Positions 1-52,647 of a stretch of DNA of 52,647 bases are shown here, piece by piece (the first letter of the stretch is position 1; each line of letters opens with the position of its first letter). The stretch spans positions 1 to 52,647 of the forward strand of contig CALWNN010000051.1 of assembly GCA_944382845.1 (NCBI GenBank), in the 5' to 3' direction. Source of the DNA: an uncultured Clostridia bacterium (lineage in GTDB: Bacteria; Bacillota; Clostridia; Oscillospirales; Ruminococcaceae). The notes under the pieces were generated by a model. That model made no database searches. It was not told where the DNA came from and saw only the letters and a program-made list of their open reading frames with translations. The position numbers were made by a program, and so were the translations under genes.

Positions 1-1089
1 ATTTCGCAAAATCAACGCCTCTCCATCGTCAAACGAATGGAACTTGGCATCTATGTAGACAGTAACGCACCATACGGATTCAGACTTGAAAACAAGCAGC
101 TTGTGGAGTATCCTCCCGAGGCCGATATCGTGCGATGGATATTCCACTCCTATCTCAACGGTATGTCTACAACGGAAATTGCAAAGGTGCTGACCGAGCG
201 AGGTATCCCCACAAAAAACGGCAAAGAAAAATGGAAATCCACTAAAATCTCCTATATGCTCTCCAACGAAAGGTATATCGGAGACTGCCACTATCAGAAA
301 ACATACCGTGACACGACTGTGCCGTTCAAGCAATCCAAGAACCGCGGCGAAGAAGATATGTACTATGCCACCGGCACACACGCTTCCATTATCGAGAAAG
401 GAACCTTTGATAAAGCGCAAGTCCTCCTCCAAAAACGAAAAGAGCAGTTCACCAAATCAATAACATTCAATACCTACCCCCTTACGAGCCGCATTCGATG
501 TTCCGAATGCGGCTCTTTCTATCGCCGAAAGGTTCGGAGCGGTGGAGTCAAATGGGTCTGCGCCAAGCATGAGGAAAACACAAAATCATGCAATTCCAAC
601 TACTACAGCGAGGAACGAATCTATGACGGTTTCCTATCAGTGGTGAATAAGCTACGATTCGGGCAAGAGAACATCCTCGGTCAAGTTATCGCCAAGCTTG
701 AAAGCGCAACACAGAAATACAAGCGAAATAACAAAACGGCGATGCAGATCAGTCAGAAGATTGCGGAGATAAACGCCACAATTCTAAAACTGAATGAGCT
801 TCGCTCAAAAGGATACCTTGCCCCCGAAATACATCAGTCCCAAGTCAGAGAGATGCAAAAGCAGCTCTGCACACTCAAAGAAGATCGGCAGGATCAATTC
901 GAGTCCCGAATACTTACAATGCTCCAAGATGTGCGGAAACTAAAATCTCTGATTGACGAAATAGAAGAACCCTTGGATGAGTTCGATGAGAAGCTTTTCG
1001 AGGAAATTATCGTAGGAATGGCACTCAATAACGCAGATGAATTGACCGTCACTCTGCTCGGCGGACTGAAATTCACTGAATTGATATAG
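1..1089 (+). CDS. Large serine recombinase, 5' truncated by window edge
   Basis: The reading frame is open from base 1, and the residues before the first internal Met (ISQNQRLSIVKRM) continue the end of a resolvase catalytic domain, so the true start lies to the left. What remains is the recombinase DNA-binding domain (APYGFR, then WIFHSYLNGMSTTEIAKVL), a zinc ribbon (CSECG near residue 155 counted from base 37, then paired Cys about 20 residues on) and a C-terminal coiled coil. These proteins cut and rejoin attachment sites through a catalytic serine in the missing part. It is the first of three tandem recombinase genes; the next starts 11 nt after its stop, so one transcript is likely. Confidence 0.88.
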   Translation: MSQNQRLSIVKRMELGIYVDSNAPYGFRLENKQLVEYPPEADIVRWIFHSYLNGMSTTEIAKVLTERGIPTKNGKEKWKSTKISYMLSNERYIGDCHYQKTYRDTTVPFKQSKNRGEEDMYYATGTHASIIEKGTFDKAQVLLQKRKEQFTKSITFNTYPLTSRIRCSECGSFYRRKVRSGGVKWVCAKHEENTKSCNSNYYSEERIYDGFLSVVNKLRFGQENILGQVIAKLESATQKYKRNNKTAMQISQKIAEINATILKLNELRSKGYLAPEIHQSQVREMQKQLCTLKEDRQDQFESRILTMLQDVRKLKSLIDEIEEPLDEFDEKLFEEIIVGMALNNADELTVTLLGGLKFTELI

Positions 1090-1100
1090 GAGAAACCGCA

Positions 1101-1970
1101 ATGAAAAAGACACGCTTTATTCCATACGGATACACCATCCGTGAAGGGCGAACGGTGATTGAACACACCGAAGCCGAAATTATCCGAGAAATCTTTGATG
1201 AGTACATCAAGGGTGCTTCCCTCAAAGAAATAGCGGAGTGCCTCACGCAGAGGAAAATCCCCTATACCGAGAAGACGGATACATGGGATAAAGCGAGAAT
1301 TGCAAGAATTATCGACAACGCAAAGTACATCGGGGACGATGAATACGACCCAATCATCGATGAAGATACATACGAGGGTGCGGTATCCATGAAAGCCGCA
1401 CGGCAGCGCAATACCGTACAAAGAGAATGCGAAGGCATCGCCCTGCTCCGCAACAGAATCAAATGCGCCGATTGCGGAAGCCCGATGCTACGCAGAGTCT
1501 GCTCGAAACGACAAATCAATGAAAGCTGGACCTGCCAAAATGCAGAATGCGGAAAGAGACTGCGTATCAGCGACGGCGACCTCCTACAGAAAATCGCCAT
1601 CCTCATGAATCGCATTATCGAAAACAGCGAACTGCTGATACCAAAGCCCAAGATAAGGATAGTTGACTCCCCGACGGTCGCAAGCCTGCAACGGCAAGTG
1701 GATACCGAACTCGAGAAGGAATACCCGAGCGAGGAATACATTGTCGAGAAGGTTAGTGACATCGCAAGTCAGTTATATAAAGAAACCCAGGCAAAGAAAA
1801 TGATTGTCGCTCAAATTGCAAGGAAACGAGCCTCAATGATGAAACCCCAGGAAAACTTTAATTGCGATTACTTCTCCGACCTTGTAGACTATGTCACACT
1901 CTCAAGTTCGGGGAAAGTCAGACTCTACACCAAGGTAGGGACAGAAATCACCGAAGGAGAGAATGAATAA
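1101..1970 (+). CDS. Recombinase-domain protein without catalytic domain
   Basis: This 289-residue protein begins directly in the recombinase DNA-binding domain (FIPYGYTIREG, IIREIFDEYIKGASLKEIAECL) and continues into a zinc ribbon (CADCGS, then CQNAECGKRL) and a helical tail. The N-terminal resolvase domain with its nucleophilic serine is absent. A ribosome binding site (AGGAG, 8 nt spacing) precedes the ATG, so this is a real start and not a truncated frame. The upstream gap of 11 nt has no room for a lost catalytic domain. The stop overlaps the next start by one base (TAATG). By inference it binds attachment-site DNA and assists or modulates the neighbouring active recombinases. Confidence 0.85.
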   Translation: MKKTRFIPYGYTIREGRTVIEHTEAEIIREIFDEYIKGASLKEIAECLTQRKIPYTEKTDTWDKARIARIIDNAKYIGDDEYDPIIDEDTYEGAVSMKAARQRNTVQRECEGIALLRNRIKCADCGSPMLRRVCSKRQINESWTCQNAECGKRLRISDGDLLQKIAILMNRIIENSELLIPKPKIRIVDSPTVASLQRQVDTELEKEYPSEEYIVEKVSDIASQLYKETQAKKMIVAQIARKRASMMKPQENFNCDYFSDLVDYVTLSSSGKVRLYTKVGTEITEGENE

Positions 1971-3607
1971 TGGCAGTAACCAAAATTCCAAAGAAAACAA
2001 TCACCCTCATCGAACCGAAGAAATCCTTCATAGTAGACAAGGCGCAACATCGTCAAAAGCGAGTTGCAGCATACTGCAGAGTGTCTACCGACAGCGAGGA
2101 ACAACTCACATCCTATACCAATCAGATGAAGGTGTATACCGAAATGATTGCTTCAAAAAAGGAGTGGGAGTTCGCAGGGCTGTATGCCGATGAGGGCATC
2201 TCAGGTACGAGAGCAGACAAAAGACCTCAATTCCAAAAGATGATAGATGACTGCCACAAGGGTAAAATCGATATGATCATAACAAAGTCAGTATCGAGAT
2301 TCGCACGAAATACTGTGGATTGCCTTGACTATGTCAGATCACTCAAAGAAATCGGCGTGGGCATCTACTTTGAGGAACAGAACATCGATACGCTGAAAAG
2401 TGATAGCGAATTGTACCTTGTCATATACGCAGGATTCGCACAATCCGAATCCGAAAGCATCAGCAAGAATATTACTTGGACGCACCGAAAGAACTTCGAA
2501 GAAGGCAGACCCATCTTTATGTATAACCGAATGCTCGGCTACAAGAAAGGTGAGGACGGGAACCCCGAAATCGTCCCATCGGAAGAAGCAATAGTGCAAA
2601 GAGTGTTCGATATGTACCTCTCCGGCAAGTCCACCGATGAAATCTCCGAAATCTTGCAAGGCGAAAACATCGAAATTCCCGGCAAGAAACTGAACTTCAG
2701 TAAATCAATGATTATCCGAATGCTGAAAAATGAGAAATATTGCGGAGATGCCATCCTGCAAAAAACGGTGACACTTGATCCAATCTCAAAAAAGCGAAAA
2801 GCCAACGAAGGTGAAGCGCCCATGTGGCTCGTCGAAAACAGCCATCCTGCCATTGTCAGCCGTGAGATATTCAACAAGGCGCAAGAAGAATCTGCCCGAA
2901 GAAAGGCAAAAACACCACAGTCTGAAAAGATGGCGCTGACCGCATCGGGGAAGTATTCCAAATATGCGCTCACAGAAGTAATGATGTGTGGAGAATGCGG
3001 GAGCAGGTACAAAAGAGTAACATGGAACATCCGAGGCAAGCACAGAATCGTGTGGCGATGCATGAGCCGCCTTGACTATGGCAAGAAATATTGTGCCGAC
3101 TCCATCACCGTTGATGAGCGGGCACTGCAAAGGGCCATTGTAAGAGCCTTGAATCGATTTAATATCGAAGACGAATCTACCTACCTAATGCTGATGAAAT
3201 CCACTATCGGGGAAGCCATAGGAATCAACGGCGGCTCAGATGAAATCGACCTGCTTGAAAGAAGAATCGATGCCCTTAATAAGCGTATGCTTGACCTTGT
3301 AACACTGAGCGTTCAGGAAGATAGTGATGCCGAGGACTATGAAGATGAGTTCAAAAACATCTCCATGCAAATCGAGCAACTCTCGGGGCGCATCACGGCA
3401 ATTAGAGAAAGTGAAAGTGAGGACGGAGAACTTCAAGCGCGGATTAAGGAAATCCAGGACACCATTGACAAACGAAAAGAAAATAAAGATACCTATGATG
3501 ACTCAATTGTCCGGCAGATGGTAGAATGTATAAAAGTCTACCATGACGGCAGACTGCAAATTATACTCGGCGGCGGATATGAACTTGAAGAATACCTCGA
3601 AAAATAA
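1970..3607 (+). CDS. Large serine recombinase (site-specific integrase/excisionase)
   Basis: A complete 545-residue large serine recombinase. The resolvase domain has the catalytic motif AAYCRVSTDS with Ser39 as nucleophile, plus YADEGISGT and TKSVSRFARN, which carries the supporting arginines. A recombinase domain follows (MLGYKKGEDG onward), then a zinc ribbon (MMCGECGSRYK ... WRCMSRLDYGKKYC) and a long coiled coil ending near the C terminus. Such enzymes make double-strand breaks at a 2-bp core and integrate or excise elements. The start overlaps the stop of the preceding recombinase gene by one base, which implies translational coupling. It is the only clearly catalytic member of the trio that is complete in this window. 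Confidence 0.95.
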   Translation: MAVTKIPKKTITLIEPKKSFIVDKAQHRQKRVAAYCRVSTDSEEQLTSYTNQMKVYTEMIASKKEWEFAGLYADEGISGTRADKRPQFQKMIDDCHKGKIDMIITKSVSRFARNTVDCLDYVRSLKEIGVGIYFEEQNIDTLKSDSELYLVIYAGFAQSESESISKNITWTHRKNFEEGRPIFMYNRMLGYKKGEDGNPEIVPSEEAIVQRVFDMYLSGKSTDEISEILQGENIEIPGKKLNFSKSMIIRMLKNEKYCGDAILQKTVTLDPISKKRKANEGEAPMWLVENSHPAIVSREIFNKAQEESARRKAKTPQSEKMALTASGKYSKYALTEVMMCGECGSRYKRVTWNIRGKHRIVWRCMSRLDYGKKYCADSITVDERALQRAIVRALNRFNIEDESTYLMLMKSTIGEAIGINGGSDEIDLLERRIDALNKRMLDLVTLSVQEDSDAEDYEDEFKNISMQIEQLSGRITAIRESESEDGELQARIKEIQDTIDKRKENKDTYDDSIVRQMVECIKVYHDGRLQIILGGGYELEEYLEK

Positions 3608-3617
3608 AAACAGCAAG

Positions 3618-3648
3618 CAGCGAATAAGCCGTAGTTGCTTATTCGCTG
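3618..3648. terminator. Hairpin between convergent genes, probable terminator
   Basis: A perfect 12-bp inverted repeat (CAGCGAATAAGC, 7-nt loop, then its complement) lies 10 nt after the recombinase stop and 7 nt from the 3' end of the opposing ParB-like gene. On the minus strand it is followed after a few bases by a TTTTTATTTT run; on the plus strand the tail is weaker. It probably ends transcription of the minus-strand operon and perhaps both. Confidence 0.6.
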
Positions 3649-3654
3649 ACTCTA

Positions 3655-4569
3655 TTAAGCATTGCTTTCGTTATTATCGCTTTCTTCATCTTCGCCAAGC
3701 TGTCCGATAGCGAAATTCTCAAAAGCTTCAGAATCGTCAAAATCCTCATTTTCGTCCGGTTCAATCCAGAGAGAAACATCCCGAGCATAGAGTTTGTTCA
3801 TGAATAGTTTGCCCGCATTACTTTTCCTTTTTCCGTTATATTCTAAAAGCATCGCTTCGGCAAAGCCCATTGACCCCTTCCGGCGATCCCTGGCGGTACG
3901 AGTCAGTTGCTTAATGGAAACAGCACCGAGTTTCTCGCTGAACACCTCATCCTTTAACTGATCTTTATATACCACGCAAAGCTTGGTAACTGCATTCATA
4001 ATGTTGGCGGAGAAAGAATTGGAGTCTCCCTCCCATGTGCCGATGATCAGGCGAAGAACACGGTTAAGAACCTGATACCCGTATTTGGAGTAAATAGCCT
4101 CCAAAGTGGATACAGCGCAGATGTGTCCCGGTGCTCTCTTGGCAGATATCTTCAAACCGTAAGACTCCACCAAATCTCGAATCATAAGCTGTTCTTGGTT
4201 CTTAGCCTCCAAGTTCGCTACGAAAATTTCAAAAGGCGCAAGGTTCTTTGCGAATTTCATCTGATTGGCAAAGATATCGGCTTCATGTTCATAGCACAGA
4301 TCATCATAGATCATGCACCATACCGGAGTTTCGCGAGAGCCGGAAGCAAGTGCAACAATTTCAATGGTATGCTGCCCGTTAAAAACATAATTGATCCCGT
4401 CTCTTCGGCTGACCTTTACGGGATTGATTTGAAACAGATCGAAGTTTTCTGCCGTTTTCTCAATACGCGCCTGCGACAGATTCCGTTGATAATCCTGGTT
4501 CGAAACCAGGTTTTTGATTGGAATTTTCTCGAAATGAACATTCGGCACAAACGGCGAATAATCATCCAT
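3655..4569 (-). CDS. ParB/Srx-fold protein (DUF6551-like)
   Basis: This 304-residue protein has a ParB-like N-terminal segment: IPIKNLVSNQDYQRNL, a helix, then NPVKVSRRDG and FNGQHTIEIVA, the box where ParB proteins carry DGxHR-type residues. The C terminus is acidic. Related proteins (DUF6551 family) occur in phages and integrative elements; their function is not established. It is the last gene of a six-gene minus-strand operon. Its start lies one base after the stop of the second ParB-like gene, and its GGAGG site is inside that gene's end. No ParA ATPase is present in the window, so a conventional partition role is not supported. Confidence 0.72.
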   Translation of the reverse strand: MDDYSPFVPNVHFEKIPIKNLVSNQDYQRNLSQARIEKTAENFDLFQINPVKVSRRDGINYVFNGQHTIEIVALASGSRETPVWCMIYDDLCYEHEADIFANQMKFAKNLAPFEIFVANLEAKNQEQLMIRDLVESYGLKISAKRAPGHICAVSTLEAIYSKYGYQVLNRVLRLIIGTWEGDSNSFSANIMNAVTKLCVVYKDQLKDEVFSEKLGAVSIKQLTRTARDRRKGSMGFAEAMLLEYNGKRKSNAGKLFMNKLYARDVSLWIEPDENEDFDDSEAFENFAIGQLGEDEESDNNESNA

Positions 4570-4570
4570 G

Positions 4571-5512
4571 TTATATATCCTCCACTTCCGACAGCATATC
4601 CGCTATCGTATTTCGCAGCTCACGCAAAGCCTGTGCCAAGTCACCTTTAGCCTGGGGAGAAACGATGGTGAGGTCTGCCGTATTCTTTGCCCGTTCAATA
4701 GAACTCTTCCATGAAGGAATCGTTAGAGTCAGACTGCTGATTTCCGCATCCGGATCATACTCGGGCATATCCTTCACGGAAGGCCCCGTGGAAATATCTC
4801 CCTCGGAATAAACTGTTTTATTCCCTTGCACAACCGGTCGCGTGGCTTTGTAATGCATAAACTCAGCAGGATTTCGATCAATCTTCCGATTGATTCGCCG
4901 AAGATCCTGCGGATTTAGTTCCGCCATTTCCAACACATGCTTATGGGCAATCTTGTACTGCCCCGAAAGAATCTTGGGCACTAATTTCGGCTCTTTCTTT
5001 CCGATTTTTTCTAACGCTCTCGTAAATATGGCATACTTCTGCACAGTGGCAGCCGATACATTATTATCTTCGGCAATTCTCTGTGCCGTCCAATGGCGGC
5101 AAGCCTTGTCCGCATCCTCTTCGTCCATCGTGGATATATCCAGGGTGTGCTGATTTCTCCCTATCTTATTGCGAATTCGGGTAACCAATTTTTCATTCTC
5201 GTACTGCATACCAATAAGGAACTTGCGAGTCTCTTCGGTAATATTTCTTCTGCCGAGTTGATTGGCACATATCCAGGCGACAGCAGCCTCTCGGCACTCA
5301 AATTCCATATCCTTTGTATCAAAGGGAATGCTGTGGCGCATACAAATTTCGTAACGGTTATGACCGTCTACAATGGTGTCATGCCATACAACGATAGGGT
5401 CACGACAGCCGTCATTTATAATATTCTGCTCGAGTTGCAAAAACTCTCTGTGCCGCAGCGGACGGATTAAATGTCTGAATTCTTCGTCTATTTTCAGCCG
5501 TTTCAACTCCAT
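4571..5512 (-). CDS. ParB-like DNA-binding protein
   Basis: The protein has 313 residues. The ParB N-terminal domain is visible as DPIVVWHDTIVDGHNRYEI, followed by the NQLGRRNIT box common to phage and plasmid ParB proteins, and then a helix-turn-helix near residues 140-160 (RIAEDNNVSAATVQKYAIF). A C-terminal helical segment (AQALRELRNTIADMLSEVE) may mediate dimerization. The start overlaps the previous gene's stop by one base (TAATG), and GGAGG sits 7 nt upstream. It probably binds DNA as a regulator or nucleoprotein organizer of the element. Without ParA or recognisable parS sites, a segregation role is speculative. Confidence 0.8.
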   Translation of the reverse strand: MELKRLKIDEEFRHLIRPLRHREFLQLEQNIINDGCRDPIVVWHDTIVDGHNRYEICMRHSIPFDTKDMEFECREAAVAWICANQLGRRNITEETRKFLIGMQYENEKLVTRIRNKIGRNQHTLDISTMDEEDADKACRHWTAQRIAEDNNVSAATVQKYAIFTRALEKIGKKEPKLVPKILSGQYKIAHKHVLEMAELNPQDLRRINRKIDRNPAEFMHYKATRPVVQGNKTVYSEGDISTGPSVKDMPEYDPDAEISSLTLTIPSWKSSIERAKNTADLTIVSPQAKGDLAQALRELRNTIADMLSEVEDI

Positions 5513-5892
5513 TATCGCTCCTCCAATCCATCAATTTTTTGGAGAGAACTGAGTGGAAAAACGCCTGCATTTTCTTCTGCTATAATCTCTCCGGTCAGTC
5601 TGTATGCGTAAGCGCTATCTAATCCTTCCACCAAGGAGCAAAGTTTATTGACAAATGAGGTGCTGTAAATTTCGTAGGAGTTATCCGGATGCAGCGCAGC
5701 CAAATTTACACGATGAGTATAATTTGTTCTCTTGTCCGTTCCTTGGATAGCAAGCATCATAGCTGAAGGGCTGACAAGGAACTGAACATACTTGGGTGTC
5801 CCGAGCAAAGTCAGTGTGCTACGATGAATGCGAATACGGTATTTTTTCAAGTCAACCGCTATAGTCACTTGTTGTCGAGTCTGTTCGCTCAT
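5512..5892 (-). CDS. Small protein with the shared recombinase-associated domain
   Basis: I do not recognise a named family for this 126-residue protein. Residues about 17-115 align by eye with parts of its two upstream neighbours. The segment GTPKYVQFLVSPSAMMLAI corresponds to a G/H-T-x-Y-[IV] ... L-[IV]-[NS]-P-x4-LA-[IL] motif in both, and the later YAYRLTGEIIAEEN matches YKYRILGTLYEQDG of the fused recombinase. It is close to a minimal form of the domain. The start has AAGGAG 9 nt upstream and overlaps the previous gene by 41 nt. It lies between the ParB-like genes and the recombinase-like genes of the operon. Function is unknown. Confidence 0.8.
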   Translation of the reverse strand: MSEQTRQQVTIAVDLKKYRIRIHRSTLTLLGTPKYVQFLVSPSAMMLAIQGTDKRTNYTHRVNLAALHPDNSYEIYSTSFVNKLCSLVEGLDSAYAYRLTGEIIAEENAGVFPLSSLQKIDGLEER

Positions 5893-6637
5893 GATTTATT
5901 TCTCCTTCCGGCAGTGCAACTGTGTCGGCAGTCACAGTTGCTGTCGGACTTTGCCGAACTGCCTTATTTTCCTTGATTGAGTAGATGGCATAGCCATCGA
6001 ATATGTTCACGAGCATAGACTGCTTGTGCTCATTTAATGTCATACCGAATTGGTTCTGCCAACCGATCGGATATACCGGCGACCTTGATGCCGTTGATTT
6101 AGCACCTTCCGCATCATATGTACGCTGATACACCTCGGTGGATGTTAAATCAAATGCTATCAGGTATTCGCCATTAGCGCGGATGATATTCCCGAGCATC
6201 TTATAGCGGTGATCGGGATTCCAATCCATCATGTCAAACATTTTCAGGAAGAACAGCGTACAGGTTGTTTGCCTCGGCTTCCTTTTGTCTTGACCGATTG
6301 AACACCACTGGAACGACCCTCGTTCATTCTCACCACAGGGACGGAGAGCCAAAATCTTAGTATGAGGATTGATCAGCGCCTGGACATAGTCTGTGTGCGG
6401 AAACTTGGTCAGGCAAGCTGAATTCACATAGAATTTGCGGTTATTGAATGTAACCGCAGGCTCACGAATATGAGCAAAGAACTCTCTGCGGACAACCTGG
6501 AATTCCTCCAGGTTGAAGTCCGTGCTCATTTCAATCAATTCTTCCTCGTCTTTTAATACCGGAATCTTGTGCAGCTCTGAGTCCGCCGGGGGAGCAAAGG
6601 CCTCTGTCATTGTCCTTTGATCAGTAATATCATTCAT
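5852..6637 (-). CDS. Protein with the shared recombinase-associated domain
   Basis: A 261-residue protein whose residues about 41-205 resemble the C-terminal extension of the neighbouring recombinase. NLEEFQVVRREFF matches DLRGFEIARGEFF, TDYVQALINPHTKILALRP matches the YIEILINPISRKLAIRP region, and HRYKMLGNI matches YKYRILGTL. No catalytic motif, signal peptide or membrane segment is evident, and the last 50 residues are polar and probably disordered. The start (AGGAGG, 6 nt spacing) overlaps the recombinase stop by 8 nt. Duplication and separation of the recombinase tail, or fusion in the other direction, would both give this arrangement. A role as partner or regulator of recombination is inference only. 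Confidence 0.82.
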   Translation of the reverse strand: MNDITDQRTMTEAFAPPADSELHKIPVLKDEEELIEMSTDFNLEEFQVVRREFFAHIREPAVTFNNRKFYVNSACLTKFPHTDYVQALINPHTKILALRPCGENERGSFQWCSIGQDKRKPRQTTCTLFFLKMFDMMDWNPDHRYKMLGNIIRANGEYLIAFDLTSTEVYQRTYDAEGAKSTASRSPVYPIGWQNQFGMTLNEHKQSMLVNIFDGYAIYSIKENKAVRQSPTATVTADTVALPEGEINHERTDSTTSDYSG

Positions 6638-8516
6638 AAACTACCTCCTGAATATCTACGCCCTGCAATTCCTGCGTGATAAAACTTTTGAGTTCTTCAA
6701 ACGCCGTCACATGGAGCTTGTTGCCGGTCTCGAAAAGTTGGCCCTCCAAACGGAGCATCCAATCTTCCTCGCTCTGCCGCTGAAGTTCCGTTACGGACTT
6801 CTCCTGTGCATAGAACTGCTTACCAAAGGAACTTGTCCATGATTCAGGAATTGCACGAATGCGCTTTCCGGATGGCATCAACGGCTGCACATTTATACAG
6901 TCTTCTTCGCCGTTTTCTTTAGAAAGCACATTAGGCTTGAAATATGCCTCGGAGTCAACGGTATCAAAGATATAGGCAACTACGCCATCCTGCTCATAGA
7001 GAGTGCCTAAAATGCGGTATTTGTATTCGATGTTCCAACCAAGAAGGTTGAACATCGTCTCACTGAAAGCAGCGGTTGGGATTAACCGTGGATATAGGAT
7101 GCCTTTCTCCGGCTTTGACGCCATGACACTATTACGGTTTTCTTTGGTGGTCGGTCGAATCGCAAGTTTTCGGCTAATGGGATTTATCAGAATCTCAATA
7201 TAATTCTGTGTGCCGAATTTCCGGACACACGCGGTACTGAACTTGATAAACTTATGATAAATAATGGCGTGAGGCTGACGCGGAGCATCGAAGAACTCGC
7301 CGCGGGCTATTTCAAAACCGCGTAGATCAAAGTCACCTGCTTCCACCTCAAACTGAATTTCTTCCTCCGGCTGCGGTTCTTCCTCGGGAGATGAATACAC
7401 GCTTTTGGAAGCCAGGTAGTAGTCTCCCTCTTTGAATCCTGCCCATCGGGGATTAACGGTGACGAAACCTTTGAGGACGCCGTCTTCTACAACGCGAATT
7501 TCGGGAAGGATAGACTTGTTTCCGTACTTAGCGTTATCGAGCATTTGCTGAACCGCAATATAATCGTCGCGGGAAACGATGCCGGGGTGATGATTGCGAT
7601 ATCGGCTTTGCGGTCTTTGACCCCTGTTTTTCTTTGCCTTATGGGTACGGAAGTTTGGCGTAAAGGTTTTGCGAGTGAGGACATCACCGCAATGTCGTTC
7701 ATTGCGTAGTATTTGAACTATACCGTTGGAAGTCCAGTTGATATTTCCCAAATAGGACTTGCGTCCGAGAGCATTGAAAGCATCGGCAATCTGCTGTGAT
7801 GAATAGCCGTACAGATACATATAGAATGCAAGTTTAACCGTAGGCGCTTCATCTGGATTCGGAATCAGTGTTCCGTCAGCATCATGCATATACCCGAGCA
7901 ATTTGGGAGTCAGAGGGATACCATTGTCCAATCGCATACGCAGAGATGTTTCCATCGACCTGCTTCGTGTGTGTGACTCTTCCTCGGCCATTGTTGCTTG
8001 GAAAGACAATGCAAGCTGTGAGTCATCATTTAGCGAGAAGATCCCTTCACTTTCAAAGAAAACACCGACAGGCGGATTGCGTTCGGCAAGGTCTCGGACT
8101 ATACCGATAAAGTCATAGATATTGCGGGCAAAACGGGAAACGCTCTTTGTGATTATCATGTCGATTTTTCCGCGCTTTGCGTCGGAAATCATCTGAAGAA
8201 ACTGTTCTCGTTTATTCAGAGAAGTGCCGGAGATACCCTCATCAGCGTAGATTTTAACGAGCGTCCAGTGAGGGTGCTTGATAACGAAGTCTTCATAATA
8301 CTTCTTTTGCAACTCAAAGGATGTAGTCTGCCGGACATCATCCGTAGAAACACGAACATAGATGGCAACCCTTTGCGGGATATCATTATCGTAATAATCG
8401 GCTTGTCTGGTCTCGGGAAAGTAATCATAGTTTTCGGGATCGACCTCAACATAGATGCGTTTTTTGGTCTTTGCCTTGGCTTGCTCTTTTTCTAAGCGTT
8501 TCATTTTGTCAATCAT
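6630..8516 (-). CDS. Serine recombinase fused to a novel C-terminal domain
   Basis: The ATG at 8516 is chosen because AGGAGG lies 7 nt upstream; an ATG 24 nt earlier has no such site. The 628-residue product has a resolvase domain with VAIYVRVSTDD (Ser57 as nucleophile), YADEGISGT and TKSVSRFARN, so it should be active. A recombinase domain follows (LLGYMHDADG to about residue 320). Where a zinc ribbon normally starts (LKGFVTVNPRWAGF) the cysteines are missing. From about residue 392 the protein carries the domain also found in the two downstream proteins. It overlaps the upstream dead recombinase gene by 8 nt. It is probably an integrase or invertase whose accessory domain replaces the usual zinc ribbon and coiled coil. 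Confidence 0.88.
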   Translation of the reverse strand: MIDKMKRLEKEQAKAKTKKRIYVEVDPENYDYFPETRQADYYDNDIPQRVAIYVRVSTDDVRQTTSFELQKKYYEDFVIKHPHWTLVKIYADEGISGTSLNKREQFLQMISDAKRGKIDMIITKSVSRFARNIYDFIGIVRDLAERNPPVGVFFESEGIFSLNDDSQLALSFQATMAEEESHTRSRSMETSLRMRLDNGIPLTPKLLGYMHDADGTLIPNPDEAPTVKLAFYMYLYGYSSQQIADAFNALGRKSYLGNINWTSNGIVQILRNERHCGDVLTRKTFTPNFRTHKAKKNRGQRPQSRYRNHHPGIVSRDDYIAVQQMLDNAKYGNKSILPEIRVVEDGVLKGFVTVNPRWAGFKEGDYYLASKSVYSSPEEEPQPEEEIQFEVEAGDFDLRGFEIARGEFFDAPRQPHAIIYHKFIKFSTACVRKFGTQNYIEILINPISRKLAIRPTTKENRNSVMASKPEKGILYPRLIPTAAFSETMFNLLGWNIEYKYRILGTLYEQDGVVAYIFDTVDSEAYFKPNVLSKENGEEDCINVQPLMPSGKRIRAIPESWTSSFGKQFYAQEKSVTELQRQSEEDWMLRLEGQLFETGNKLHVTAFEELKSFITQELQGVDIQEVVYE

Positions 8517-9111
8517 GCAGCAGCCTCCTCTCGGAGTCATCGTCCGGCAGGCTCACCCATCCATCGGGGAAGAAGTCTATGTCCCGCATATCTTCTTGAT
8601 AATAAGAAGCAAGGGTGAAAATATCTTCGGAGATAAAGTAGATTCCGACCGGATGCGGCAGCGTTGCAAGATAGCGGGACATGATTGTAATCTCCTGTGG
8701 TTTCTTCGTTACATTGGAAACCTTCTGTGTAATGATTAAATCCACCTTGCCGTCAAGACAATCTTGAAGCAGTCTGCACCACTCGGGTGCATTCTCCATA
8801 TTGGGGGCAGTTGAGCCTTCATCTATATAGAAGTCAACCAATTCCCACTTCGGACACAATGCCAATGTGTCTACAAACCCCTTCTTGTGAAAATCGAGAT
8901 AATTCTCATACTTGGTCTGATTAAAGTATCGGATGTAAATGCCCACCTTGTACGGTTTTGACACAAGAGGTCGCTCACGGCGAATCGTATGCAGCCATAT
9001 CAGATGGTCGGCAATCATCTCAGCCCTTTCTGTGTCTCCGTCAAATATCTCCGAAAAGTGCGGTGCAGTTTCTATCTGAGCTAATTTAGCATGAATATCT
9101 ATCTCGTCCAT
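8509..9111 (-). CDS. Catalytically dead serine recombinase-like protein
   Basis: The start at 9111 has GGGAGG 9 nt upstream and gives 200 residues. Residues about 55-190 follow the resolvase fold of the next gene: KVGIYIRYFNQT, FYIDEGSTAPN, GKVDLIITQKVSN, HPVGIYFISEDIFTL. The nucleophilic serine position is Phe63 (YIRYF in place of YVRVS), and the SRFARN arginine motif has become SNVTKK. There is no DNA-binding recombinase domain. The frame is intact and its 3' end overlaps the active recombinase by 8 nt, so this looks like a maintained pseudoenzyme and not debris. It may dimerize with the active recombinase to regulate it, which is inference. It is the first gene of the operon. Confidence 0.85.
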   Translation of the reverse strand: MDEIDIHAKLAQIETAPHFSEIFDGDTERAEMIADHLIWLHTIRRERPLVSKPYKVGIYIRYFNQTKYENYLDFHKKGFVDTLALCPKWELVDFYIDEGSTAPNMENAPEWCRLLQDCLDGKVDLIITQKVSNVTKKPQEITIMSRYLATLPHPVGIYFISEDIFTLASYYQEDMRDIDFFPDGWVSLPDDDSERRLLHD

Positions 9112-9186
9112 TTTTGTTATCCTCCCACTTGAACTATTCAAAATAAGGCTAAGATTATTGTAATTCATGCAAGGCTTAATATCGAC

Positions 9187-9216
9187 TAACCACAGGTCAA
9201 GTGCTTAACCACCGGT
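9187..9216. repeat. Pair of 11-bp direct repeats upstream of recombinase/ParB operon
   Basis: TAACCACAGGT at 9187 and TAACCACCGGT at 9206 differ by one base and are 19 bp apart, roughly two helical turns. They lie in the 322-bp non-coding stretch 9112-9433 in front of the minus-strand operon that starts at 9111. This stretch also holds a short GGTCAA/TTGACC palindrome near 9293 and the terminator of the upstream XRE gene, but no convincing promoter. The repeats could be a regulator or recombinase binding site. Confidence 0.45.
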
Positions 9217-9406
9217 TTATCACAGATAAGAAAAAGGCAAAAAAATAAAGTCGGCAGACTGAAAACTGCCAACCCAAAGAGCAAAAAAGGAAGGTCAAGA
9301 TTGACCTGCCTTGAAAATCATAGTTGAATTGAATAGATAATTGTCTCCGCTTAGAGGTTGATTGATTTTACAGAAAACCCTTCAATGAAAGCGGCAAGAA
9401 CAAAAA

Positions 9407-9434
9407 ACAGGTCAGACATTGCTGCCCGACCTGT
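9407..9434 (-). terminator. Rho-independent terminator of minus-strand XRE gene
   Basis: On the minus strand, ACAGGTC and GACCTGT arms of 7 bp surround a 14-nt loop and are followed at once by TTTTTT. The first arm begins in the stop codon of the XRE regulator. It separates that gene from the recombinase/ParB operon downstream. Confidence 0.8.
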
Positions 9435-9799
9435 CAAAATAGGTAATCGTCTTTCTTCATCCGCATTGTGGTTTTTAATTCCTTCACGATCTTGATAATG
9501 GAATCAATCTCGGCAGGAGAACAATCTGCCAACAAATCGTTGAACTCACCTTGGTATATTTCATTGACCTCGGGAGTGTTGGTGCGGAGCAGTACATCGG
9601 CAGAAACCTGCAATGCCTCAGTTATATATACAAAAGTGGAGAGCCGCAATTTGGTCTTTCCGTTTTCAACCTCACTCATATGCGGAACGGAGATGAATGC
9701 TTTTTCCGCCAATTCAGCTTGGCTCATGTTTCGCTGAAGGCGAACATCACGAATCCTTGCACCGATTGCCTTATACCTTGCATCGTCAAGTTCTCTCAT
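9434..9799 (-). CDS. XRE-family transcriptional regulator
   Basis: A 121-residue protein with an N-terminal helix-turn-helix of the XRE/Cro type (IGARIRDVRLQRNMSQAELAEK, SVPHMSEVENGK, residues about 10-65). A short helical C-terminal region (SPAEIDSIIKIVKELK) resembles the end of the divergent regulator at 9931. No peptidase or sensor domain is present. It is transcribed away from its paralogue across a 131-bp intergenic region that contains a palindrome, and is terminated by the hairpin at 9407-9434. It probably represses element genes, and perhaps its own promoter. Confidence 0.88.
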   Translation of the reverse strand: MRELDDARYKAIGARIRDVRLQRNMSQAELAEKAFISVPHMSEVENGKTKLRLSTFVYITEALQVSADVLLRTNTPEVNEIYQGEFNDLLADCSPAEIDSIIKIVKELKTTMRMKKDDYLF

Positions 9800-9828
9800 G
9801 ACGCACCTCCCTCATCCGTTTATAGTAT

Positions 9829-9849
9829 ATAGATTATTATATAATCTAT
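9829..9849. promoter_or_regulatory. 21-bp palindrome between divergent XRE genes, likely operator
   Basis: ATAGATTAT, a 3-bp centre and ATAATCTAT form a near-perfect palindrome about 30 bp upstream of the minus-strand XRE start. A TATAAT box for the plus-strand gene lies at 9896-9901, about 30 bp before its ATG. An operator for one or both regulators is the natural reading, but binding is not shown. Confidence 0.55.
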
Positions 9850-9930
9850 GCCCGATGTTTGGAATAAGCCATAGTTGAACACATCGGCCATACCTTATAA
9901 TAGAAACATCAATTTTTTGGAGGTTTCTAT

Positions 9931-10293
9931 ATGCAAATCAACTACATTCTTCTCGGGCAAAGAATCCGTGCGTTTCGCACCAAGAAAGGCATTACCCAAA
10001 TGGAGCTTGCAGAGCGAATTGATCGTTCTGCTGCTTATATGAGTTATGTGGAGACGGCATACAAGTTTTGCAGTCTCGACACCCTGGTGAGGGTAGCAAA
10101 CGAACTGAATGTCTCTACCGATGACCTGCTTATTGACAGCCTTACCAATACAATCAAGGCATCCAATCATGAATTCACCGCAATTCTCTCAGATTGCAGT
10201 GACTATGAAATGCGGGTATTACTTGATATCGTTAAGGCAACCAAGCAAGCGATGCGTGAATACAAGTATTTAACCCGAGCCAACCGCAGATAA
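9931..10293 (+). CDS. XRE-family transcriptional regulator
   Basis: A 120-residue protein with an XRE helix-turn-helix (LGQRIRAFRTKKGITQMELAER, SAAYMSYVETAYK) and a C-terminal helix (CSDYEMRVLLDIVKATKQAMREY). It is similar in size and layout to the divergent regulator at 9434-9799, suggesting an ancient duplication. GGAGG precedes the ATG by 7 nt. It probably governs the phosphoesterase genes or the lysogeny-like state of the element, which is inference from position. Confidence 0.88.
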   Translation: MQINYILLGQRIRAFRTKKGITQMELAERIDRSAAYMSYVETAYKFCSLDTLVRVANELNVSTDDLLIDSLTNTIKASNHEFTAILSDCSDYEMRVLLDIVKATKQAMREYKYLTRANRR

Positions 10294-10392
10294 AATTATA
10301 GGTTGCTTCCGGCTTCGATGGAACACTCCGAAAGTCAAAGAATAAACCTACAGTTTGCGAAACAACAACTGCATAAACAAACGGTTAAAAGA

Positions 10393-10439
10393 GCAAACCC
10401 TCGAAATGTTCGCCTGCGAATATGATTTCGGGGGTTTGC
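10393..10439. repeat. Long inverted repeat (two-storey hairpin)
   Basis: Arms of 15 bp (GCAAACCCTCGAAAT at 10393-10407 and its complement with one mismatch at 10425-10439) enclose an inner TTCGC/GCGAA stem. No T-run follows on either strand and it is not at the end of a gene; it lies in the 220-bp gap 10294-10513 before the first phosphoesterase. It may be a structured 5' leader or a protein-binding site. Confidence 0.5.
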
Positions 10440-10513
10440 GAATACATTTTCTCAAATCGCAGGACAAGAATCAAATTGACTGATATACTTATCATCGGAA
10501 AGGTGGCACAACT

Positions 10514-11257
10514 ATGATTTATTACACCGGTGACATTCACGGGCAGAAACATGATATAGAACGATTCTGTAAGCGTTTTAATCCCACAAGGGATGATATC
10601 ATCGTAATCCTCGGTGATGTCGGTGCTAACTATGAGCAAGACGAAAGAGATGCAGCGTTGAAGTATGCACTTGACAAATTGAAGCCCACTATTTTCTGTA
10701 TCCACGGCAATCATGAAATAAGGCCATGGCATATTCCAACATATAAAATGAAGGAATGGCACGGCGGCATCGTATGGTATGAGGAAGCCTATCCTTCCGT
10801 ATTGTTTGCCAAAGACGGAGAGATATATGACTTAGAGGGGCTTAGACACATCGTCATCGGCGGCGCCTACAGTGTGGACAAGTTCTATCGCCTTTCCCGA
10901 GGACACGGTTGGTGGTCAGATGAACAACCAAGTGAAGAAATCAAGCAATATGTAGAGCAGCAGCTTAAAGAAAATGCTATCGATGTTGTTCTGTCACACA
11001 CCTGCCCTTTCAAATATGAGCCTGTCGAAGAATTCCTCCCGGGTATCGACCAAAGTACAGTGGATGACAGTACGGAGAAGTGGCTCGATGTCATAGAAGA
11101 AACGACGGACTATATGGCATGGTTCTGCGGACATTGGCACACAAACAAACGAATTGATAAAATTCATTTTCTTTTCCACCAGTTCGAGTCAAGTGAGGAA
11201 TTACAGAAGATAAAGGTCAACAAAACAAATTTAGAAAGAGAGATGAAAGATGGGTAA
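10514..11257 (+). CDS. Metallophosphoesterase (calcineurin-like)
   Basis: The 247-residue protein has the ordered metal-binding motifs of the calcineurin-like phosphoesterase fold: GDIHG (residue 6), GDVG (about 35), GNHE (about 65), a later SHTCP histidine and GHWH. The family hydrolyses phosphomono- or diesters using two metal ions; the substrate is not predictable. An AAGGTGG site lies 7 nt before the ATG. The stop overlaps the next phosphoesterase start by 8 nt, so the two are co-translated. It is one of three such enzymes within 4.2 kb of the element. Confidence 0.88.
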   Translation: MIYYTGDIHGQKHDIERFCKRFNPTRDDIIVILGDVGANYEQDERDAALKYALDKLKPTIFCIHGNHEIRPWHIPTYKMKEWHGGIVWYEEAYPSVLFAKDGEIYDLEGLRHIVIGGAYSVDKFYRLSRGHGWWSDEQPSEEIKQYVEQQLKENAIDVVLSHTCPFKYEPVEEFLPGIDQSTVDDSTEKWLDVIEETTDYMAWFCGHWHTNKRIDKIHFLFHQFESSEELQKIKVNKTNLEREMKDG

Positions 11258-12215
11258 GATATTCTTTACCGGTGATCTGCACTTTGGACATGCCAATGTG
11301 ATTGCTTTTGATAATCGTCCGTTCAAGACGGTTGAGGAAATGGACGCGGAACTTATCCGCAGATGGAACAGCAAGGTTGGCAAGGGCGACCTCACTTATG
11401 TCCTTGGGGACATGATATGGAAAGCACGAAACGATGACGCTCCGGAGCTTATCAAAAGTCTAAACGGTCAGATCATTCTCATTAAAGGAAATCATGACCG
11501 CTTTCTGCACAATGCAAAAGCCAAGGCAGCGCTTGCAGGAATCAAGGATTACGACGATATTTGCGTAAGCTTGGAAGACGGAACGAAGAAAAGAGTTATC
11601 CTATCCCATTATTTCACCCCGATGTACAACGGACATAGATACCAGGCAATCCATCTCCATGCTCATTCCCATTTTACTGATGAAGCGGATTTTGAGGTTG
11701 ATTATGCGAAGCGTCTTAATAGCATCGGATGCCGGAATGAAATCTACAATGTAGGTTGTATGTATTGGAATTACGAGCCTGTAACCTTGGACGAGATTAT
11801 TGAGCATGGAAGGACAATACGCCCCACCTATGGCGAAAGGTCTGCTGAATATATGGCACAGTTCCCGTGGGAAAAGAATCAAACCGTTGATCCCGAAAAC
11901 GAGATTAGATGGAATGTGTTCTACCACAACTGCAACAGCCGCAGCATCGAAACCTTCAATGTCTTCGAACACGGTTCATTCCGTGAATATGTGAAGAAGG
12001 CCGCTAAGAAGTATCAGAACAAAGAAGACTTTGCCAAGCAACTCCGCAGCGAGGTGATGTATTACTTTTGGTCGAAGTGCGAATGGGAAGTTCTTGTTAC
12101 CCCATGGATATCTCCACGTGAATCTGAGAAAAAGAAGGTAGATGTCTGTTGGCAGATTATGAATAATTGGGATGTGTTTGTCGATTACACATGGGCTAAC
12201 AGAAAGAAGCTGTGA
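11250..12215 (+). CDS. Metallophosphoesterase with extra C-terminal domain
   Basis: Residues 1-180 form a compact calcineurin-like phosphoesterase with GDLHFGH, LGDM, GNHD and HLHAHSH motifs. Residues about 210-321 form an additional region (RWNVFYHNCNSRSIETFNVF ... WISPRESEKKKVDVCWQIMNNWDVFVDY) that I do not recognise by name; it is rich in aromatics and begins after a linker. The gene overlaps the previous phosphoesterase by 8 nt. Single-domain relatives are usually about 170-200 residues, so the extension is notable. Confidence 0.87.
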   Translation: MGKIFFTGDLHFGHANVIAFDNRPFKTVEEMDAELIRRWNSKVGKGDLTYVLGDMIWKARNDDAPELIKSLNGQIILIKGNHDRFLHNAKAKAALAGIKDYDDICVSLEDGTKKRVILSHYFTPMYNGHRYQAIHLHAHSHFTDEADFEVDYAKRLNSIGCRNEIYNVGCMYWNYEPVTLDEIIEHGRTIRPTYGERSAEYMAQFPWEKNQTVDPENEIRWNVFYHNCNSRSIETFNVFEHGSFREYVKKAAKKYQNKEDFAKQLRSEVMYYFWSKCEWEVLVTPWISPRESEKKKVDVCWQIMNNWDVFVDYTWANRKKL

Positions 12216-12317
12216 CAATAGGAAGAAATTACAGACTAATTTTGAACGATTACTCTGCGGCTTTCTTCACGAGTTTCAGCAAAGACTACTTCTTCAGAGT
12301 TGGATAAGGAAAAGACG

Positions 12318-12581
12318 ATGAGTAAAAATCTTGTGACCATGACTATTGAAATCGACAGAGAGGTATATAATAAGGCAGCCGAACTATTCAAGAACCTCGG
12401 GACAACGATTGAAGATATAACCGTGGGATTTCTCAAATTCTGTGTGATCCCCGAAAACCTGCCTGTGCTCAAGGCATATTTTGGCAGAGAAAATGCACCT
12501 GCCGAAGCAGGTGCACAAATGGAGTTACATCATAGGATTTTCAAGCAGGTCTTCGATATCGCAACCAAGAACACGGGATAG
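12318..12581 (+). CDS. RelB/DinJ-like ribbon-helix-helix protein, orphan
   Basis: The ATG at 12318 is preferred over an upstream TTG because AAGGA lies 7 nt before it, giving 87 residues. The N-terminal part (MTIEIDREVYNKAAELFKNLG) has the beta-strand and helix pattern of RelB/DinJ antitoxins. No RelE/YafQ-type toxin gene is adjacent. The last 57 bp overlap convergently with the 3' end of the XRE gene at 12525-13175, so the two transcripts are complementary at their ends. It could be an orphan antitoxin or a small element regulator. Confidence 0.65.
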   Translation: MSKNLVTMTIEIDREVYNKAAELFKNLGTTIEDITVGFLKFCVIPENLPVLKAYFGRENAPAEAGAQMELHHRIFKQVFDIATKNTG

Positions 12582-13175
12582 CTTGTAAAGTGTTTGTGCC
12601 TGTGCCTTATCAATGTTGTTGACTCTCTGCTCATACATCTGAATGTTTCGGACTTTGATGCCCGATTGTTCCGCAAGTTCTGACTGAGATAAGCCTCTGC
12701 TTTCCCGAATGCGTTTCAGATTGGAATCGCCTTCGGCAGCCTTGTAGAACTCTTCCATCGTATCAATGAAGTTCGTGATATCCATCTCATGATAGACCGA
12801 ATACATTCCGATAATCTTAGTCAAAGGAATTCGCTCGAAGATATCTTTGAACCTGCGGCCGCAGTACCATTGATATTCTGCAAGCGCCCAACCTGCCCAA
12901 TACTCGGGAGAGCATTCCTCGGAGTTTGTAGGCTTCGGAAGTTCTTTTCTGCCGTATGCTTTCAGGATAACCGCACGGGCAAGTTCAACACCGGACATTC
13001 CTGCAACATAGGCAGGATTGCCGCGCTCAAATTGCTCGGCATAGCCTGTGTTGATAAAAAGTACGGTAATCCAATCCGGTTTGATCTTACAGTCATTGAT
13101 AGCATAATCGAAGAATGAGGACAGACGATCCTTTGCATTACTCAAATAGGATTCGTTGTATGCGTGGGTCATCAT
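12525..13175 (-). CDS. XRE protein, probable antitoxin partner of ADP-ribosyltransferase
   Basis: A 216-residue protein. The N-terminal 150 residues form a helical domain (YVAGMSGVELARAVI, SPEYWAGWALAEYQWY, YHEMDITNFIDTMEEFY) that I recognise as recurrent in Firmicutes beside DUF3990 genes. The C-terminal 60 residues are an XRE helix-turn-helix (LKRIRESRGLSQSELAEQSG, RNIQMYEQR). The start overlaps the upstream toxin-like gene by 38 nt, with GGAG 7 nt before the ATG. By analogy with DNA-binding antitoxins it should neutralize the partner and repress the shared promoter at 13877-13906; this is inference. Confidence 0.8.
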   Translation of the reverse strand: MMTHAYNESYLSNAKDRLSSFFDYAINDCKIKPDWITVLFINTGYAEQFERGNPAYVAGMSGVELARAVILKAYGRKELPKPTNSEECSPEYWAGWALAEYQWYCGRRFKDIFERIPLTKIIGMYSVYHEMDITNFIDTMEEFYKAAEGDSNLKRIRESRGLSQSELAEQSGIKVRNIQMYEQRVNNIDKAQAQTLYKLSRVLGCDIEDLLENPMM

Positions 13176-13836
13176 TACTCATCTCCCCTCTAAGGATATC
13201 AAGTACAAAGATATCATCACGATATGATTTCGTCTTCTTGATTTCTTTACGATAAGTATCTCTCGCTTTGGTGTCTCTATCCAGGAACTTGGGATAATAG
13301 ACATTCTTATCGACCGAATATGCATCGACAAACTTCAAACGCTCAAATCCTCTTTGCGAGATAACAACGGTTTGTTCGCCAAGTTTGCCGAGACGAAGCG
13401 CCTTATTCAGACTTCTGAGGGGAAGTGTGTTGGACACAAAGGACTCAGCATACTGAAAGTAAGAATCGTCCGCGCGGTATCCGACAACAATGTCGTAGCC
13501 AGAAAGGTCAACCGAGTAATGCTCAATGATATAATCCCGTGCGTCAACGGCAACCTCAGAATCGAGTTTGAAGGTGCGGAACTGAAGAAGCAAAGCAATC
13601 CAGTTGAGGACTGTATGATTGCCGCTCAGCAGGTTCAGTACTTTCAGCCCGTCTTCGTCAAAGTCGTAGACATTTACAAAGCCATCCGTGTTCTTTTTGC
13701 AGGCCCATTCTCTGGCCATCTCCTCGACACGGGTACAGTAAAAGCCTCTTCCGTAGTCATTGTGTGGATTACCGATATTGATATCCGGAACCTCGATGAT
13801 GTGATCCGTTCCGTGAAGTAATTGAATTGTGCTCAT
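13138..13836 (-). CDS. DUF3990-type ADP-ribosyltransferase-like toxin
   Basis: The start at 13836 has GGAGG 9 nt upstream, giving 232 residues. The N terminus LLHGTD (His8), then NDYGRGFYCTR (Tyr33) and AREWA, match the His and Tyr motifs of DUF3990/ADP-ribosyltransferase-fold proteins. A later GEQTVVISQRGFERLKF sits where the third catalytic-site residue is expected, here Gln and not Glu. The family is predicted to modify host targets with NAD+; activity on a specific substrate cannot be stated. It is the first gene of a two-gene unit with the XRE protein, driven by a near-consensus promoter. Toxin-antitoxin or phage-defence roles both fit. Confidence 0.78.
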   Translation of the reverse strand: MSTIQLLHGTDHIIEVPDINIGNPHNDYGRGFYCTRVEEMAREWACKKNTDGFVNVYDFDEDGLKVLNLLSGNHTVLNWIALLLQFRTFKLDSEVAVDARDYIIEHYSVDLSGYDIVVGYRADDSYFQYAESFVSNTLPLRSLNKALRLGKLGEQTVVISQRGFERLKFVDAYSVDKNVYYPKFLDRDTKARDTYRKEIKKTKSYRDDIFVLDILRGEMSNDDPRIQRILFE

Positions 13837-13876
13837 AAAACCAAGCCTCCATATATCATTGTGATGACACAACCAT

Positions 13877-13906
13877 ATTATATCATTGCAACGATAGTTT
13901 TGTCAA
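13877..13906 (-). promoter_or_regulatory. Sigma-A promoter of toxin-antitoxin-like operon
   Basis: On the minus strand, TTGACA (13906-13901), an 18-bp spacer and TATAAT (13882-13877) form a near-perfect housekeeping promoter about 40 bp before the ribosome binding site of the ADP-ribosyltransferase-like gene. Such strength is consistent with control by a repressor, probably the XRE partner. Confidence 0.8.
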
Positions 13907-13954
13907 CAGGGTTTGAAAATATTCCGAAATAAAGTTCGAAACGGAGGATACGAA

Positions 13955-14020
13955 ATGCATGCTTTTAGAAATATGAAACCACCGGACACGATGGAACGCA
14001 TAAGTGAGATGAAACGATGA
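13955..14020 (+). CDS. 21-residue leader peptide coupled to phosphoesterase
   Basis: A micro-ORF (beginning MHAFRNMKPP, ending SEMKR) has a strong GGAGG site 7 nt before its ATG, and its TGA overlaps the ATG of the phosphoesterase (ATGA at 14017-14020). The phosphoesterase itself has no good ribosome binding site at usual spacing, only a weak GAGATG. Translation of the short frame is therefore probably needed to deliver ribosomes to the downstream start. The peptide is basic with four Met and no recognised motif. Confidence 0.65.
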   Translation: MHAFRNMKPPDTMERISEMKR

Positions 14021-14718
14021 CCTATGTATTATCCGACATCCACGGCAACCTGCAACGATTTAAGTCCATTATGGCTCAAATCAATCTCCAAGCGGATGAT
14101 ACATTGTATGTCCTCGGAGATGTGATAGACAGGTACGCCGGAGGAATCAAAATATTAAGACAAATCATGAGAATGCCCAATGCCGAAATGCTGATTGGCA
14201 ATCATGAATATATGATGCTCAACGCCATCGGTCATTGCAAAGATGCAGTTGAAGAAAAGGAAAACACGAATCGGAGAGAAAAAAGGCTTTGGTACAGGAA
14301 CGGTGGTATGATTACGCATGAGCAGCTCAAACATTACCGCAAAGATATCCGAGCCGAGATTTTCAATTTCATCCGCCAACTGCCGACAAACCTTGAAGTC
14401 GAGGTCAACGGAGTCAAGTACAAACTTGTCCATGCTTCCCCCGAAGAAAATTACATGAAATCCTCCTGGAACATTTATGACTACAAAAACAGCCGTGAGT
14501 TTGCCATATGGGATAGATGGGATGAAACACAACCGATTCCCGAAGGATATGTACTGATCTTCGGCCACACGCCTACCTGCTACTTTCACGACAAAATGCC
14601 GTGGTGCATTTGGAAGGGCGATAATGCAATCGGTATAGACTGCGGCAGTGGCTATGAGTATGGACGCCTTTCGTGCCTCCGTTTAGATGACATGAAAGAA
14701 TTTTACTCGGATTGCTGA
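14017..14718 (+). CDS. PrpA/PrpB-like metallophosphatase (PPP family)
   Basis: The protein has 233 residues. The motifs MTYVLSDIHGN, LGDVIDR, GNHEY, LVHA and FGHTP are in the order and spacing of bacterial PPP-family phosphatases (PrpA/PrpB, ApaH-like), more closely than those of the other two phosphoesterases here. Known members dephosphorylate protein Ser/Thr or Tyr residues, or hydrolyse dinucleoside polyphosphates. The substrate here is unknown. The start lies within the leader-peptide stop, as described for that feature. Confidence 0.85.
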   Translation: MTYVLSDIHGNLQRFKSIMAQINLQADDTLYVLGDVIDRYAGGIKILRQIMRMPNAEMLIGNHEYMMLNAIGHCKDAVEEKENTNRREKRLWYRNGGMITHEQLKHYRKDIRAEIFNFIRQLPTNLEVEVNGVKYKLVHASPEENYMKSSWNIYDYKNSREFAIWDRWDETQPIPEGYVLIFGHTPTCYFHDKMPWCIWKGDNAIGIDCGSGYEYGRLSCLRLDDMKEFYSDC

Positions 14719-14754
14719 CACAGATGGTATCAGACAAAAGAAAAGGAGTCATCA

Positions 14755-15156
14755 ATGGGAACTTATTATGCAGTTTACGCCGAGGTTCGTGTCGGCAATC
14801 AGTGGTACAATCTGAATCCGCTATTTCAGCGCACTGACGGAAATATTGATGTCTGTCCGGTCATTTCGGGACGAAATTGGCTTCGTGAAGCATATGAAGA
14901 ACTGGAAGAAGTCAGCTACACTTGCGGCCGACCGGAGAATATGAGTAAAGAAGTCCGGTCGCTATTTTACCATGAAGATGATGAACCATACGACCCATAC
15001 TTACATATCGACACCTACAAGGATTTTTACAGCCGTTCCATGTTTCTTGTGAACTACGGCAAATCTGTAAAAAGTCGAGTCAAGAAGGACAAGCCGACAC
15101 GGTACTGTGGGTATGCTTCCAAGGTCAGTATAGCAGCATTTGAAATCGATGAGTAA
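14755..15156 (+). CDS. Hypothetical protein at element right end
   Basis: A 133-residue soluble protein (MGTYYAVYAEVRVGNQWYNL at the N terminus) of unknown family. It is rich in Tyr, with alternating beta-strand-like segments and an acidic patch (YHEDDEPYDPYLHID). An AAAAGGAG site precedes the ATG. It follows the PrpA-like phosphatase by 36 nt and is probably in the same transcript. Its stop at 15156 lies within a few bases of the proposed element boundary, and its last 32 bp overlap the truncated YolD-like frame on the other strand. Confidence 0.7.
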   Translation: MGTYYAVYAEVRVGNQWYNLNPLFQRTDGNIDVCPVISGRNWLREAYEELEEVSYTCGRPENMSKEVRSLFYHEDDEPYDPYLHIDTYKDFYSRSMFLVNYGKSVKSRVKKDKPTRYCGYASKVSIAAFEIDE

Positions 15157-15406
15157 AGCAGGTCACTTTTATTTCTCTTCCCGGGGAAGATATCGCCTTT
15201 TGCAGCTTTTCATCAAGCGCCGCCGCCTTGTCCTCGTCAAAAACAGGCCTTTCACAGGTGAGCCGTCCTTCCTCAGCCACAGCCTCGGAATGTCCGTCAA
15301 GCGCCGCAAAAGAAGCAAACTGAGCCGCACGGTCCGCCACCGACATTCTCGGATGAACGACTGAAAAATGCACGGGCATATTTATTATATCATCATATTT
15401 TCCCAT
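15125..15406 (-). pseudogene. YolD-like partner of Y-family polymerase, 3' truncated
   Basis: The start at 15406 has GGAGG 6 nt upstream; the frame gives 93 residues. GKYDDIINMPVHFS, HPRMSVADRAAQFASFAAL and ALDEKL are characteristic of small YolD-like proteins encoded next to UmuC/DinB-type polymerases in Clostridia. Family members I know continue past a strand resembling EIKVTCF for roughly 40-50 more residues. Here that strand (ending near base 15155) is followed only by unrelated residues and a stop that lie in the accessory block. The gene starts 31 nt downstream of the polymerase stop. The loss of its end is best explained by insertion of the mobile element; the product may be non-functional. 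Confidence 0.72.
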
Positions 15407-15436
15407 AAACATCCTCCTCCATTTGTAAATTTCAGA

Positions 15437-16981
15437 CTATGCCTTATGACCGCCTATCTGTGAATTTCTCTCGGCGGCAGTGGCTCCATTTTCAAAATTC
15501 ATTCCCTTTAAAACTGCATTTTTTCCGTAACGCTTCTTTATTTCAAGCATTGCCTGCTGGATACGTTTTTCTTTCTCAAGAATCTCTTTTTTTCGCCGAA
15601 ATTCAATTTCCTGCTGTAAGGGGCTTGAAAAAAGGTCAAACTGAAATTGCTCCTCTTTGATAAACTCTCCTTTTTCCTCCGGGACAACCCCCTCTGCGCT
15701 TATATTTAACCTACGCACAAGAAGATCTTTGTTTGTTATGCGGTCAAACAGCTCAAGAGAAGCTTTTGTGATAAGCCTTGAAGAAGATGTCCTGACCTCA
15801 AGAGGTATCGTTCCGTGAGCGTGTTTGGGAACAGCTCTTCCGTAATGGTCAATAGAAACCTCCCCGTAATAAAGCTCGGAAATATCTTTCCTCCTCAGGT
15901 TTTCCCGGTCGTACCCTATGGTTATGACTATCTTTTCACATACCACCCGCTTTTCAACAAGCTCTAAAGCCAGCATATCCGCCATCTCTTTAAGCACAAG
16001 CCTTGCTTTTTCCCAAGGATAAGGCGTTTTGAGTACCTGACCCGAAGAAAGACTTTTTGCCCGGGGACGGTATGACTTTATCTGACCGATGGTGCATGGC
16101 TCGTATCCCCATGCGTGGTCAATCAAAAGCTCGGCGTTTATCCCGAACATCCTGTATAAAAGCTCCTCGTTGCAGCTTTCATAAGAGCTTCCTACCGAAC
16201 ATTTTGCAATGTCCCCCATTGTGTAAAGTCCCTTTTCCTCAAGGCGTTTTGCATATCCTCTTCCTATCCGCCAGAAATCGGTCAAGGGTCTGTGATCCCA
16301 CAAAAGCCTGCGATAACTCATTTCGTCAAGGCTTGCCATCCGCACGCCGTTTTCATCAGGCTGAGCATGCTTTGCAAGAATGTCCATTGCCACCTTGCAA
16401 AGATAAAGATTTGTTCCTATCCCGGCAGTTGCGGTTATCCCTGTTTTGCTGAAAATATCCTTTATCATCATTGAAGCAAACTCCGTCGCGGAAATTTTTC
16501 TTGCGGCAATATACCCCGTCACGTCAATAAAAACTTCGTCGATAGAATAAACGTGAATGTCCTCCGGAGCAACGTATTTAAGATAAATCCCGTAAATTTC
16601 CGTGCTGTATTTCATGTATAACGCCATCCTCGGAGAAACTGTCATATAATCAAGCTCAAGCCCGCTATCTCTTTCAAGCTCGTGTCTGTAAACGGATTTG
16701 CCTTTAAAACAACGGTTTTTCAGCTTCTGCCGTCTTATGCTGTTTACCTCGCTTACCTTTTCTATCACCTCGAAAAGTCTTGCCCTTCCGCTTATCCCAT
16801 AGGCTTTGAGAGTTGGCGTTACCGCAAGGCAGATGGTTTTCTCAGTCCTTGAAATGTCAGCCACCACAAGATTTGTATCAAGCGGGTCAAGTCCTCTTTC
16901 TACACATTCCACCGACGCATAAAATGATTTCAGGTCAATTGCAACATACTGCTTTTCGTTATTGCTCCCCTCATTTTTCAT
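15437..16981 (-). CDS. Y-family DNA polymerase (UmuC/DinB type)
   Basis: The start at 16981 has GGGAGG 7 nt upstream, giving 514 residues. Y-family hallmarks are YVAIDLKSFYASVEC (metal-binding Asp plus steric gate), YSIDEVFIDVT (catalytic Asp-Glu) and TATAGIGTNLYLCKVAMD. The little-finger and C-terminal parts follow, with a long helical tail (KKEILEKEKRIQQAMLEIKKRYG). The enzyme performs error-prone translesion synthesis. The length is nearer to UmuC/YqjW-type proteins than to the about 350-400 residue DinB. Two exact LexA boxes and one imperfect box over its promoter show SOS control. It is followed by the truncated YolD-like gene. Confidence 0.93.
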   Translation of the reverse strand: MKNEGSNNEKQYVAIDLKSFYASVECVERGLDPLDTNLVVADISRTEKTICLAVTPTLKAYGISGRARLFEVIEKVSEVNSIRRQKLKNRCFKGKSVYRHELERDSGLELDYMTVSPRMALYMKYSTEIYGIYLKYVAPEDIHVYSIDEVFIDVTGYIAARKISATEFASMMIKDIFSKTGITATAGIGTNLYLCKVAMDILAKHAQPDENGVRMASLDEMSYRRLLWDHRPLTDFWRIGRGYAKRLEEKGLYTMGDIAKCSVGSSYESCNEELLYRMFGINAELLIDHAWGYEPCTIGQIKSYRPRAKSLSSGQVLKTPYPWEKARLVLKEMADMLALELVEKRVVCEKIVITIGYDRENLRRKDISELYYGEVSIDHYGRAVPKHAHGTIPLEVRTSSSRLITKASLELFDRITNKDLLVRRLNISAEGVVPEEKGEFIKEEQFQFDLFSSPLQQEIEFRRKKEILEKEKRIQQAMLEIKKRYGKNAVLKGMNFENGATAAERNSQIGGHKA

Positions 16982-17010
16982 AGCTTTCCCTCCCCTGTAA
17001 ACACGCTTAT

Positions 17011-17067
17011 GAACTTTTGTTCGAGAACTTATGTTCTGATTATACCACACAAACAAACGTTCGTCAA
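17011..17067 (-). promoter_or_regulatory. SOS promoter with two LexA boxes and one imperfect box
   Basis: Promoter on the minus strand: TTGACG (17067-17062), 17-bp spacer, TATAAT (17044-17039). GAAC-N4-GTTC boxes, the Gram-positive LexA core, occur exactly at 17011-17022 and 17025-17036, just downstream of the -10. A one-mismatch copy (AAAC-N4-GTTC) at 17051-17062 abuts the -35. LexA bound here should block transcription until DNA damage. Confidence 0.88.
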
Positions 17068-17140
17068 GAGGTATTTTTTGAAATTAACCGCAAGAAAAAT
17101 TTATAACAGTAAAATACCCCTTTTGACAAAAATGGAGATT

Positions 17141-17195
17141 CACCCCCTTGACAAAGAGGGTGGATTTGTGTATTATTAATATGTAATCGTTTTTA
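17141..17195 (+). promoter_or_regulatory. xyl operon promoter with candidate operator and cre site
   Basis: TTGACA (17148-17153), 17-bp spacer and TATTAT (17171-17176) form a sigma-A promoter. An imperfect palindrome (CACCC-c-CTT ... AAG-a-GGGTG, 17141-17162) covers the -35 and could be a repressor operator. ATGTAATCGTTTTTA at 17181-17195 matches the CcpA cre consensus WTGNAANCGNWNNCW at all but one defined position and lies at or just after the start site, where CcpA would block transcription. This suggests glucose repression of xylose use. Confidence 0.75.
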
Positions 17196-17230
17196 AAATC
17201 ATGCTCTTTTTAAAAATCGGAGGTATAAAC

Positions 17231-18556
17231 ATGGCAGAATTTTTCAAGGACATCCCTGTGATAAAGTACGAGGGACCCAATTCAACAAATCCTCTTTCCT
17301 TTAAATACTATAACCCGGACGAGGTTGTAGGCGGAAAGACAATGAAGGAACAGCTCAAGTTTGCTCTCTCATGGTGGCACACAATGGGCGGCGACGGAAC
17401 GGATATGTTCGGCGTTGGAACAACTGATAAAAAGTGGGGAAAGACAACTCCTGAAGAGATTTCTTTCGCAAAAGTTGACGCCGCTTTTGAAATTATGACA
17501 AAGCTTGGAATAGAATATTTCTGCTTCCATGACCGTGACCTTTCACCCGAATACGGAAGCCTTGCCGAAACAAATGAAAAGCTTGACCGGGTTACGGATT
17601 ACATTGCGGAAAAAATGAAGGCCGACCCTACAAAGAAGCTTCTCTGGGGTACAGCTAAATGCTTCGATCACCCAAGATATATGCACGGTGCTGGTACTTC
17701 TCCTTCCGCCGATGTTTTTGCTTATTCCGCGGCTCAGATCAAAAAGGCTGTTGAAGCAACTGTAAAGCTCGGAGGAAACGGCTATGTTTTCTGGGGCGGA
17801 CGTGAAGGATATGAAACTCTCCTCAACACAAATATGGCTCTTGAACAGGACAACATGGCAAGACTTATGAAGATGACCGTTGACTACGCCCGTTCTATCG
17901 GATACAAGGGCGACTTCTACATTGAGCCGAAGCCCAAGGAGCCTACAAAGCATCAGTACGACTTCGATACCGCAACAGTTCTCGGATTTCTGAGAAAGTA
18001 CGGACTTGAGAAGGATTTCAAGATGAACATCGAAGCAAACCACGCTACCCTTGCAATGCACACCTTCCAGCATGAGCTGAGAGTTGCAAGAGATAACGGC
18101 GTTTTCGGTTCCATCGACGCAAACCAGGGCGATATGCTTCTCGGATGGGATACAGACCAATTCCCTACAAATATTTACGATACAACTCTTTGTATGTACG
18201 AGGTTTTAAAGGCAGGAGGCTTTACAAACGGCGGTCTTAACTTTGACGCAAAGGCAAGAAGAGGCTCCTTCAAACTTGACGACATTTTCTACAGCTATAT
18301 TGCAGGAATGGATACATTTGCACTTGGTCTGAGAATTGCCGCAAAAATGATCGATGACGGAAGAATAGACAAGTTTGTGGAGGACAGATATTCTTCATGG
18401 ACAACAGGCATCGGCGCAGATATCATTTCCGGAAAAGCAACTCTTGAGGACCTTGAAAAGTATGCGCTTGAAAAGGGTGAAGTAGTTGACTCACTTTCAA
18501 GCGGCAGACAGGAAATGCTTGAAAGCATTCTCAACAACATTATGTTCTCACTCTGA
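17231..18556 (+). CDS. xylA: Xylose isomerase
   Basis: Converts D-xylose to D-xylulose (also glucose to fructose) with two divalent metals. The start at 17231 is preceded by GGAGG, giving 441 residues, the usual length of the class II enzyme. Visible motifs include [30 protein letters not shown] with the catalytic His, [12 protein letters not shown] with the metal/substrate region, [15 protein letters not shown], and [17 protein letters not shown]. It is first in the operon xylA - flavin reductase/rubredoxin - xylB. A 133-bp repeat of tandem hairpins (18598-18730) lies 41 nt after its stop and could lower read-through or stabilize the 3' end. Confidence 0.97.
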
Positions 18557-18597
18557 TAAAATCCGCAGAACAACTTAAAATAAAAGGGAAGTCCTTT

Positions 18598-18730
18598 AAA
18601 TCGGAGCAAAGCGTGAAAAAGACGTCTGCTTATCAGCATAGATGTCTGCTTATCAGCATAGACGTCTGCTTGTCAGCATAGACGTCTGCTTATCAGCAGA
18701 CAGGCTTAATCACGATTGCGACTTGGTTAT
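18598..18730 (+). repeat. Modular hairpin repeat, copy 1 (four 20-bp units)
   Basis: Left module TTTAAATCGGAGCAAAGCG begins here. Four exact-length 20-bp units follow (18621, 18641, 18661, 18681), each with a TGCT-N4-AGCA hairpin core; the last closes as TCTGCT/AGCAGA. Then comes GGCTTAATCACG and the right end CGACTTGGTTAT. It sits between xylA and the next gene of the xyl operon and would be transcribed. The multi-hairpin right half found in copies 2 and 4 is missing. Confidence 0.88.
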
Positions 18731-18781
18731 AAGCAGGGCTTCCCATTGTTGTATAACATTTTAAGAAAGGAGCTATATTTT

Positions 18782-19390
18782 ATGGACACAAGCGCAATGT
18801 TTAAAATTTCCTACGGGCTTTATGTTCTGACGGCAAAATGCGGACCGTTTTCTAACGGCTGTATAATAAACACCCTCCAACAAGTGACAAATACCCCGAA
18901 CCGTGTGTCTGTCACTGTAAACAAAACAAACTATACAAACTATATGATAAGGCAAAGCGGAAAATTCAACGTTTCAACAATCGATGAAAGCAGCGATTTC
19001 GACCTTTTCAAGAATTTTGGCTTTGTAAGCGGACGATGGGAAAACAAGTTTCACAGTTTTCCTTCAATATGCGCCGCAAACGGTATTCCTTACGTTAAGA
19101 AATCCTGCTGTGCTTACCTTAGCTGCAAAGTGGTAAAGGAAATCGACCTTGGAACTCATACAATGTTCATTGCGGAAGTTACTGACGGCGAGGTGCTTTC
19201 CGATAACGCCCCCATGACCTATGCGTATTATCACGCAAAGGTAAAGCCGCAGCCCCAAGTAAAGGCTGAGGACAACAAGGAAAAATGGGTGTGCAACATC
19301 TGCGGCTACGTTTACGAGGGACATCTTCCCGATGATTTTATCTGCCCTCTCTGCAAGCACGGTGCGGCAGACTTTACAAGAGTAAGCTGA
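18782..19390 (+). CDS. Flavin reductase-rubredoxin fusion (Hrb-like)
   Basis: The start at 18782 has AAAGGAG 9 nt upstream, giving 202 residues. Residues 1-150 are a flavin reductase-like FMN-binding split barrel (MFKISYGLYVLTAKC, then TNTPNRVSVTVNK). Residues about 163-202 are a rubredoxin domain with CNICGYVYEG and CPLCKHGA, the two CxxC motifs that bind one iron. The layout is that of high-molecular-weight rubredoxin, which passes electrons from NAD(P)H to flavodiiron oxygen or NO reductases in acetogens and clostridia. Its place between xylA and xylB is unexpected; it may give oxidative-stress protection, or the gene may simply have been inserted there. Confidence 0.88.
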   Translation: MDTSAMFKISYGLYVLTAKCGPFSNGCIINTLQQVTNTPNRVSVTVNKTNYTNYMIRQSGKFNVSTIDESSDFDLFKNFGFVSGRWENKFHSFPSICAANGIPYVKKSCCAYLSCKVVKEIDLGTHTMFIAEVTDGEVLSDNAPMTYAYYHAKVKPQPQVKAEDNKEKWVCNICGYVYEGHLPDDFICPLCKHGAADFTRVS

Positions 19391-19413
19391 AAAAATAAAA
19401 AGGAGTTTGAGTT

Positions 19414-20937
19414 ATGGCATATGTAATTGGCGTTGACTGCGGAACAAGCGGCACAAAAACAGTACTCTTTGACGAAAGTGGAAATGTTATCGCTTCACAT
19501 ACCGTAGAATATCCCATGTACCAGCCCAAAAACGGCTACGCCGAGCAGGATCCTGCCGACTGGGAAAATGCGATGGTGGAAACAATAAAAGCTGTAATGG
19601 CTAAAAGCGGAGTTAAAAAAGAGGATGTCAAGGGAATCGGTATTTCCGGACAGATGCACGGACTTGTCATGCTTGACAAGAATAACAAGGTGCTTAGAAA
19701 TTCTATTATCTGGTGCGACCAGAGAACTGCCGCTCAGGTAAGCTGGATGAACGAAAATATAGGCGAAAAAAAGCTTATTGAAATTACTGCAAATCCTGCC
19801 CTTACAGGCTGGACGGCGGCAAAAATCCTTTGGGTAAAGGACAACGAGCCGGAAATTTTTGAAAAGTGCAGACATATTCTTCTTCCAAAGGACTATTTAA
19901 GATTTATCCTGACGGGAGAATACGCAACGGAAGTTTCCGACGCTTCAGGTATGCAGCTTCTTGACGTTCCGGGCAGAAAATGGAGCAGTGAACTTTGCGA
20001 AAAAATGGGCATAGATATGTCGCTTTTAGGCAAAGTCTACGAGTCCTGCGAAATTACGGGAGTACTCACCGGCAAAATGGCTGAGGCTCTGGGACTTGAA
20101 AAAGGAACACCTGTTGTAGGCGGCGCAGGGGACAATGCCGCTGCGGCTGTGGGAACGGGAGTCGTTGAGGACGGAAAGGCTTTTACGACTATCGGCACAT
20201 CCGGGGTTGTATTTGCCCACACCTCTTCAATTTCAATCGACCCTAAGGGAAGAGTCCACACCTGCTGTGCGGCTGTTCCGGGAAGCTGGCACGTTATGGG
20301 CGTTACACAAGGAGCAGGTCTTTCCCTCAAATGGTTCAGGGACAATTTCTGTTCGGCTGAAAAGGAAACGGCAAAGCTTATGGGAGTTGACGAATACTAT
20401 CTTATGGATAAGGAAGCCGAAACTATCCCTGTGGGAGCTGACAGGCTTTTGTATCTGCCTTACCTTATGGGCGAAAGAACCCCTCACCTTGACCCCGACG
20501 CAAGAGGAGTTTTCTTCGGGCTTTCCGCCATGCACACCAAAAAGCATATGCTTCGTGCAGTGCTTGAAGGAGTTTCATATTCTCTTCGTGACTGCGTTGA
20601 GGTGTTCAGGGAGATGAACATAAGCGTTTCAGACATGATGGCTTGCGGTGGCGGCGGAAGCTCACCTCTGTGGCGTTCAATGCTTGCCGACCTTTATGAT
20701 TGTCCGGTAAAAACGGTTGCTTCAAAGGAAGGTCCGGCTCTGGGAGTTGCTCTTCTTGCAACAGTAGGCGCAGGTATCTACTCGTCTGTTCCGGAAGCCT
20801 GCAAAGCAGTTATAAAAACAGACAAGATCCAGCAGCCTACGGCTGAAAACGTGCCTGTATATGAAAAATACTACAGGCTTTACACTCAACTCTATCCTGC
20901 TCTCAAAGAGCAGTACAAGACCCTCGGCTCTATCTGA
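19414..20937 (+). CDS. xylB: Xylulokinase
   Basis: Phosphorylates D-xylulose to xylulose 5-phosphate with ATP, feeding the pentose phosphate pathway. The 507-residue length is typical for the FGGY family. Motifs are VIGVDCGTSGTKTVLFD (ATPase phosphate 1), GISGQMHGLVMLD, IIWCDQRTA, PVVGGAGDNAAAAVGTG and FTTIGTSGVVFAHT, with the C-terminal CGGGGSSPLWRSMLADLYD family signature. AAGGAG lies 8 nt upstream of the ATG. It lies 23 nt after the rubredoxin fusion gene, and the operon ends at a strong terminator. No xylose transporter or XylR is in the window. Confidence 0.96.
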   Translation: MAYVIGVDCGTSGTKTVLFDESGNVIASHTVEYPMYQPKNGYAEQDPADWENAMVETIKAVMAKSGVKKEDVKGIGISGQMHGLVMLDKNNKVLRNSIIWCDQRTAAQVSWMNENIGEKKLIEITANPALTGWTAAKILWVKDNEPEIFEKCRHILLPKDYLRFILTGEYATEVSDASGMQLLDVPGRKWSSELCEKMGIDMSLLGKVYESCEITGVLTGKMAEALGLEKGTPVVGGAGDNAAAAVGTGVVEDGKAFTTIGTSGVVFAHTSSISIDPKGRVHTCCAAVPGSWHVMGVTQGAGLSLKWFRDNFCSAEKETAKLMGVDEYYLMDKEAETIPVGADRLLYLPYLMGERTPHLDPDARGVFFGLSAMHTKKHMLRAVLEGVSYSLRDCVEVFREMNISVSDMMACGGGGSSPLWRSMLADLYDCPVKTVASKEGPALGVALLATVGAGIYSSVPEACKAVIKTDKIQQPTAENVPVYEKYYRLYTQLYPALKEQYKTLGSI

Positions 20938-20946
20938 AAAACAAAA

Positions 20947-20999
20947 CAAGCATAAAAACAAACTGCCTTTTCACCAAAGAAAAGGCAGTTTTTGCTTGT
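20947..20999 (+). terminator. Terminator of xyl operon
   Basis: AAACTGCCTTTTC (20960-20972) pairs perfectly over 13 bp with 20979-20991 across a 6-nt loop and is followed by TTGC. An outer CAAGCA/TGCTTG stem extends it. It lies between xylB and the convergent cardiolipin synthase gene and may act on both strands. Confidence 0.88.
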
Positions 21000-21022
21000 G
21001 TGTTCTTTAATATTCAGTTAAG

Positions 21023-22573
21023 TCAAAGCAGTGGCGCAAGTATTTTTAGCACCGAACCTAATATTTTATTTATAATCGGACGCTTGCGGCAATATTCGTC
21101 GTCTATCTCCCTGCAATCCTTTAAGGTCTCAAGAAAATCAGACTTGACATCCTTTACACATTCACATCCATAGAGCAAGGTTGCACATTCAAAGTGCAGA
21201 TAAAGGCTTCTGTAGTCAAGATTTATAGATCCTACAACTGCGGTCTTGTCGTCGCTTACAAAATTCTTACTGTGGATAAATCCCGGCGTATATTCGTAAA
21301 TTTTAATTCCCTTGTCAATAAACGACTTGTAATAGGACTGACCGATATAAAAAACGTAGCGCTTATCAGGTATCCCAGGCATTATTATACGCACGTCTAC
21401 TCCGCTTTTTGCCGCATAAGTCAAAGCGGAAATAAGCTCGCTTCCGGGAATAAGATACGGCGTTGTAATATAAAGATAATCCTTGGCATTGTTTATAATA
21501 TCAAGATAAACAAGCTCTCCTACAGGCTCGTTATCAAGCGGAGAATCAGAATACGGCATTACATATCCTTTGCAATTATACTGAGGAGAATTATTGGCTG
21601 AGGGAGAAAGCTTTGTGTAATCTTCAGTTTCCTTTTCATCAAGCTCCCAAAGCTGCAAGAACATTATGGTATAGCTCCAGACAGCCTCCCCTTTTATCAT
21701 AATCGCAGAATCCTTCCACTTTCCGAAACGGTTGATTGCATTTATATACTCATCTGCAAGGTTTATTCCTCCAGAAAACGCAACCTTACCATCGATTACA
21801 ACTATTTTACGGTGGTCACGGTTGTTCTGAGATGTGGAGAGGAACGGGGTGAATTTATTAAATATCTTTACCTTAATTCCTATTTTGCGAAGTTTTTTGT
21901 GATAGCCGTCCGGAAGAAACATCTGGCTTCCGAAGCCGTCGTATAAGAGTCTTATATCTACTCCCGAATCGGCTTTTTCCTTGAGAATGTCCAAAATTTC
22001 TCCCCACATTTCCCCTTCCTTGATAATAAAATATTCAAGAAATATAAATTTCTCCGCCTTTTTAAGTTCCTCCTTCAATGCCGCAAACTTGTCCTCTCCC
22101 CAAGGGAAATATGTAACCCTTGAGTTTTTATATGTGGGATAGTGACCCCAGTCCCACATATATTTTGAAGTTTTAAAAAGATTATCGTCAGTCGCCTTAA
22201 CTTCCTTTGCAAGCTCCTCCGGATAGGAAAGAAAGTCCTTTGTATCGGCAACTTTTTTGTGATGCCTGCTGATAAAAAGAGCAGTGGGTGCTTTTACAAA
22301 GATGTAGAATATAGCAGTAAAGAACGGTACCAGAAGAAGAGGAATTATCCATGCTATTTTATAAGCAGGATTTTCATTGCGGTTTAAAATGTGAATAACA
22401 AGCACAAGACTTATTGCAAGAAAGATCATATTTATAAAGCGGTAATATTCAGCAAGAACAAAAAATGCGCCGAACAATATAAAAAGCTGGAGCGCAAGAA
22501 GAATCACAACAACAAACTTACGACTGAAAACAAATTTTAATATTCTGCTTAACTTGTGCAAAAGCTTAAACAT
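21023..22573 (-). CDS. cls: Cardiolipin synthase
   Basis: A membrane phospholipase D-family enzyme that joins two phosphatidylglycerol molecules into cardiolipin and glycerol. The 516-residue length is typical. The N terminus has membrane segments (FVVVILLALQLFILFGAFFVLA, then LVLVIHIL and IIPLLLVPFFTAIFYIFV). Two HxKxxxxD motifs are present: HRKIVVIDGKVAFSGG near residue 255 and HSKNFVSDDKTAVVGSIN near residue 435. AAAGGAG lies 6 nt before the ATG. The gene stands alone between the xyl operon terminator and the 3' end of the dnaJ operon. Confidence 0.95.
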   Translation of the reverse strand: MFKLLHKLSRILKFVFSRKFVVVILLALQLFILFGAFFVLAEYYRFINMIFLAISLVLVIHILNRNENPAYKIAWIIPLLLVPFFTAIFYIFVKAPTALFISRHHKKVADTKDFLSYPEELAKEVKATDDNLFKTSKYMWDWGHYPTYKNSRVTYFPWGEDKFAALKEELKKAEKFIFLEYFIIKEGEMWGEILDILKEKADSGVDIRLLYDGFGSQMFLPDGYHKKLRKIGIKVKIFNKFTPFLSTSQNNRDHRKIVVIDGKVAFSGGINLADEYINAINRFGKWKDSAIMIKGEAVWSYTIMFLQLWELDEKETEDYTKLSPSANNSPQYNCKGYVMPYSDSPLDNEPVGELVYLDIINNAKDYLYITTPYLIPGSELISALTYAAKSGVDVRIIMPGIPDKRYVFYIGQSYYKSFIDKGIKIYEYTPGFIHSKNFVSDDKTAVVGSINLDYRSLYLHFECATLLYGCECVKDVKSDFLETLKDCREIDDEYCRKRPIINKILGSVLKILAPLL

Positions 22574-22662
22574 TTTTATCTCCTTTACCGGTTAATAATT
22601 GTACATATACGCTTATTTTAACACATCAAAAAATATTTTTCAAGTACCGACAGCAAAAATAA

Positions 22663-22691
22663 AAACCCCAACCACGTTATAATTGGGGTTT
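22663..22691 (-). terminator. Terminator of hrcA-grpE-dnaK-dnaJ operon
   Basis: On the minus strand AAACCCCAA and TTGGGGTTT arms (9 bp, 11-nt loop) are followed by TTTTTATTTTTG. It lies beyond repeat copy 2, so that repeat is part of the 3' untranslated region of the dnaJ transcript, in antisense orientation. The rest of the 322-bp gap 22574-22895 is the cls upstream region. Confidence 0.85.
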
Positions 22692-22870
22692 AAATCGTCG
22701 CCGAGGAGCAAAGCTCCTCAGTTTTTCAGCGGTGGATTAAAACCCCCACCGAAAAACTGAATGGAACCCTGCCTCCTATTGGAGGCAGATCATCCCATAG
22801 GAGGCGGACCCGCCTAATATGAGGCGGACCTGCCGAATACTCGGCAGGGGGACATCGGCGACTTGGTTAT
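22692..22870 (+). repeat. Modular hairpin repeat, copy 2
   Basis: It begins TTTAAATCGTCGCCGAGG and ends ACATCGGCGACTTGGTTAT; the GTCGCCGA/TCGGCGAC ends are complementary. In between are hairpins GAGGAGC/GCTCCTC, CAGTTTTTC.../...GAAAAACTG with an inner GGTGG/CCACC, CTGCCTCC/GGAGGCAG, repeated GGAGGCGGACC/GAGGCGGACC strings and CCTGCCGA/TCGGCAGG. The 20-bp tandem units of copies 1 and 4 are absent. Confidence 0.86.
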
Positions 22871-22895
22871 ATTTACCCGGCGTCAGACTTACCGG

Positions 22896-24047
22896 TTATT
22901 TGAATTTCTCTTTTAACTTTTCAAAAAAGCTTTGTCTTGTGATGTAGTTTTTCTGCTCTACCGACTTGTCAAATTCACGAAGAAGCTTTTCCTGCTCCTT
23001 GCTTAAATTCTTTGGAATCTCAACATTTACCTTTACATAATGATCTCCCTTATCGGGTCGGCGGAGATTTTTAATTCCACGTCCCTTAAGGCGGAATACT
23101 GTTCCCGACTGAGTGCCGGCAGGAATGTTGTATTTTACCTTGCCGTCTATGGTAGGAACGACTATCTCATCTCCAAGGGCGGCTTGCGCAAATGTAATAG
23201 GAACCTCTGTCCATACGTCGTAACCGTCACGTTCAAAAATAGGATCGGGCCGAACTGTAACCGAGATGATAAGATCTCCCGAAGGTCCGCCGTTTAGACC
23301 GTTGTCTCCTGCTCCCGAAAGTCTTGTTACCTGACCGTCGTCAATTCCTGCGGGAATATTTACGTTAAGCTTTGCCGCTTTTCTTACCCTGCCGTTTCCG
23401 CCGCAGCTCTTGCAGGGCTTGTCAACAATTTTTCCCTTGCCCTGACATTTTGAACATACCTGAGTTGACTGCATTGCGCCAAACGGAGTACGTTGGGTAA
23501 CAGTTACCTGTCCGGTTCCGTGACAATCCGGACATATCGTGGGACTTGATCCCGCCGCAGCGCCTGTTCCGTTACAATCGGGACACTTTTCCATTCTGTT
23601 TACTGTAACGGTAACAGTCTTTCCCTTGCAAGCTTCCATAAAGTCAAGAATTATGTTTGTTCTTATGTCGCCGCCACGCTTCGGAGCGTTGGGATTTGCA
23701 GCCCTTCTCGAGCCGCCGAATCCGCCGCCAAAGAAACTTTCAAATATATCGCCCAAGTCGTCAAAGCCGGAAAATCCGCCGAATCCGCCCGTGCCTGCCT
23801 GACCTGCTCCGTAATTGGGATCGACTCCCGCAAATCCGAACTGATCGTATTTTGCCTTTTTATCCTTATCCGAAAGAACTTCATAGGCTTCATTTACTTC
23901 CTTGAATTTCTCCTCGGCTTGCTTGTCGTTAGGGTGAAGGTCGGGGTGATACTGCTTTGCAAGCTTTCGGAAGGCTTTTTTTATCTCATCGTCGGAAGCA
24001 GACTTTGAAACTCCTAAAACTTCGTAATAATCTCGTTTTTCAGCCAT
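22896..24047 (-). CDS. dnaJ: Chaperone protein DnaJ
   Basis: The 383-residue co-chaperone stimulates DnaK ATPase and binds unfolded protein. The J domain (residues 5-70) has the HPD motif (YHPDLHPND); a Gly/Phe-rich stretch ([11 protein letters not shown]) follows. Four CxxCxGxG zinc motifs are present ([32 protein letters not shown]), then the C-terminal substrate-binding domains. All catalytic and structural landmarks of a type I DnaJ are present. It is the last gene of the CIRCE-controlled operon, 72 nt after dnaK. Confidence 0.97.
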
Positions 24048-24071
24048 AAATATTACTCCCTTTATACACCG

Positions 24072-24105
24072 CTAAACCGCAGTCCTGTCGGGGGCTGCGG
24101 CTTAG
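24072..24105 (-). other. Hairpin in dnaK-dnaJ intergenic region
   Basis: An 11-bp stem (CTAAGCCGCAG with CTGCGGTTTAG on the minus strand, one G-U pair) and a 12-nt loop lie between dnaK and dnaJ. No T-run follows, so it is not a classical terminator. It may mark RNA processing or protect the dnaK message and so set the dnaK:dnaJ ratio. Confidence 0.6.
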
Positions 24106-24119
24106 AGTATGATTTAAAA

Positions 24120-25967
24120 TTATTCAGCGTCTGTAAATTCAGCGTCGATAACATCGTCTGAACCGTTAGAAGCAGTGCCTCCTGCTGCCTGACCGGAAGT
24201 TCCCTGACCTGCCGTACTCTGCTGAGTCTGAGCTGCCTGCTGGTAAACCTTTGTTGCGATCTGCTGGAATTCGCTTTCAAGTTCCTGCTGCTTTGCCTTG
24301 ATTATCTCAATGTTATCGCCCTTGAGAGCTTCTTTAAGTGCGTCTATCTTAGCGGTAACGGAAGCCTTTTCCTCTGCCGATACCTTGTCACCAAATTCAT
24401 TAAGAGCCTTTTCACACTGGAATACCATCTGATCTGCTGCGTTTCTTGTGTCAACAGCTTCCTTCTTCTTCTTGTCCTCTTCGGCAAAAGCTTCAGCTTC
24501 CTTAACAGCCTTATCGATATCCTCCTTGGACATATTGGTTGAAGAAGTGATAGTGATATCCTGTTCCTTGCCTGTTCCTAAATCCTTTGCAGAAACGTGA
24601 ACAATACCGTTTGCGTCAATGTCAAAGGTTACTTCGATCTGAGGAACTCCTCTCGGAGCGGGAGCGATACCGTCAAGACGGAACATACCAAGCTGTTTGT
24701 TGTCTTTAGCAAATTCTCTTTCGCCCTGGAGTACGTTAATATCAACGGCAGACTGATTATCAGCGGCAGTTGAGAATATCTGAGATTTCTTTGTAGGAAT
24801 TGTTGTATTTCTTTCAATGATCTTTGTGCATATGCCGCCCATTGTTTCAAGTCCCAGTGAAAGGGGAGTTACGTCAAGAAGGAGAAGTCCGTCCTTAACA
24901 TCGCCGGCGAGAACACCTGCCTGATATGCAGCGCCAAGTGCTACACACTCATCGGGGTTGATGCCCTTGAAGGGTTCTTTTCCGATAAACTTCTTAACAG
25001 CCTCCTGAACTGCAGGGATTCTTGAAGAGCCGCCTACCATAAGAACCTTTTCAAGATCCTTTGGTGAAAGTCCGCTGTCTGAAAGTGCCTGACGTACAGG
25101 ACCCATAGTTGCTTCAACAAGGTCTGCTGTCATTTCGTTGAACTTAGCCTGTGAAAGGGTAAGTTCAAGGTGCTTAGGACCTGTTGCGTCCGCTGTGATA
25201 AACGGAAGGGAAATAGTTGTCGTAGGAGTTGAAGAAAGCTCGATCTTAGCCTTTTCAGCGGCTTCCTTCAAACGCTGCATAGCCATTTTGTCGTTTGAAA
25301 GGTCAACTCCCTCGCTCTTTTTAAATTCAGCTATCATCCAGTCGATAATTCTCTGGTCGAAGTCGTCGCCGCCCAGGTGGTTATTACCGGCAGTAGCAAG
25401 AACCTCAGTTACGCCGTCGCCCATTTCAATGATAGATACGTCGAAGGTTCCTCCGCCCAAGTCGTAAACCATTACCTTCTGATCTTCTTCCTTGTCGATT
25501 CCGTAAGAAAGAGCCGCAGCGGTAGGTTCATTTATAATTCTTCTTACATTAAGACCTGCTATCTGACCTGCGTCCTTTGTAGCCTGTCTCTGAGCGTCTG
25601 TAAAGTAAGCGGGAACAGTAATAACTGCGTCTGTTACCTTTTCACCCAGGTAGCTCTCAGCGTCTGCTTTAAGCTTCTGAAGGATCATTGCAGAAATTTC
25701 CTGAGGAGTATATTCCTTTCCTCCCATTTTTGCCTTATAGTCGGTGCCCATGTGTCTTTTGATTGAAATTACGGTATTGTCGTAATTTGTAACAGCCTGT
25801 CTTTTTGCCACCTGACCTACAAGTCTGTCGCCGGTCTTTGAAACGCCTACAACAGAAGGAGTAGTTCTTGCACCTTCGCTGTTAGGGATAACTACTGCTT
25901 CTCCGCCTTCCATAACTGCAACGCAGGAGTTAGTTGTACCAAGGTCTATACCAATAATTTTTGACAT
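24120..25967 (-). CDS. dnaK: Chaperone protein DnaK (Hsp70)
   Basis: The ATG at 25967 is used because AAAGGAT sits about 7 nt upstream; an in-frame ATG nine bases earlier overlaps that site. The product has 615 residues. Nucleotide-binding motifs are [27 protein letters not shown] and [14 protein letters not shown]; the linker [13 protein letters not shown] leads into the peptide-binding domain, and the tail is rich in Gln and Gly ending in the acidic [11 protein letters not shown]. It is the central chaperone that refolds proteins with GrpE and DnaJ. It lies 45 nt after grpE in the same operon. Confidence 0.98.
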
Positions 25968-26012
25968 ATAAATCATCCTTTCAAGTGTTGTTTCTTATTT
26001 TAATTCAATTTT

Positions 26013-26615
26013 TTATGGATTTGCAACGCATACCATTGCATATCTTATGACTTTTCCGCCTATTTTATAGCCTTTCTGAAAGACCTGAGCCACAACGTTT
26101 TCTCCAAGCTCTGCGTCCTCTGTCTGGCTTACGGCGTTTGCGACATTAGGGTCGAAAACCTCTCCCGTAGGATCTATCACTTCGACTCCGAGTTTTTTAA
26201 GCATTTCGCCAAACTGATTAAATATCATCGCAACTCCCTGCTTGTAATTTTCATCGGCTGTTTCCGCATTGAGCGCCCTTTCAAAGTTATCAAACACGGG
26301 AAGTATCTCCGCAAGAGTATTTCCTGTAACAGTAGCCTCAAGCTCAACCCTTTCCTTTGCGCTTCTCTTTCTGAAGTTATCGTATTCAGCCAAAAGTCTT
26401 AAATACTTGTCCTTTTGCTCTTCAAGCTCCTTTGAAAGTTGTTCCTCCTTACTTTCTTTTGTTTCTTCTTTCTTTTCTTCTTTTTCTTCTGTGTTTTCTG
26501 TTGATTCCTCTATAGCTTCTGTGGTTTCCGGTTTTTCTTTTTCTGAATCCTTCTGTATGTTTTCTTCATTCTCCTTTATTTCTTCTGTTTTGTTCTGATT
26601 TGGGTTACTGTTCAT
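26013..26615 (-). CDS. grpE: Nucleotide exchange factor GrpE
   Basis: Promotes ADP release from DnaK. The second of two adjacent ATGs (26615) is preferred, with GGAGG 6 nt upstream; the product has 200 residues. A long low-complexity Glu/Lys-rich N-terminal region (residues 10-70) precedes the coiled coil (YLRLLAEYDNFRKRSAKE). The conserved C-terminal beta domain carries VFDPNVANAV and VFQKGYKIGGKVIRYAMVCV. The start overlaps the end of hrcA by 11 nt, so the two are translationally coupled. Confidence 0.96.
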   Translation of the reverse strand: MNSNPNQNKTEEIKENEENIQKDSEKEKPETTEAIEESTENTEEKEEKKEETKESKEEQLSKELEEQKDKYLRLLAEYDNFRKRSAKERVELEATVTGNTLAEILPVFDNFERALNAETADENYKQGVAMIFNQFGEMLKKLGVEVIDPTGEVFDPNVANAVSQTEDAELGENVVAQVFQKGYKIGGKVIRYAMVCVANP

Positions 26616-27636
26616 CATTCTCCTCCTCGTCATTTTCTGAAAGCATTTCGGAAATCTTATCCGAAAGGTATTCAATATAAGGAATGAACTTCCTATAATC
26701 TATTCTCATGGGTCCTATAAGCCCAAGAGTTCCTATCTGATGTCCCTTTTTGCTGTAAGGGGAGGTTATAAGACTTGAATTGTTTATAACAAAGCTGTCC
26801 GATTCGGGTGAAAACATAACGTGAAGTCCGCTGAAGGACTCGTCTAAGAATTTTGCTATCTCAGTCTTGTTGTCAAGAAAGGTTATGATCTCATTCTGAC
26901 TGTACTGGTCGCTGGCAATAAGATTTGTTTCACCTGTTACCTTTACTTTTCTTCCGCTCATTTCACGGGACATATTATAAATTTCCGCAACAAGCGGAGA
27001 AAGGGTAAGCATATATGTTCCAAGAGCCTCTTCAAGCTTTTTGAGCATCTCCTCCGAAAGGTCGTTTACTGCGATCCCCTCAAGGTTTTCCGCCATGAAA
27101 TTTGAGAAAAATTCAAGTTGCTTATCCGTAAGGTCAACCTGAAGTCTGCAAACCTTATTTTTTATCGAACCGCTTGAGGTCACCATTAAAATAAGGTACA
27201 TTCTTTTTCCCGTCGGGATAATTTCCACCTTGGAGATTATCGAAAACTTTGGCGAGATGTTTGAAGCCACCGCCGCGCACTTTGTTACTTCCGCAAGCGC
27301 CGCTGTTGCAGAGCTTACTACTTCGTCCTCAGTCGCAAACTCCTCCGGCATCATTGAATCTATAGCGTCCATTTCTTCCTTTGAAAGAGGACTTTTTTCA
27401 ATAATATTGTCAACGTAAAGTCTGTATCCCTTATAGGTAGGCACTCTTCCCGCCGAGGTGTGGGGCTGTTCAAGATACCCCTGCTTTTCAAGCTCAGCCA
27501 TTTCATTGCGTATGGTCGCCGAAGACGCCTTTACATAATTCATGATTGTTTTTGAACCTACAGGCTCGCCTGTGACAATATACTCGTCAACCACTGCCAA
27601 AAGGATCTTTAATTTTCTGCCGTCCAGTTTGCTCAC
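26605..27636 (-). CDS. hrcA: Heat-inducible repressor HrcA
   Basis: Repressor that binds CIRCE and, with GroEL, shuts off chaperone operons at normal temperature. The N-terminal winged helix is visible (RKLKILLAVVDEYIVTGEPVGSKTI, ASSATIRNEMAELEKQGYLEQPHTSAGR VPT across residues 7-65) and is followed by the GAF-like and C-terminal domains (GTLGLIGPMRIDYRKFIPYIEYLSD shared end). The frame opens at GTG 27636, but GGAGG touches that GTG. A CTG at 27627 would have ideal 8-nt spacing, so initiation at a non-AUG codon near 27627-27636 is likely. It is first in the operon. Confidence 0.96.
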   Translation of the reverse strand: MSKLDGRKLKILLAVVDEYIVTGEPVGSKTIMNYVKASSATIRNEMAELEKQGYLEQPHTSAGRVPTYKGYRLYVDNIIEKSPLSKEEMDAIDSMMPEEFATEDEVVSSATAALAEVTKCAAVASNISPKFSIISKVEIIPTGKRMYLILMVTSSGSIKNKVCRLQVDLTDKQLEFFSNFMAENLEGIAVNDLSEEMLKKLEEALGTYMLTLSPLVAEIYNMSREMSGRKVKVTGETNLIASDQYSQNEIITFLDNKTEIAKFLDESFSGLHVMFSPESDSFVINNSSLITSPYSKKGHQIGTLGLIGPMRIDYRKFIPYIEYLSDKISEMLSENDEEENDEQ

Positions 27637-27665
27637 CTCCGGACCGATTTCATTTACCTGATTAG

Positions 27666-27744
27666 CACTTCGGGTCCCGAAGTGTTAGCACTCATTCTTC
27701 CTGAGTGCTAATTATAGTTTAATACCTTTTTATAAATATGTCAA
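27666..27744 (-). promoter_or_regulatory. hrcA operon promoter with perfect CIRCE
   Basis: CIRCE TTAGCACTC-N9-GAGTGCTAA is exact at 27685-27711. The promoter on the minus strand is TTGACA (27744-27739), 17-bp spacer, TAAACT (27721-27716), with a TATAAT immediately after, so the start site falls within CIRCE. A separate 19-bp palindrome (CACTTCGGG-T-CCCGAAGTG, 27666-27684) adjoins CIRCE on its downstream side, in the 5' leader. Confidence 0.95.
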
Positions 27745-27845
27745 GGAAAAAGTCAACGAATTTTTCTTCTTAATTCGGCTATATTTTATGTAACTTGCAC
27801 AACAATATTCTTTTTACAATTAAAAACATCATCAGAAACAGGTTT

Positions 27846-27959
27846 TTGGAAGCAAAGCAAGACCCACGCCCACCGGGAGGAAGGCGTGGGGTCAATGGAC
27901 AGACTTTGGCGGCAGACCTGCCGAATATTCGGCAGGGGGGACATCGGCGACTTAGTTAT
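27846..27959 (+). repeat. Modular hairpin repeat, copy 3
   Basis: The left end is weak (GGAAGCAAAGC, compare GGAGCAAAGCG). A GACCCACGCC/GGCGTGGGGTC hairpin and CCTGCCGA/TCGGCAGG precede the right end GACATCGGCGACTTAGTTAT. It occupies much of the 301-bp gap between the hrcA promoter and the 3' end of the PH-domain gene; the rest is AT-rich sequence without visible features. Confidence 0.8.
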
Positions 27960-28012
27960 TCTGTTACGCAATGAGAATCCATGTCAACAAAATTCCGCTC
28001 CGCCGTTTTAGC

Positions 28013-29491
28013 TTACGAAAGAATCCCGCAGTCGTCTACAAATTTTTCAGCTTCTTTGAGAGGAAGGTGCTTTACCGAATGACAGCAGATACTTTCTCCG
28101 AAAGTGTTTATTCTTAAATTGCAGACGTCAGCTCTGCGCTGAAACGGCGTCTGAAAATATGTCACCTTGGATATTTTGTTTTTATTTACAATGATATAAT
28201 GAAAGCGGTATACCTGACAGTAGCTTAAGGTTATCCACTTCTTTTCCTCTCCCGTTCCCGTAACAAATCCCGCTGCAATCTTTACCGCCAGAAGCCATGC
28301 AAAAGGTATAACGCACATTATTGCAGAAAACCTTATTACCTCTCTCCAACCGGGAAAAAGACGTATGAGAACAAAGTCCGCAATGGGTACAATAAGACAG
28401 AGCAAAGACGGCACAAACAGAAATCTTTTTATATCCTTTTTATTTGGTCTGATCATAAGATCCGGAATCGGGGTTTCAGGCATAAGAAGAGAAAGCGAGC
28501 TTTGCACCTGAGAAAACGTTGTAATAGGAATAAGAACAGCTATCTCTCTTCTTCCCTTTCCATACCCGGAGCAGTGGATATGCACAGAACATATGTTGAA
28601 TATTTTCATTAAAAAGCTTTGTTCGATATCGATGTAATTTATTTTTTCCGCTGATATTATATGATAACGCTTTGAAACAAATCCGCTTTTTATTATAAAT
28701 TTATCTCCCTGCCTTGTGACAGTAAAGCTCCAGTGACGGAAAACGTTAATCATAAACGAATAAAGCCAGCTTAAAATTATCACCATTGCAAACGCAACAA
28801 CATATCTGGGAAGTTTTATAGCAAATTTCTGCATATATTCGTTTACCGTTGAAATGAAACGCTCTTCAAGTTCTCTTCCAACTATTCTTGACACCTCGAT
28901 TATAAGAGTTGTAAAAAGTATTACTCCCGAAAGAGTTGAAGAAAAAAGCAGAGAAAATATCAGAACGCTTTTTCTTTCCGGCGCATGAGTAAATTTTGCA
29001 CGCCCCTTTTCATCCATGGGAAAATAAGCAAAAAGCCGCTCATAATCCGATTTCTTCAGTGAAAGCACAATATCCGAACTTGCCCTGCTTCCGCTGTTTG
29101 TGTCAAAATAGACTTTATATGCACGGAAGGGTCTGTATAAAACCCCCTGAGAAGCGCATATGGTGCAAAGCTTTGAATATGGGATACTTGTTTTGCAAAG
29201 TCCAAAATATCCTGTGTTTGCTTCAATATGATCCTTTTCGATTTTAAAAGTTACAAAAAACCACCTGAGCACCGCATATGCAAAAATAACAAGTATAACA
29301 AGTATGTCAAGCCACCATCCTTTAAGCCATGTTGCAATATCAAACCGCATTGCAATAAGGCTTCTTGCAAGAGGGATAAGAAGAAGCCAGAAACTTTTGG
29401 TTGTATAGCCGAGTATTTTTATAGGGTGCTGACGATGTGAAAAAAGGCTTCTGATATGCAAGGGGCTGTTTTTCATGTTCAAGTTCACCAC
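28013..29491 (-). CDS. PH-domain membrane protein (YdbT-like)
   Basis: A 492-residue membrane protein with several hydrophobic segments (FWLLLIPLARSLIAM, WWLDILVILVIFAYAVL, FSLLFSSTLSGVILFTTLII, VVAFAMVIILSWLY, LLCLIVPIADFVLI) alternating with bacterial PH (bPH2/YdbT) domains (FKIEKDHIEANTGYFGLCKTSIPYSK; KFIIKSGFVSKRYHIISAEKINYIDIEQS). The neighbouring YdbS-like gene overlaps by 7 nt. In Bacillus subtilis the ydbS-ydbT pair is linked to bacteriocin resistance; the role here is not known. GTG at 29491 is close to AAGGAG, so TTG at 29482 or ATG at 29476 may be the actual start. Confidence 0.82.
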   Translation of the reverse strand: MVNLNMKNSPLHIRSLFSHRQHPIKILGYTTKSFWLLLIPLARSLIAMRFDIATWLKGWWLDILVILVIFAYAVLRWFFVTFKIEKDHIEANTGYFGLCKTSIPYSKLCTICASQGVLYRPFRAYKVYFDTNSGSRASSDIVLSLKKSDYERLFAYFPMDEKGRAKFTHAPERKSVLIFSLLFSSTLSGVILFTTLIIEVSRIVGRELEERFISTVNEYMQKFAIKLPRYVVAFAMVIILSWLYSFMINVFRHWSFTVTRQGDKFIIKSGFVSKRYHIISAEKINYIDIEQSFLMKIFNICSVHIHCSGYGKGRREIAVLIPITTFSQVQSSLSLLMPETPIPDLMIRPNKKDIKRFLFVPSLLCLIVPIADFVLIRLFPGWREVIRFSAIMCVIPFAWLLAVKIAAGFVTGTGEEKKWITLSYCQVYRFHYIIVNKNKISKVTYFQTPFQRRADVCNLRINTFGESICCHSVKHLPLKEAEKFVDDCGILS

Positions 29492-29931
29492 TCCTTTTTT
29501 TCAATCGCCCTGTTGAGCGCCGCAGTTATTTCAGCAGCGTCTTTTTTTGAAAGAAACGCAAGAAATATCTTTCCTCCCAAAGCGTTTATCACAATAAAAT
29601 TAAGAGCTGTAAAGCGTGAAAAAGGGGTTATGACTGCCGTCACATATTGCACGGAGCCGCCTCTCATAAGCTGCCTTGTAGTAAATATCATACCCGAATG
29701 TTTTGAGATAATATCCGAAGAAATGCTGTATGAGGTTTTGGCAAAATAAAGGGGAAGAAATATAAAGCAAAGCGCAAAGCCTCCTCCCCAGAATATTCCC
29801 ACAAGTATATACATAAGTATTTCTATGGAATGAAGATATCTAAAACACACATAAGTAAGCCCAATTGCTGCCGCTGCTATGACAAGCCTTAAAAAGTTAA
29901 GAGCAGCCTTGCTTGGGTAGTATTTTTTCAT
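29485..29931 (-). CDS. PH-domain membrane protein (YdbS-like)
   Basis: A 148-residue protein with two N-terminal membrane helices (LRLVIAAAAIGLTYVCF and MYILVGIFWGGGFALCFIF) and one bacterial PH domain (YSISSDIISKHSGMIFTTRQLMRGGSVQYV). Size and layout match YdbS, the small partner of YdbT. It is first in a two-gene unit and its end overlaps the YdbT-like start. Confidence 0.82.
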   Translation of the reverse strand: MKKYYPSKAALNFLRLVIAAAAIGLTYVCFRYLHSIEILMYILVGIFWGGGFALCFIFLPLYFAKTSYSISSDIISKHSGMIFTTRQLMRGGSVQYVTAVITPFSRFTALNFIVINALGGKIFLAFLSKKDAAEITAALNRAIEKKEW

Positions 29932-30029
29932 ATCCTCACTCCTTTCAATTCTTTTCGCTGATATATTGATAGTATACCACTAAATTATGAACGCATTAAT
30001 TACATTTAATTAATTATGGAGGTCACGCC

Positions 30030-31319
30030 TTGAAAATCCCCTTTGAAGAAATAATTAATTCCATAAACAAAGCTTTGTGGGGTGCGCCGGTAGTAATACT
30101 TATGCTTTTTTCCGGAGTATATTTCACGATAAAGACAGGTTTTTTTCAGTTTACTCATTTCGGAAAAATACTCAGAACAACAATTCTTTCAAAGAGAAAA
30201 AGTCTCGACGAGGAAAAAGGAACTCCTCCGTTTCAAGCGTTCTGCACATCCCTTGCGGCAACAGTGGGAACAGGCTCGGTAACAGGAGTTTCGGCGGCTC
30301 TGGCAGTTGGCGGACCGGGAGCAATCTTCTGGATGTGGATATCCGCATTTCTCGGAATGATGACTGCTTTTGGCGAAAATGTACTCGGCGGTCTTTACAG
30401 GCAAAAAAGCAAAAACGGCGAATACGGCGGCGCAATGTACTATATGGAAAAAGGACTCGGTTCAAGGAAGCTTGGATGTTTTTTTGCATTGTGCTGTGTT
30501 CTTGCATCCTTCGGAATGGGAAATATGTCCCAGTCAAACGCCATTTCCCATGCTCTTTCACAATACGACATAAATCCGGTTCTGGTGGGAATCATACTTT
30601 CCCTTACAGTGGGCGCATGGGTGCTTGGAAAGCTCGGAAAAATAAACAGACTTTGCGAAAAGTTTGTTCCCTTTATGGCAGGATTCTACATATTAGGCTG
30701 TTTAGTGGTGATAATATGCAATTCAGACAGTATCTTATCCGTGTTTTCCCTTATTTTCAAAGAAGCCTTCAACTTCCGTTCAGCCGTGGGCGGAGGGCTT
30801 GGCGGAGTGATAATAACAGGCTTTTGCAGAGGAATATTTTCAAACGAAGCCGGTCTTGGCACAACAGTTTCTATTCATGCCTCTTCTCAGGTAAAAAAAC
30901 CATCGGAGCTTGGTATGTGGGCAATATTCGAAGTCTTTGTTGATACTATCATTATATGCACCCTCACAGCTCTTGTTATGCTGCTTACGGAGAAAGTTGA
31001 GATATCAGGCGCTTTTTCAACTGTTTTCGGAAATTTCGGCAAAGTATTTGTGACCGTTTCCATTGTGCTTTTTGCGTTCGGAACAATTGCCGGCTGGAGT
31101 GTAATAGGTCTTGACGCATGGAGTTACCTTACCGGAAAAAGCAAAAGGGTGTACAATATCCTGTACATTTTCTGCGTGTATCTCGGCTCGGTTTTTTCAG
31201 CAGATATAGTCTGGGGCTTGTCGGATATGTTTAACGGTCTTATGATAATTCCAAATCTTACTGCAATATTTCTTCTGAGAAAGGAAATAATAAACGAGTA
31301 CAAAAAAATCAATCCGTAG
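30030..31319 (+). CDS. Alanine/glycine:cation symporter (AGCS family)
   Basis: The 429-residue integral membrane protein carries the AGCS signature: LWGAPVVILMLFSGVYFTIKTGFFQ, then FQAFCTSLAATVGTGSVTGVSAAL and GGPGAIFWMWISAFLGMMTAFGEN, and the GIFSNEAGLGTTVSIHA motif. About ten membrane segments are apparent. It imports alanine or glycine with Na+ or H+. The start codon is TTG: GGAGG lies 7 nt upstream, and the only nearby ATG opens a five-codon frame ending across the TTG. It stands alone; the 231-bp gap to the convergent mgsA holds only the hairpin at 31502-31528 as a clear feature. Confidence 0.93.
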   Translation: MKIPFEEIINSINKALWGAPVVILMLFSGVYFTIKTGFFQFTHFGKILRTTILSKRKSLDEEKGTPPFQAFCTSLAATVGTGSVTGVSAALAVGGPGAIFWMWISAFLGMMTAFGENVLGGLYRQKSKNGEYGGAMYYMEKGLGSRKLGCFFALCCVLASFGMGNMSQSNAISHALSQYDINPVLVGIILSLTVGAWVLGKLGKINRLCEKFVPFMAGFYILGCLVVIICNSDSILSVFSLIFKEAFNFRSAVGGGLGGVIITGFCRGIFSNEAGLGTTVSIHASSQVKKPSELGMWAIFEVFVDTIIICTLTALVMLLTEKVEISGAFSTVFGNFGKVFVTVSIVLFAFGTIAGWSVIGLDAWSYLTGKSKRVYNILYIFCVYLGSVFSADIVWGLSDMFNGLMIIPNLTAIFLLRKEIINEYKKINP

Positions 31320-31501
31320 AAAAAGTAAAGGTTACCGCCAAAGAATAAAAGTTCCGGTCAAGCCTTTTTCAAAGAGGTGTGTAGCCGAGGAATAAACCCT
31401 CTCGCACAGGTCTTGCCCCTTAAAATACCTATACAGACTCTTTAAACCCTTTCAACAGAGAATATCTTTTGATTGTGCAAAAAATACTTTTCAAACAAAC
31501 T

Positions 31502-31528
31502 AACCCCGACCGATAACAGCCGGGGTTT
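31502..31528. terminator. Hairpin between convergent symporter and mgsA genes
   Basis: AACCCCG/CGGGGTT arms (7 bp) surround a 12-nt loop. The minus-strand side continues TTAGTTTGTTTG and the plus side TTTGATTATA, so it may end both transcripts, more plausibly minD-mgsA. Confidence 0.65.
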
Positions 31529-31550
31529 GATTATACCATATTATATAGTA

Positions 31551-31958
31551 TCAGTACAAAGAAGGATTGATGAGATTTCTCCAGTCAAGATCTCCTCTTT
31601 CAAGCGAGTGTATAAGCGCCTCCGCAGTTGCAATGTTTGTTGCAAAGGGAATATTGTGAACATCGCAAAGACGTAACAAATTGTTGTCGTTAGGCTCATG
31701 GGGCTTTGGTGTTATAGGGTCTCTGAAAAACAGGAGAAGGTCTATTTCATCACAGGCAATCCTTGAAGCAATCTGCTGATCCCCTCCCTGACTTCCGCTT
31801 AAATAGCAGTGTATAGGAAGTCCCGTGGCCTCAGCTACAAGCTTTCCCGTAGTTCCTGTCGAGCATAAATTGTGTCTGCTTAAGATCCCGCAGTATGCTA
31901 TACAAAACTGAACCATAAGCTCCTTTTTCTTATCGTGTGCAATAAGCGCTATATTCAA
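31551..31958 (-). CDS. mgsA: Methylglyoxal synthase
   Basis: Converts dihydroxyacetone phosphate to methylglyoxal and phosphate, a bypass of lower glycolysis. The 135-residue length is typical. Motifs are [12 protein letters not shown], the phosphate-binding [17 protein letters not shown] containing the catalytic-base Asp, DLLLFFRDP and PHEPN. It lies 47 nt after minD in the same direction; minD and mgsA are neighbours in many Clostridia, so this is a conserved pairing. Confidence 0.95.
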
Positions 31959-32005
31959 TTCATATCCCCCCTGATAAAAGCGTTTCTGTTGTGATCATTC
32001 AAAGA

Positions 32006-32743
32006 CTACTGCTTGAGCGAAATTGGTATTTGCTCGCCCTTGATACGCCTTGAAATTGCCGAAAATGCCAGAAATCCCATTGAACTCGATGACAAAGGCG
32101 CACCCTTTCCGGTTGCAAGAGGAATAGCGGGGTCTTCCGGAATAACTCCGAGAAGCTGAACTCCTACCGTGTCGATTATGGCGTCAAGGTCGTCCATTTC
32201 CTCAAATTCAAATATTCTCTTACTTGCCTTGTTTATAATAAGACGCTGTTTTTGGTTTCCTCTCTTATAAAATTCGTCCGACATCATTCTTGCGTCTCTT
32301 ACGCATACAGGGTCCGGAGTTGTTACAATAAGTATAAGGTCTGAATTTGTAACAATGTCAAATACACTGTTGTTGATGCCCGCAGAAGTATCGATAATAA
32401 TGTATTCAAAGTATTTTCTCATCTCAGAGGTTATCTTCTGGATATCCTCAGCCTTAAGCTGTACAAAAGGATCTGAGGGAGCGCAAAGAACACTGAGGTT
32501 GTTTGCAAGCTTTACTGTGGTGGTTGCTTTGTATACGTCGCAGGATCCGTCTATAACGTCCCCCAAGTCGTAAGGGATATTTCCCTGCATTCCAAGCATG
32601 ATGTCCATGCATCTCAAACCAAAGTCAAGTTCGATAATAAGGGTACGGTTTCCCTGTTTTGCAAGAGCATATCCGAGACATGCGCTTATAGAGGATTTCC
32701 CCGTTCCGCCTTTTCCTGATGTTACTGCAATAATTTTGGACAT
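32006..32743 (-). CDS. minD: MinD-type septum-site ATPase, possibly lacking membrane helix
   Basis: This 245-residue deviant Walker ATPase has IIAVTSGKGGTGKSSISACLG at the N terminus, DFGLRCMDIML (switch region), YIIIDTSAGI and VTTPDPVCVRDARMMSD, closest to MinD, which positions the division site. MinD normally ends in an amphipathic helix; here the tail (AISRRIKGEQIPISLKQ) is short and not clearly amphipathic. No minC or minE lies nearby. It may be a divergent MinD or a MinD-like ATPase with another cargo. The promoter at 32849-32876 and a 5' leader with a small GGTGC/GCACC hairpin precede it. Confidence 0.82.
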   Translation of the reverse strand: MSKIIAVTSGKGGTGKSSISACLGYALAKQGNRTLIIELDFGLRCMDIMLGMQGNIPYDLGDVIDGSCDVYKATTTVKLANNLSVLCAPSDPFVQLKAEDIQKITSEMRKYFEYIIIDTSAGINNSVFDIVTNSDLILIVTTPDPVCVRDARMMSDEFYKRGNQKQRLIINKASKRIFEFEEMDDLDAIIDTVGVQLLGVIPEDPAIPLATGKGAPLSSSSMGFLAFSAISRRIKGEQIPISLKQ

Positions 32744-32848
32744 AGCCGTTCATTCCTTTCGTTTGCGAAGAGGTGCTACGCACCCTCTTTATTTATGTAT
32801 ATATCAGCAATATTTTTTGACCATACGGCATAATGCTACTTAACTATT

Positions 32849-32876
32849 ATTTTACCACATCTTTTGATTTTGTCAA
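32849..32876 (-). promoter_or_regulatory. Promoter of minD-mgsA
   Basis: On the minus strand TTGACA (32876-32871), 16-bp spacer and TAAAAT (32854-32849) lie about 105 bp before the minD ATG. The remaining part of the 324-bp gap 32744-33067 is AT-rich and shows no gene. Confidence 0.7.
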
Positions 32877-33067
32877 AGATATTTAGAGAAAAAAAACTAA
32901 AATCATTAAATGCAACAAAATTCACCCGCAACCCTTTGTTGAAATTGCACAATAACATACATAGGATTGCAGGTGACGATTTTTAAATATTAAACAAAAG
33001 AGGCTTTTCTGTCAAATTTCTTTACATGAGCAGTTTTCCCTTGATACAAAAATTAACAATATTACCT

Positions 33068-33937
33068 TTACTGGACAAGAGCTGTGATTTCCTCAACGGT
33101 AAGAGACGGATAAAGGGCACGGTTTACAGCCATGGAAATAAGCTGTGCGCTTCTTGCAATTACCGTATCTATAGAACGAGGAGTCACCATAAGCCTATTT
33201 AATTTATGAGCAGGAGCGTCCTGTTCAAAAATACTTTCCGCCACGGTCTCCATATCGATCACGGTAGGAACACCAAGCGCAATAACATTTGTACCGAGGT
33301 TCTTTGAATTAAGCTCCTTTCTTGCGTTTTCAACTCCGCTTCCCGGAGATATCCCCGTGTCGGTAAGCTGGATAGTTGAAGCAAGGTTCTGGGGATCAGA
33401 GCAGGCAAGAGCGTCAATAACTATCACCGAGGTAAAATGATGCCGGCTGCACATCGCCTTGACTATTTCAGACGCTTCAAAGCCGGTCTGTCCCATAACT
33501 CCGGTGGTTATCACAGAGGTTTCCGCAAGGTTTTGCGTGTCTACTCCCGGAGCAAGCTTTTTGATATGTCTGGTAGCGAATATCCCTTGTGCGGCGGCAG
33601 GTCCTAAGCTGTCCGGAGTTATAGACGAGTTTCCAAGCCCCACAACAAGAGTTTTTGACAGGTCGGGGGAAAGTCTTTTTATCTCTTCCGCCACAGCGTC
33701 AGCCCTTTCTTCAAAGTCGTCGGGATAGCTTTCAAGCCCTTTATCTGCGAATACGGTAACGTAATTCCCAACGGATTTCCCAAGACTTTCAGCGGTCTGC
33801 TCATTTTCAAGGGATATTCTTGAAATACATAATGACGATTTTTTAAAATAGCTTCTTGAAAGTCCCTCCAGAGGAGAGCCTTTTAATTTTTCCGCATGGC
33901 CGGCACATTCGTGGGCAAGATCGGTTCGCATGGACAT
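33068..33937 (-). CDS. gpr: Germination protease GPR
   Basis: An unusual aspartate-type endopeptidase that degrades small acid-soluble spore proteins during germination, made as a zymogen in the forespore. The 289-residue protein begins MSMRTDLAHE, resembling the N-terminal propeptide, and holds LVVGLGNSSITPDSLGP and ALGVPTVIDMETV, the blocks that carry the two catalytic aspartates. The C-terminal ITPRSID-type motif appears as VTPRSIDTVIARSAQLIS. Its presence indicates a genuine or recent endospore former. AAAGGAAG precedes the ATG. It is transcribed away from rpsT, as in many Firmicutes. Confidence 0.96.
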   Translation of the reverse strand: MSMRTDLAHECAGHAEKLKGSPLEGLSRSYFKKSSLCISRISLENEQTAESLGKSVGNYVTVFADKGLESYPDDFEERADAVAEEIKRLSPDLSKTLVVGLGNSSITPDSLGPAAAQGIFATRHIKKLAPGVDTQNLAETSVITTGVMGQTGFEASEIVKAMCSRHHFTSVIVIDALACSDPQNLASTIQLTDTGISPGSGVENARKELNSKNLGTNVIALGVPTVIDMETVAESIFEQDAPAHKLNRLMVTPRSIDTVIARSAQLISMAVNRALYPSLTVEEITALVQ

Positions 33938-34050
33938 AGATATCTTCCTTTCTGATTTTAATTGCTGTTTTCAACTGTAGTATTGACTTGGTATGTGAAA
34001 AATAAACAAATCCGGAGTGTAAAAATCTTAATTTTTTTTTCGCATACCCC

Positions 34051-34079
34051 TTGAAATTATTTTTAATATGTGTTATTAT
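34051..34079 (+). promoter_or_regulatory. Promoter of rpsT
   Basis: TTGAAA (34051-34056), 17-bp spacer, TATTAT (34074-34079). The start site would lie about 95 bp before the rpsT ATG, leaving an untranslated leader with no obvious hairpin. Confidence 0.75.
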
Positions 34080-34179
34080 AACTATTAAGGCTTGTTTAAT
34101 TTCGCAAATTGCACTTTCCTCTCAGTCGTGCAGTTGGCTTATGAAGATAAGCAAAAAATTCAAACGGGAGGTGTCTGTA

Positions 34180-34437
34180 ATGCCAAACATCAAATCTGCA
34201 AAGAAAAGAGTAAGAGTTATTGAAACAAAGACTCTCAGAAACAAGATGATCAAGTCAGATCTCAAGACTGCTATAAAGAAAGCTGAAACGGCTGCTGCTA
34301 ACAGCGACGAAAACCTCAACGAGGTTGTCAAGACTGCTATCAAGAAGGTTGACATGGCTTGTTCAAAGGGCGTTATGCACAAAAACAAGGCTGCAAGAAA
34401 GAAGTCACAGCTTGCTAAGCTTGCCAACAAAGCATAA
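34180..34437 (+). CDS. rpsT: Small ribosomal subunit protein bS20
   Basis: The ATG at 34180 has GGGAGG 8 nt upstream and gives the usual 85 residues. The sequence starts [15 protein letters not shown] and is rich in Lys and Ala with the conserved KTAIKKVD and [15 protein letters not shown] segments, characteristic of S20, which binds 16S rRNA near its 5' domain. The frame is open further upstream, but those residues do not belong to the family. The gene is monocistronic and followed by a terminator. Confidence 0.97.
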
Positions 34438-34462
34438 TTTGAATTATTTTTAATCACAGCAA

Positions 34463-34504
34463 AGCCGATCAAGCTTGCTTAAAGTCGGCTGCCACATGGT
34501 TATA
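34463..34504 (+). repeat. Possible degenerate copy of modular hairpin repeat
   Basis: AGCCGA/TCGGCT arms enclose a small AAGC/GCTT hairpin and are followed by CCACATGGTTATA, which resembles the family right end CGACTTGGTTATA. The match is short and may be coincidence. Confidence 0.35.
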
Positions 34505-34513
34505 TTTGATTCT

Positions 34514-34545
34514 AAAGCGTATCTTGACCCGGATACGCTTTTTTA
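34514..34545 (+). terminator. Terminator of rpsT
   Basis: AAAGCGTATC and GATACGCTTT (10 bp, 8-nt loop) followed by TTTATTTT. It lies 77 nt after the rpsT stop. Confidence 0.9.
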
Positions 34546-34576
34546 TTTTGCCGTCATTCGCGGAAAGGCAATACTA

Positions 34577-34605
34577 TTGACAATTGTGAAAAGATTGTGT
34601 AAAAT
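34577..34605 (+). promoter_or_regulatory. Promoter of GH25 lysozyme gene
   Basis: TTGACA (34577-34582), 17-bp spacer, TAAAAT (34600-34605), about 64 bp before the chosen start codon. Confidence 0.8.
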
Positions 34606-34668
34606 ATTTATTATGGGAAATTATTCGCAAAAACAATAAGTGAAATGCGAAAAGGAAGGGTAATAAAA

Positions 34669-37600
34669 ATGAAAGGTAAAATCTTATTGAAAGCAGCTGC
34701 TGCGGCAATCGCTTTGTTTGCAGGCTTTTCAGCCGCATTTTACGCAAACGGCATAACAGCTTCGGCAGACAATACCGAAAGCGGCATTGAATATGTTCTT
34801 AGCAGCAGCATCGATGAAGAAAATGAGGACGGACAGCGCCCTGTGCAGTCTGTTTTACAAGCGCAAACAAGTCCTCTTTTGTACGCAGCGGCAGTGAATA
34901 TCCAGTCGGGAAAATCTTTTTTCGGCATATCTGTACCTGTACATAACGCAATGTTTGCCGCCTATGATAAGTACATCGGTATCGACGTTTCAAAGTGGAA
35001 CGGCGACATAGACTGGAAAAAAGTAAAGGCTGCCGGTATCGAACACGCTATTATAAGGGTGGGCTACAGAGGCTACGGAAGCGCCGGCACTCTTGTTCTT
35101 GACGATAAGTTCAAAAAAAACATCAAGGAAGCTATCGCAAATGATATCAAAGTAGGAGTTTACTTTTTTACTCAGGCGATAAATACTGCCGAAGCCATCG
35201 AAGAAGCAAAATTTGCAATTGAACAAATAAAGAACTATAACATTACACTTCCTGTAATTATAGATATAGAAGAAGCTATAGGCTCTGACGGAAAGGAGAC
35301 CGGAAGAGTTTACGACGCAAAGCTCACAAAAACCCAGTATACAAATATCTGCTCCGCTTTCTGCGATACGGTGGAGGCTGCCGGATATGAACCTATGGTT
35401 TACGCAAATTCCAACTGGCTCAACAACAAGCTCAACGCCTCAAAGCTTGAAAGCAACTACGGCATATGGCTTGCAAATTATACAAACGAAACCTCATACG
35501 CAGGATTGTATCAGCTCTGGCAATATTCATCAAGGGGCAAAGTAAGCGGTATTACTACAAATACAGACCTGAACATATTTTATATGATTCCTCCCCAAAC
35601 GCCGAAGAACCTAAACGCGTCGGTGGCAAAAGACAAAACCGTTACAGTTTCATGGGATAAGGCTCCGGGGGCGGAAGGCTACGTTATATACTCCGCTCTG
35701 ATAACGGACGGTCAGCTTGTCTACACCACCCTCGGAGAAACTTCCAAGACGTCATACAAAGCTCCTGCCGGGTCGGGTGATATTTTCGCCGTGGCTTCCT
35801 ATAAAACGGAGTCGGGAAAAAAGATATACAGCGAGATATCGCAGGAGGTATATGTTAATTCGGACAACGCCTCTCCCACAGGACTTTCAGTTTCAAAATA
35901 CACTTCGTCCTCCCTTGCTCTTACATGGGACGAATACCCTGAAGCAACAAGCTACGGAGTCTACATAAGAGAAAAAGAAGACGGCGCGTTTACTCTTACA
36001 GCAGAAACCGAAACAAATTCCGTTACTCTGAAAAATCTTAAATCCGCAACGGAATACGATATCAAGGTATGCGCATATCTTTCGGAAAGCCAGACTCCCT
36101 TTACCCAGACCTTCGGAGCGGCTACCTCTCCCGCAGTTCCTCAGAATGTAGAGGTAAGTTCTGTTAAGGCAAATGCAGTTACTGTAAGCTGGGACGCTGT
36201 TGAGGGAGCTGAAAGGTACCTTGTCTATATGCTTGGACGAGACCCGGAGCAATACAGACTTGTAATGAGAACAAATAAAAATTCAGTTGAAATAACAGGA
36301 CTCGACAGTGCCAAAACCTACTATTTCAAGATAAGATCCGTCGTTGACGCAGACTCCATGACCTCTTACAGTTCCCCGAGCAAGGCGGCTGAGACCTGCA
36401 CAAAACCCGCAAAGGTAAGTTCTGTTTCATCCTCCGTGTCCACAAATTCTGTAACCCTCAAATGGGAAAAGACCGGAGAAAACGTTACATATCGCATATA
36501 CAAGTACAATTTTAAAACATCAGAATACGAAAGGATAGCTGAGACGAAATCTCTGAGCTATACTGTGAAAAATCTTTCTCAGTTCACAAAATATAACTTT
36601 GCAGTTAATTCCGTGAATAAGAACAAGGTGACAGGCGGCTATGCGTCAACCGGAAACGTGTATACAACTGTTGCAAAGACCACGGGCTTAAAGACATCGG
36701 CAAAATCCACCTCCGTAACTTTAAGTTGGAACAAGGTAAGCGGTGCATCAGGATACACGGTATATACGCTGAGTTCTGACGGAAGCTGCAAAAGCTACAA
36801 GACTGTAAAAACAAATTCTATAACAATAAGTTCGGTGCCTCATGGCAAAAGCTACACCTTCAAGGTAAGGGCTTACAAGGTTATCGACGGGGCGAACAGG
36901 TACGGAGCTTACTCTGATCCTGCTTATATCGCAACGACTCCTCAGACGGTCAAAAAGGTAACCTTTGACCACACAAAAGCTAAAGAAAAAACTGTTACAA
37001 TAAGTTGGAGCAAGGTACCATATGCCACGGGATATTATATTTACCGCTATGACTCTTCCTCAAAGAGCTATAAGAGCATTGCAAAGGCAACAGGATCGTC
37101 TGCCACTATTACCCTTGATCCCGGAAAGGACTACACTCTTAAAGTGAGAGCCTATACCTCGGTAGGAGGAAAGAATTATTACGGCGGATACTCCCCTGCG
37201 GTCAACACCTTTACAAGGTGCGCCGCTCCCACGAATATTTCCATAGGAGCAAACACCACCTCTTCCGTTACCCTTAAATGGAGCAAGCAAACAGGAGCAA
37301 GAGGATATGCGATATACCGCTACAATTCCTCCAAAAAGACATATACATACATAGGTAAGACAACTTCCACAAGCTATAAGATATCGGGACTTTCAGCAGG
37401 CTCCACATATCAATACGCAATAAAGGCATACAGGGCATGGAGCAATGCTCTGTGGTACAGCGGTTATTCCAAAGTATGCTCCGTCTGCACTACTCCACAG
37501 AAGCCCACAGGCTTGAAATATTCCACATCTACCGACAGTACCGTAACCCTTTCATGGACAAAGGTATCGGGAGCAAGCGGATACAGAATATACAGCTACG

Positions 37601-38061
37601 ACAGTTCCAGAAAAAAGTACACATATCTTGCCGACGTTAAGGGAACAAGCGCTACGGTCACAGGTCTTTCCACAAACAAGGAATATAAATTTGCAGTCAG
37701 AGCATACAAGACATGTAATTCAAATAAGTATTATTCCTCATATTCGTCTACTGTAAAAGGAAAGACTGCTCCTGCCGCTCCCAAATCGGTCAAGGCTTCA
37801 TCGATAACCGAAAATTCCGTTACAATCACATGGAGCAAATCCTCGGGAGCTTCCGGGTACCGCATATACAAATACGATTATACGGCTAAAAAATACGTTG
37901 TAATGGGGGAAATCACATCTCTCACCTATACATTTAAAAACCTTGATCCCGGAGAGAAATGCACATTCGCCGTAAAGCCCTTTGTAAAATACAACGGAAA
38001 GAATTGGTACTCCTCAAAGTACAACAAGGTCACCTGCGTCACCCTTACGCCGCTGAAGTAA
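34669..38061 (+). CDS. Secreted GH25 lysozyme with nine fibronectin type III repeats
   Basis: The ATG at 34669 has AAGGAAGGG 8 nt upstream; the product has 1130 residues. A signal peptide (KILLKAAAAAIALFAGFSAAF, cleavage probably near TASA-D) is followed by a GH25 muramidase domain from about residue 103 (IGIDVSKWNGDIDW with catalytic-site Asp106; LPVIIDIEEA with the DxE pair; WQYSS near the end). From about residue 318 nine fibronectin type III repeats of about 90 residues run to the C terminus, each with a VTLSW/VTVSW strand and a GYRIY-like strand. There is no LPxTG or S-layer anchor. It probably cleaves peptidoglycan outside the cell; the repeats would bind wall, partner proteins or polysaccharide. 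Confidence 0.93.
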   Translation: MKGKILLKAAAAAIALFAGFSAAFYANGITASADNTESGIEYVLSSSIDEENEDGQRPVQSVLQAQTSPLLYAAAVNIQSGKSFFGISVPVHNAMFAAYDKYIGIDVSKWNGDIDWKKVKAAGIEHAIIRVGYRGYGSAGTLVLDDKFKKNIKEAIANDIKVGVYFFTQAINTAEAIEEAKFAIEQIKNYNITLPVIIDIEEAIGSDGKETGRVYDAKLTKTQYTNICSAFCDTVEAAGYEPMVYANSNWLNNKLNASKLESNYGIWLANYTNETSYAGLYQLWQYSSRGKVSGITTNTDLNIFYMIPPQTPKNLNASVAKDKTVTVSWDKAPGAEGYVIYSALITDGQLVYTTLGETSKTSYKAPAGSGDIFAVASYKTESGKKIYSEISQEVYVNSDNASPTGLSVSKYTSSSLALTWDEYPEATSYGVYIREKEDGAFTLTAETETNSVTLKNLKSATEYDIKVCAYLSESQTPFTQTFGAATSPAVPQNVEVSSVKANAVTVSWDAVEGAERYLVYMLGRDPEQYRLVMRTNKNSVEITGLDSAKTYYFKIRSVVDADSMTSYSSPSKAAETCTKPAKVSSVSSSVSTNSVTLKWEKTGENVTYRIYKYNFKTSEYERIAETKSLSYTVKNLSQFTKYNFAVNSVNKNKVTGGYASTGNVYTTVAKTTGLKTSAKSTSVTLSWNKVSGASGYTVYTLSSDGSCKSYKTVKTNSITISSVPHGKSYTFKVRAYKVIDGANRYGAYSDPAYIATTPQTVKKVTFDHTKAKEKTVTISWSKVPYATGYYIYRYDSSSKSYKSIAKATGSSATITLDPGKDYTLKVRAYTSVGGKNYYGGYSPAVNTFTRCAAPTNISIGANTTSSVTLKWSKQTGARGYAIYRYNSSKKTYTYIGKTTSTSYKISGLSAGSTYQYAIKAYRAWSNALWYSGYSKVCSVCTTPQKPTGLKYSTSTDSTVTLSWTKVSGASGYRIYSYDSSRKKYTYLADVKGTSATVTGLSTNKEYKFAVRAYKTCNSNKYYSSYSSTVKGKTAPAAPKSVKASSITENSVTITWSKSSGASGYRIYKYDYTAKKYVVMGEITSLTYTFKNLDPGEKCTFAVKPFVKYNGKNWYSSKYNKVTCVTLTPLK

Positions 38062-38110
38062 CCAATAACTGACATAATCGATACCACAGTTAAGAATTAA
38101 ATAAAAAAGC

Positions 38111-38152
38111 AAAAGCCGCTTGGAGGAAAAAATCCCTCATGGCGGCTTTTTG
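38111..38152. terminator. Bidirectional terminator after lysozyme gene
   Basis: AAAAGCCGC/GCGGCTTTT (9 bp) with an inner GAGG/CCTC stem. TTTTTG follows on the plus strand and TTTTGCTTTTTTATTT on the minus strand, so it can serve the lysozyme gene and the convergent zinc-ribbon gene. Confidence 0.87.
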
Positions 38153-38177
38153 TATTATGTTTATTATCCCGCATTGT

Positions 38178-38594
38178 TCAGACGTTTACATCACTTAACA
38201 TTCTTGAAACAGAAACGGCAGTATAGCAACTTTCTTCGGTTTTTTCCTTTGGGAATATCCAGTCTGTGAAAAGCATTACAGCGTCAAAGGCAAGAATCAG
38301 AATTATAAGTATTATAAGTATAACAGGAACAAGCTTCGAAGGGTTTTTCCCCGGCTTTGCGTTCATTTCAGCGGGCGTGGGAATAGGAGATTTCTGCTGT
38401 TCGGGAGGAACTACAGCAGGTGTGGGAGAAGGTGCAGGCCCAGACTCCGGAGCTTGCGTAACCGTCTGCTCAGGCTCCGGTTTTGCCTCAGACTTTTTAT
38501 TATCCTCAACTCTTACAACAGCCGTTCCGCATTTGTTGCAGAATTTTGCGGTGTCGGAAAGCTGCGCTCCGCAGTTTCGGCAGAATATTGACAT
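38178..38594 (-). CDS. Zinc-ribbon, proline-rich single-pass membrane protein
   Basis: The start at 38594 begins MSIFCRNCGAQL, giving 138 residues. An N-terminal zinc ribbon (CRNCGAQ ... CNKCG) is followed by a Pro/Glu-rich disordered linker (residues 35-90) and one membrane helix (LVPVILIILIILILAFDAVML). Only about 25 residues remain on the far side. The gene's upstream neighbour encodes a lipoprotein with the domain that the next paralogue (39261-39995) carries after its membrane helix, so this pair looks like a split version. Function unknown. Confidence 0.78.
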   Translation of the reverse strand: MSIFCRNCGAQLSDTAKFCNKCGTAVVRVEDNKKSEAKPEPEQTVTQAPESGPAPSPTPAVVPPEQQKSPIPTPAEMNAKPGKNPSKLVPVILIILIILILAFDAVMLFTDWIFPKEKTEESCYTAVSVSRMLSDVNV

Positions 38595-38616
38595 GATATC
38601 AATCCCTTTCGTATCG

Positions 38617-39126
38617 TTATTTCTTTTGTGTAAAATTGAAATGTCCATCTACAGGACCGCAAATGTACCAGCCCTGATCTATTTTCCCGACATAAATTGT
38701 TTTTTCACAGGTATAGACTTCTTTTATATTAATGGCGGTAAAGGTCACATCGAGCTTATATGCCTTTTTTATTGAAACACCGTTTTTGACTTGCTCTTCA
38801 AGATCCTCAAGTTCCTCATCGTCAAGCTGATCCCTGTCGCTCACCTTATAAGAAAATGAAAAAGCTTCTCCGACAATTTCTTTCAGGCTGTTATATATAT
38901 CTTCGGCAACAGTCACGTCTTGGTTTTCCTTAAAATAGCTGTCTGCGCTTGTGGGGGCAAAGCATCGCACATAAGAATTATTATCTTTGTTCTTAACTGC
39001 CAAAACAAGAGTTTCAAGGGGCTTTTCGTATTCATAAGAGGACTCTTCTACGCTGTTGCAGGCGCAAAAGAAGACACAAGCAAGTGCAAGCATCATGATC
39101 GATCCCACACGCAGCATCTTTTTCAC
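38617..39126 (-). CDS. Putative lipoprotein related to zinc-ribbon protein C-terminal domain
   Basis: A 169-residue protein with a lipoprotein-like signal peptide (MKKMLRVGSIMMLALACVFF then CAC, lipidated Cys near residue 23). The mature part (YVRCFAPTSADSYF, FSYKVSDRDQL, VGKIDQGWYICG) aligns by eye with the extracellular domain of the protein at 39261-39995 (FSYKVVDKEEL, VDGNWAIQNF). The last strand resembles NTF2-like DUF4878/DUF5105 lipoproteins. It lies 22 nt before the zinc-ribbon gene and is probably co-transcribed with it. Confidence 0.75.
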   Translation of the reverse strand: MKKMLRVGSIMMLALACVFFCACNSVEESSYEYEKPLETLVLAVKNKDNNSYVRCFAPTSADSYFKENQDVTVAEDIYNSLKEIVGEAFSFSYKVSDRDQLDDEELEDLEEQVKNGVSIKKAYKLDVTFTAINIKEVYTCEKTIYVGKIDQGWYICGPVDGHFNFTQKK

Positions 39127-39203
39127 GTCTCATTCCCCCATTCTTTAATCTTCCCACAAGTATATGATACCTTTGATTTGACATTTTGTCAAGAAAAATT
39201 TAA

Positions 39204-39235
39204 AACGGAGCCTACGCGTCAGAGAAGGCTCCGTT
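39204..39235 (-). terminator. Terminator of zinc-ribbon gene at 39261
   Basis: On the minus strand AACGGAGCC/GGCTCCGTT arms (9 bp, 14-nt loop) are followed by TTAAATTTTTC. It separates the 39261-39995 gene from the lipoprotein gene downstream. Confidence 0.82.
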
Positions 39236-39260
39236 CATTCTTTATTTTTGATAATCCGGT

Positions 39261-39995
39261 TTAATAATCGTCAAGCTCAAAGTTTTGGATAGCCCAGTTG
39301 CCGTCAACCTTGATGATAATGAAGGTAGCGTCAAGATCCTCTTCCTTGTCGTCCTTGCCCTTGATGGTATACTCAACATCAACCTCATAACCCTTGGAAA
39401 CATCGATCTTTTCGTCGTAAATTTCCTCAGCGGAGTCCTCGATGTCGTTTATATCACGGTTTTTAAGTTCTTCCTTGTCAACCACCTTGTAGGAGAACTT
39501 AACATCTTTTCCAAAGTCGTCCTCAAGCACATCAAGCATTTCTTCAAGATAATTTTCGTAATACTCTTCAATACTGTCAACATCTTCGCCGTAATAGCCG
39601 TCCTTGATATTATCTTCCATAGACTCTGTTATATATTCGGGTACGGTGGAAATAAACGCCTCGGCATCAGTCTTCTGAATGCCCTTGAAGAAGTTATCAA
39701 TAGGCTTTTTATATCCGCTTGTCGCAATTGAAATTATAATTGCAATAATGATGATAGCCGCAACTGCAATAACAGCGATTCCTACAATCTTATTGAAATT
39801 CGGGTTTTTCTGGAATTCCTTGATAGACTCCATATTAGCGTTTTCCTTGAACTTTTCAAGGATTGTTTTCTCCCCGCCGTCAGAAGCAGGAGCAGCCTGC
39901 GAAGGAGCTGCATTATCGAATTTAGCGCCGCATTTTGTGCAGAATACAGTTGAGTCGTCACACTGTGCGCCGCATTTTGTACAGAACTTTGCCAT
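39261..39995 (-). CDS. Zinc-ribbon membrane protein with extracellular domain
   Basis: The start at 39995 has GGGAGG 7 nt upstream; the product has 244 residues. A zinc ribbon (FCTKCGAQ ... FCTKCGAKF) begins the protein, followed by a polar segment (residues 25-65) and one membrane helix (IVGIAVIAVAAIIIIAIIISIA). An acidic extracellular domain follows, ending in IKVDGNWAIQNFELDDY, the strand typical of NTF2-like DUF4878/DUF5105 proteins. It resembles a fused form of the two downstream genes. A sigma-A promoter lies at 40055-40083. The function is unknown; zinc-ribbon membrane proteins of this layout are frequent in Clostridia. Confidence 0.82.
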   Translation of the reverse strand: MAKFCTKCGAQCDDSTVFCTKCGAKFDNAAPSQAAPASDGGEKTILEKFKENANMESIKEFQKNPNFNKIVGIAVIAVAAIIIIAIIISIATSGYKKPIDNFFKGIQKTDAEAFISTVPEYITESMEDNIKDGYYGEDVDSIEEYYENYLEEMLDVLEDDFGKDVKFSYKVVDKEELKNRDINDIEDSAEEIYDEKIDVSKGYEVDVEYTIKGKDDKEEDLDATFIIIKVDGNWAIQNFELDDY

Positions 39996-40054
39996 ACATT
40001 TTCCTCCCATATAATTTCGTTATCATAACGTTTAATAATATTACCGATAAATAA

Positions 40055-40083
40055 ATCATAACTTAAATTTTATGTTTTGTCAA
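40055..40083 (-). promoter_or_regulatory. Promoter of zinc-ribbon membrane protein gene
   Basis: Minus strand: TTGACA (40083-40078), 17-bp spacer, TATGAT (40060-40055). The rest of the 279-bp gap 39996-40274 shows only a small GCGGC/GCCGC hairpin near 40215 and no gene. Confidence 0.78.
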
Positions 40084-40274
40084 TAGATTTTGTAAATTTT
40101 CACGGTAAACGTCCAATTTTTCAGCAGTTTTATGATTTTAGGTCTTAAAAACCAACCTTTATTATTACAAACGCTGAACCAAAAGTCCATCTCTTACCGT
40201 CACAGTCGTCAAAGGCGGCACAAGCCGCATAATCAGGGACTTATCCGAATAGCGTAAACCCTTTTAGCCTTTGC

Positions 40275-41441
40275 TTAGTGTATACTTCTTTTTATTATCT
40301 CAATGCACATTCTGCCGTTGTGGTATGGGCACTTCCATGGACCTACCTCTTCCTTGTAATCGTGAGGTACGCCTTCAAAGGAAACCTCAGAGTACCATTC
40401 ACCGCCCGGGCGCTTGTCAATAATATTTTCCTTTATGTAGTTCCATACCTTGTTTGCGGCAACGGCAAACTCAGGGTCGCCGCTCTTTTCGTAAGCATTT
40501 GTAAAGCCGACTACCGTTTCGGCTTCTACCCACCATACGCGCTTTTTGTCAACTACTCCGTTATCGCTTTCGTTGTTAAGCGCTCCGTTTTCAAGGGCAG
40601 TGTTCAATATATTCCTTGATATTTTAAGGTCCATTTCCTTGAACTTTTCAATAAGCTCCTTGTCCTCTAAAGTTTCGCAGGCAAGGTCCATAAGCCATGT
40701 GGCTTCAATGTCGTGTCCGTAGGAATGAACGTTACCGATTTCTTTTAACTCTGTGTCAAAGAACACCCTCAGACCATTTGTTTCGGGATTGTAAACAATG
40801 TCTGACATCTGCGAAAGCAGAAATTTAAGACGCTGTGCAACTCTTGCGCTGCCGTTTGCCTTGTAAAGCTCGGTGTAGGCTTCTATAAGGTGCAAAATAG
40901 CGTTCATCGTCTTGTCGGCATGAAGCCCGTTTTCCGAAAGGGCGTCGTTGGCAACAAGTTGCCAGTCCCTTGAAAAGGCTTCTCTGTAGCCGTACTTGTC
41001 AAGAGTTTTTGTTTCTATATCCTCAAACAACTTCTCGGCAAGCCCCAGCGCTTCTTCGTTATTTGTTGCAATATAATAAGATGAAAGAGCATAGATCGCA
41101 AAAGCAATGTTATAAGTATGCTTCATGTCGTCAACAACATTTCCCTTGCAGTCCACCATCCAGTAAACTCCGCCCATTTCATAGTCAATGCAGTGCTTTT
41201 TAATAAAATGGTATGCGTGTTTCGCAAGCCTCAGACACTCATGATCTTCAAGGAGCATTGCGCACTGTGAAAAGAACCATAAAATTCTCGAGTGGAGTAT
41301 AACCCCCTTGTCAGCTTCCTTATTCAAGTTGAGGTCATAGTCCATATAGCCGTAAAAACCGCCGTTTTCCTTGTCCTCAAGAGCGCTCCAGAACGGGATT
41401 ATGTGGCCGGTAAGTTCGTCTTTGCATTCATTGATAAACAT
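40275..41441 (-). CDS. ce: Cellobiose 2-epimerase
   Basis: Epimerizes the reducing-end glucose of cellobiose (and other beta-1,4 disaccharides) to mannose, giving 4-O-beta-glucosyl-mannose for phosphorolysis in beta-mannan use. The start at 41441 gives 388 residues, matching the Ruminococcus albus enzyme in length. It is an (alpha/alpha)6 barrel of the AGE family; visible motifs are ENGGFYGYMDYDLN, SRILWFFSQCAML, SYGHDIEATWLMD, RVWWVEAETVVGF and GEWYSEVSFEGVPHD. It is last in a probable secA-DUF1015-epimerase unit. No mannan phosphorylase or hydrolase is adjacent, so its link to secA is positional only. Confidence 0.92.
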   Translation of the reverse strand: MFINECKDELTGHIIPFWSALEDKENGGFYGYMDYDLNLNKEADKGVILHSRILWFFSQCAMLLEDHECLRLAKHAYHFIKKHCIDYEMGGVYWMVDCKGNVVDDMKHTYNIAFAIYALSSYYIATNNEEALGLAEKLFEDIETKTLDKYGYREAFSRDWQLVANDALSENGLHADKTMNAILHLIEAYTELYKANGSARVAQRLKFLLSQMSDIVYNPETNGLRVFFDTELKEIGNVHSYGHDIEATWLMDLACETLEDKELIEKFKEMDLKISRNILNTALENGALNNESDNGVVDKKRVWWVEAETVVGFTNAYEKSGDPEFAVAANKVWNYIKENIIDKRPGGEWYSEVSFEGVPHDYKEEVGPWKCPYHNGRMCIEIIKRSIH

Positions 41442-41480
41442 TTTACATATACCCCCATTTATTAATTTATAAATCAAATA

Positions 41481-42755
41481 TTATTCCGTGATTTTCCTTG
41501 CTTCAACGTAAAATCTCTTGTCCTCGGCGTGACCCATTGAAAAGGTCTTTCTCGGCAATGCTCCGTCACATATTACCGTGGGAAAAAGCTGATCTTTTGT
41601 AATATCCGGCAGAACAAATCCCACTGCGTCAGACGCACAAGAAAGCTCTCTTATTACGTCAACTCCGTGGATATAGTCCACCTTTCCGCCGTTTTCCTTT
41701 ATATAACCGTCAAGGAAATCCTGAAGGCTTCCAACAGAAAGCTTTGACGTTGGTTTTGTAATTGAAATCGTTTCAAAAAGTCCGTCTGTAACAATTGAAA
41801 CTTCCTGACCGCAATTTCCGTCGGAAGGCGCCGCTCCGAGAGCCTCCTTCAGTCCTGAAATTAATTTTTCCCTGTCAACTCCCGTAACAATGCGGTGAAT
41901 AGCTTCAAATTCAAGCGCCGGAGAATGAAGATTTACAATTTCAACAAGAGCGTATCTTGCAGGGTGGCAGCTCATATCCTTTTCAGGGTTATTCCTCTTT
42001 AACTCCTCGTAAAATTCCTTAGCGGTAGCAAGGGAATGATTTCCGTCCCCCATTGCAAAAACAAGAGTGTTTTCCTCCGAAAGACCGTACCTTTTGTTAA
42101 AGCTGTCAAGGTCGTCAAGAGCCTCAAGAGCCTTTGTCACACGCTCTTTTTCAGCTTCGTCAAGAAGCCAGCCCTTAATGCTTCCGCCTTGCTCCATAAA
42201 CTTGAAATCGTACACCTTTTCAAGATGAGAAGCCTTTGAAACAGGCTCGATAACCGTCTTTTCAGGGTCGTCGATAAGTATCATTATATGTGGAAGTTCA
42301 AGAGACGCCCCTCGTCTTACGGCGATTCTCGGCGGTATTCTTTCCACAACAGTAGCTTCCGTTGCCCTTACCGCTGAAGTTGAGCCCTTATTGTAGTCGT
42401 AACACTCAAGGTCTATCATTCCTACAATACCGGCTCTTATTTTTCCATCGTTCTGAACGCGTTCAATATAGATCATTGCGTCCTTATATTCGGTGAAAAC
42501 CTCATTTGAAATATAAGAATCCATGGTTTTATGGATATTTTCTATCCTTTGAGAAACGTCCCCTTCTTCAAGGTAAATTTCAGGAAGTATAAGATGGAAT
42601 GTGCTGAGCTCACCCTCTGTAAGCCTGCTTACCTCCTCCCAGTAGGAAGGCTGACTTGTGTACTGATCGCAGGCTATCACCGCCCATTTTTCCAACTTAT
42701 GAGGGTCCTTGTCTTTCGGAAGAAGTATATTAGCCGGTTTAAAAGCTGTTGACAT
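41481..42755 (-). CDS. DUF1015 family protein
   Basis: A 424-residue cytoplasmic protein of the DUF1015 family, widespread in anaerobes. Family features are FKPANILLPKDKDPHKLEKWAVIACDQYTSQPSYWEE, RAGIVGMIDLECYDY, FAMGDGNHSLATAKEFYEELK (the conserved GDGNHSLA box) and HGVDVIRELS. The biochemical function has not been established, to my knowledge. It starts 18 nt after the secA stop and ends 39 nt before the epimerase start. Confidence 0.9.
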   Translation of the reverse strand: MSTAFKPANILLPKDKDPHKLEKWAVIACDQYTSQPSYWEEVSRLTEGELSTFHLILPEIYLEEGDVSQRIENIHKTMDSYISNEVFTEYKDAMIYIERVQNDGKIRAGIVGMIDLECYDYNKGSTSAVRATEATVVERIPPRIAVRRGASLELPHIMILIDDPEKTVIEPVSKASHLEKVYDFKFMEQGGSIKGWLLDEAEKERVTKALEALDDLDSFNKRYGLSEENTLVFAMGDGNHSLATAKEFYEELKRNNPEKDMSCHPARYALVEIVNLHSPALEFEAIHRIVTGVDREKLISGLKEALGAAPSDGNCGQEVSIVTDGLFETISITKPTSKLSVGSLQDFLDGYIKENGGKVDYIHGVDVIRELSCASDAVGFVLPDITKDQLFPTVICDGALPRKTFSMGHAEDKRFYVEARKITE

Positions 42756-42773
42756 AATTGCTCCCTCCTCAGA

Positions 42774-45497
42774 TCATCTGCCGCAGCACTGCTTGTATTT
42801 CTTGCCGCTTCCACAAGGACACGGATCGTTTCTTCCGACCTTTTTGCCAACTGTCCTTCCGCCTTTAAGGGAAGCGTCTGCGGAAACAGGGTTTGCCTTT
42901 AACACCTGTTCTCTTTTAGGCTGTTCGTTTTTCTGAACTCTTACGGTAAACATCATTCTTACGGTGTCTTCGCAGATCGAAGCTACCATTGCGTCAAACA
43001 TATCAAAGCCCTCGATACGGTATTCAACAACAGGATTTTTCTGACCGAAGGATCTCAACTGGATTCCTCTCTTAAGTTCGTCCATATCGTCAATATGAGC
43101 CATCCACTTTGTATCAACGACCTTAAGAAGAACTACTCTTTCAACCTCTCTCAAAACTTCCGGAGTAAGCTCCTGCTCACGGGCAGCATACTTATCCATA
43201 GCCCTCTTAGTGAGCATATCTATGATATCCTGCTTCGAGATATCGTTAAGTTCCTGAGTGGTATATCTGAAGTCGTCCTCTGTTGTAAAAAGTCCGAAAA
43301 GGGAATCTCTGAGTCCCTCAAGGTTCCAGTTATCATGGATATCGTCGTCAAGAAGGTAAGCGTTTACCGTATTCTGAACGTAATCCTTTATCATCTTGAC
43401 AATATACTCGTGAACGTCGTCGCCGTCAATTACCTGATTTCTCTGTCCATAGATGATCTCACGCTGAGTATTCATAACGTCGTCGTAGTTAAGAACGTTC
43501 TTTCTGATGTTGAAGTTTCTTCCCTCTATCTGTTTCTGGCTTCGCTCTATGACTTTCGTAAGAATCTTAGCCTCGATAGGCATATTTTCGTCAACTTTAA
43601 GAGTGTTCATCATAGCGGTAACTCTGTCACCGCCGAAAAGACGCATAAGGTCGTCCTCAAGAGAAAGGTAGAAACGGCTTTCTCCCGGATCTCCCTGACG
43701 TCCCGAACGTCCTCTTAACTGGTTGTCGATACGTCTTGACTCATGTCTTTCCGTGCCGATTATGAAAAGACCTCCGGCTTCTCTTACTGCAACAGCCTTT
43801 TCACTTACTTCTGCGTTGAATTTTGCCAGAAGTTCCTTATAGACTTCTCTTGCCTTCAGGACCTCCTCGTTTTCCGTCTCCGCATAACCTGTGGCGTCAA
43901 CGATGATTTCTTCCGGAATCTCCTGCTTTCTCATCTGAGCAACAGCCATAAACTCGGCGTTACCTCCAAGCATTATGTCCGTTCCACGTCCTGCCATGTT
44001 TGTAGCAATGGTAACAGCGCCAAGCTGACCTGCCTGCGCAACGATCTCCGCTTCCTTTTCATGGTGCTTAGCGTTAAGAACGTTGTGCTTGACTCCCTTG
44101 TTTTTAAGAAGTCTTGAAAGGATTTCCGATTTTTCAATTGAAACAGTACCCACAAGCACAGGCTGACCCTTCTTGTGGCACTCGATTATCTGTTCAATAA
44201 CAGCGTTATATTTTCCCTTTTCGGTTTTATAAACCACATCCGAGTGATCCACCCTGATAACAGGCTTATTTGTGGGAATTTCGATAACGTCGAGCTTATA
44301 GATCTCTCTGAATTCGTCCTCTTCGGTAAGAGCAGTACCTGTCATACCCGAAAGCTTGTTATATAGTCTGAAATAGTTCTGGAATGTAATGGTAGCGATG
44401 GTTTTGGATTCTCTTGCGACCTTAACTCCTTCTTTGGCTTCAATTGCCTGATGAAGCCCATCGTTAAAACGTCTGCCTATCATGATACGTCCTGTAAATT
44501 CGTCAACGATAAGCACTTCGCCGTCCTTTACAACATAGTCCGTATCTCTTTTCATAACGCCGTTTGCCTTTATAGCCTGATTTATATGGTGGAGAAGGGT
44601 CATATTTGCGGCGTCCATAAGGTTTTCAACATTAAATGCTTTCTCAGCCTTTGCAACACCCGATTTTGTCAGAGTTGCGGTCTTTGCCTTTTCATCGATT
44701 ATATAATCTCCGTCAACCTGGTCGTTATCAGCCTTATCGTCCATTTCAACAACTACATACGGCTTCAAGGATTTTGCAAATCTGTCGGCATACTGGTAAA
44801 GCTCAGTTGACTTGTCACCGGGACCTGAAATGATAAGAGGTGTTCTTGCCTCATCAATAAGGATAGAGTCAACTTCGTCTACGATGGCAAAGGCATGACC
44901 TCTCTGAACTCTGTCCTTCTTATAAATTACCATATTGTCACGGAGGTAATCAAATCCGAATTCGTTATTTGTTCCGTATGTGATATCGGCGTTATAAGCG
45001 GCTTTTTTCTGTTCATTAGTCATTCCCGCAAGGACAACGCCTATAGAAAGTCCGAGAAAACGGTAGACTTTACCCATTTCCTCTGACTGGAATTTAGCAA
45101 GGTAGTCGTTTACTGTTACAACATGGACTCCCTTTCCAGCAAGAGCGTTCGCATACGACGCAAGGCAGGCGACAAGGGTTTTACCTTCACCTGTTTTCAT
45201 TTCGGCAATTCTTCCCTGATGAAGAACGATAGCGCCGATTATCTGGACAGGGTATGGTTTTTTGCCAAGTACTCTGTAAGCCGCTTCACGGCAGACAGCA
45301 AGCGCCTCGGGAAGAATTGAGTCAACTGTATCAAGCTCCTCAAGTCTATCTTTAAAAATATCAGTCTGCTTTCTGAGCTCGGTGTCAGACATAGCCTGAT
45401 ACTTAGGTTCAAGGTCGAGAACCTGCTGTTTTATAGGCTCAATTCGTTTAAGTTCTTTTTTGGAGTAGTTTCCAAACATTGCTTCTATAAGTCCCAT
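42774..45497 (-). CDS. secA: Protein translocase subunit SecA
   Basis: ATP-driven motor that pushes preproteins through SecYEG. ATG 45497 is preferred over 45503 because GGTGG then lies 7 nt upstream; the product has 907 residues. Motifs are [13 protein letters not shown] (Walker A), [20 protein letters not shown] (DEAD region), [10 protein letters not shown] and [20 protein letters not shown] (helicase motif VI). The C terminus ([22 protein letters not shown]) is the zinc-binding SEC-C motif that contacts SecB-type partners or ribosomes. Repeat copy 4 lies just upstream of the gene. Confidence 0.98.
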
Positions 45498-45532
45498 TTT
45501 CATTCCACCTTTATTTTCGTAGACAATTATTT

Positions 45533-45759
45533 AAATCGGAGCAAAGCGTGATAAGGATGTCTGCTTTTCAGCAAAGTTGTCTGCTTTTCAGCAAAGTTGT
45601 CTGCTTTTCAGCAGACAGGCTTAATCACGTTGCGACGATTGCAATCGTCGCCGAGGAGCTTTGCTCCTCAGGGTTTCAGTGGGGGATTAAAGCCCCCACT
45701 GAAAAACTGAATGGAACCCTGCCGAATACTCGGCAGGGGGACATCGGCGACTTGGTTAT
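45533..45759 (+). repeat. Modular hairpin repeat, copy 4 (longest, 227 bp)
   Basis: Left module TTTAAATCGGAGCAAAGCG; three 20-bp units at 45556, 45576 and 45596 with TGCTTTTCAGCA cores; GGCTTAATCACGTTGCGAC, roughly complementary to the left module. Then come the right-half hairpins GAGGAGC/GCTCCTC, TTTCAGTGGGGG/CCCCCACTGAAA and CCTGCCGA/TCGGCAGG, and the right end ACATCGGCGACTTGGTTAT. It contains every module seen in the other copies. It lies upstream of secA in the 570-bp gap 45498-46067. Confidence 0.9.
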
Positions 45760-45992
45760 CCGTAAAAAAAAATTACAAATATTATTATACAACACTTCAC
45801 AGATAAAGTCAACCGTATACAAGCCATATCAGACAGTCAGCATTTAATTCCGGCTTTTTCGTTTTTCTTTCTCTCTTTAGGTTTTTCGTCTGAACAAGGA
45901 GCAAAAATCACAATTTGAAACAAAGAATCAAAAATCACGGCAAAACAAGCACAGCAAAGCTCTTTTTACCGTAAATTGTAATCCACAAATTA

Positions 45993-46037
45993 AAAACCCC
46001 TCCCAAAGGGAGGGATTCCCTCTCAAAGGAGGGGTGA
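45993..46037. repeat. GC-rich nested inverted repeat
   Basis: CCCCTCC and GGAGGGG arms enclose CCCTCCC-AAA-GGGAGGG, in the gap between repeat copy 4 and the lipoprotein gene. Similar CCTCCC/GGGAGG strings are known as intergenic repeats in gut Clostridia. It is about 30 nt past the lipoprotein stop (minus strand), followed by AAAAACCCC-type sequence, and might act as its terminator. The rest of 45760-46067 is AT-rich with no gene. Confidence 0.55.
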
Positions 46038-46067
46038 AAAGGTCGGGGGAAGCTTTTCCGCAAATTG

Positions 46068-46661
46068 TCATTCCGCCAAAGAAAAAGTTACGGTTACATT
46101 TCCGTCGCCCAAGGCTTTTCCCCAGCCGGTCAGGTCGTCTATCTTCCCAAGCCGAGTGTAACTCCATGAATTGGAGCCGTAGAAAATAACGATCTGATTT
46201 CCCTGATACAGCACAATATCTCCTGCCTGCGTCGTAGTCTGGCTGTTGACGGTGGGGAGGCTCGTGCCGAGAGAACCCACCTTTTCAAAGCCGGAATAGT
46301 CGCTCATCTGAATTGTCACAGGCTTATCCCTCATCATTTCAACAAAAGCGTCTACCGCTTTATTTTTTTCCAAGGTTGCCGTAAAGGTATTGTTTCCAAC
46401 TTGTACATTCATTTTCATTGTAACGCTCTCCTCTCCGTCTGTGGTAATTTCCGGACTTTGTTCGGTTGAAGTCTGCTCCGTTTCGCTTATCGCAGCTTCG
46501 TCGGTTACAGAATTATCGATTGATACTTCCGCGCTGTTTGCGGAATAATCTGTACTCGGCTCATCCGAAGCTGAATTTTGTACTTCTCCACAGCCTGCCA
46601 ACAGCATCACGCCGATGGCACAAATTAATACCCGAAAGATTTTTGTTTTTTCCTTTCTCAT
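46068..46661 (-). CDS. Lipoprotein with cyclophilin-like domain
   Basis: A 197-residue protein with a lipoprotein signal peptide (IFRVLICAIGVMLLAGC, lipobox LAGC), a Ser/Thr/Glu-rich linker (residues 25-75) and a cyclophilin-like fold domain of the type found in small bacterial hypothetical proteins (VQVGNNTFTATLEKNKAVDAFVEMM, GDIVLYQGNQIVIFYG, SYTRLGKIDD). Prolyl isomerase activity has not been shown for this subfamily as far as I know. It begins 8 nt after the PatB-like gene and is last in the operon opposite the LysR gene. Confidence 0.85.
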   Translation of the reverse strand: MRKEKTKIFRVLICAIGVMLLAGCGEVQNSASDEPSTDYSANSAEVSIDNSVTDEAAISETEQTSTEQSPEITTDGEESVTMKMNVQVGNNTFTATLEKNKAVDAFVEMMRDKPVTIQMSDYSGFEKVGSLGTSLPTVNSQTTTQAGDIVLYQGNQIVIFYGSNSWSYTRLGKIDDLTGWGKALGDGNVTVTFSLAE

Positions 46662-46669
46662 TGTTCCGC

Positions 46670-47863
46670 TTACACCCTTTCTGAATTTTTTATTATGTCA
46701 ATGGAATTATATTCAAGTACCCCCTGTTTTAAGCGGGACAATCCATCTTGAACCCTTGCGCGCGGGCAGGCAACATTCATCCGCAAAAAAGAAACTCCGT
46801 TCCCCCCGTACCGGTCGCCTTCAGAAAGATACAAGCCTGTCTTCCGGCGTATAAAAGAAGCAATTTTTTCACCGTCTCCTCCCAGTCCGGAACAATCCAG
46901 CCAGAGCAGATATGTCGCTCGGGATGGCACAACGCTTATATTGGGAATTTCCCTGTTGATAAAGTCCCTGACAAGCGTTTTGTTCTCATAAATGTATGCT
47001 CTCAGTTCGTCAAGCCACTCTCCTCCCTCGGTAAACGCCGCCACCGTCGCAGGAATTGCAAAATCATTCGGCTCAGCAGCTTCGTCCGTATTAAGCCCTC
47101 GCCAGACCTTATGGCGCAGGTTGCTGTCGGGAACTGCCACAGCCGCCGTTTGCAAACCTGCCAGATTAAACGCCTTGGTAGGCGATATGCAGGTTATGCT
47201 GTTATCCCGGCATACATCTGAAACCGAAGCGAAAGGAATATAACTGTATCCCGGATCGGTCAGGTCGCAATGTATTTCATCAGAAACCACCACCACATGA
47301 TATTTATAGCAAAGCTCGCCGATTTTCGCCAGAGTATCCCTGTCCCAGATCTTTCCCACAGGGTTATGAGGGTTGCACAAAAGCATAAGAGTTACCTGAG
47401 GGTCTGAAAGGGCTTTCTCCAATCGGTCAAAATCGATATCATATTCACCGTTTTTATATTCCAGCGGACATTCCCGTACCAGCCTGCCATTGTTCATTAT
47501 TGAGTTAAAGAAGATATTATAAACAGGCGTCTGTATCAGCACTTTTTCACCCGGTGTCGTCAGCTTTCGGACAATGCTTGAAATAGCGGGAACAACGCCT
47601 GTGCAAAAGACCAGCCAGTCCTTTTCAATTTTCAATCCGTGACGTTCATTCCACCAGTTCATATAGGCATGATACCATTCATCTGTCACAACGGAGTATC
47701 CAAACACACCATGGTCGGCTCTTTTCTCAATGGCTTTCCGAATCTCCGGAGCGGTGGGAAAATCCATATCAGCCACCCACATGGGAAGTTCATTGTCTGC
47801 CACATCCCATTTTAAAGAACCCGAGTCCTTACGGTTGACTACCGTATCAAAATCATATTTCAT
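46670..47863 (-). CDS. PatB/MalY-type aminotransferase (cystathionine beta-lyase)
   Basis: A fold-type I PLP enzyme. The start at 47863 (MKYDFDTVVNRK) is preferred because AAAGGA then lies 9 nt upstream; the product has 397 residues. Motifs are DNELPMWVADMDFPTAPEI, CNPHNPVGKIW, VVVSDEIHCDL and SPTKAFNLAGLQ, where Lys binds PLP, plus RMNVACPR. Family members cleave cystathionine or cysteine C-S bonds (PatB, MalY). The gene is third in a four-gene unit, after the DUF3737 gene. Confidence 0.93.
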   Translation of the reverse strand: MKYDFDTVVNRKDSGSLKWDVADNELPMWVADMDFPTAPEIRKAIEKRADHGVFGYSVVTDEWYHAYMNWWNERHGLKIEKDWLVFCTGVVPAISSIVRKLTTPGEKVLIQTPVYNIFFNSIMNNGRLVRECPLEYKNGEYDIDFDRLEKALSDPQVTLMLLCNPHNPVGKIWDRDTLAKIGELCYKYHVVVVSDEIHCDLTDPGYSYIPFASVSDVCRDNSITCISPTKAFNLAGLQTAAVAVPDSNLRHKVWRGLNTDEAAEPNDFAIPATVAAFTEGGEWLDELRAYIYENKTLVRDFINREIPNISVVPSRATYLLWLDCSGLGGDGEKIASFIRRKTGLYLSEGDRYGGNGVSFLRMNVACPRARVQDGLSRLKQGVLEYNSIDIIKNSERV

Positions 47864-47917
47864 AAAGCCCATTCCTTTACGTTTTTTCTTGGGTTTTCTT
47901 CATTCCCGAAAACCATT

Positions 47918-48784
47918 TCATGCGCACTCCTGTTCATCTGCTTTGCAAATTATCCTTGTCTTTTCAGGGTCAACCTTATCCTTGTCCAAAATAAGTTCTC
48001 CGATTGAGTCTGCGCAAATCTGACCGCCGGAAGGGTTCATCACGCTGTCAATCTTCCCGTCAATCCGGGCGTCTACGGTGGAATACTCAAAAGCAAGCGT
48101 AGTATTGATCAGTTTGCAGTTTTTCATAACAAGATTTTCAATATAGCACATTCCCTGAAGACTTTCAATTGTACAGTTTATAAGGGTAAGGTTCTTGGCA
48201 TTCCAACCAAGATATTCACCGGAAATAAAGGAATCATAAACGGTTATGTTCTCGCTGTTCCAAAAGGCGTCCTTGGATAAAAGACGAGAATTATGAATTT
48301 CCGCATTTCTAACACCGTCAAAGGAATAATTTCCGTAAAGAGTAAGGTCACGGATAACCATGTTCTTACTGTTCATGGCGAAATAATCCCCTTTTGCCGT
48401 AACTTTATCAAGCCGTACCCCGTCACACTGCCACAAGGTTTCCTCAGCGTTCGGAAAAGAAACGTTCTTAAGCGTCACGTCATGACAACGGCGGAAATTC
48501 TTTGGCGCTTCAATGGCGCAATCCTCTACTGTGATGTTGTCTGTGTACCATACTCCTGCACGACCCATTTCAAACCATGTACAGTTTTTTACCAGAATGT
48601 TTTTTGCATACCAAAGAGGATACTTCCACTTAAACATACTTCCGTATAATTCGATATCACGGCTTTCCTTTAAAGGGGATTCCCCCTCGTCAAAGACAGT
48701 ATCGTAAATCTTAAGGTCCTTTGCCATAAACAATGGACGTTCGCCTGTGTAATAACCGCGATTTATTTCTCTTTTCTCACTCAT
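47918..48784 (-). CDS. DUF3737 right-handed beta-helix protein
   Basis: A 288-residue protein built of short repeats of about 20 residues with hydrophobic and Asn/Ser/Cys positions (IYDTVFDE, IELYGSMFKWKYPLWYAKNI, LVKNCTW, ITVEDCAIEAPKNF, LINCTIESLQG), the pattern of a right-handed parallel beta-helix. It belongs to DUF3737, which often sits next to PatB/MalY-like and LysR genes in Firmicutes. No catalytic residues are assigned. AAAGGAG lies 9 nt before the ATG. Its function is not known. Confidence 0.87.
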   Translation of the reverse strand: MSEKREINRGYYTGERPLFMAKDLKIYDTVFDEGESPLKESRDIELYGSMFKWKYPLWYAKNILVKNCTWFEMGRAGVWYTDNITVEDCAIEAPKNFRRCHDVTLKNVSFPNAEETLWQCDGVRLDKVTAKGDYFAMNSKNMVIRDLTLYGNYSFDGVRNAEIHNSRLLSKDAFWNSENITVYDSFISGEYLGWNAKNLTLINCTIESLQGMCYIENLVMKNCKLINTTLAFEYSTVDARIDGKIDSVMNPSGGQICADSIGELILDKDKVDPEKTRIICKADEQECA

Positions 48785-48823
48785 AAAATTCAGCTCCTTT
48801 TCTCAGTTACCTATAAATAATAA

Positions 48824-49057
48824 TCATATTGCAATTTTATTTCGTTCAATCTGATAAACCAGATAATCCAGGCAATCGATTCTCTTCTGCTCAATATGTA
48901 TCTTATCAAGCAACTCCCTGCGATGCTGAGAGAGAATCCTAAGCTGTTCTTTGGAAGCTCCGTTTTTCATGCACTCCATAAACCGGTCTATTGTATCTTC
49001 ATTACAGCCTGCGTCCTTCAGATTCTGAATGACAGCCTCTTTAGAATCATACCTCAT
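48824..49057 (-). CDS. Small conserved helical protein
   Basis: A 77-residue, mostly alpha-helical protein (SKEAVIQNLKDAGCNEDTIDRFMECMKNG, then a long coiled-coil-like helix QLRILSQHRRELLDKIHIEQKRIDCLDYLVYQIE). The helix resembles the dimerization end of MerR-type regulators (RxxLLDxIHxxQKxIDCLDYL), but no DNA-binding domain is present. AAGGGA precedes the ATG. It is first in the operon divergent from the LysR gene and may be a small regulatory partner. Confidence 0.8.
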   Translation of the reverse strand: MRYDSKEAVIQNLKDAGCNEDTIDRFMECMKNGASKEQLRILSQHRRELLDKIHIEQKRIDCLDYLVYQIERNKIAI

Positions 49058-49125
49058 ATTGTTCCCTTCTTTTCTAAAAAGCAGTAAGTTGGTGATCAGG
49101 CTTGATGACCTTTTCCCCTTAATTT

Positions 49126-49254
49126 AAATCGGAGCAAAGCGTTGATAATTACATCTCCTTCGGAGCTATACATCTCTTTCAGAGCTGTGCTTAATCACGT
49201 TGCGACGAAAAGCAACCTGTCGTTTAGGCAGGGGGACATCGGCGACTTGGTTAT
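49126..49254 (+). repeat. Modular hairpin repeat, copy 5
   Basis: Left module TTTAAATCGGAGCAAAGCG; two 19-bp units at 49151 and 49170 with CTCC-TTC-GGAG and CTCT-TTC-AGAG hairpins in place of the TGCT...AGCA cores of copies 1 and 4; GCTTAATCACGTTGCGACGA; then the right end ACATCGGCGACTTGGTTAT. It fills much of the divergent region 49058-49366 between the small helical protein and the LysR gene. Confidence 0.86.
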
Positions 49255-49302
49255 AATTTTAGTATACTGCTCTTTTGCAAGAATAGCAAATACTTATTAT
49301 TG

Positions 49303-49345
49303 ATACATATGTATAGTTGACGCCAATGGAATATTGTGTTATACT
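49303..49345 (+). promoter_or_regulatory. LysR gene promoter with upstream palindrome
   Basis: TTGACG (49317-49322), 17-bp spacer, TATACT (49340-49345). A perfect 12-bp palindrome ATACATATGTAT (49303-49314) sits just upstream of the -35 and fits the T-N11-A pattern of LysR binding sites; it may control the LysR gene, the divergent operon, or both. Confidence 0.75.
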
Positions 49346-49366
49346 GGCATAAGGGAGGCGGTATAA

Positions 49367-50260
49367 ATGGAATTACGAGTTTTACAGTATTTTTTGGCAG
49401 TAGCAAGAGAGCAAAGTATATCAGCTGCGGCGGAGTCTTTACACCTTTCACAGCCTACTCTGTCCACTCAATTGAAAGCAATGGAAGAAGAGTTGGGAAA
49501 GCAATTGTTAATACGAGGCACAAAAGGTTCGAGGAGAGTGGTTTTAACAGACGAAGGTATGATTTTGCGCAAAAGAGCGGAGGAGATTCTCTCTCTTGTA
49601 AAAAGAACCGAAGATGAAATTACCCGTTCTGATGAAACGATTGTCGGCGATGTTTATATTGGTGCCGGAGAAACAGATATTGTCCGTTATTTTGCCGAAG
49701 CAGCAAAGGAAATTCAAAAAAATTATCCGGACATTCACTATCACATTTCCAGCGGTAACGCAGAACATGTGCTTGAATATCTGGATAAAGGGCTGATTGA
49801 TTTCGGGCTTTTATTCGGGAGCGTTGACGTACAGAAATATGAATCTATCCCTATTCCCTCCAAAGACACATGGGGCGTACTTATGTGCCGGGATTCTCCC
49901 CTTGCAGAAAAGGAAAGGATCTGTCCTGAGGATCTGTGGGACAAGCCTCTGATTGTCTCGCATCAACGGGGTGACAATCCATATCTATCTCAGTGGATGA
50001 AAAAAGATTTATCCCAATTAAATGTGGTTGCAACCTATAATCTGGTATTCAACGCTTCTTTGCTGGTTGACGAGGGGTTAGGGTATGCGCTGTGTCTTGA
50101 CAAGCTTATCAATACCCAAGGAAGCAATCTTTGTTTTCGCCCCTTTTCTCCCGGTCTGGAAGCTTCAGCTTGTATTGTCTGGAAAAAGTATCAGGTATTT
50201 TCCAAAGCCGCAGGAACTTTTTTAGATTGTCTGCATAATTTATTGGAAAGCAAGTCTTGA
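49367..50260 (+). CDS. LysR-family transcriptional regulator
   Basis: A 297-residue regulator. The N-terminal winged helix-turn-helix is clear (MELRVLQYFLAVAREQSIS, AAESLHLSQPTLSTQLKAMEEELGKQL), followed by the linker helix and the two-lobed substrate-binding domain (GDVYIGAGETDIVRYFAEAA, LIDFGLLFGSVDVQ, LLVDEGLGYALCLDKLI). GGGAGG precedes the ATG. It is divergent from the DUF3737/PatB operon and most likely controls it in response to a small molecule, possibly a sulfur amino acid derivative; the ligand is inference. Confidence 0.93.
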   Translation: MELRVLQYFLAVAREQSISAAAESLHLSQPTLSTQLKAMEEELGKQLLIRGTKGSRRVVLTDEGMILRKRAEEILSLVKRTEDEITRSDETIVGDVYIGAGETDIVRYFAEAAKEIQKNYPDIHYHISSGNAEHVLEYLDKGLIDFGLLFGSVDVQKYESIPIPSKDTWGVLMCRDSPLAEKERICPEDLWDKPLIVSHQRGDNPYLSQWMKKDLSQLNVVATYNLVFNASLLVDEGLGYALCLDKLINTQGSNLCFRPFSPGLEASACIVWKKYQVFSKAAGTFLDCLHNLLESKS

Positions 50261-50283
50261 ATTTGAGTCGGTTTTTGTGTGAA

Positions 50284-50324
50284 GATAAAAAATAACGCCG
50301 AACCTAACCAAACAGTTCAGCGTT
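50284..50324 (-). terminator. Terminator of tRNA-Arg transcript
   Basis: On the minus strand, AACGCTGAAC and GTTCGGCGTT (10 bp, one wobble) with an 11-nt loop are followed by ATTTTTTAT, eight nt past the tRNA CCA end. Confidence 0.87.
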
Positions 50325-50331
50325 ACGATGG

Positions 50332-50408
50332 TGGTGCGCCCGACTGGATTCGAACCGGCGGCCTTCAGAGTCGGAGTCTGACGCTCTATCCAACTGAGCT
50401 ACGGGCGC
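50332..50408 (-). tRNA. tRNA-Arg, anticodon CCG
   Basis: The reverse strand folds as a cloverleaf: acceptor GCGCCCG/CGGGCGC with discriminator A and an encoded CCA, D arm GCTC/GAGC, anticodon stem TCAGA/TCTGA with loop CTCCGAC, and T loop TTCGAAT. Anticodon CCG reads CGG. The T stem has one C-A mismatch (middle pair), so slightly less regular than usual. It lies between the LysR gene and metG, and is followed by its own terminator. Confidence 0.95.
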
Positions 50409-50454
50409 ATATTGAAAGCAGATTTTTCATATCTGCTTTCATTTTTTATCTTAG

Positions 50455-52401
50455 CTATCTTATCTTTGAACCGCAGGGAAGCGACTGGTCGGGGAAAATA
50501 ACCTTTGCCGAACCGTCCGGAGCGTCAGCCGCGCAAATCATGCCGTTTGACTCAACTCCGCAAAGCTTCACAGGCTTTAAATTGGCAACGATAATAACCT
50601 TCTTTCCGATAAGGTCATCAGGCGAATACCACTTGGCAATACCAGAAACCACCTGTCTGCCACCCATGCCATCGTCAAGCTGAAGACAAAGAAGCTTATT
50701 TGACTTCTTTACCTTCTCACAAGCCTTGACAAGCGCAACTCTCAGGTCAACCTTTGCAAATTCCTCAATGGAAATTTCCTCTCCCACAGGAGAAACTTCA
50801 ATTTCAGCCTTCTCTTCTTCCTTAGGCTTGTTTGCGGAAATTATTGCGTTAAGCTCCTCTATTTCCTTGTCAACATCAATTCTCGGGAAAATTATCGCTC
50901 CCTTTTCTACTTGTACGTCAAAAGGCAAAACTCCGAATTTTCCTGAATTCTCGTAGGTTACGTCATCTTCTTTTGCGCCTATCTGCCTCCATATCTCAGG
51001 CATTGTTGTAGGCATGAACGGCCAGAGAAGAGTTGACACTATTCTTATTGCCTCAAGGAGATTGTACAAAACAGCGCCAAGTCTTGCCTTTTTGCTTTCG
51101 TCCTTTGCAAGCACCCACGGAGCGGTTTCATCAATATACTTGTTCGCCCTTGAAACAACCTTGAAAATTTCAGCAAGGGCATTGTTTATCTGAGTCTTGT
51201 CAATATATTCCGCAACTTTTTCTCTTAATGCGGAAGCTTCGGCAATAAGCTCGTCATCAAAATCCCCTGACTCAAAATTACCGTTAAGTCTGCCATTGAA
51301 ATACTTGTCAACCATTGCGACCGTTCTTGAAACAAGGTTTCCAAGTCCATTTGCAAGGTCGGAATTTATGCGGTTTATCATAATTTCATTGGAAAATGAA
51401 CTGTCAGCTCCAAGCGCCATTTCTCTTAAAATATGATATCTGATAGCGTCTGCCCCGTATCTTTCTCCTAAAACAAACGGGTCAACAACATTTCCCAAGG
51501 ATTTTGACATTTTCTGACCGTTGAATGTTATCCAGCCGTGCACTGCAAGATGCTTTGGAAGAGGAAGTTCAAGAGCCATAAGCATTGCAGGCCAGATAAT
51601 TGCGTGAAACCTCATTATATCCTTTGCTACCATGTGAACGTCCGCAGGCCAGAACTTGTCAAAGTCGTCATATGCGTTGTTTTCGTAGCCCAATGCAGTA
51701 ATATAATTTGAAAGGGCGTCTATCCATACATAAACAACGTGTCCCGGGTCAAATGTAACAGGAATACCCCATGTAAATGAAGTTCTTGAAACGCAGAGGT
51801 CCTCAAGTCCCGGTTTTATGAAGTTGTTTACAAGCTCAACAGCCCTTGTTTTTGGCTGTAGGTAGTCAGTTTCGGTGAGAAGCTTTTCTATTCTCTCTGC
51901 AAAGGGCGACATTTTGAAGAAATATGCTTCTTCCTTTGCTTCCTTTACTTCTCTGTGACATTCCGGACAGCATCCGTTTTCGTCAAGCTGAGATTCCGTC
52001 CAGAAACTTTCGCATGGAGTACAGTATTTTCCCTTGTACTCGCCCTTATAAATATAACCCTTTTCGTAAAGCTTGTTGAATATCTTCTGAACCGATTCTA
52101 TATGATAATCGTCAGTTGTGCGGATATATCTGTCGTAGCTTATGTTCATGTATTCCCACAGCTTTTTGAAAACAGCTACTTTTTCATCAACGTATTCCTT
52201 AGGTGTAACTCCGCTTTCCTTTGCTTTTTCTTCAATTTTCTGACCATGCTCGTCTGTGCCTGTGAGGAACATTACATCATAACCCTGCATTCGTCTGAAT
52301 CTTGCAATTGAATCGCAGGCAACTGTTGTATAACAGTGACCGATGTGTGGATTTCCAGACGGGTAATAAATGGGTGTTGTAATATAATATGGTTTGCTCA
52401 T
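50455..52401 (-). CDS. metG: Methionine--tRNA ligase
   Basis: Charges tRNA-Met with methionine. The start at 52401 has AAGGAGG 8 nt upstream; an in-frame ATG 33 nt earlier lacks one. The 648-residue protein has the class I signatures GNPHIGHCYT (HIGH) and GQKMSKSLGN (KMSKS) and a zinc knuckle (GKYCTPCESFW ... CCPECHRE). The catalytic core is followed by the anticodon-binding helices and a C-terminal EMAP/Trbp tRNA-binding domain (FAKVDLRVALVKACEKV, NLKPVKLCGVESNGMI). No T-box or SAM riboswitch was recognised in its roughly 60-nt leader. Confidence 0.97.
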   Translation of the reverse strand: MSKPYYITTPIYYPSGNPHIGHCYTTVACDSIARFRRMQGYDVMFLTGTDEHGQKIEEKAKESGVTPKEYVDEKVAVFKKLWEYMNISYDRYIRTTDDYHIESVQKIFNKLYEKGYIYKGEYKGKYCTPCESFWTESQLDENGCCPECHREVKEAKEEAYFFKMSPFAERIEKLLTETDYLQPKTRAVELVNNFIKPGLEDLCVSRTSFTWGIPVTFDPGHVVYVWIDALSNYITALGYENNAYDDFDKFWPADVHMVAKDIMRFHAIIWPAMLMALELPLPKHLAVHGWITFNGQKMSKSLGNVVDPFVLGERYGADAIRYHILREMALGADSSFSNEIMINRINSDLANGLGNLVSRTVAMVDKYFNGRLNGNFESGDFDDELIAEASALREKVAEYIDKTQINNALAEIFKVVSRANKYIDETAPWVLAKDESKKARLGAVLYNLLEAIRIVSTLLWPFMPTTMPEIWRQIGAKEDDVTYENSGKFGVLPFDVQVEKGAIIFPRIDVDKEIEELNAIISANKPKEEEKAEIEVSPVGEEISIEEFAKVDLRVALVKACEKVKKSNKLLCLQLDDGMGGRQVVSGIAKWYSPDDLIGKKVIIVANLKPVKLCGVESNGMICAADAPDGSAKVIFPDQSLPCGSKIR

Positions 52402-52438
52402 ATTATTTCCTCCTTGTGTTAATTTTTGCTGCAAATCA

Positions 52439-52491
52439 GACGCCGGGCGGCGTTACCTATTTATTATACAACATTTTTTCCAAAAAAACAA
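52439..52491 (-). promoter_or_regulatory. metG promoter and short leader hairpin
   Basis: Minus strand: TTGTTT (52491-52486), 17-bp spacer, TATAAT (52468-52463). A small ACGCCG/CGGCGT hairpin lies in the leader near 52440-52454. Confidence 0.7.
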
Positions 52492-52561
52492 TAGGCTGAT
52501 TGTACAATTATCAAATAATAATGTAATGTTACAATAGATGTGAGACTACAGGGTATAGAAA

Positions 52562-52628
52562 AAATGATTGAGATCTGTTAAAATAGAGTTCGCCACAAAC
52601 AAAATCAACAGAAAGGTCTCAATCATTT
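52562..52628. repeat. 12-bp inverted repeat before a start codon, possible IS end
   Basis: AAATGATTGAGA (52562-52573) and TCTCAATCATTT (52617-52628) are exact complements 43 nt apart. The second arm ends at an ATG (52629). Confidence 0.5.
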
Positions 52629-52647
52629 ATGGAAAGTATAGCACAAA
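52629..52647 (+). CDS. Possible start of a CDS cut by the window edge
   Basis: ATG followed by five more codons (MESIAQ) to the window end. An AAAGG lies 13 nt upstream, further than usual. Its proximity to the inverted repeat at 52562-52628 suggests a transposase, but six residues do not identify a family. Confidence 0.3.

Follow-up and report, generated by a model that had tools for sequence, protein, structure and literature searches.

A dispersed family of hairpin-cassette repeats in a Clostridia genome, probably a non-autonomous mobile element

Introduction

Insertion sequences of the IS200/IS605 group have no terminal inverted repeats, produce no target duplication, and insert 3' of a tetra- or pentanucleotide; they carry terminal hairpins, and their orientation follows replication (as described in passages of PMC7290912, PMC5371812, and PMC6006769). 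The family described here, represented by five copies in a window of 52,647 nucleotides (the whole stretch of DNA analyzed), shares with these elements and with the PATEs (palindrome-associated transposable elements) the lack of a terminal inverted repeat between its consensus ends, near-terminal palindromes, the lack of a target duplication, a length too short to code, a short one-sided target, nesting into relatives, and a replication-linked orientation. It differs from both in its target (T)ATAA and in its interior, composed of an array of hairpin cassettes that can be exchanged; in addition, none of the IS605 elements found has related ends. Its assignment to the IS200/IS605 or PATE group is tentative.

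The combination of a left block, variable internal units, and a right block was compared in the earlier note with pneumococcal BOX elements, and the layout bears this out: as in Streptococcus pneumoniae, constant end modules flank a variable number of internal units, and the many copies are mostly intergenic. The likeness is one of layout, not of mechanism. Unlike BOX, the family has several unit types and two variable arrays, and its strand bias and junctions point to transposition as single-stranded DNA. The REP, BIME, and REPIN sequences with TnpAREP (RAYT) are likewise high-copy intergenic hairpins in mosaic arrays, linked to Y1-family enzymes in passages of PMC6006769, whereas the units studied here have defined outer ends, are mostly 70-330 nt long, and reside in a host without an intact Y1 match. 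Classical MITEs are similarly short, non-coding, dispersed, and presumed to be moved in trans; the present family lacks consistent terminal inverted repeats, and a target duplication was not seen. The family appears to be new, and of a kind of element already known.

Distribution of the Family

The five copies in the window are part of a larger dispersed family, probably a non-autonomous mobile element. Further copies in the host genome had been anticipated, and approximately 135 right ends are indeed dispersed over its 2.14 Mb (19-mer pattern with up to two mismatches; none for the reversed-pattern control). With a 24-mer for the right end and at most three mismatches allowed, the host gave 130 matches, versus none for the reversed control. 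Four congeners (80-99% complete) scanned for the right end contained no copy, which, together with the host count, indicates that the family spread within the host lineage. Among the genomes searched, the only other carriers are G198 (CAMMVF01), a second high-copy genome with 66 exact right ends, and G163, a low-copy member of the host's taxonomic family with six right-end matches, two of them exact; the distribution is therefore patchy. The best pair of copies is 98.7% identical in G198, compared with 96.4% in the host. Strict copies lie between open reading frames, except for 5 of 71 located inside a frame of at least 90 codons.

The phage and plasmid collections searched contain no match to the family. 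In viral contigs a 15-mer occurs in 94 stretches, and none of the 32 contexts listed from 80 scanned loci is that of the element. Three end sequences of the family gave no match in the literature searched, and topic searches were likewise empty on the family. As the earlier note had supposed, no described non-coding RNA family is matched: the Rfam scan of the window at the gathering cut-off returned a single match, a tRNA elsewhere, and the scan of copy 4 with E values up to 1 returned one match (E 0.52, 14.9 bits versus a cut-off of 42).

Copies in the Window

All five copies first noticed by inspection are present (Table 1). Their right ends stop at 18730, 22870, 27959, 45759, and 49254, exactly as originally placed, and their left edges are shifted by a few bases. 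The sequence ACATCGG precedes the right end in four copies (2-5), the left module TTTAAATCGGAGCAAAGCG is common to three (1, 4, and 5), and all five have the same orientation, in agreement with the initial description. In copy 2, which over 166 bases shares 96.4% identity with a family member on contig C82, the closing stem GTCGCCGA/TCGGCGAC encloses several hairpins. Copy 4 consists, in this order, of the left end, three left hairpin units, the GCGACGATTGCAATCGTCGC palindrome, and the GAGGAGC hairpin, followed by the TTTCAGTGGGGG hairpin, the CTGCCGA hairpin, and the right end. The whole-window scan found no strict right end in positions 1-16000.

Table 1. Copies of the family in the window and their immediate flanks
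Feature	Coordinates	Strand	Description
Left arm GGGAAGTCC of interrupted terminator-like hairpin around copy 1	18586..18594	+	by eye
Copy 1	18595..18726	+	left end TTTAAATCGGAGCAAAGCG, four 20-nt TGCT/AGCA-type hairpin units, right end GCGACTTGG
Host target TTATA beside copy 1	18727..18731	+	predicted from the family target rule
Right arm GGGCTTCCC of terminator-like hairpin around copy 1	18736-18744		by eye
Copy 2	22689..22866	+	without left cassette block
TTATA beside copy 2	22867-22871
Copy 3	27843..27955	+	left end degenerate (~27843), unusual hairpin; right hairpin and right end (CTTAG) typical
TTAT beside copy 3	27956-27959		followed by T
Copy 4	45530..45755	+	complete composite
TTAT beside copy 4	45756-45759		followed by C
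Copy 5	49123..49250	+	left end, two CTCC/GGAG-type hairpin units, short right part, right end
TTATA beside copy 5	49251-49255

Ends, Target Site, and Nested Junctions

The ends of the element are sharp. It spans TTTAAATC through CTTRG and adjoins host TTATA: conservation begins at the initial T of TTTAAATC, bases upstream of it being unconserved, and at the right end extends through TTAT (131 of 135 copies) and then A (54 of 62 host copies and 70 of 73 G198 copies). With TTAT left out, a flank duplication of at least five bases occurs in none of the 135 copies; one six-base flank match appears once TTAT is included. The consensus logos of the left and right ends differ, showing no terminal inverted repeats, and near-terminal palindromes are seen by eye at both ends in many of the listed copies; the bottom strand of copy 4 is predicted to fold strongly as single-stranded DNA (z -10.5). 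Inspection by eye gave no consistent candidate for a tetranucleotide that would lie 5' of the hairpin foot and, as a guide, match the cleavage site.

A tangible, though unlikely, explanation of these ends is a MITE-like element that a DDE transposase or a serine or tyrosine recombinase with a short core such as TT or TTA moves in trans; the strand bias described below would then come from a clamp interaction or from selection. In 93 of 94 copies TTA is found at both ends, and alone it could be a 3-bp duplication. Further, the inner 8-bp inverted repeat GTCGCCGA/TCGGCGAC is present in some copies, two left ends lie inverted at one exceptional locus, the host lacks an intact Y1 match and G163 any Y1 match, and orientation bias is known in other IS families too (in passages of PMC5371812). 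The differing end consensus sequences and the one-sided conserved flank argue against such an element, as do the nested junctions.

At three host head-to-tail junctions, GACTTGA (contig C3), GACTTGG (C79), and AACATGG (C38) are each directly followed by TTTAAATC, the pattern being that a fresh copy starts immediately after the GACTTRG of an older copy. On C3, the fresh copy is full-length, ends in CTTGA-TTAT, and lies downstream of a decayed copy; the C79 junction is cut by the contig end, and slippage duplicating 32 nt could account for that on C38. If TTA were duplicated on insertion, nested junctions should read GGTTAAATC; all three instead have GGTTTAAATC or GATTTAAATC, with a register uncertain by up to 2 nt that leaves room for a TT core. 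The junction pattern with up to two mismatches has 16 matches versus 9 in the control for the host, 13 versus 12 for G198, and 5 versus 5 for G163; without overall enrichment, the argument from junctions depends on the three host examples.

In G198, one copy sits in another repeat whose uninterrupted paralogue, matching over only about 15 bases to the right of the junction, has TTATA at this point; a second relative (L071) is without TTAT there. Searching for empty paralogues with the two flanks separately yielded nothing but the neighbourhood of the C3 nested copy itself, and exact empty sites in the congeners were not recoverable since the intergenic DNA is too diverged (matched stretches 65-82% identical). 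Activity of the top strand with the target TTTA was also considered and rejected. It predicts GGTTAT-AATCGG junctions, and host sequence was found instead; such sequence lies downstream of all inspected GGTTATAATC matches (four of the five listed in G198, and one of two in the host).

Strand Bias and Possible Mode of Movement

The single orientation of the five window copies belongs to a strand bias seen throughout the genome. With the G-rich strand taken as the leading one, the GGTTAT-ending strand lies opposite it in 56 of the 70 host copies scored and in 31 of 40 in G198; its complement thus corresponds to the lagging-strand template. By contig majority, the host bias holds in 12 of 13 contigs. 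It persists at sites with mixed neighbouring genes (19 to 6), and copies with both neighbours on the lagging strand are divided 3 to 3. In a larger, noisier G198 set with shorter stretches the bias is weaker (47 of 73, p 0.019). Passages of PMC7290912 report no strand bias for the IS605 copies of Halanaerobium (10 of 22 leading).

Strand polarity in two genomes could also mark a host chromosome-organising or replication signal whose polarity is selected. This is scarcely credible given the lack of copies in the four congeners, the decayed and nested copies, and the opposite orientation of 14 of the 70 host copies.

The ends and the strand preference suggest movement as single-stranded DNA at the replication fork. 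The explanation that we favor, and consider moderately probable, is a PATE-like non-autonomous element, devoid of a transposase, that moves as single-stranded DNA in the IS200/IS605 manner. Recognition of the bottom strand, 5'-CCAAGTCGCC ... GATTTAAA-3', would take place at the hairpins near each end; the strand would be excised from the lagging-strand template, and an HUH (Y1-type) transposase acting in trans would insert it 3' of 5'-(T)ATAA-3'. Such insertion would leave no duplication and would tie orientation to replication. Hairpin cassettes of about 20 nt could gain or lose copies and be swapped between copies, for which slippage or strand switching at the hairpins is a plausible route; since only the ends would need to be kept, the interior would be free to vary. 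Of the two possibilities raised in the earlier note, a non-autonomous transposable sequence is the probable one; the constant ends, the variable hairpin interior, and the dispersal are likewise supported.

Search for a Driving Enzyme

The search with PF01797, which should also reach RAYTs, identified one broken fragment as the Y1 complement of the host. G163 gave no Y1 match; of the three carriers, only G198 has intact Y1 matches. The two intact IS605-type loci of G198 lack the family ends, and no transposase gene carrying these ends was found in the host, G163, or G198, although an element with such ends could be missing from the host assembly of 93 contigs. That the genome with the closest pair of copies is also the one with intact Y1 matches was counted for movement as single-stranded DNA. 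Alternatively, an enzyme outside the known Y1 transposases could move the single-stranded element at forks, the cassettes being cargo that tunes its folded and mobile time. This is a distinctly improbable variant; it would explain the G163 copies without a Y1 match and the high-copy host with its broken Y1.

Copying through RNA, in a SINE-like manner, by target-primed reverse transcription with a group II intron reverse transcriptase seems very remote. One such enzyme was found in each of the host and G198, the high-copy genomes, and none in G163 and the four congeners. The two enzymes are 50% identical, no right end lies within the intron loci, and G163 has copies yet no reverse transcriptase match. 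In the pattern search, 24 of 82 strict right ends lack a left end and 24 of 92 left-end matches a right end, many of these unpaired matches being just degenerate, due to chance, or cut by the end of a stretch; about seven and nine, respectively, look truncated by eye. The left-truncated copies are suggestive of RNA-mediated copying, but right-truncated ones are about equally common.

Hairpin Cassettes and the RNA Question

Between the constant ends, the number of hairpin cassettes varies: the unit counts in 56 host copies are 0-4, 0-5, and 0-5, and these copies have 48 distinct lengths. The earlier statement that stem sequences change while pairing is kept holds insofar as the stem types are genuine alternative cassettes, whereas compensatory change within aligned stems is limited.

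The other early suggestion, a structured RNA or regulatory family kept for a transcript function like BOX, now looks highly unlikely and is weakly supported at best. The predicted RNA fold is strong (z -9.65), and few strict copies lie inside genes. In the structure specified by the analyst, pairing is kept in 89.1% of cells versus 37.8-58.8% with slid partners, and 17 cells show both-sided changes versus 8.4 by shuffling, a number reached in 0 of 500 shuffles. Twelve of these 17 cells, however, come from a single pair, RNAalifold reports both-sided change for one of 16 pairs, and GT and AC mismatches in stems (20:12) do not differ significantly (p 0.2). Absence from the four congeners and patchiness elsewhere, an orientation that tracks GC skew even with mixed neighbours, and the widely variable interior also argue against such a family. 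The case for a selected RNA is weak.

If movement as single-stranded DNA is correct, the family provides a natural series of more than 100 hairpin arrays with near-identical ends, and hence a test bed for hairpin growth, shrinkage, and recombination during replication, as well as for the minimal sequence needs of a single-strand transposon. It could then also serve as a marker of replication direction in draft genomes of such bacteria. Its patchy occurrence among the genomes searched, in the host, a low-copy member of the host's taxonomic family, and a second high-copy genome, prompts the question of how elements of this sort travel in the absence of their enzyme.

Insertion Context

Reading frames across joined flanks are mostly those of the neighbouring genes, as judged by eye, and insertion inside genes was rejected. 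Insertion into hairpins, for which copy 1 in its terminator-like loop could be an example, was likewise rejected: spanning hairpins with stems of at least 6 are no commoner at 93 insertion sites than at 818 intergenic TTATA controls (p 0.75). In three congeners, hairpins of different sequence are found downstream of the gene orthologous to that preceding copy 1.

Copies and modular structure

The right ends of all five copies in the window were confirmed by direct reading at the positions proposed in the earlier note. Four of the left ends begin a few bases before the positions given there, and that of copy 3 is degenerate. The family extends through the host genome (2,135,633 bases, 93 contigs). 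A 24-base right-end pattern with at most three mismatches matches at 130 places (reversed control, 0), and 20-mer and 19-mer right ends with at most two mismatches match at 130 and 135 places, respectively (controls, 0).

Copies of the repeat and other features in the host genome (window positions unless a contig is named)
Feature	Location	Strand	Remarks
Copy 1	18595-18730		begins with TTTAAATC
Copy 2	22689-22870		begins with TTTAAATC
Copy 3	right end 27959		degenerate left end
Copy 4	45530-45759		begins with TTTAAATC
Copy 5	49123-49254		begins with TTTAAATC
Putative xylose isomerase gene	17201-18556	+	recognized by eye
Gene downstream of palindrome	26605-27636	-
Palindrome	27685-27711		TTAGCACTC-N9-GAGTGCTAA, CIRCE-like; four congeners have similar palindromes in the corresponding position
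Two neighbouring hairpins	45996-46036		beyond copy 4; CCCTCC/GGAGGG-type, recognized by eye; perhaps another type of repeat
tRNA gene	50335-50408	-	Rfam scan
Second repeat	contig C44, near 27209 and 48841		CAACTTGGATAAAATCC, close to a CGGCAGGAAAGTTCCT motif
Element-like sequence	contig C7, near 19203		two inverted left ends, possibly from recombination within the GGAGC hairpin

The anatomy of the element was derived from 838 kb of host sequence, where 82 right ends carry no more than one mismatch; the logos were built from 79 right ends and, for the left end, 58 copies. The left-end consensus is TTTAAATCGGAGCAAAGC, preceded by unconserved bases, and the right-end consensus is ACATCGGCGACTTRGTTAT, followed by A. 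From the left, the cassettes are the left stem, a palindromic joint, the GAGGAGC hairpin, the TTTCAGTGGGGG hairpin, zero to five right-hand hairpins, and the right end. The alternative unit types noticed in the window recur, the left stem bearing zero to four TGCT/AGCA units or zero to five CTC/GAG units. There are 48 distinct lengths among 56 host copies and 14 among 38 copies in the other high-copy genome, CAMMVF01 (G198), the most similar pairs being 96.4% and 98.7% identical, respectively. In three congeners, orthologues of the putative xylose isomerase gene are followed by hairpins that differ in sequence, and the 260 bases viewed contain no element.

Pairing in the stems

Copy 4 folds far better than its shuffled versions both as bottom-strand DNA (z = -10.5) and as top-strand RNA (z = -9.65). 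RNAalifold, applied to 40 of 43 aligned inner segments, kept 16 pairs, one of them with changes on both sides. A 25-pair structure named by the analyst, scored against slid and shuffled versions, is paired in 89.1% of cells (slid, 37.8-58.8%; shuffled, 88.0%). Both-sided changes affect five of its pairs (shuffled mean 3.8, reached by 126 of 500 shuffles) and 17 cells (shuffled mean 8.4, reached by none of 500), with a single pair supplying 12 of the 17. There are 20 GT and 12 AC mismatches (p = 0.2); the host has nine of each, and G198 nine GT and three AC. The stems are conserved, but no result favours an RNA over a DNA role.

Boundaries and target site

Among 135 two-ended copies (62 host, 73 G198), including a few very short and possibly false matches (down to 22 bases), 131 end in TTAT, and the following base is A in 124. 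TTA is common to both ends in 93 of 94 cases. None of the 135 has a flank duplication of at least five bases when TTAT is excluded; one six-base match appears when it is included.

At three places in the host, copies are joined head to tail, with the sequences GACTTGA/TTTAAATC on contig C3, GACTTGG/TTTAAATC on C79 (cut by the contig end), and AACATGG/TTTAAATC on C38, where a 32-nt slippage duplication may be the origin instead. On C3, a fresh copy ending CTTGA-TTAT directly follows a decayed one, so that its removal restores the older right end. With two mismatches allowed, the junction pattern is not above control (host, 16 versus 9; G198, 13 versus 12; the low-copy carrier G163, 5 versus 5; matches inspected in part). 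On C44, GGTTATAACC is common to a pair in opposite orientation. As GGTT is common to both right ends, the position of the cut is uncertain by at most 2 nt.

Another hairpin repeat (AAATTGTGCGAG...CTCGCACAATTT) has three copies in the G198 stretches examined (L045, L066, and L071), and the element interrupts one. The occupied site reads GAGTA-[element]-TTATA-GTAAAATTAT and its uninterrupted paralogue L045 GAGCC-TTATA-TTGAAATTAT, in an alignment of 90 bases (81% identity) with only about 15 bases right of the junction. In a second relative, L071, TTAT is absent at the corresponding place.

Orientation

GC skew was taken within 10 kb on each side of the 70 host copies whose blocks exceed 15 kb. 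In 56 of them (p = 4e-7), the top strand, which ends in GGTTAT, is opposite to the G-rich strand, and in 53 it is opposite to the majority coding strand; by majority, 12 of 13 contigs agree in direction. The bias is 28 versus 4 where both neighbouring genes are leading, 19 versus 6 where they are mixed, and 3 versus 3 where both are lagging. No bias is seen for right ends with two mismatches (15 versus 16), of which many probably match by chance. In G198 the direction is the same for 31 of 40 copies in 8-kb loci (p = 0.0007), and the split is 47 versus 26 when all 73 copies are scored on whichever stretch contained each (p = 0.019; host scored likewise, 47 versus 14). In Firmicutes the G-rich strand is usually assumed to be the leading strand. 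On this assumption, adopted here, the bottom strand carries the lagging-strand template sequence.

Mechanism and candidate enzyme

The combination of one-sided target, lack of duplication, terminal hairpins, and replication-linked orientation matches both the IS200/IS605 mode of PMC7290912, PMC6006769, and PMC5371812 and the PATE definition of PMC3119063. The orientation is not a universal trait, since Halanaerobium IS605 copies are reported to have no strand preference (PMC7290912). The family may belong to IS200/IS605, although its ends resemble those of no Y1 element found. The host has one broken Y1 (TnpA) fragment, on C31, which shares 37.5% identity with a G198 TnpA across 80 residues; searches of G163 and the congener G122 gave no Y1 match. 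Two Y1 genes are intact in G198, but the IS605-type loci that contain them lack the element's ends; G198 is also the only one of seven genomes with PF07282 (TnpB) matches. Assemblies of this kind (MAGs) often drop repeated elements, so a missing enzyme is weak evidence.

The proposed likeness to BOX elements (PMC3049150) holds for the layout only; we file the family as new, with the behaviour of a PATE-like element and a modular interior resembling that of BOX. The kind is already known, but to find cassette mosaicism together with replication polarity, as in these two genomes, is unusual, and the combination can be tested.

Distribution

Matches with at most two mismatches occur in eight of 198 genomes of the family-level sample, of which only the host and G163 (two exact, two one-mismatch, and two two-mismatch matches) are counted as carriers. 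The other six have a single two-mismatch match each, with no left end within the preceding 300 bases in the five inspected (the sixth being G180). Four congeners (80-99% complete; five genomes of the genus searched, including the host) gave no match save one with two mismatches in G122. The exact 16-mer occurs in one of 391 genomes of the class sample, the host. Copy 4, the one copy used as query, matched no phage or plasmid sequence, and viral contigs matched neither the 20-mer nor the left end. Rfam scans of the element matched no described ncRNA family, and none of the papers searched contains the three end sequences queried.

A scan of GTDB contigs yielded 34 stretches: 31 from CAMMVF01 (titled uncultured Clostridia bacterium), two from CALXIQ01 (uncultured Ruminococcus) identical in sequence to G163 loci, and one that lacks a left end and was regarded as a chance match. 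Exact 15-mers number 66 in G198 and 0 in 59 of its relatives. Host contig C60 (L183) and G198 contig C3 (L182) each carry a group II intron whose reverse transcriptase frame is open, the two being 50% identical; G163 and the four congeners gave no reverse transcriptase match.
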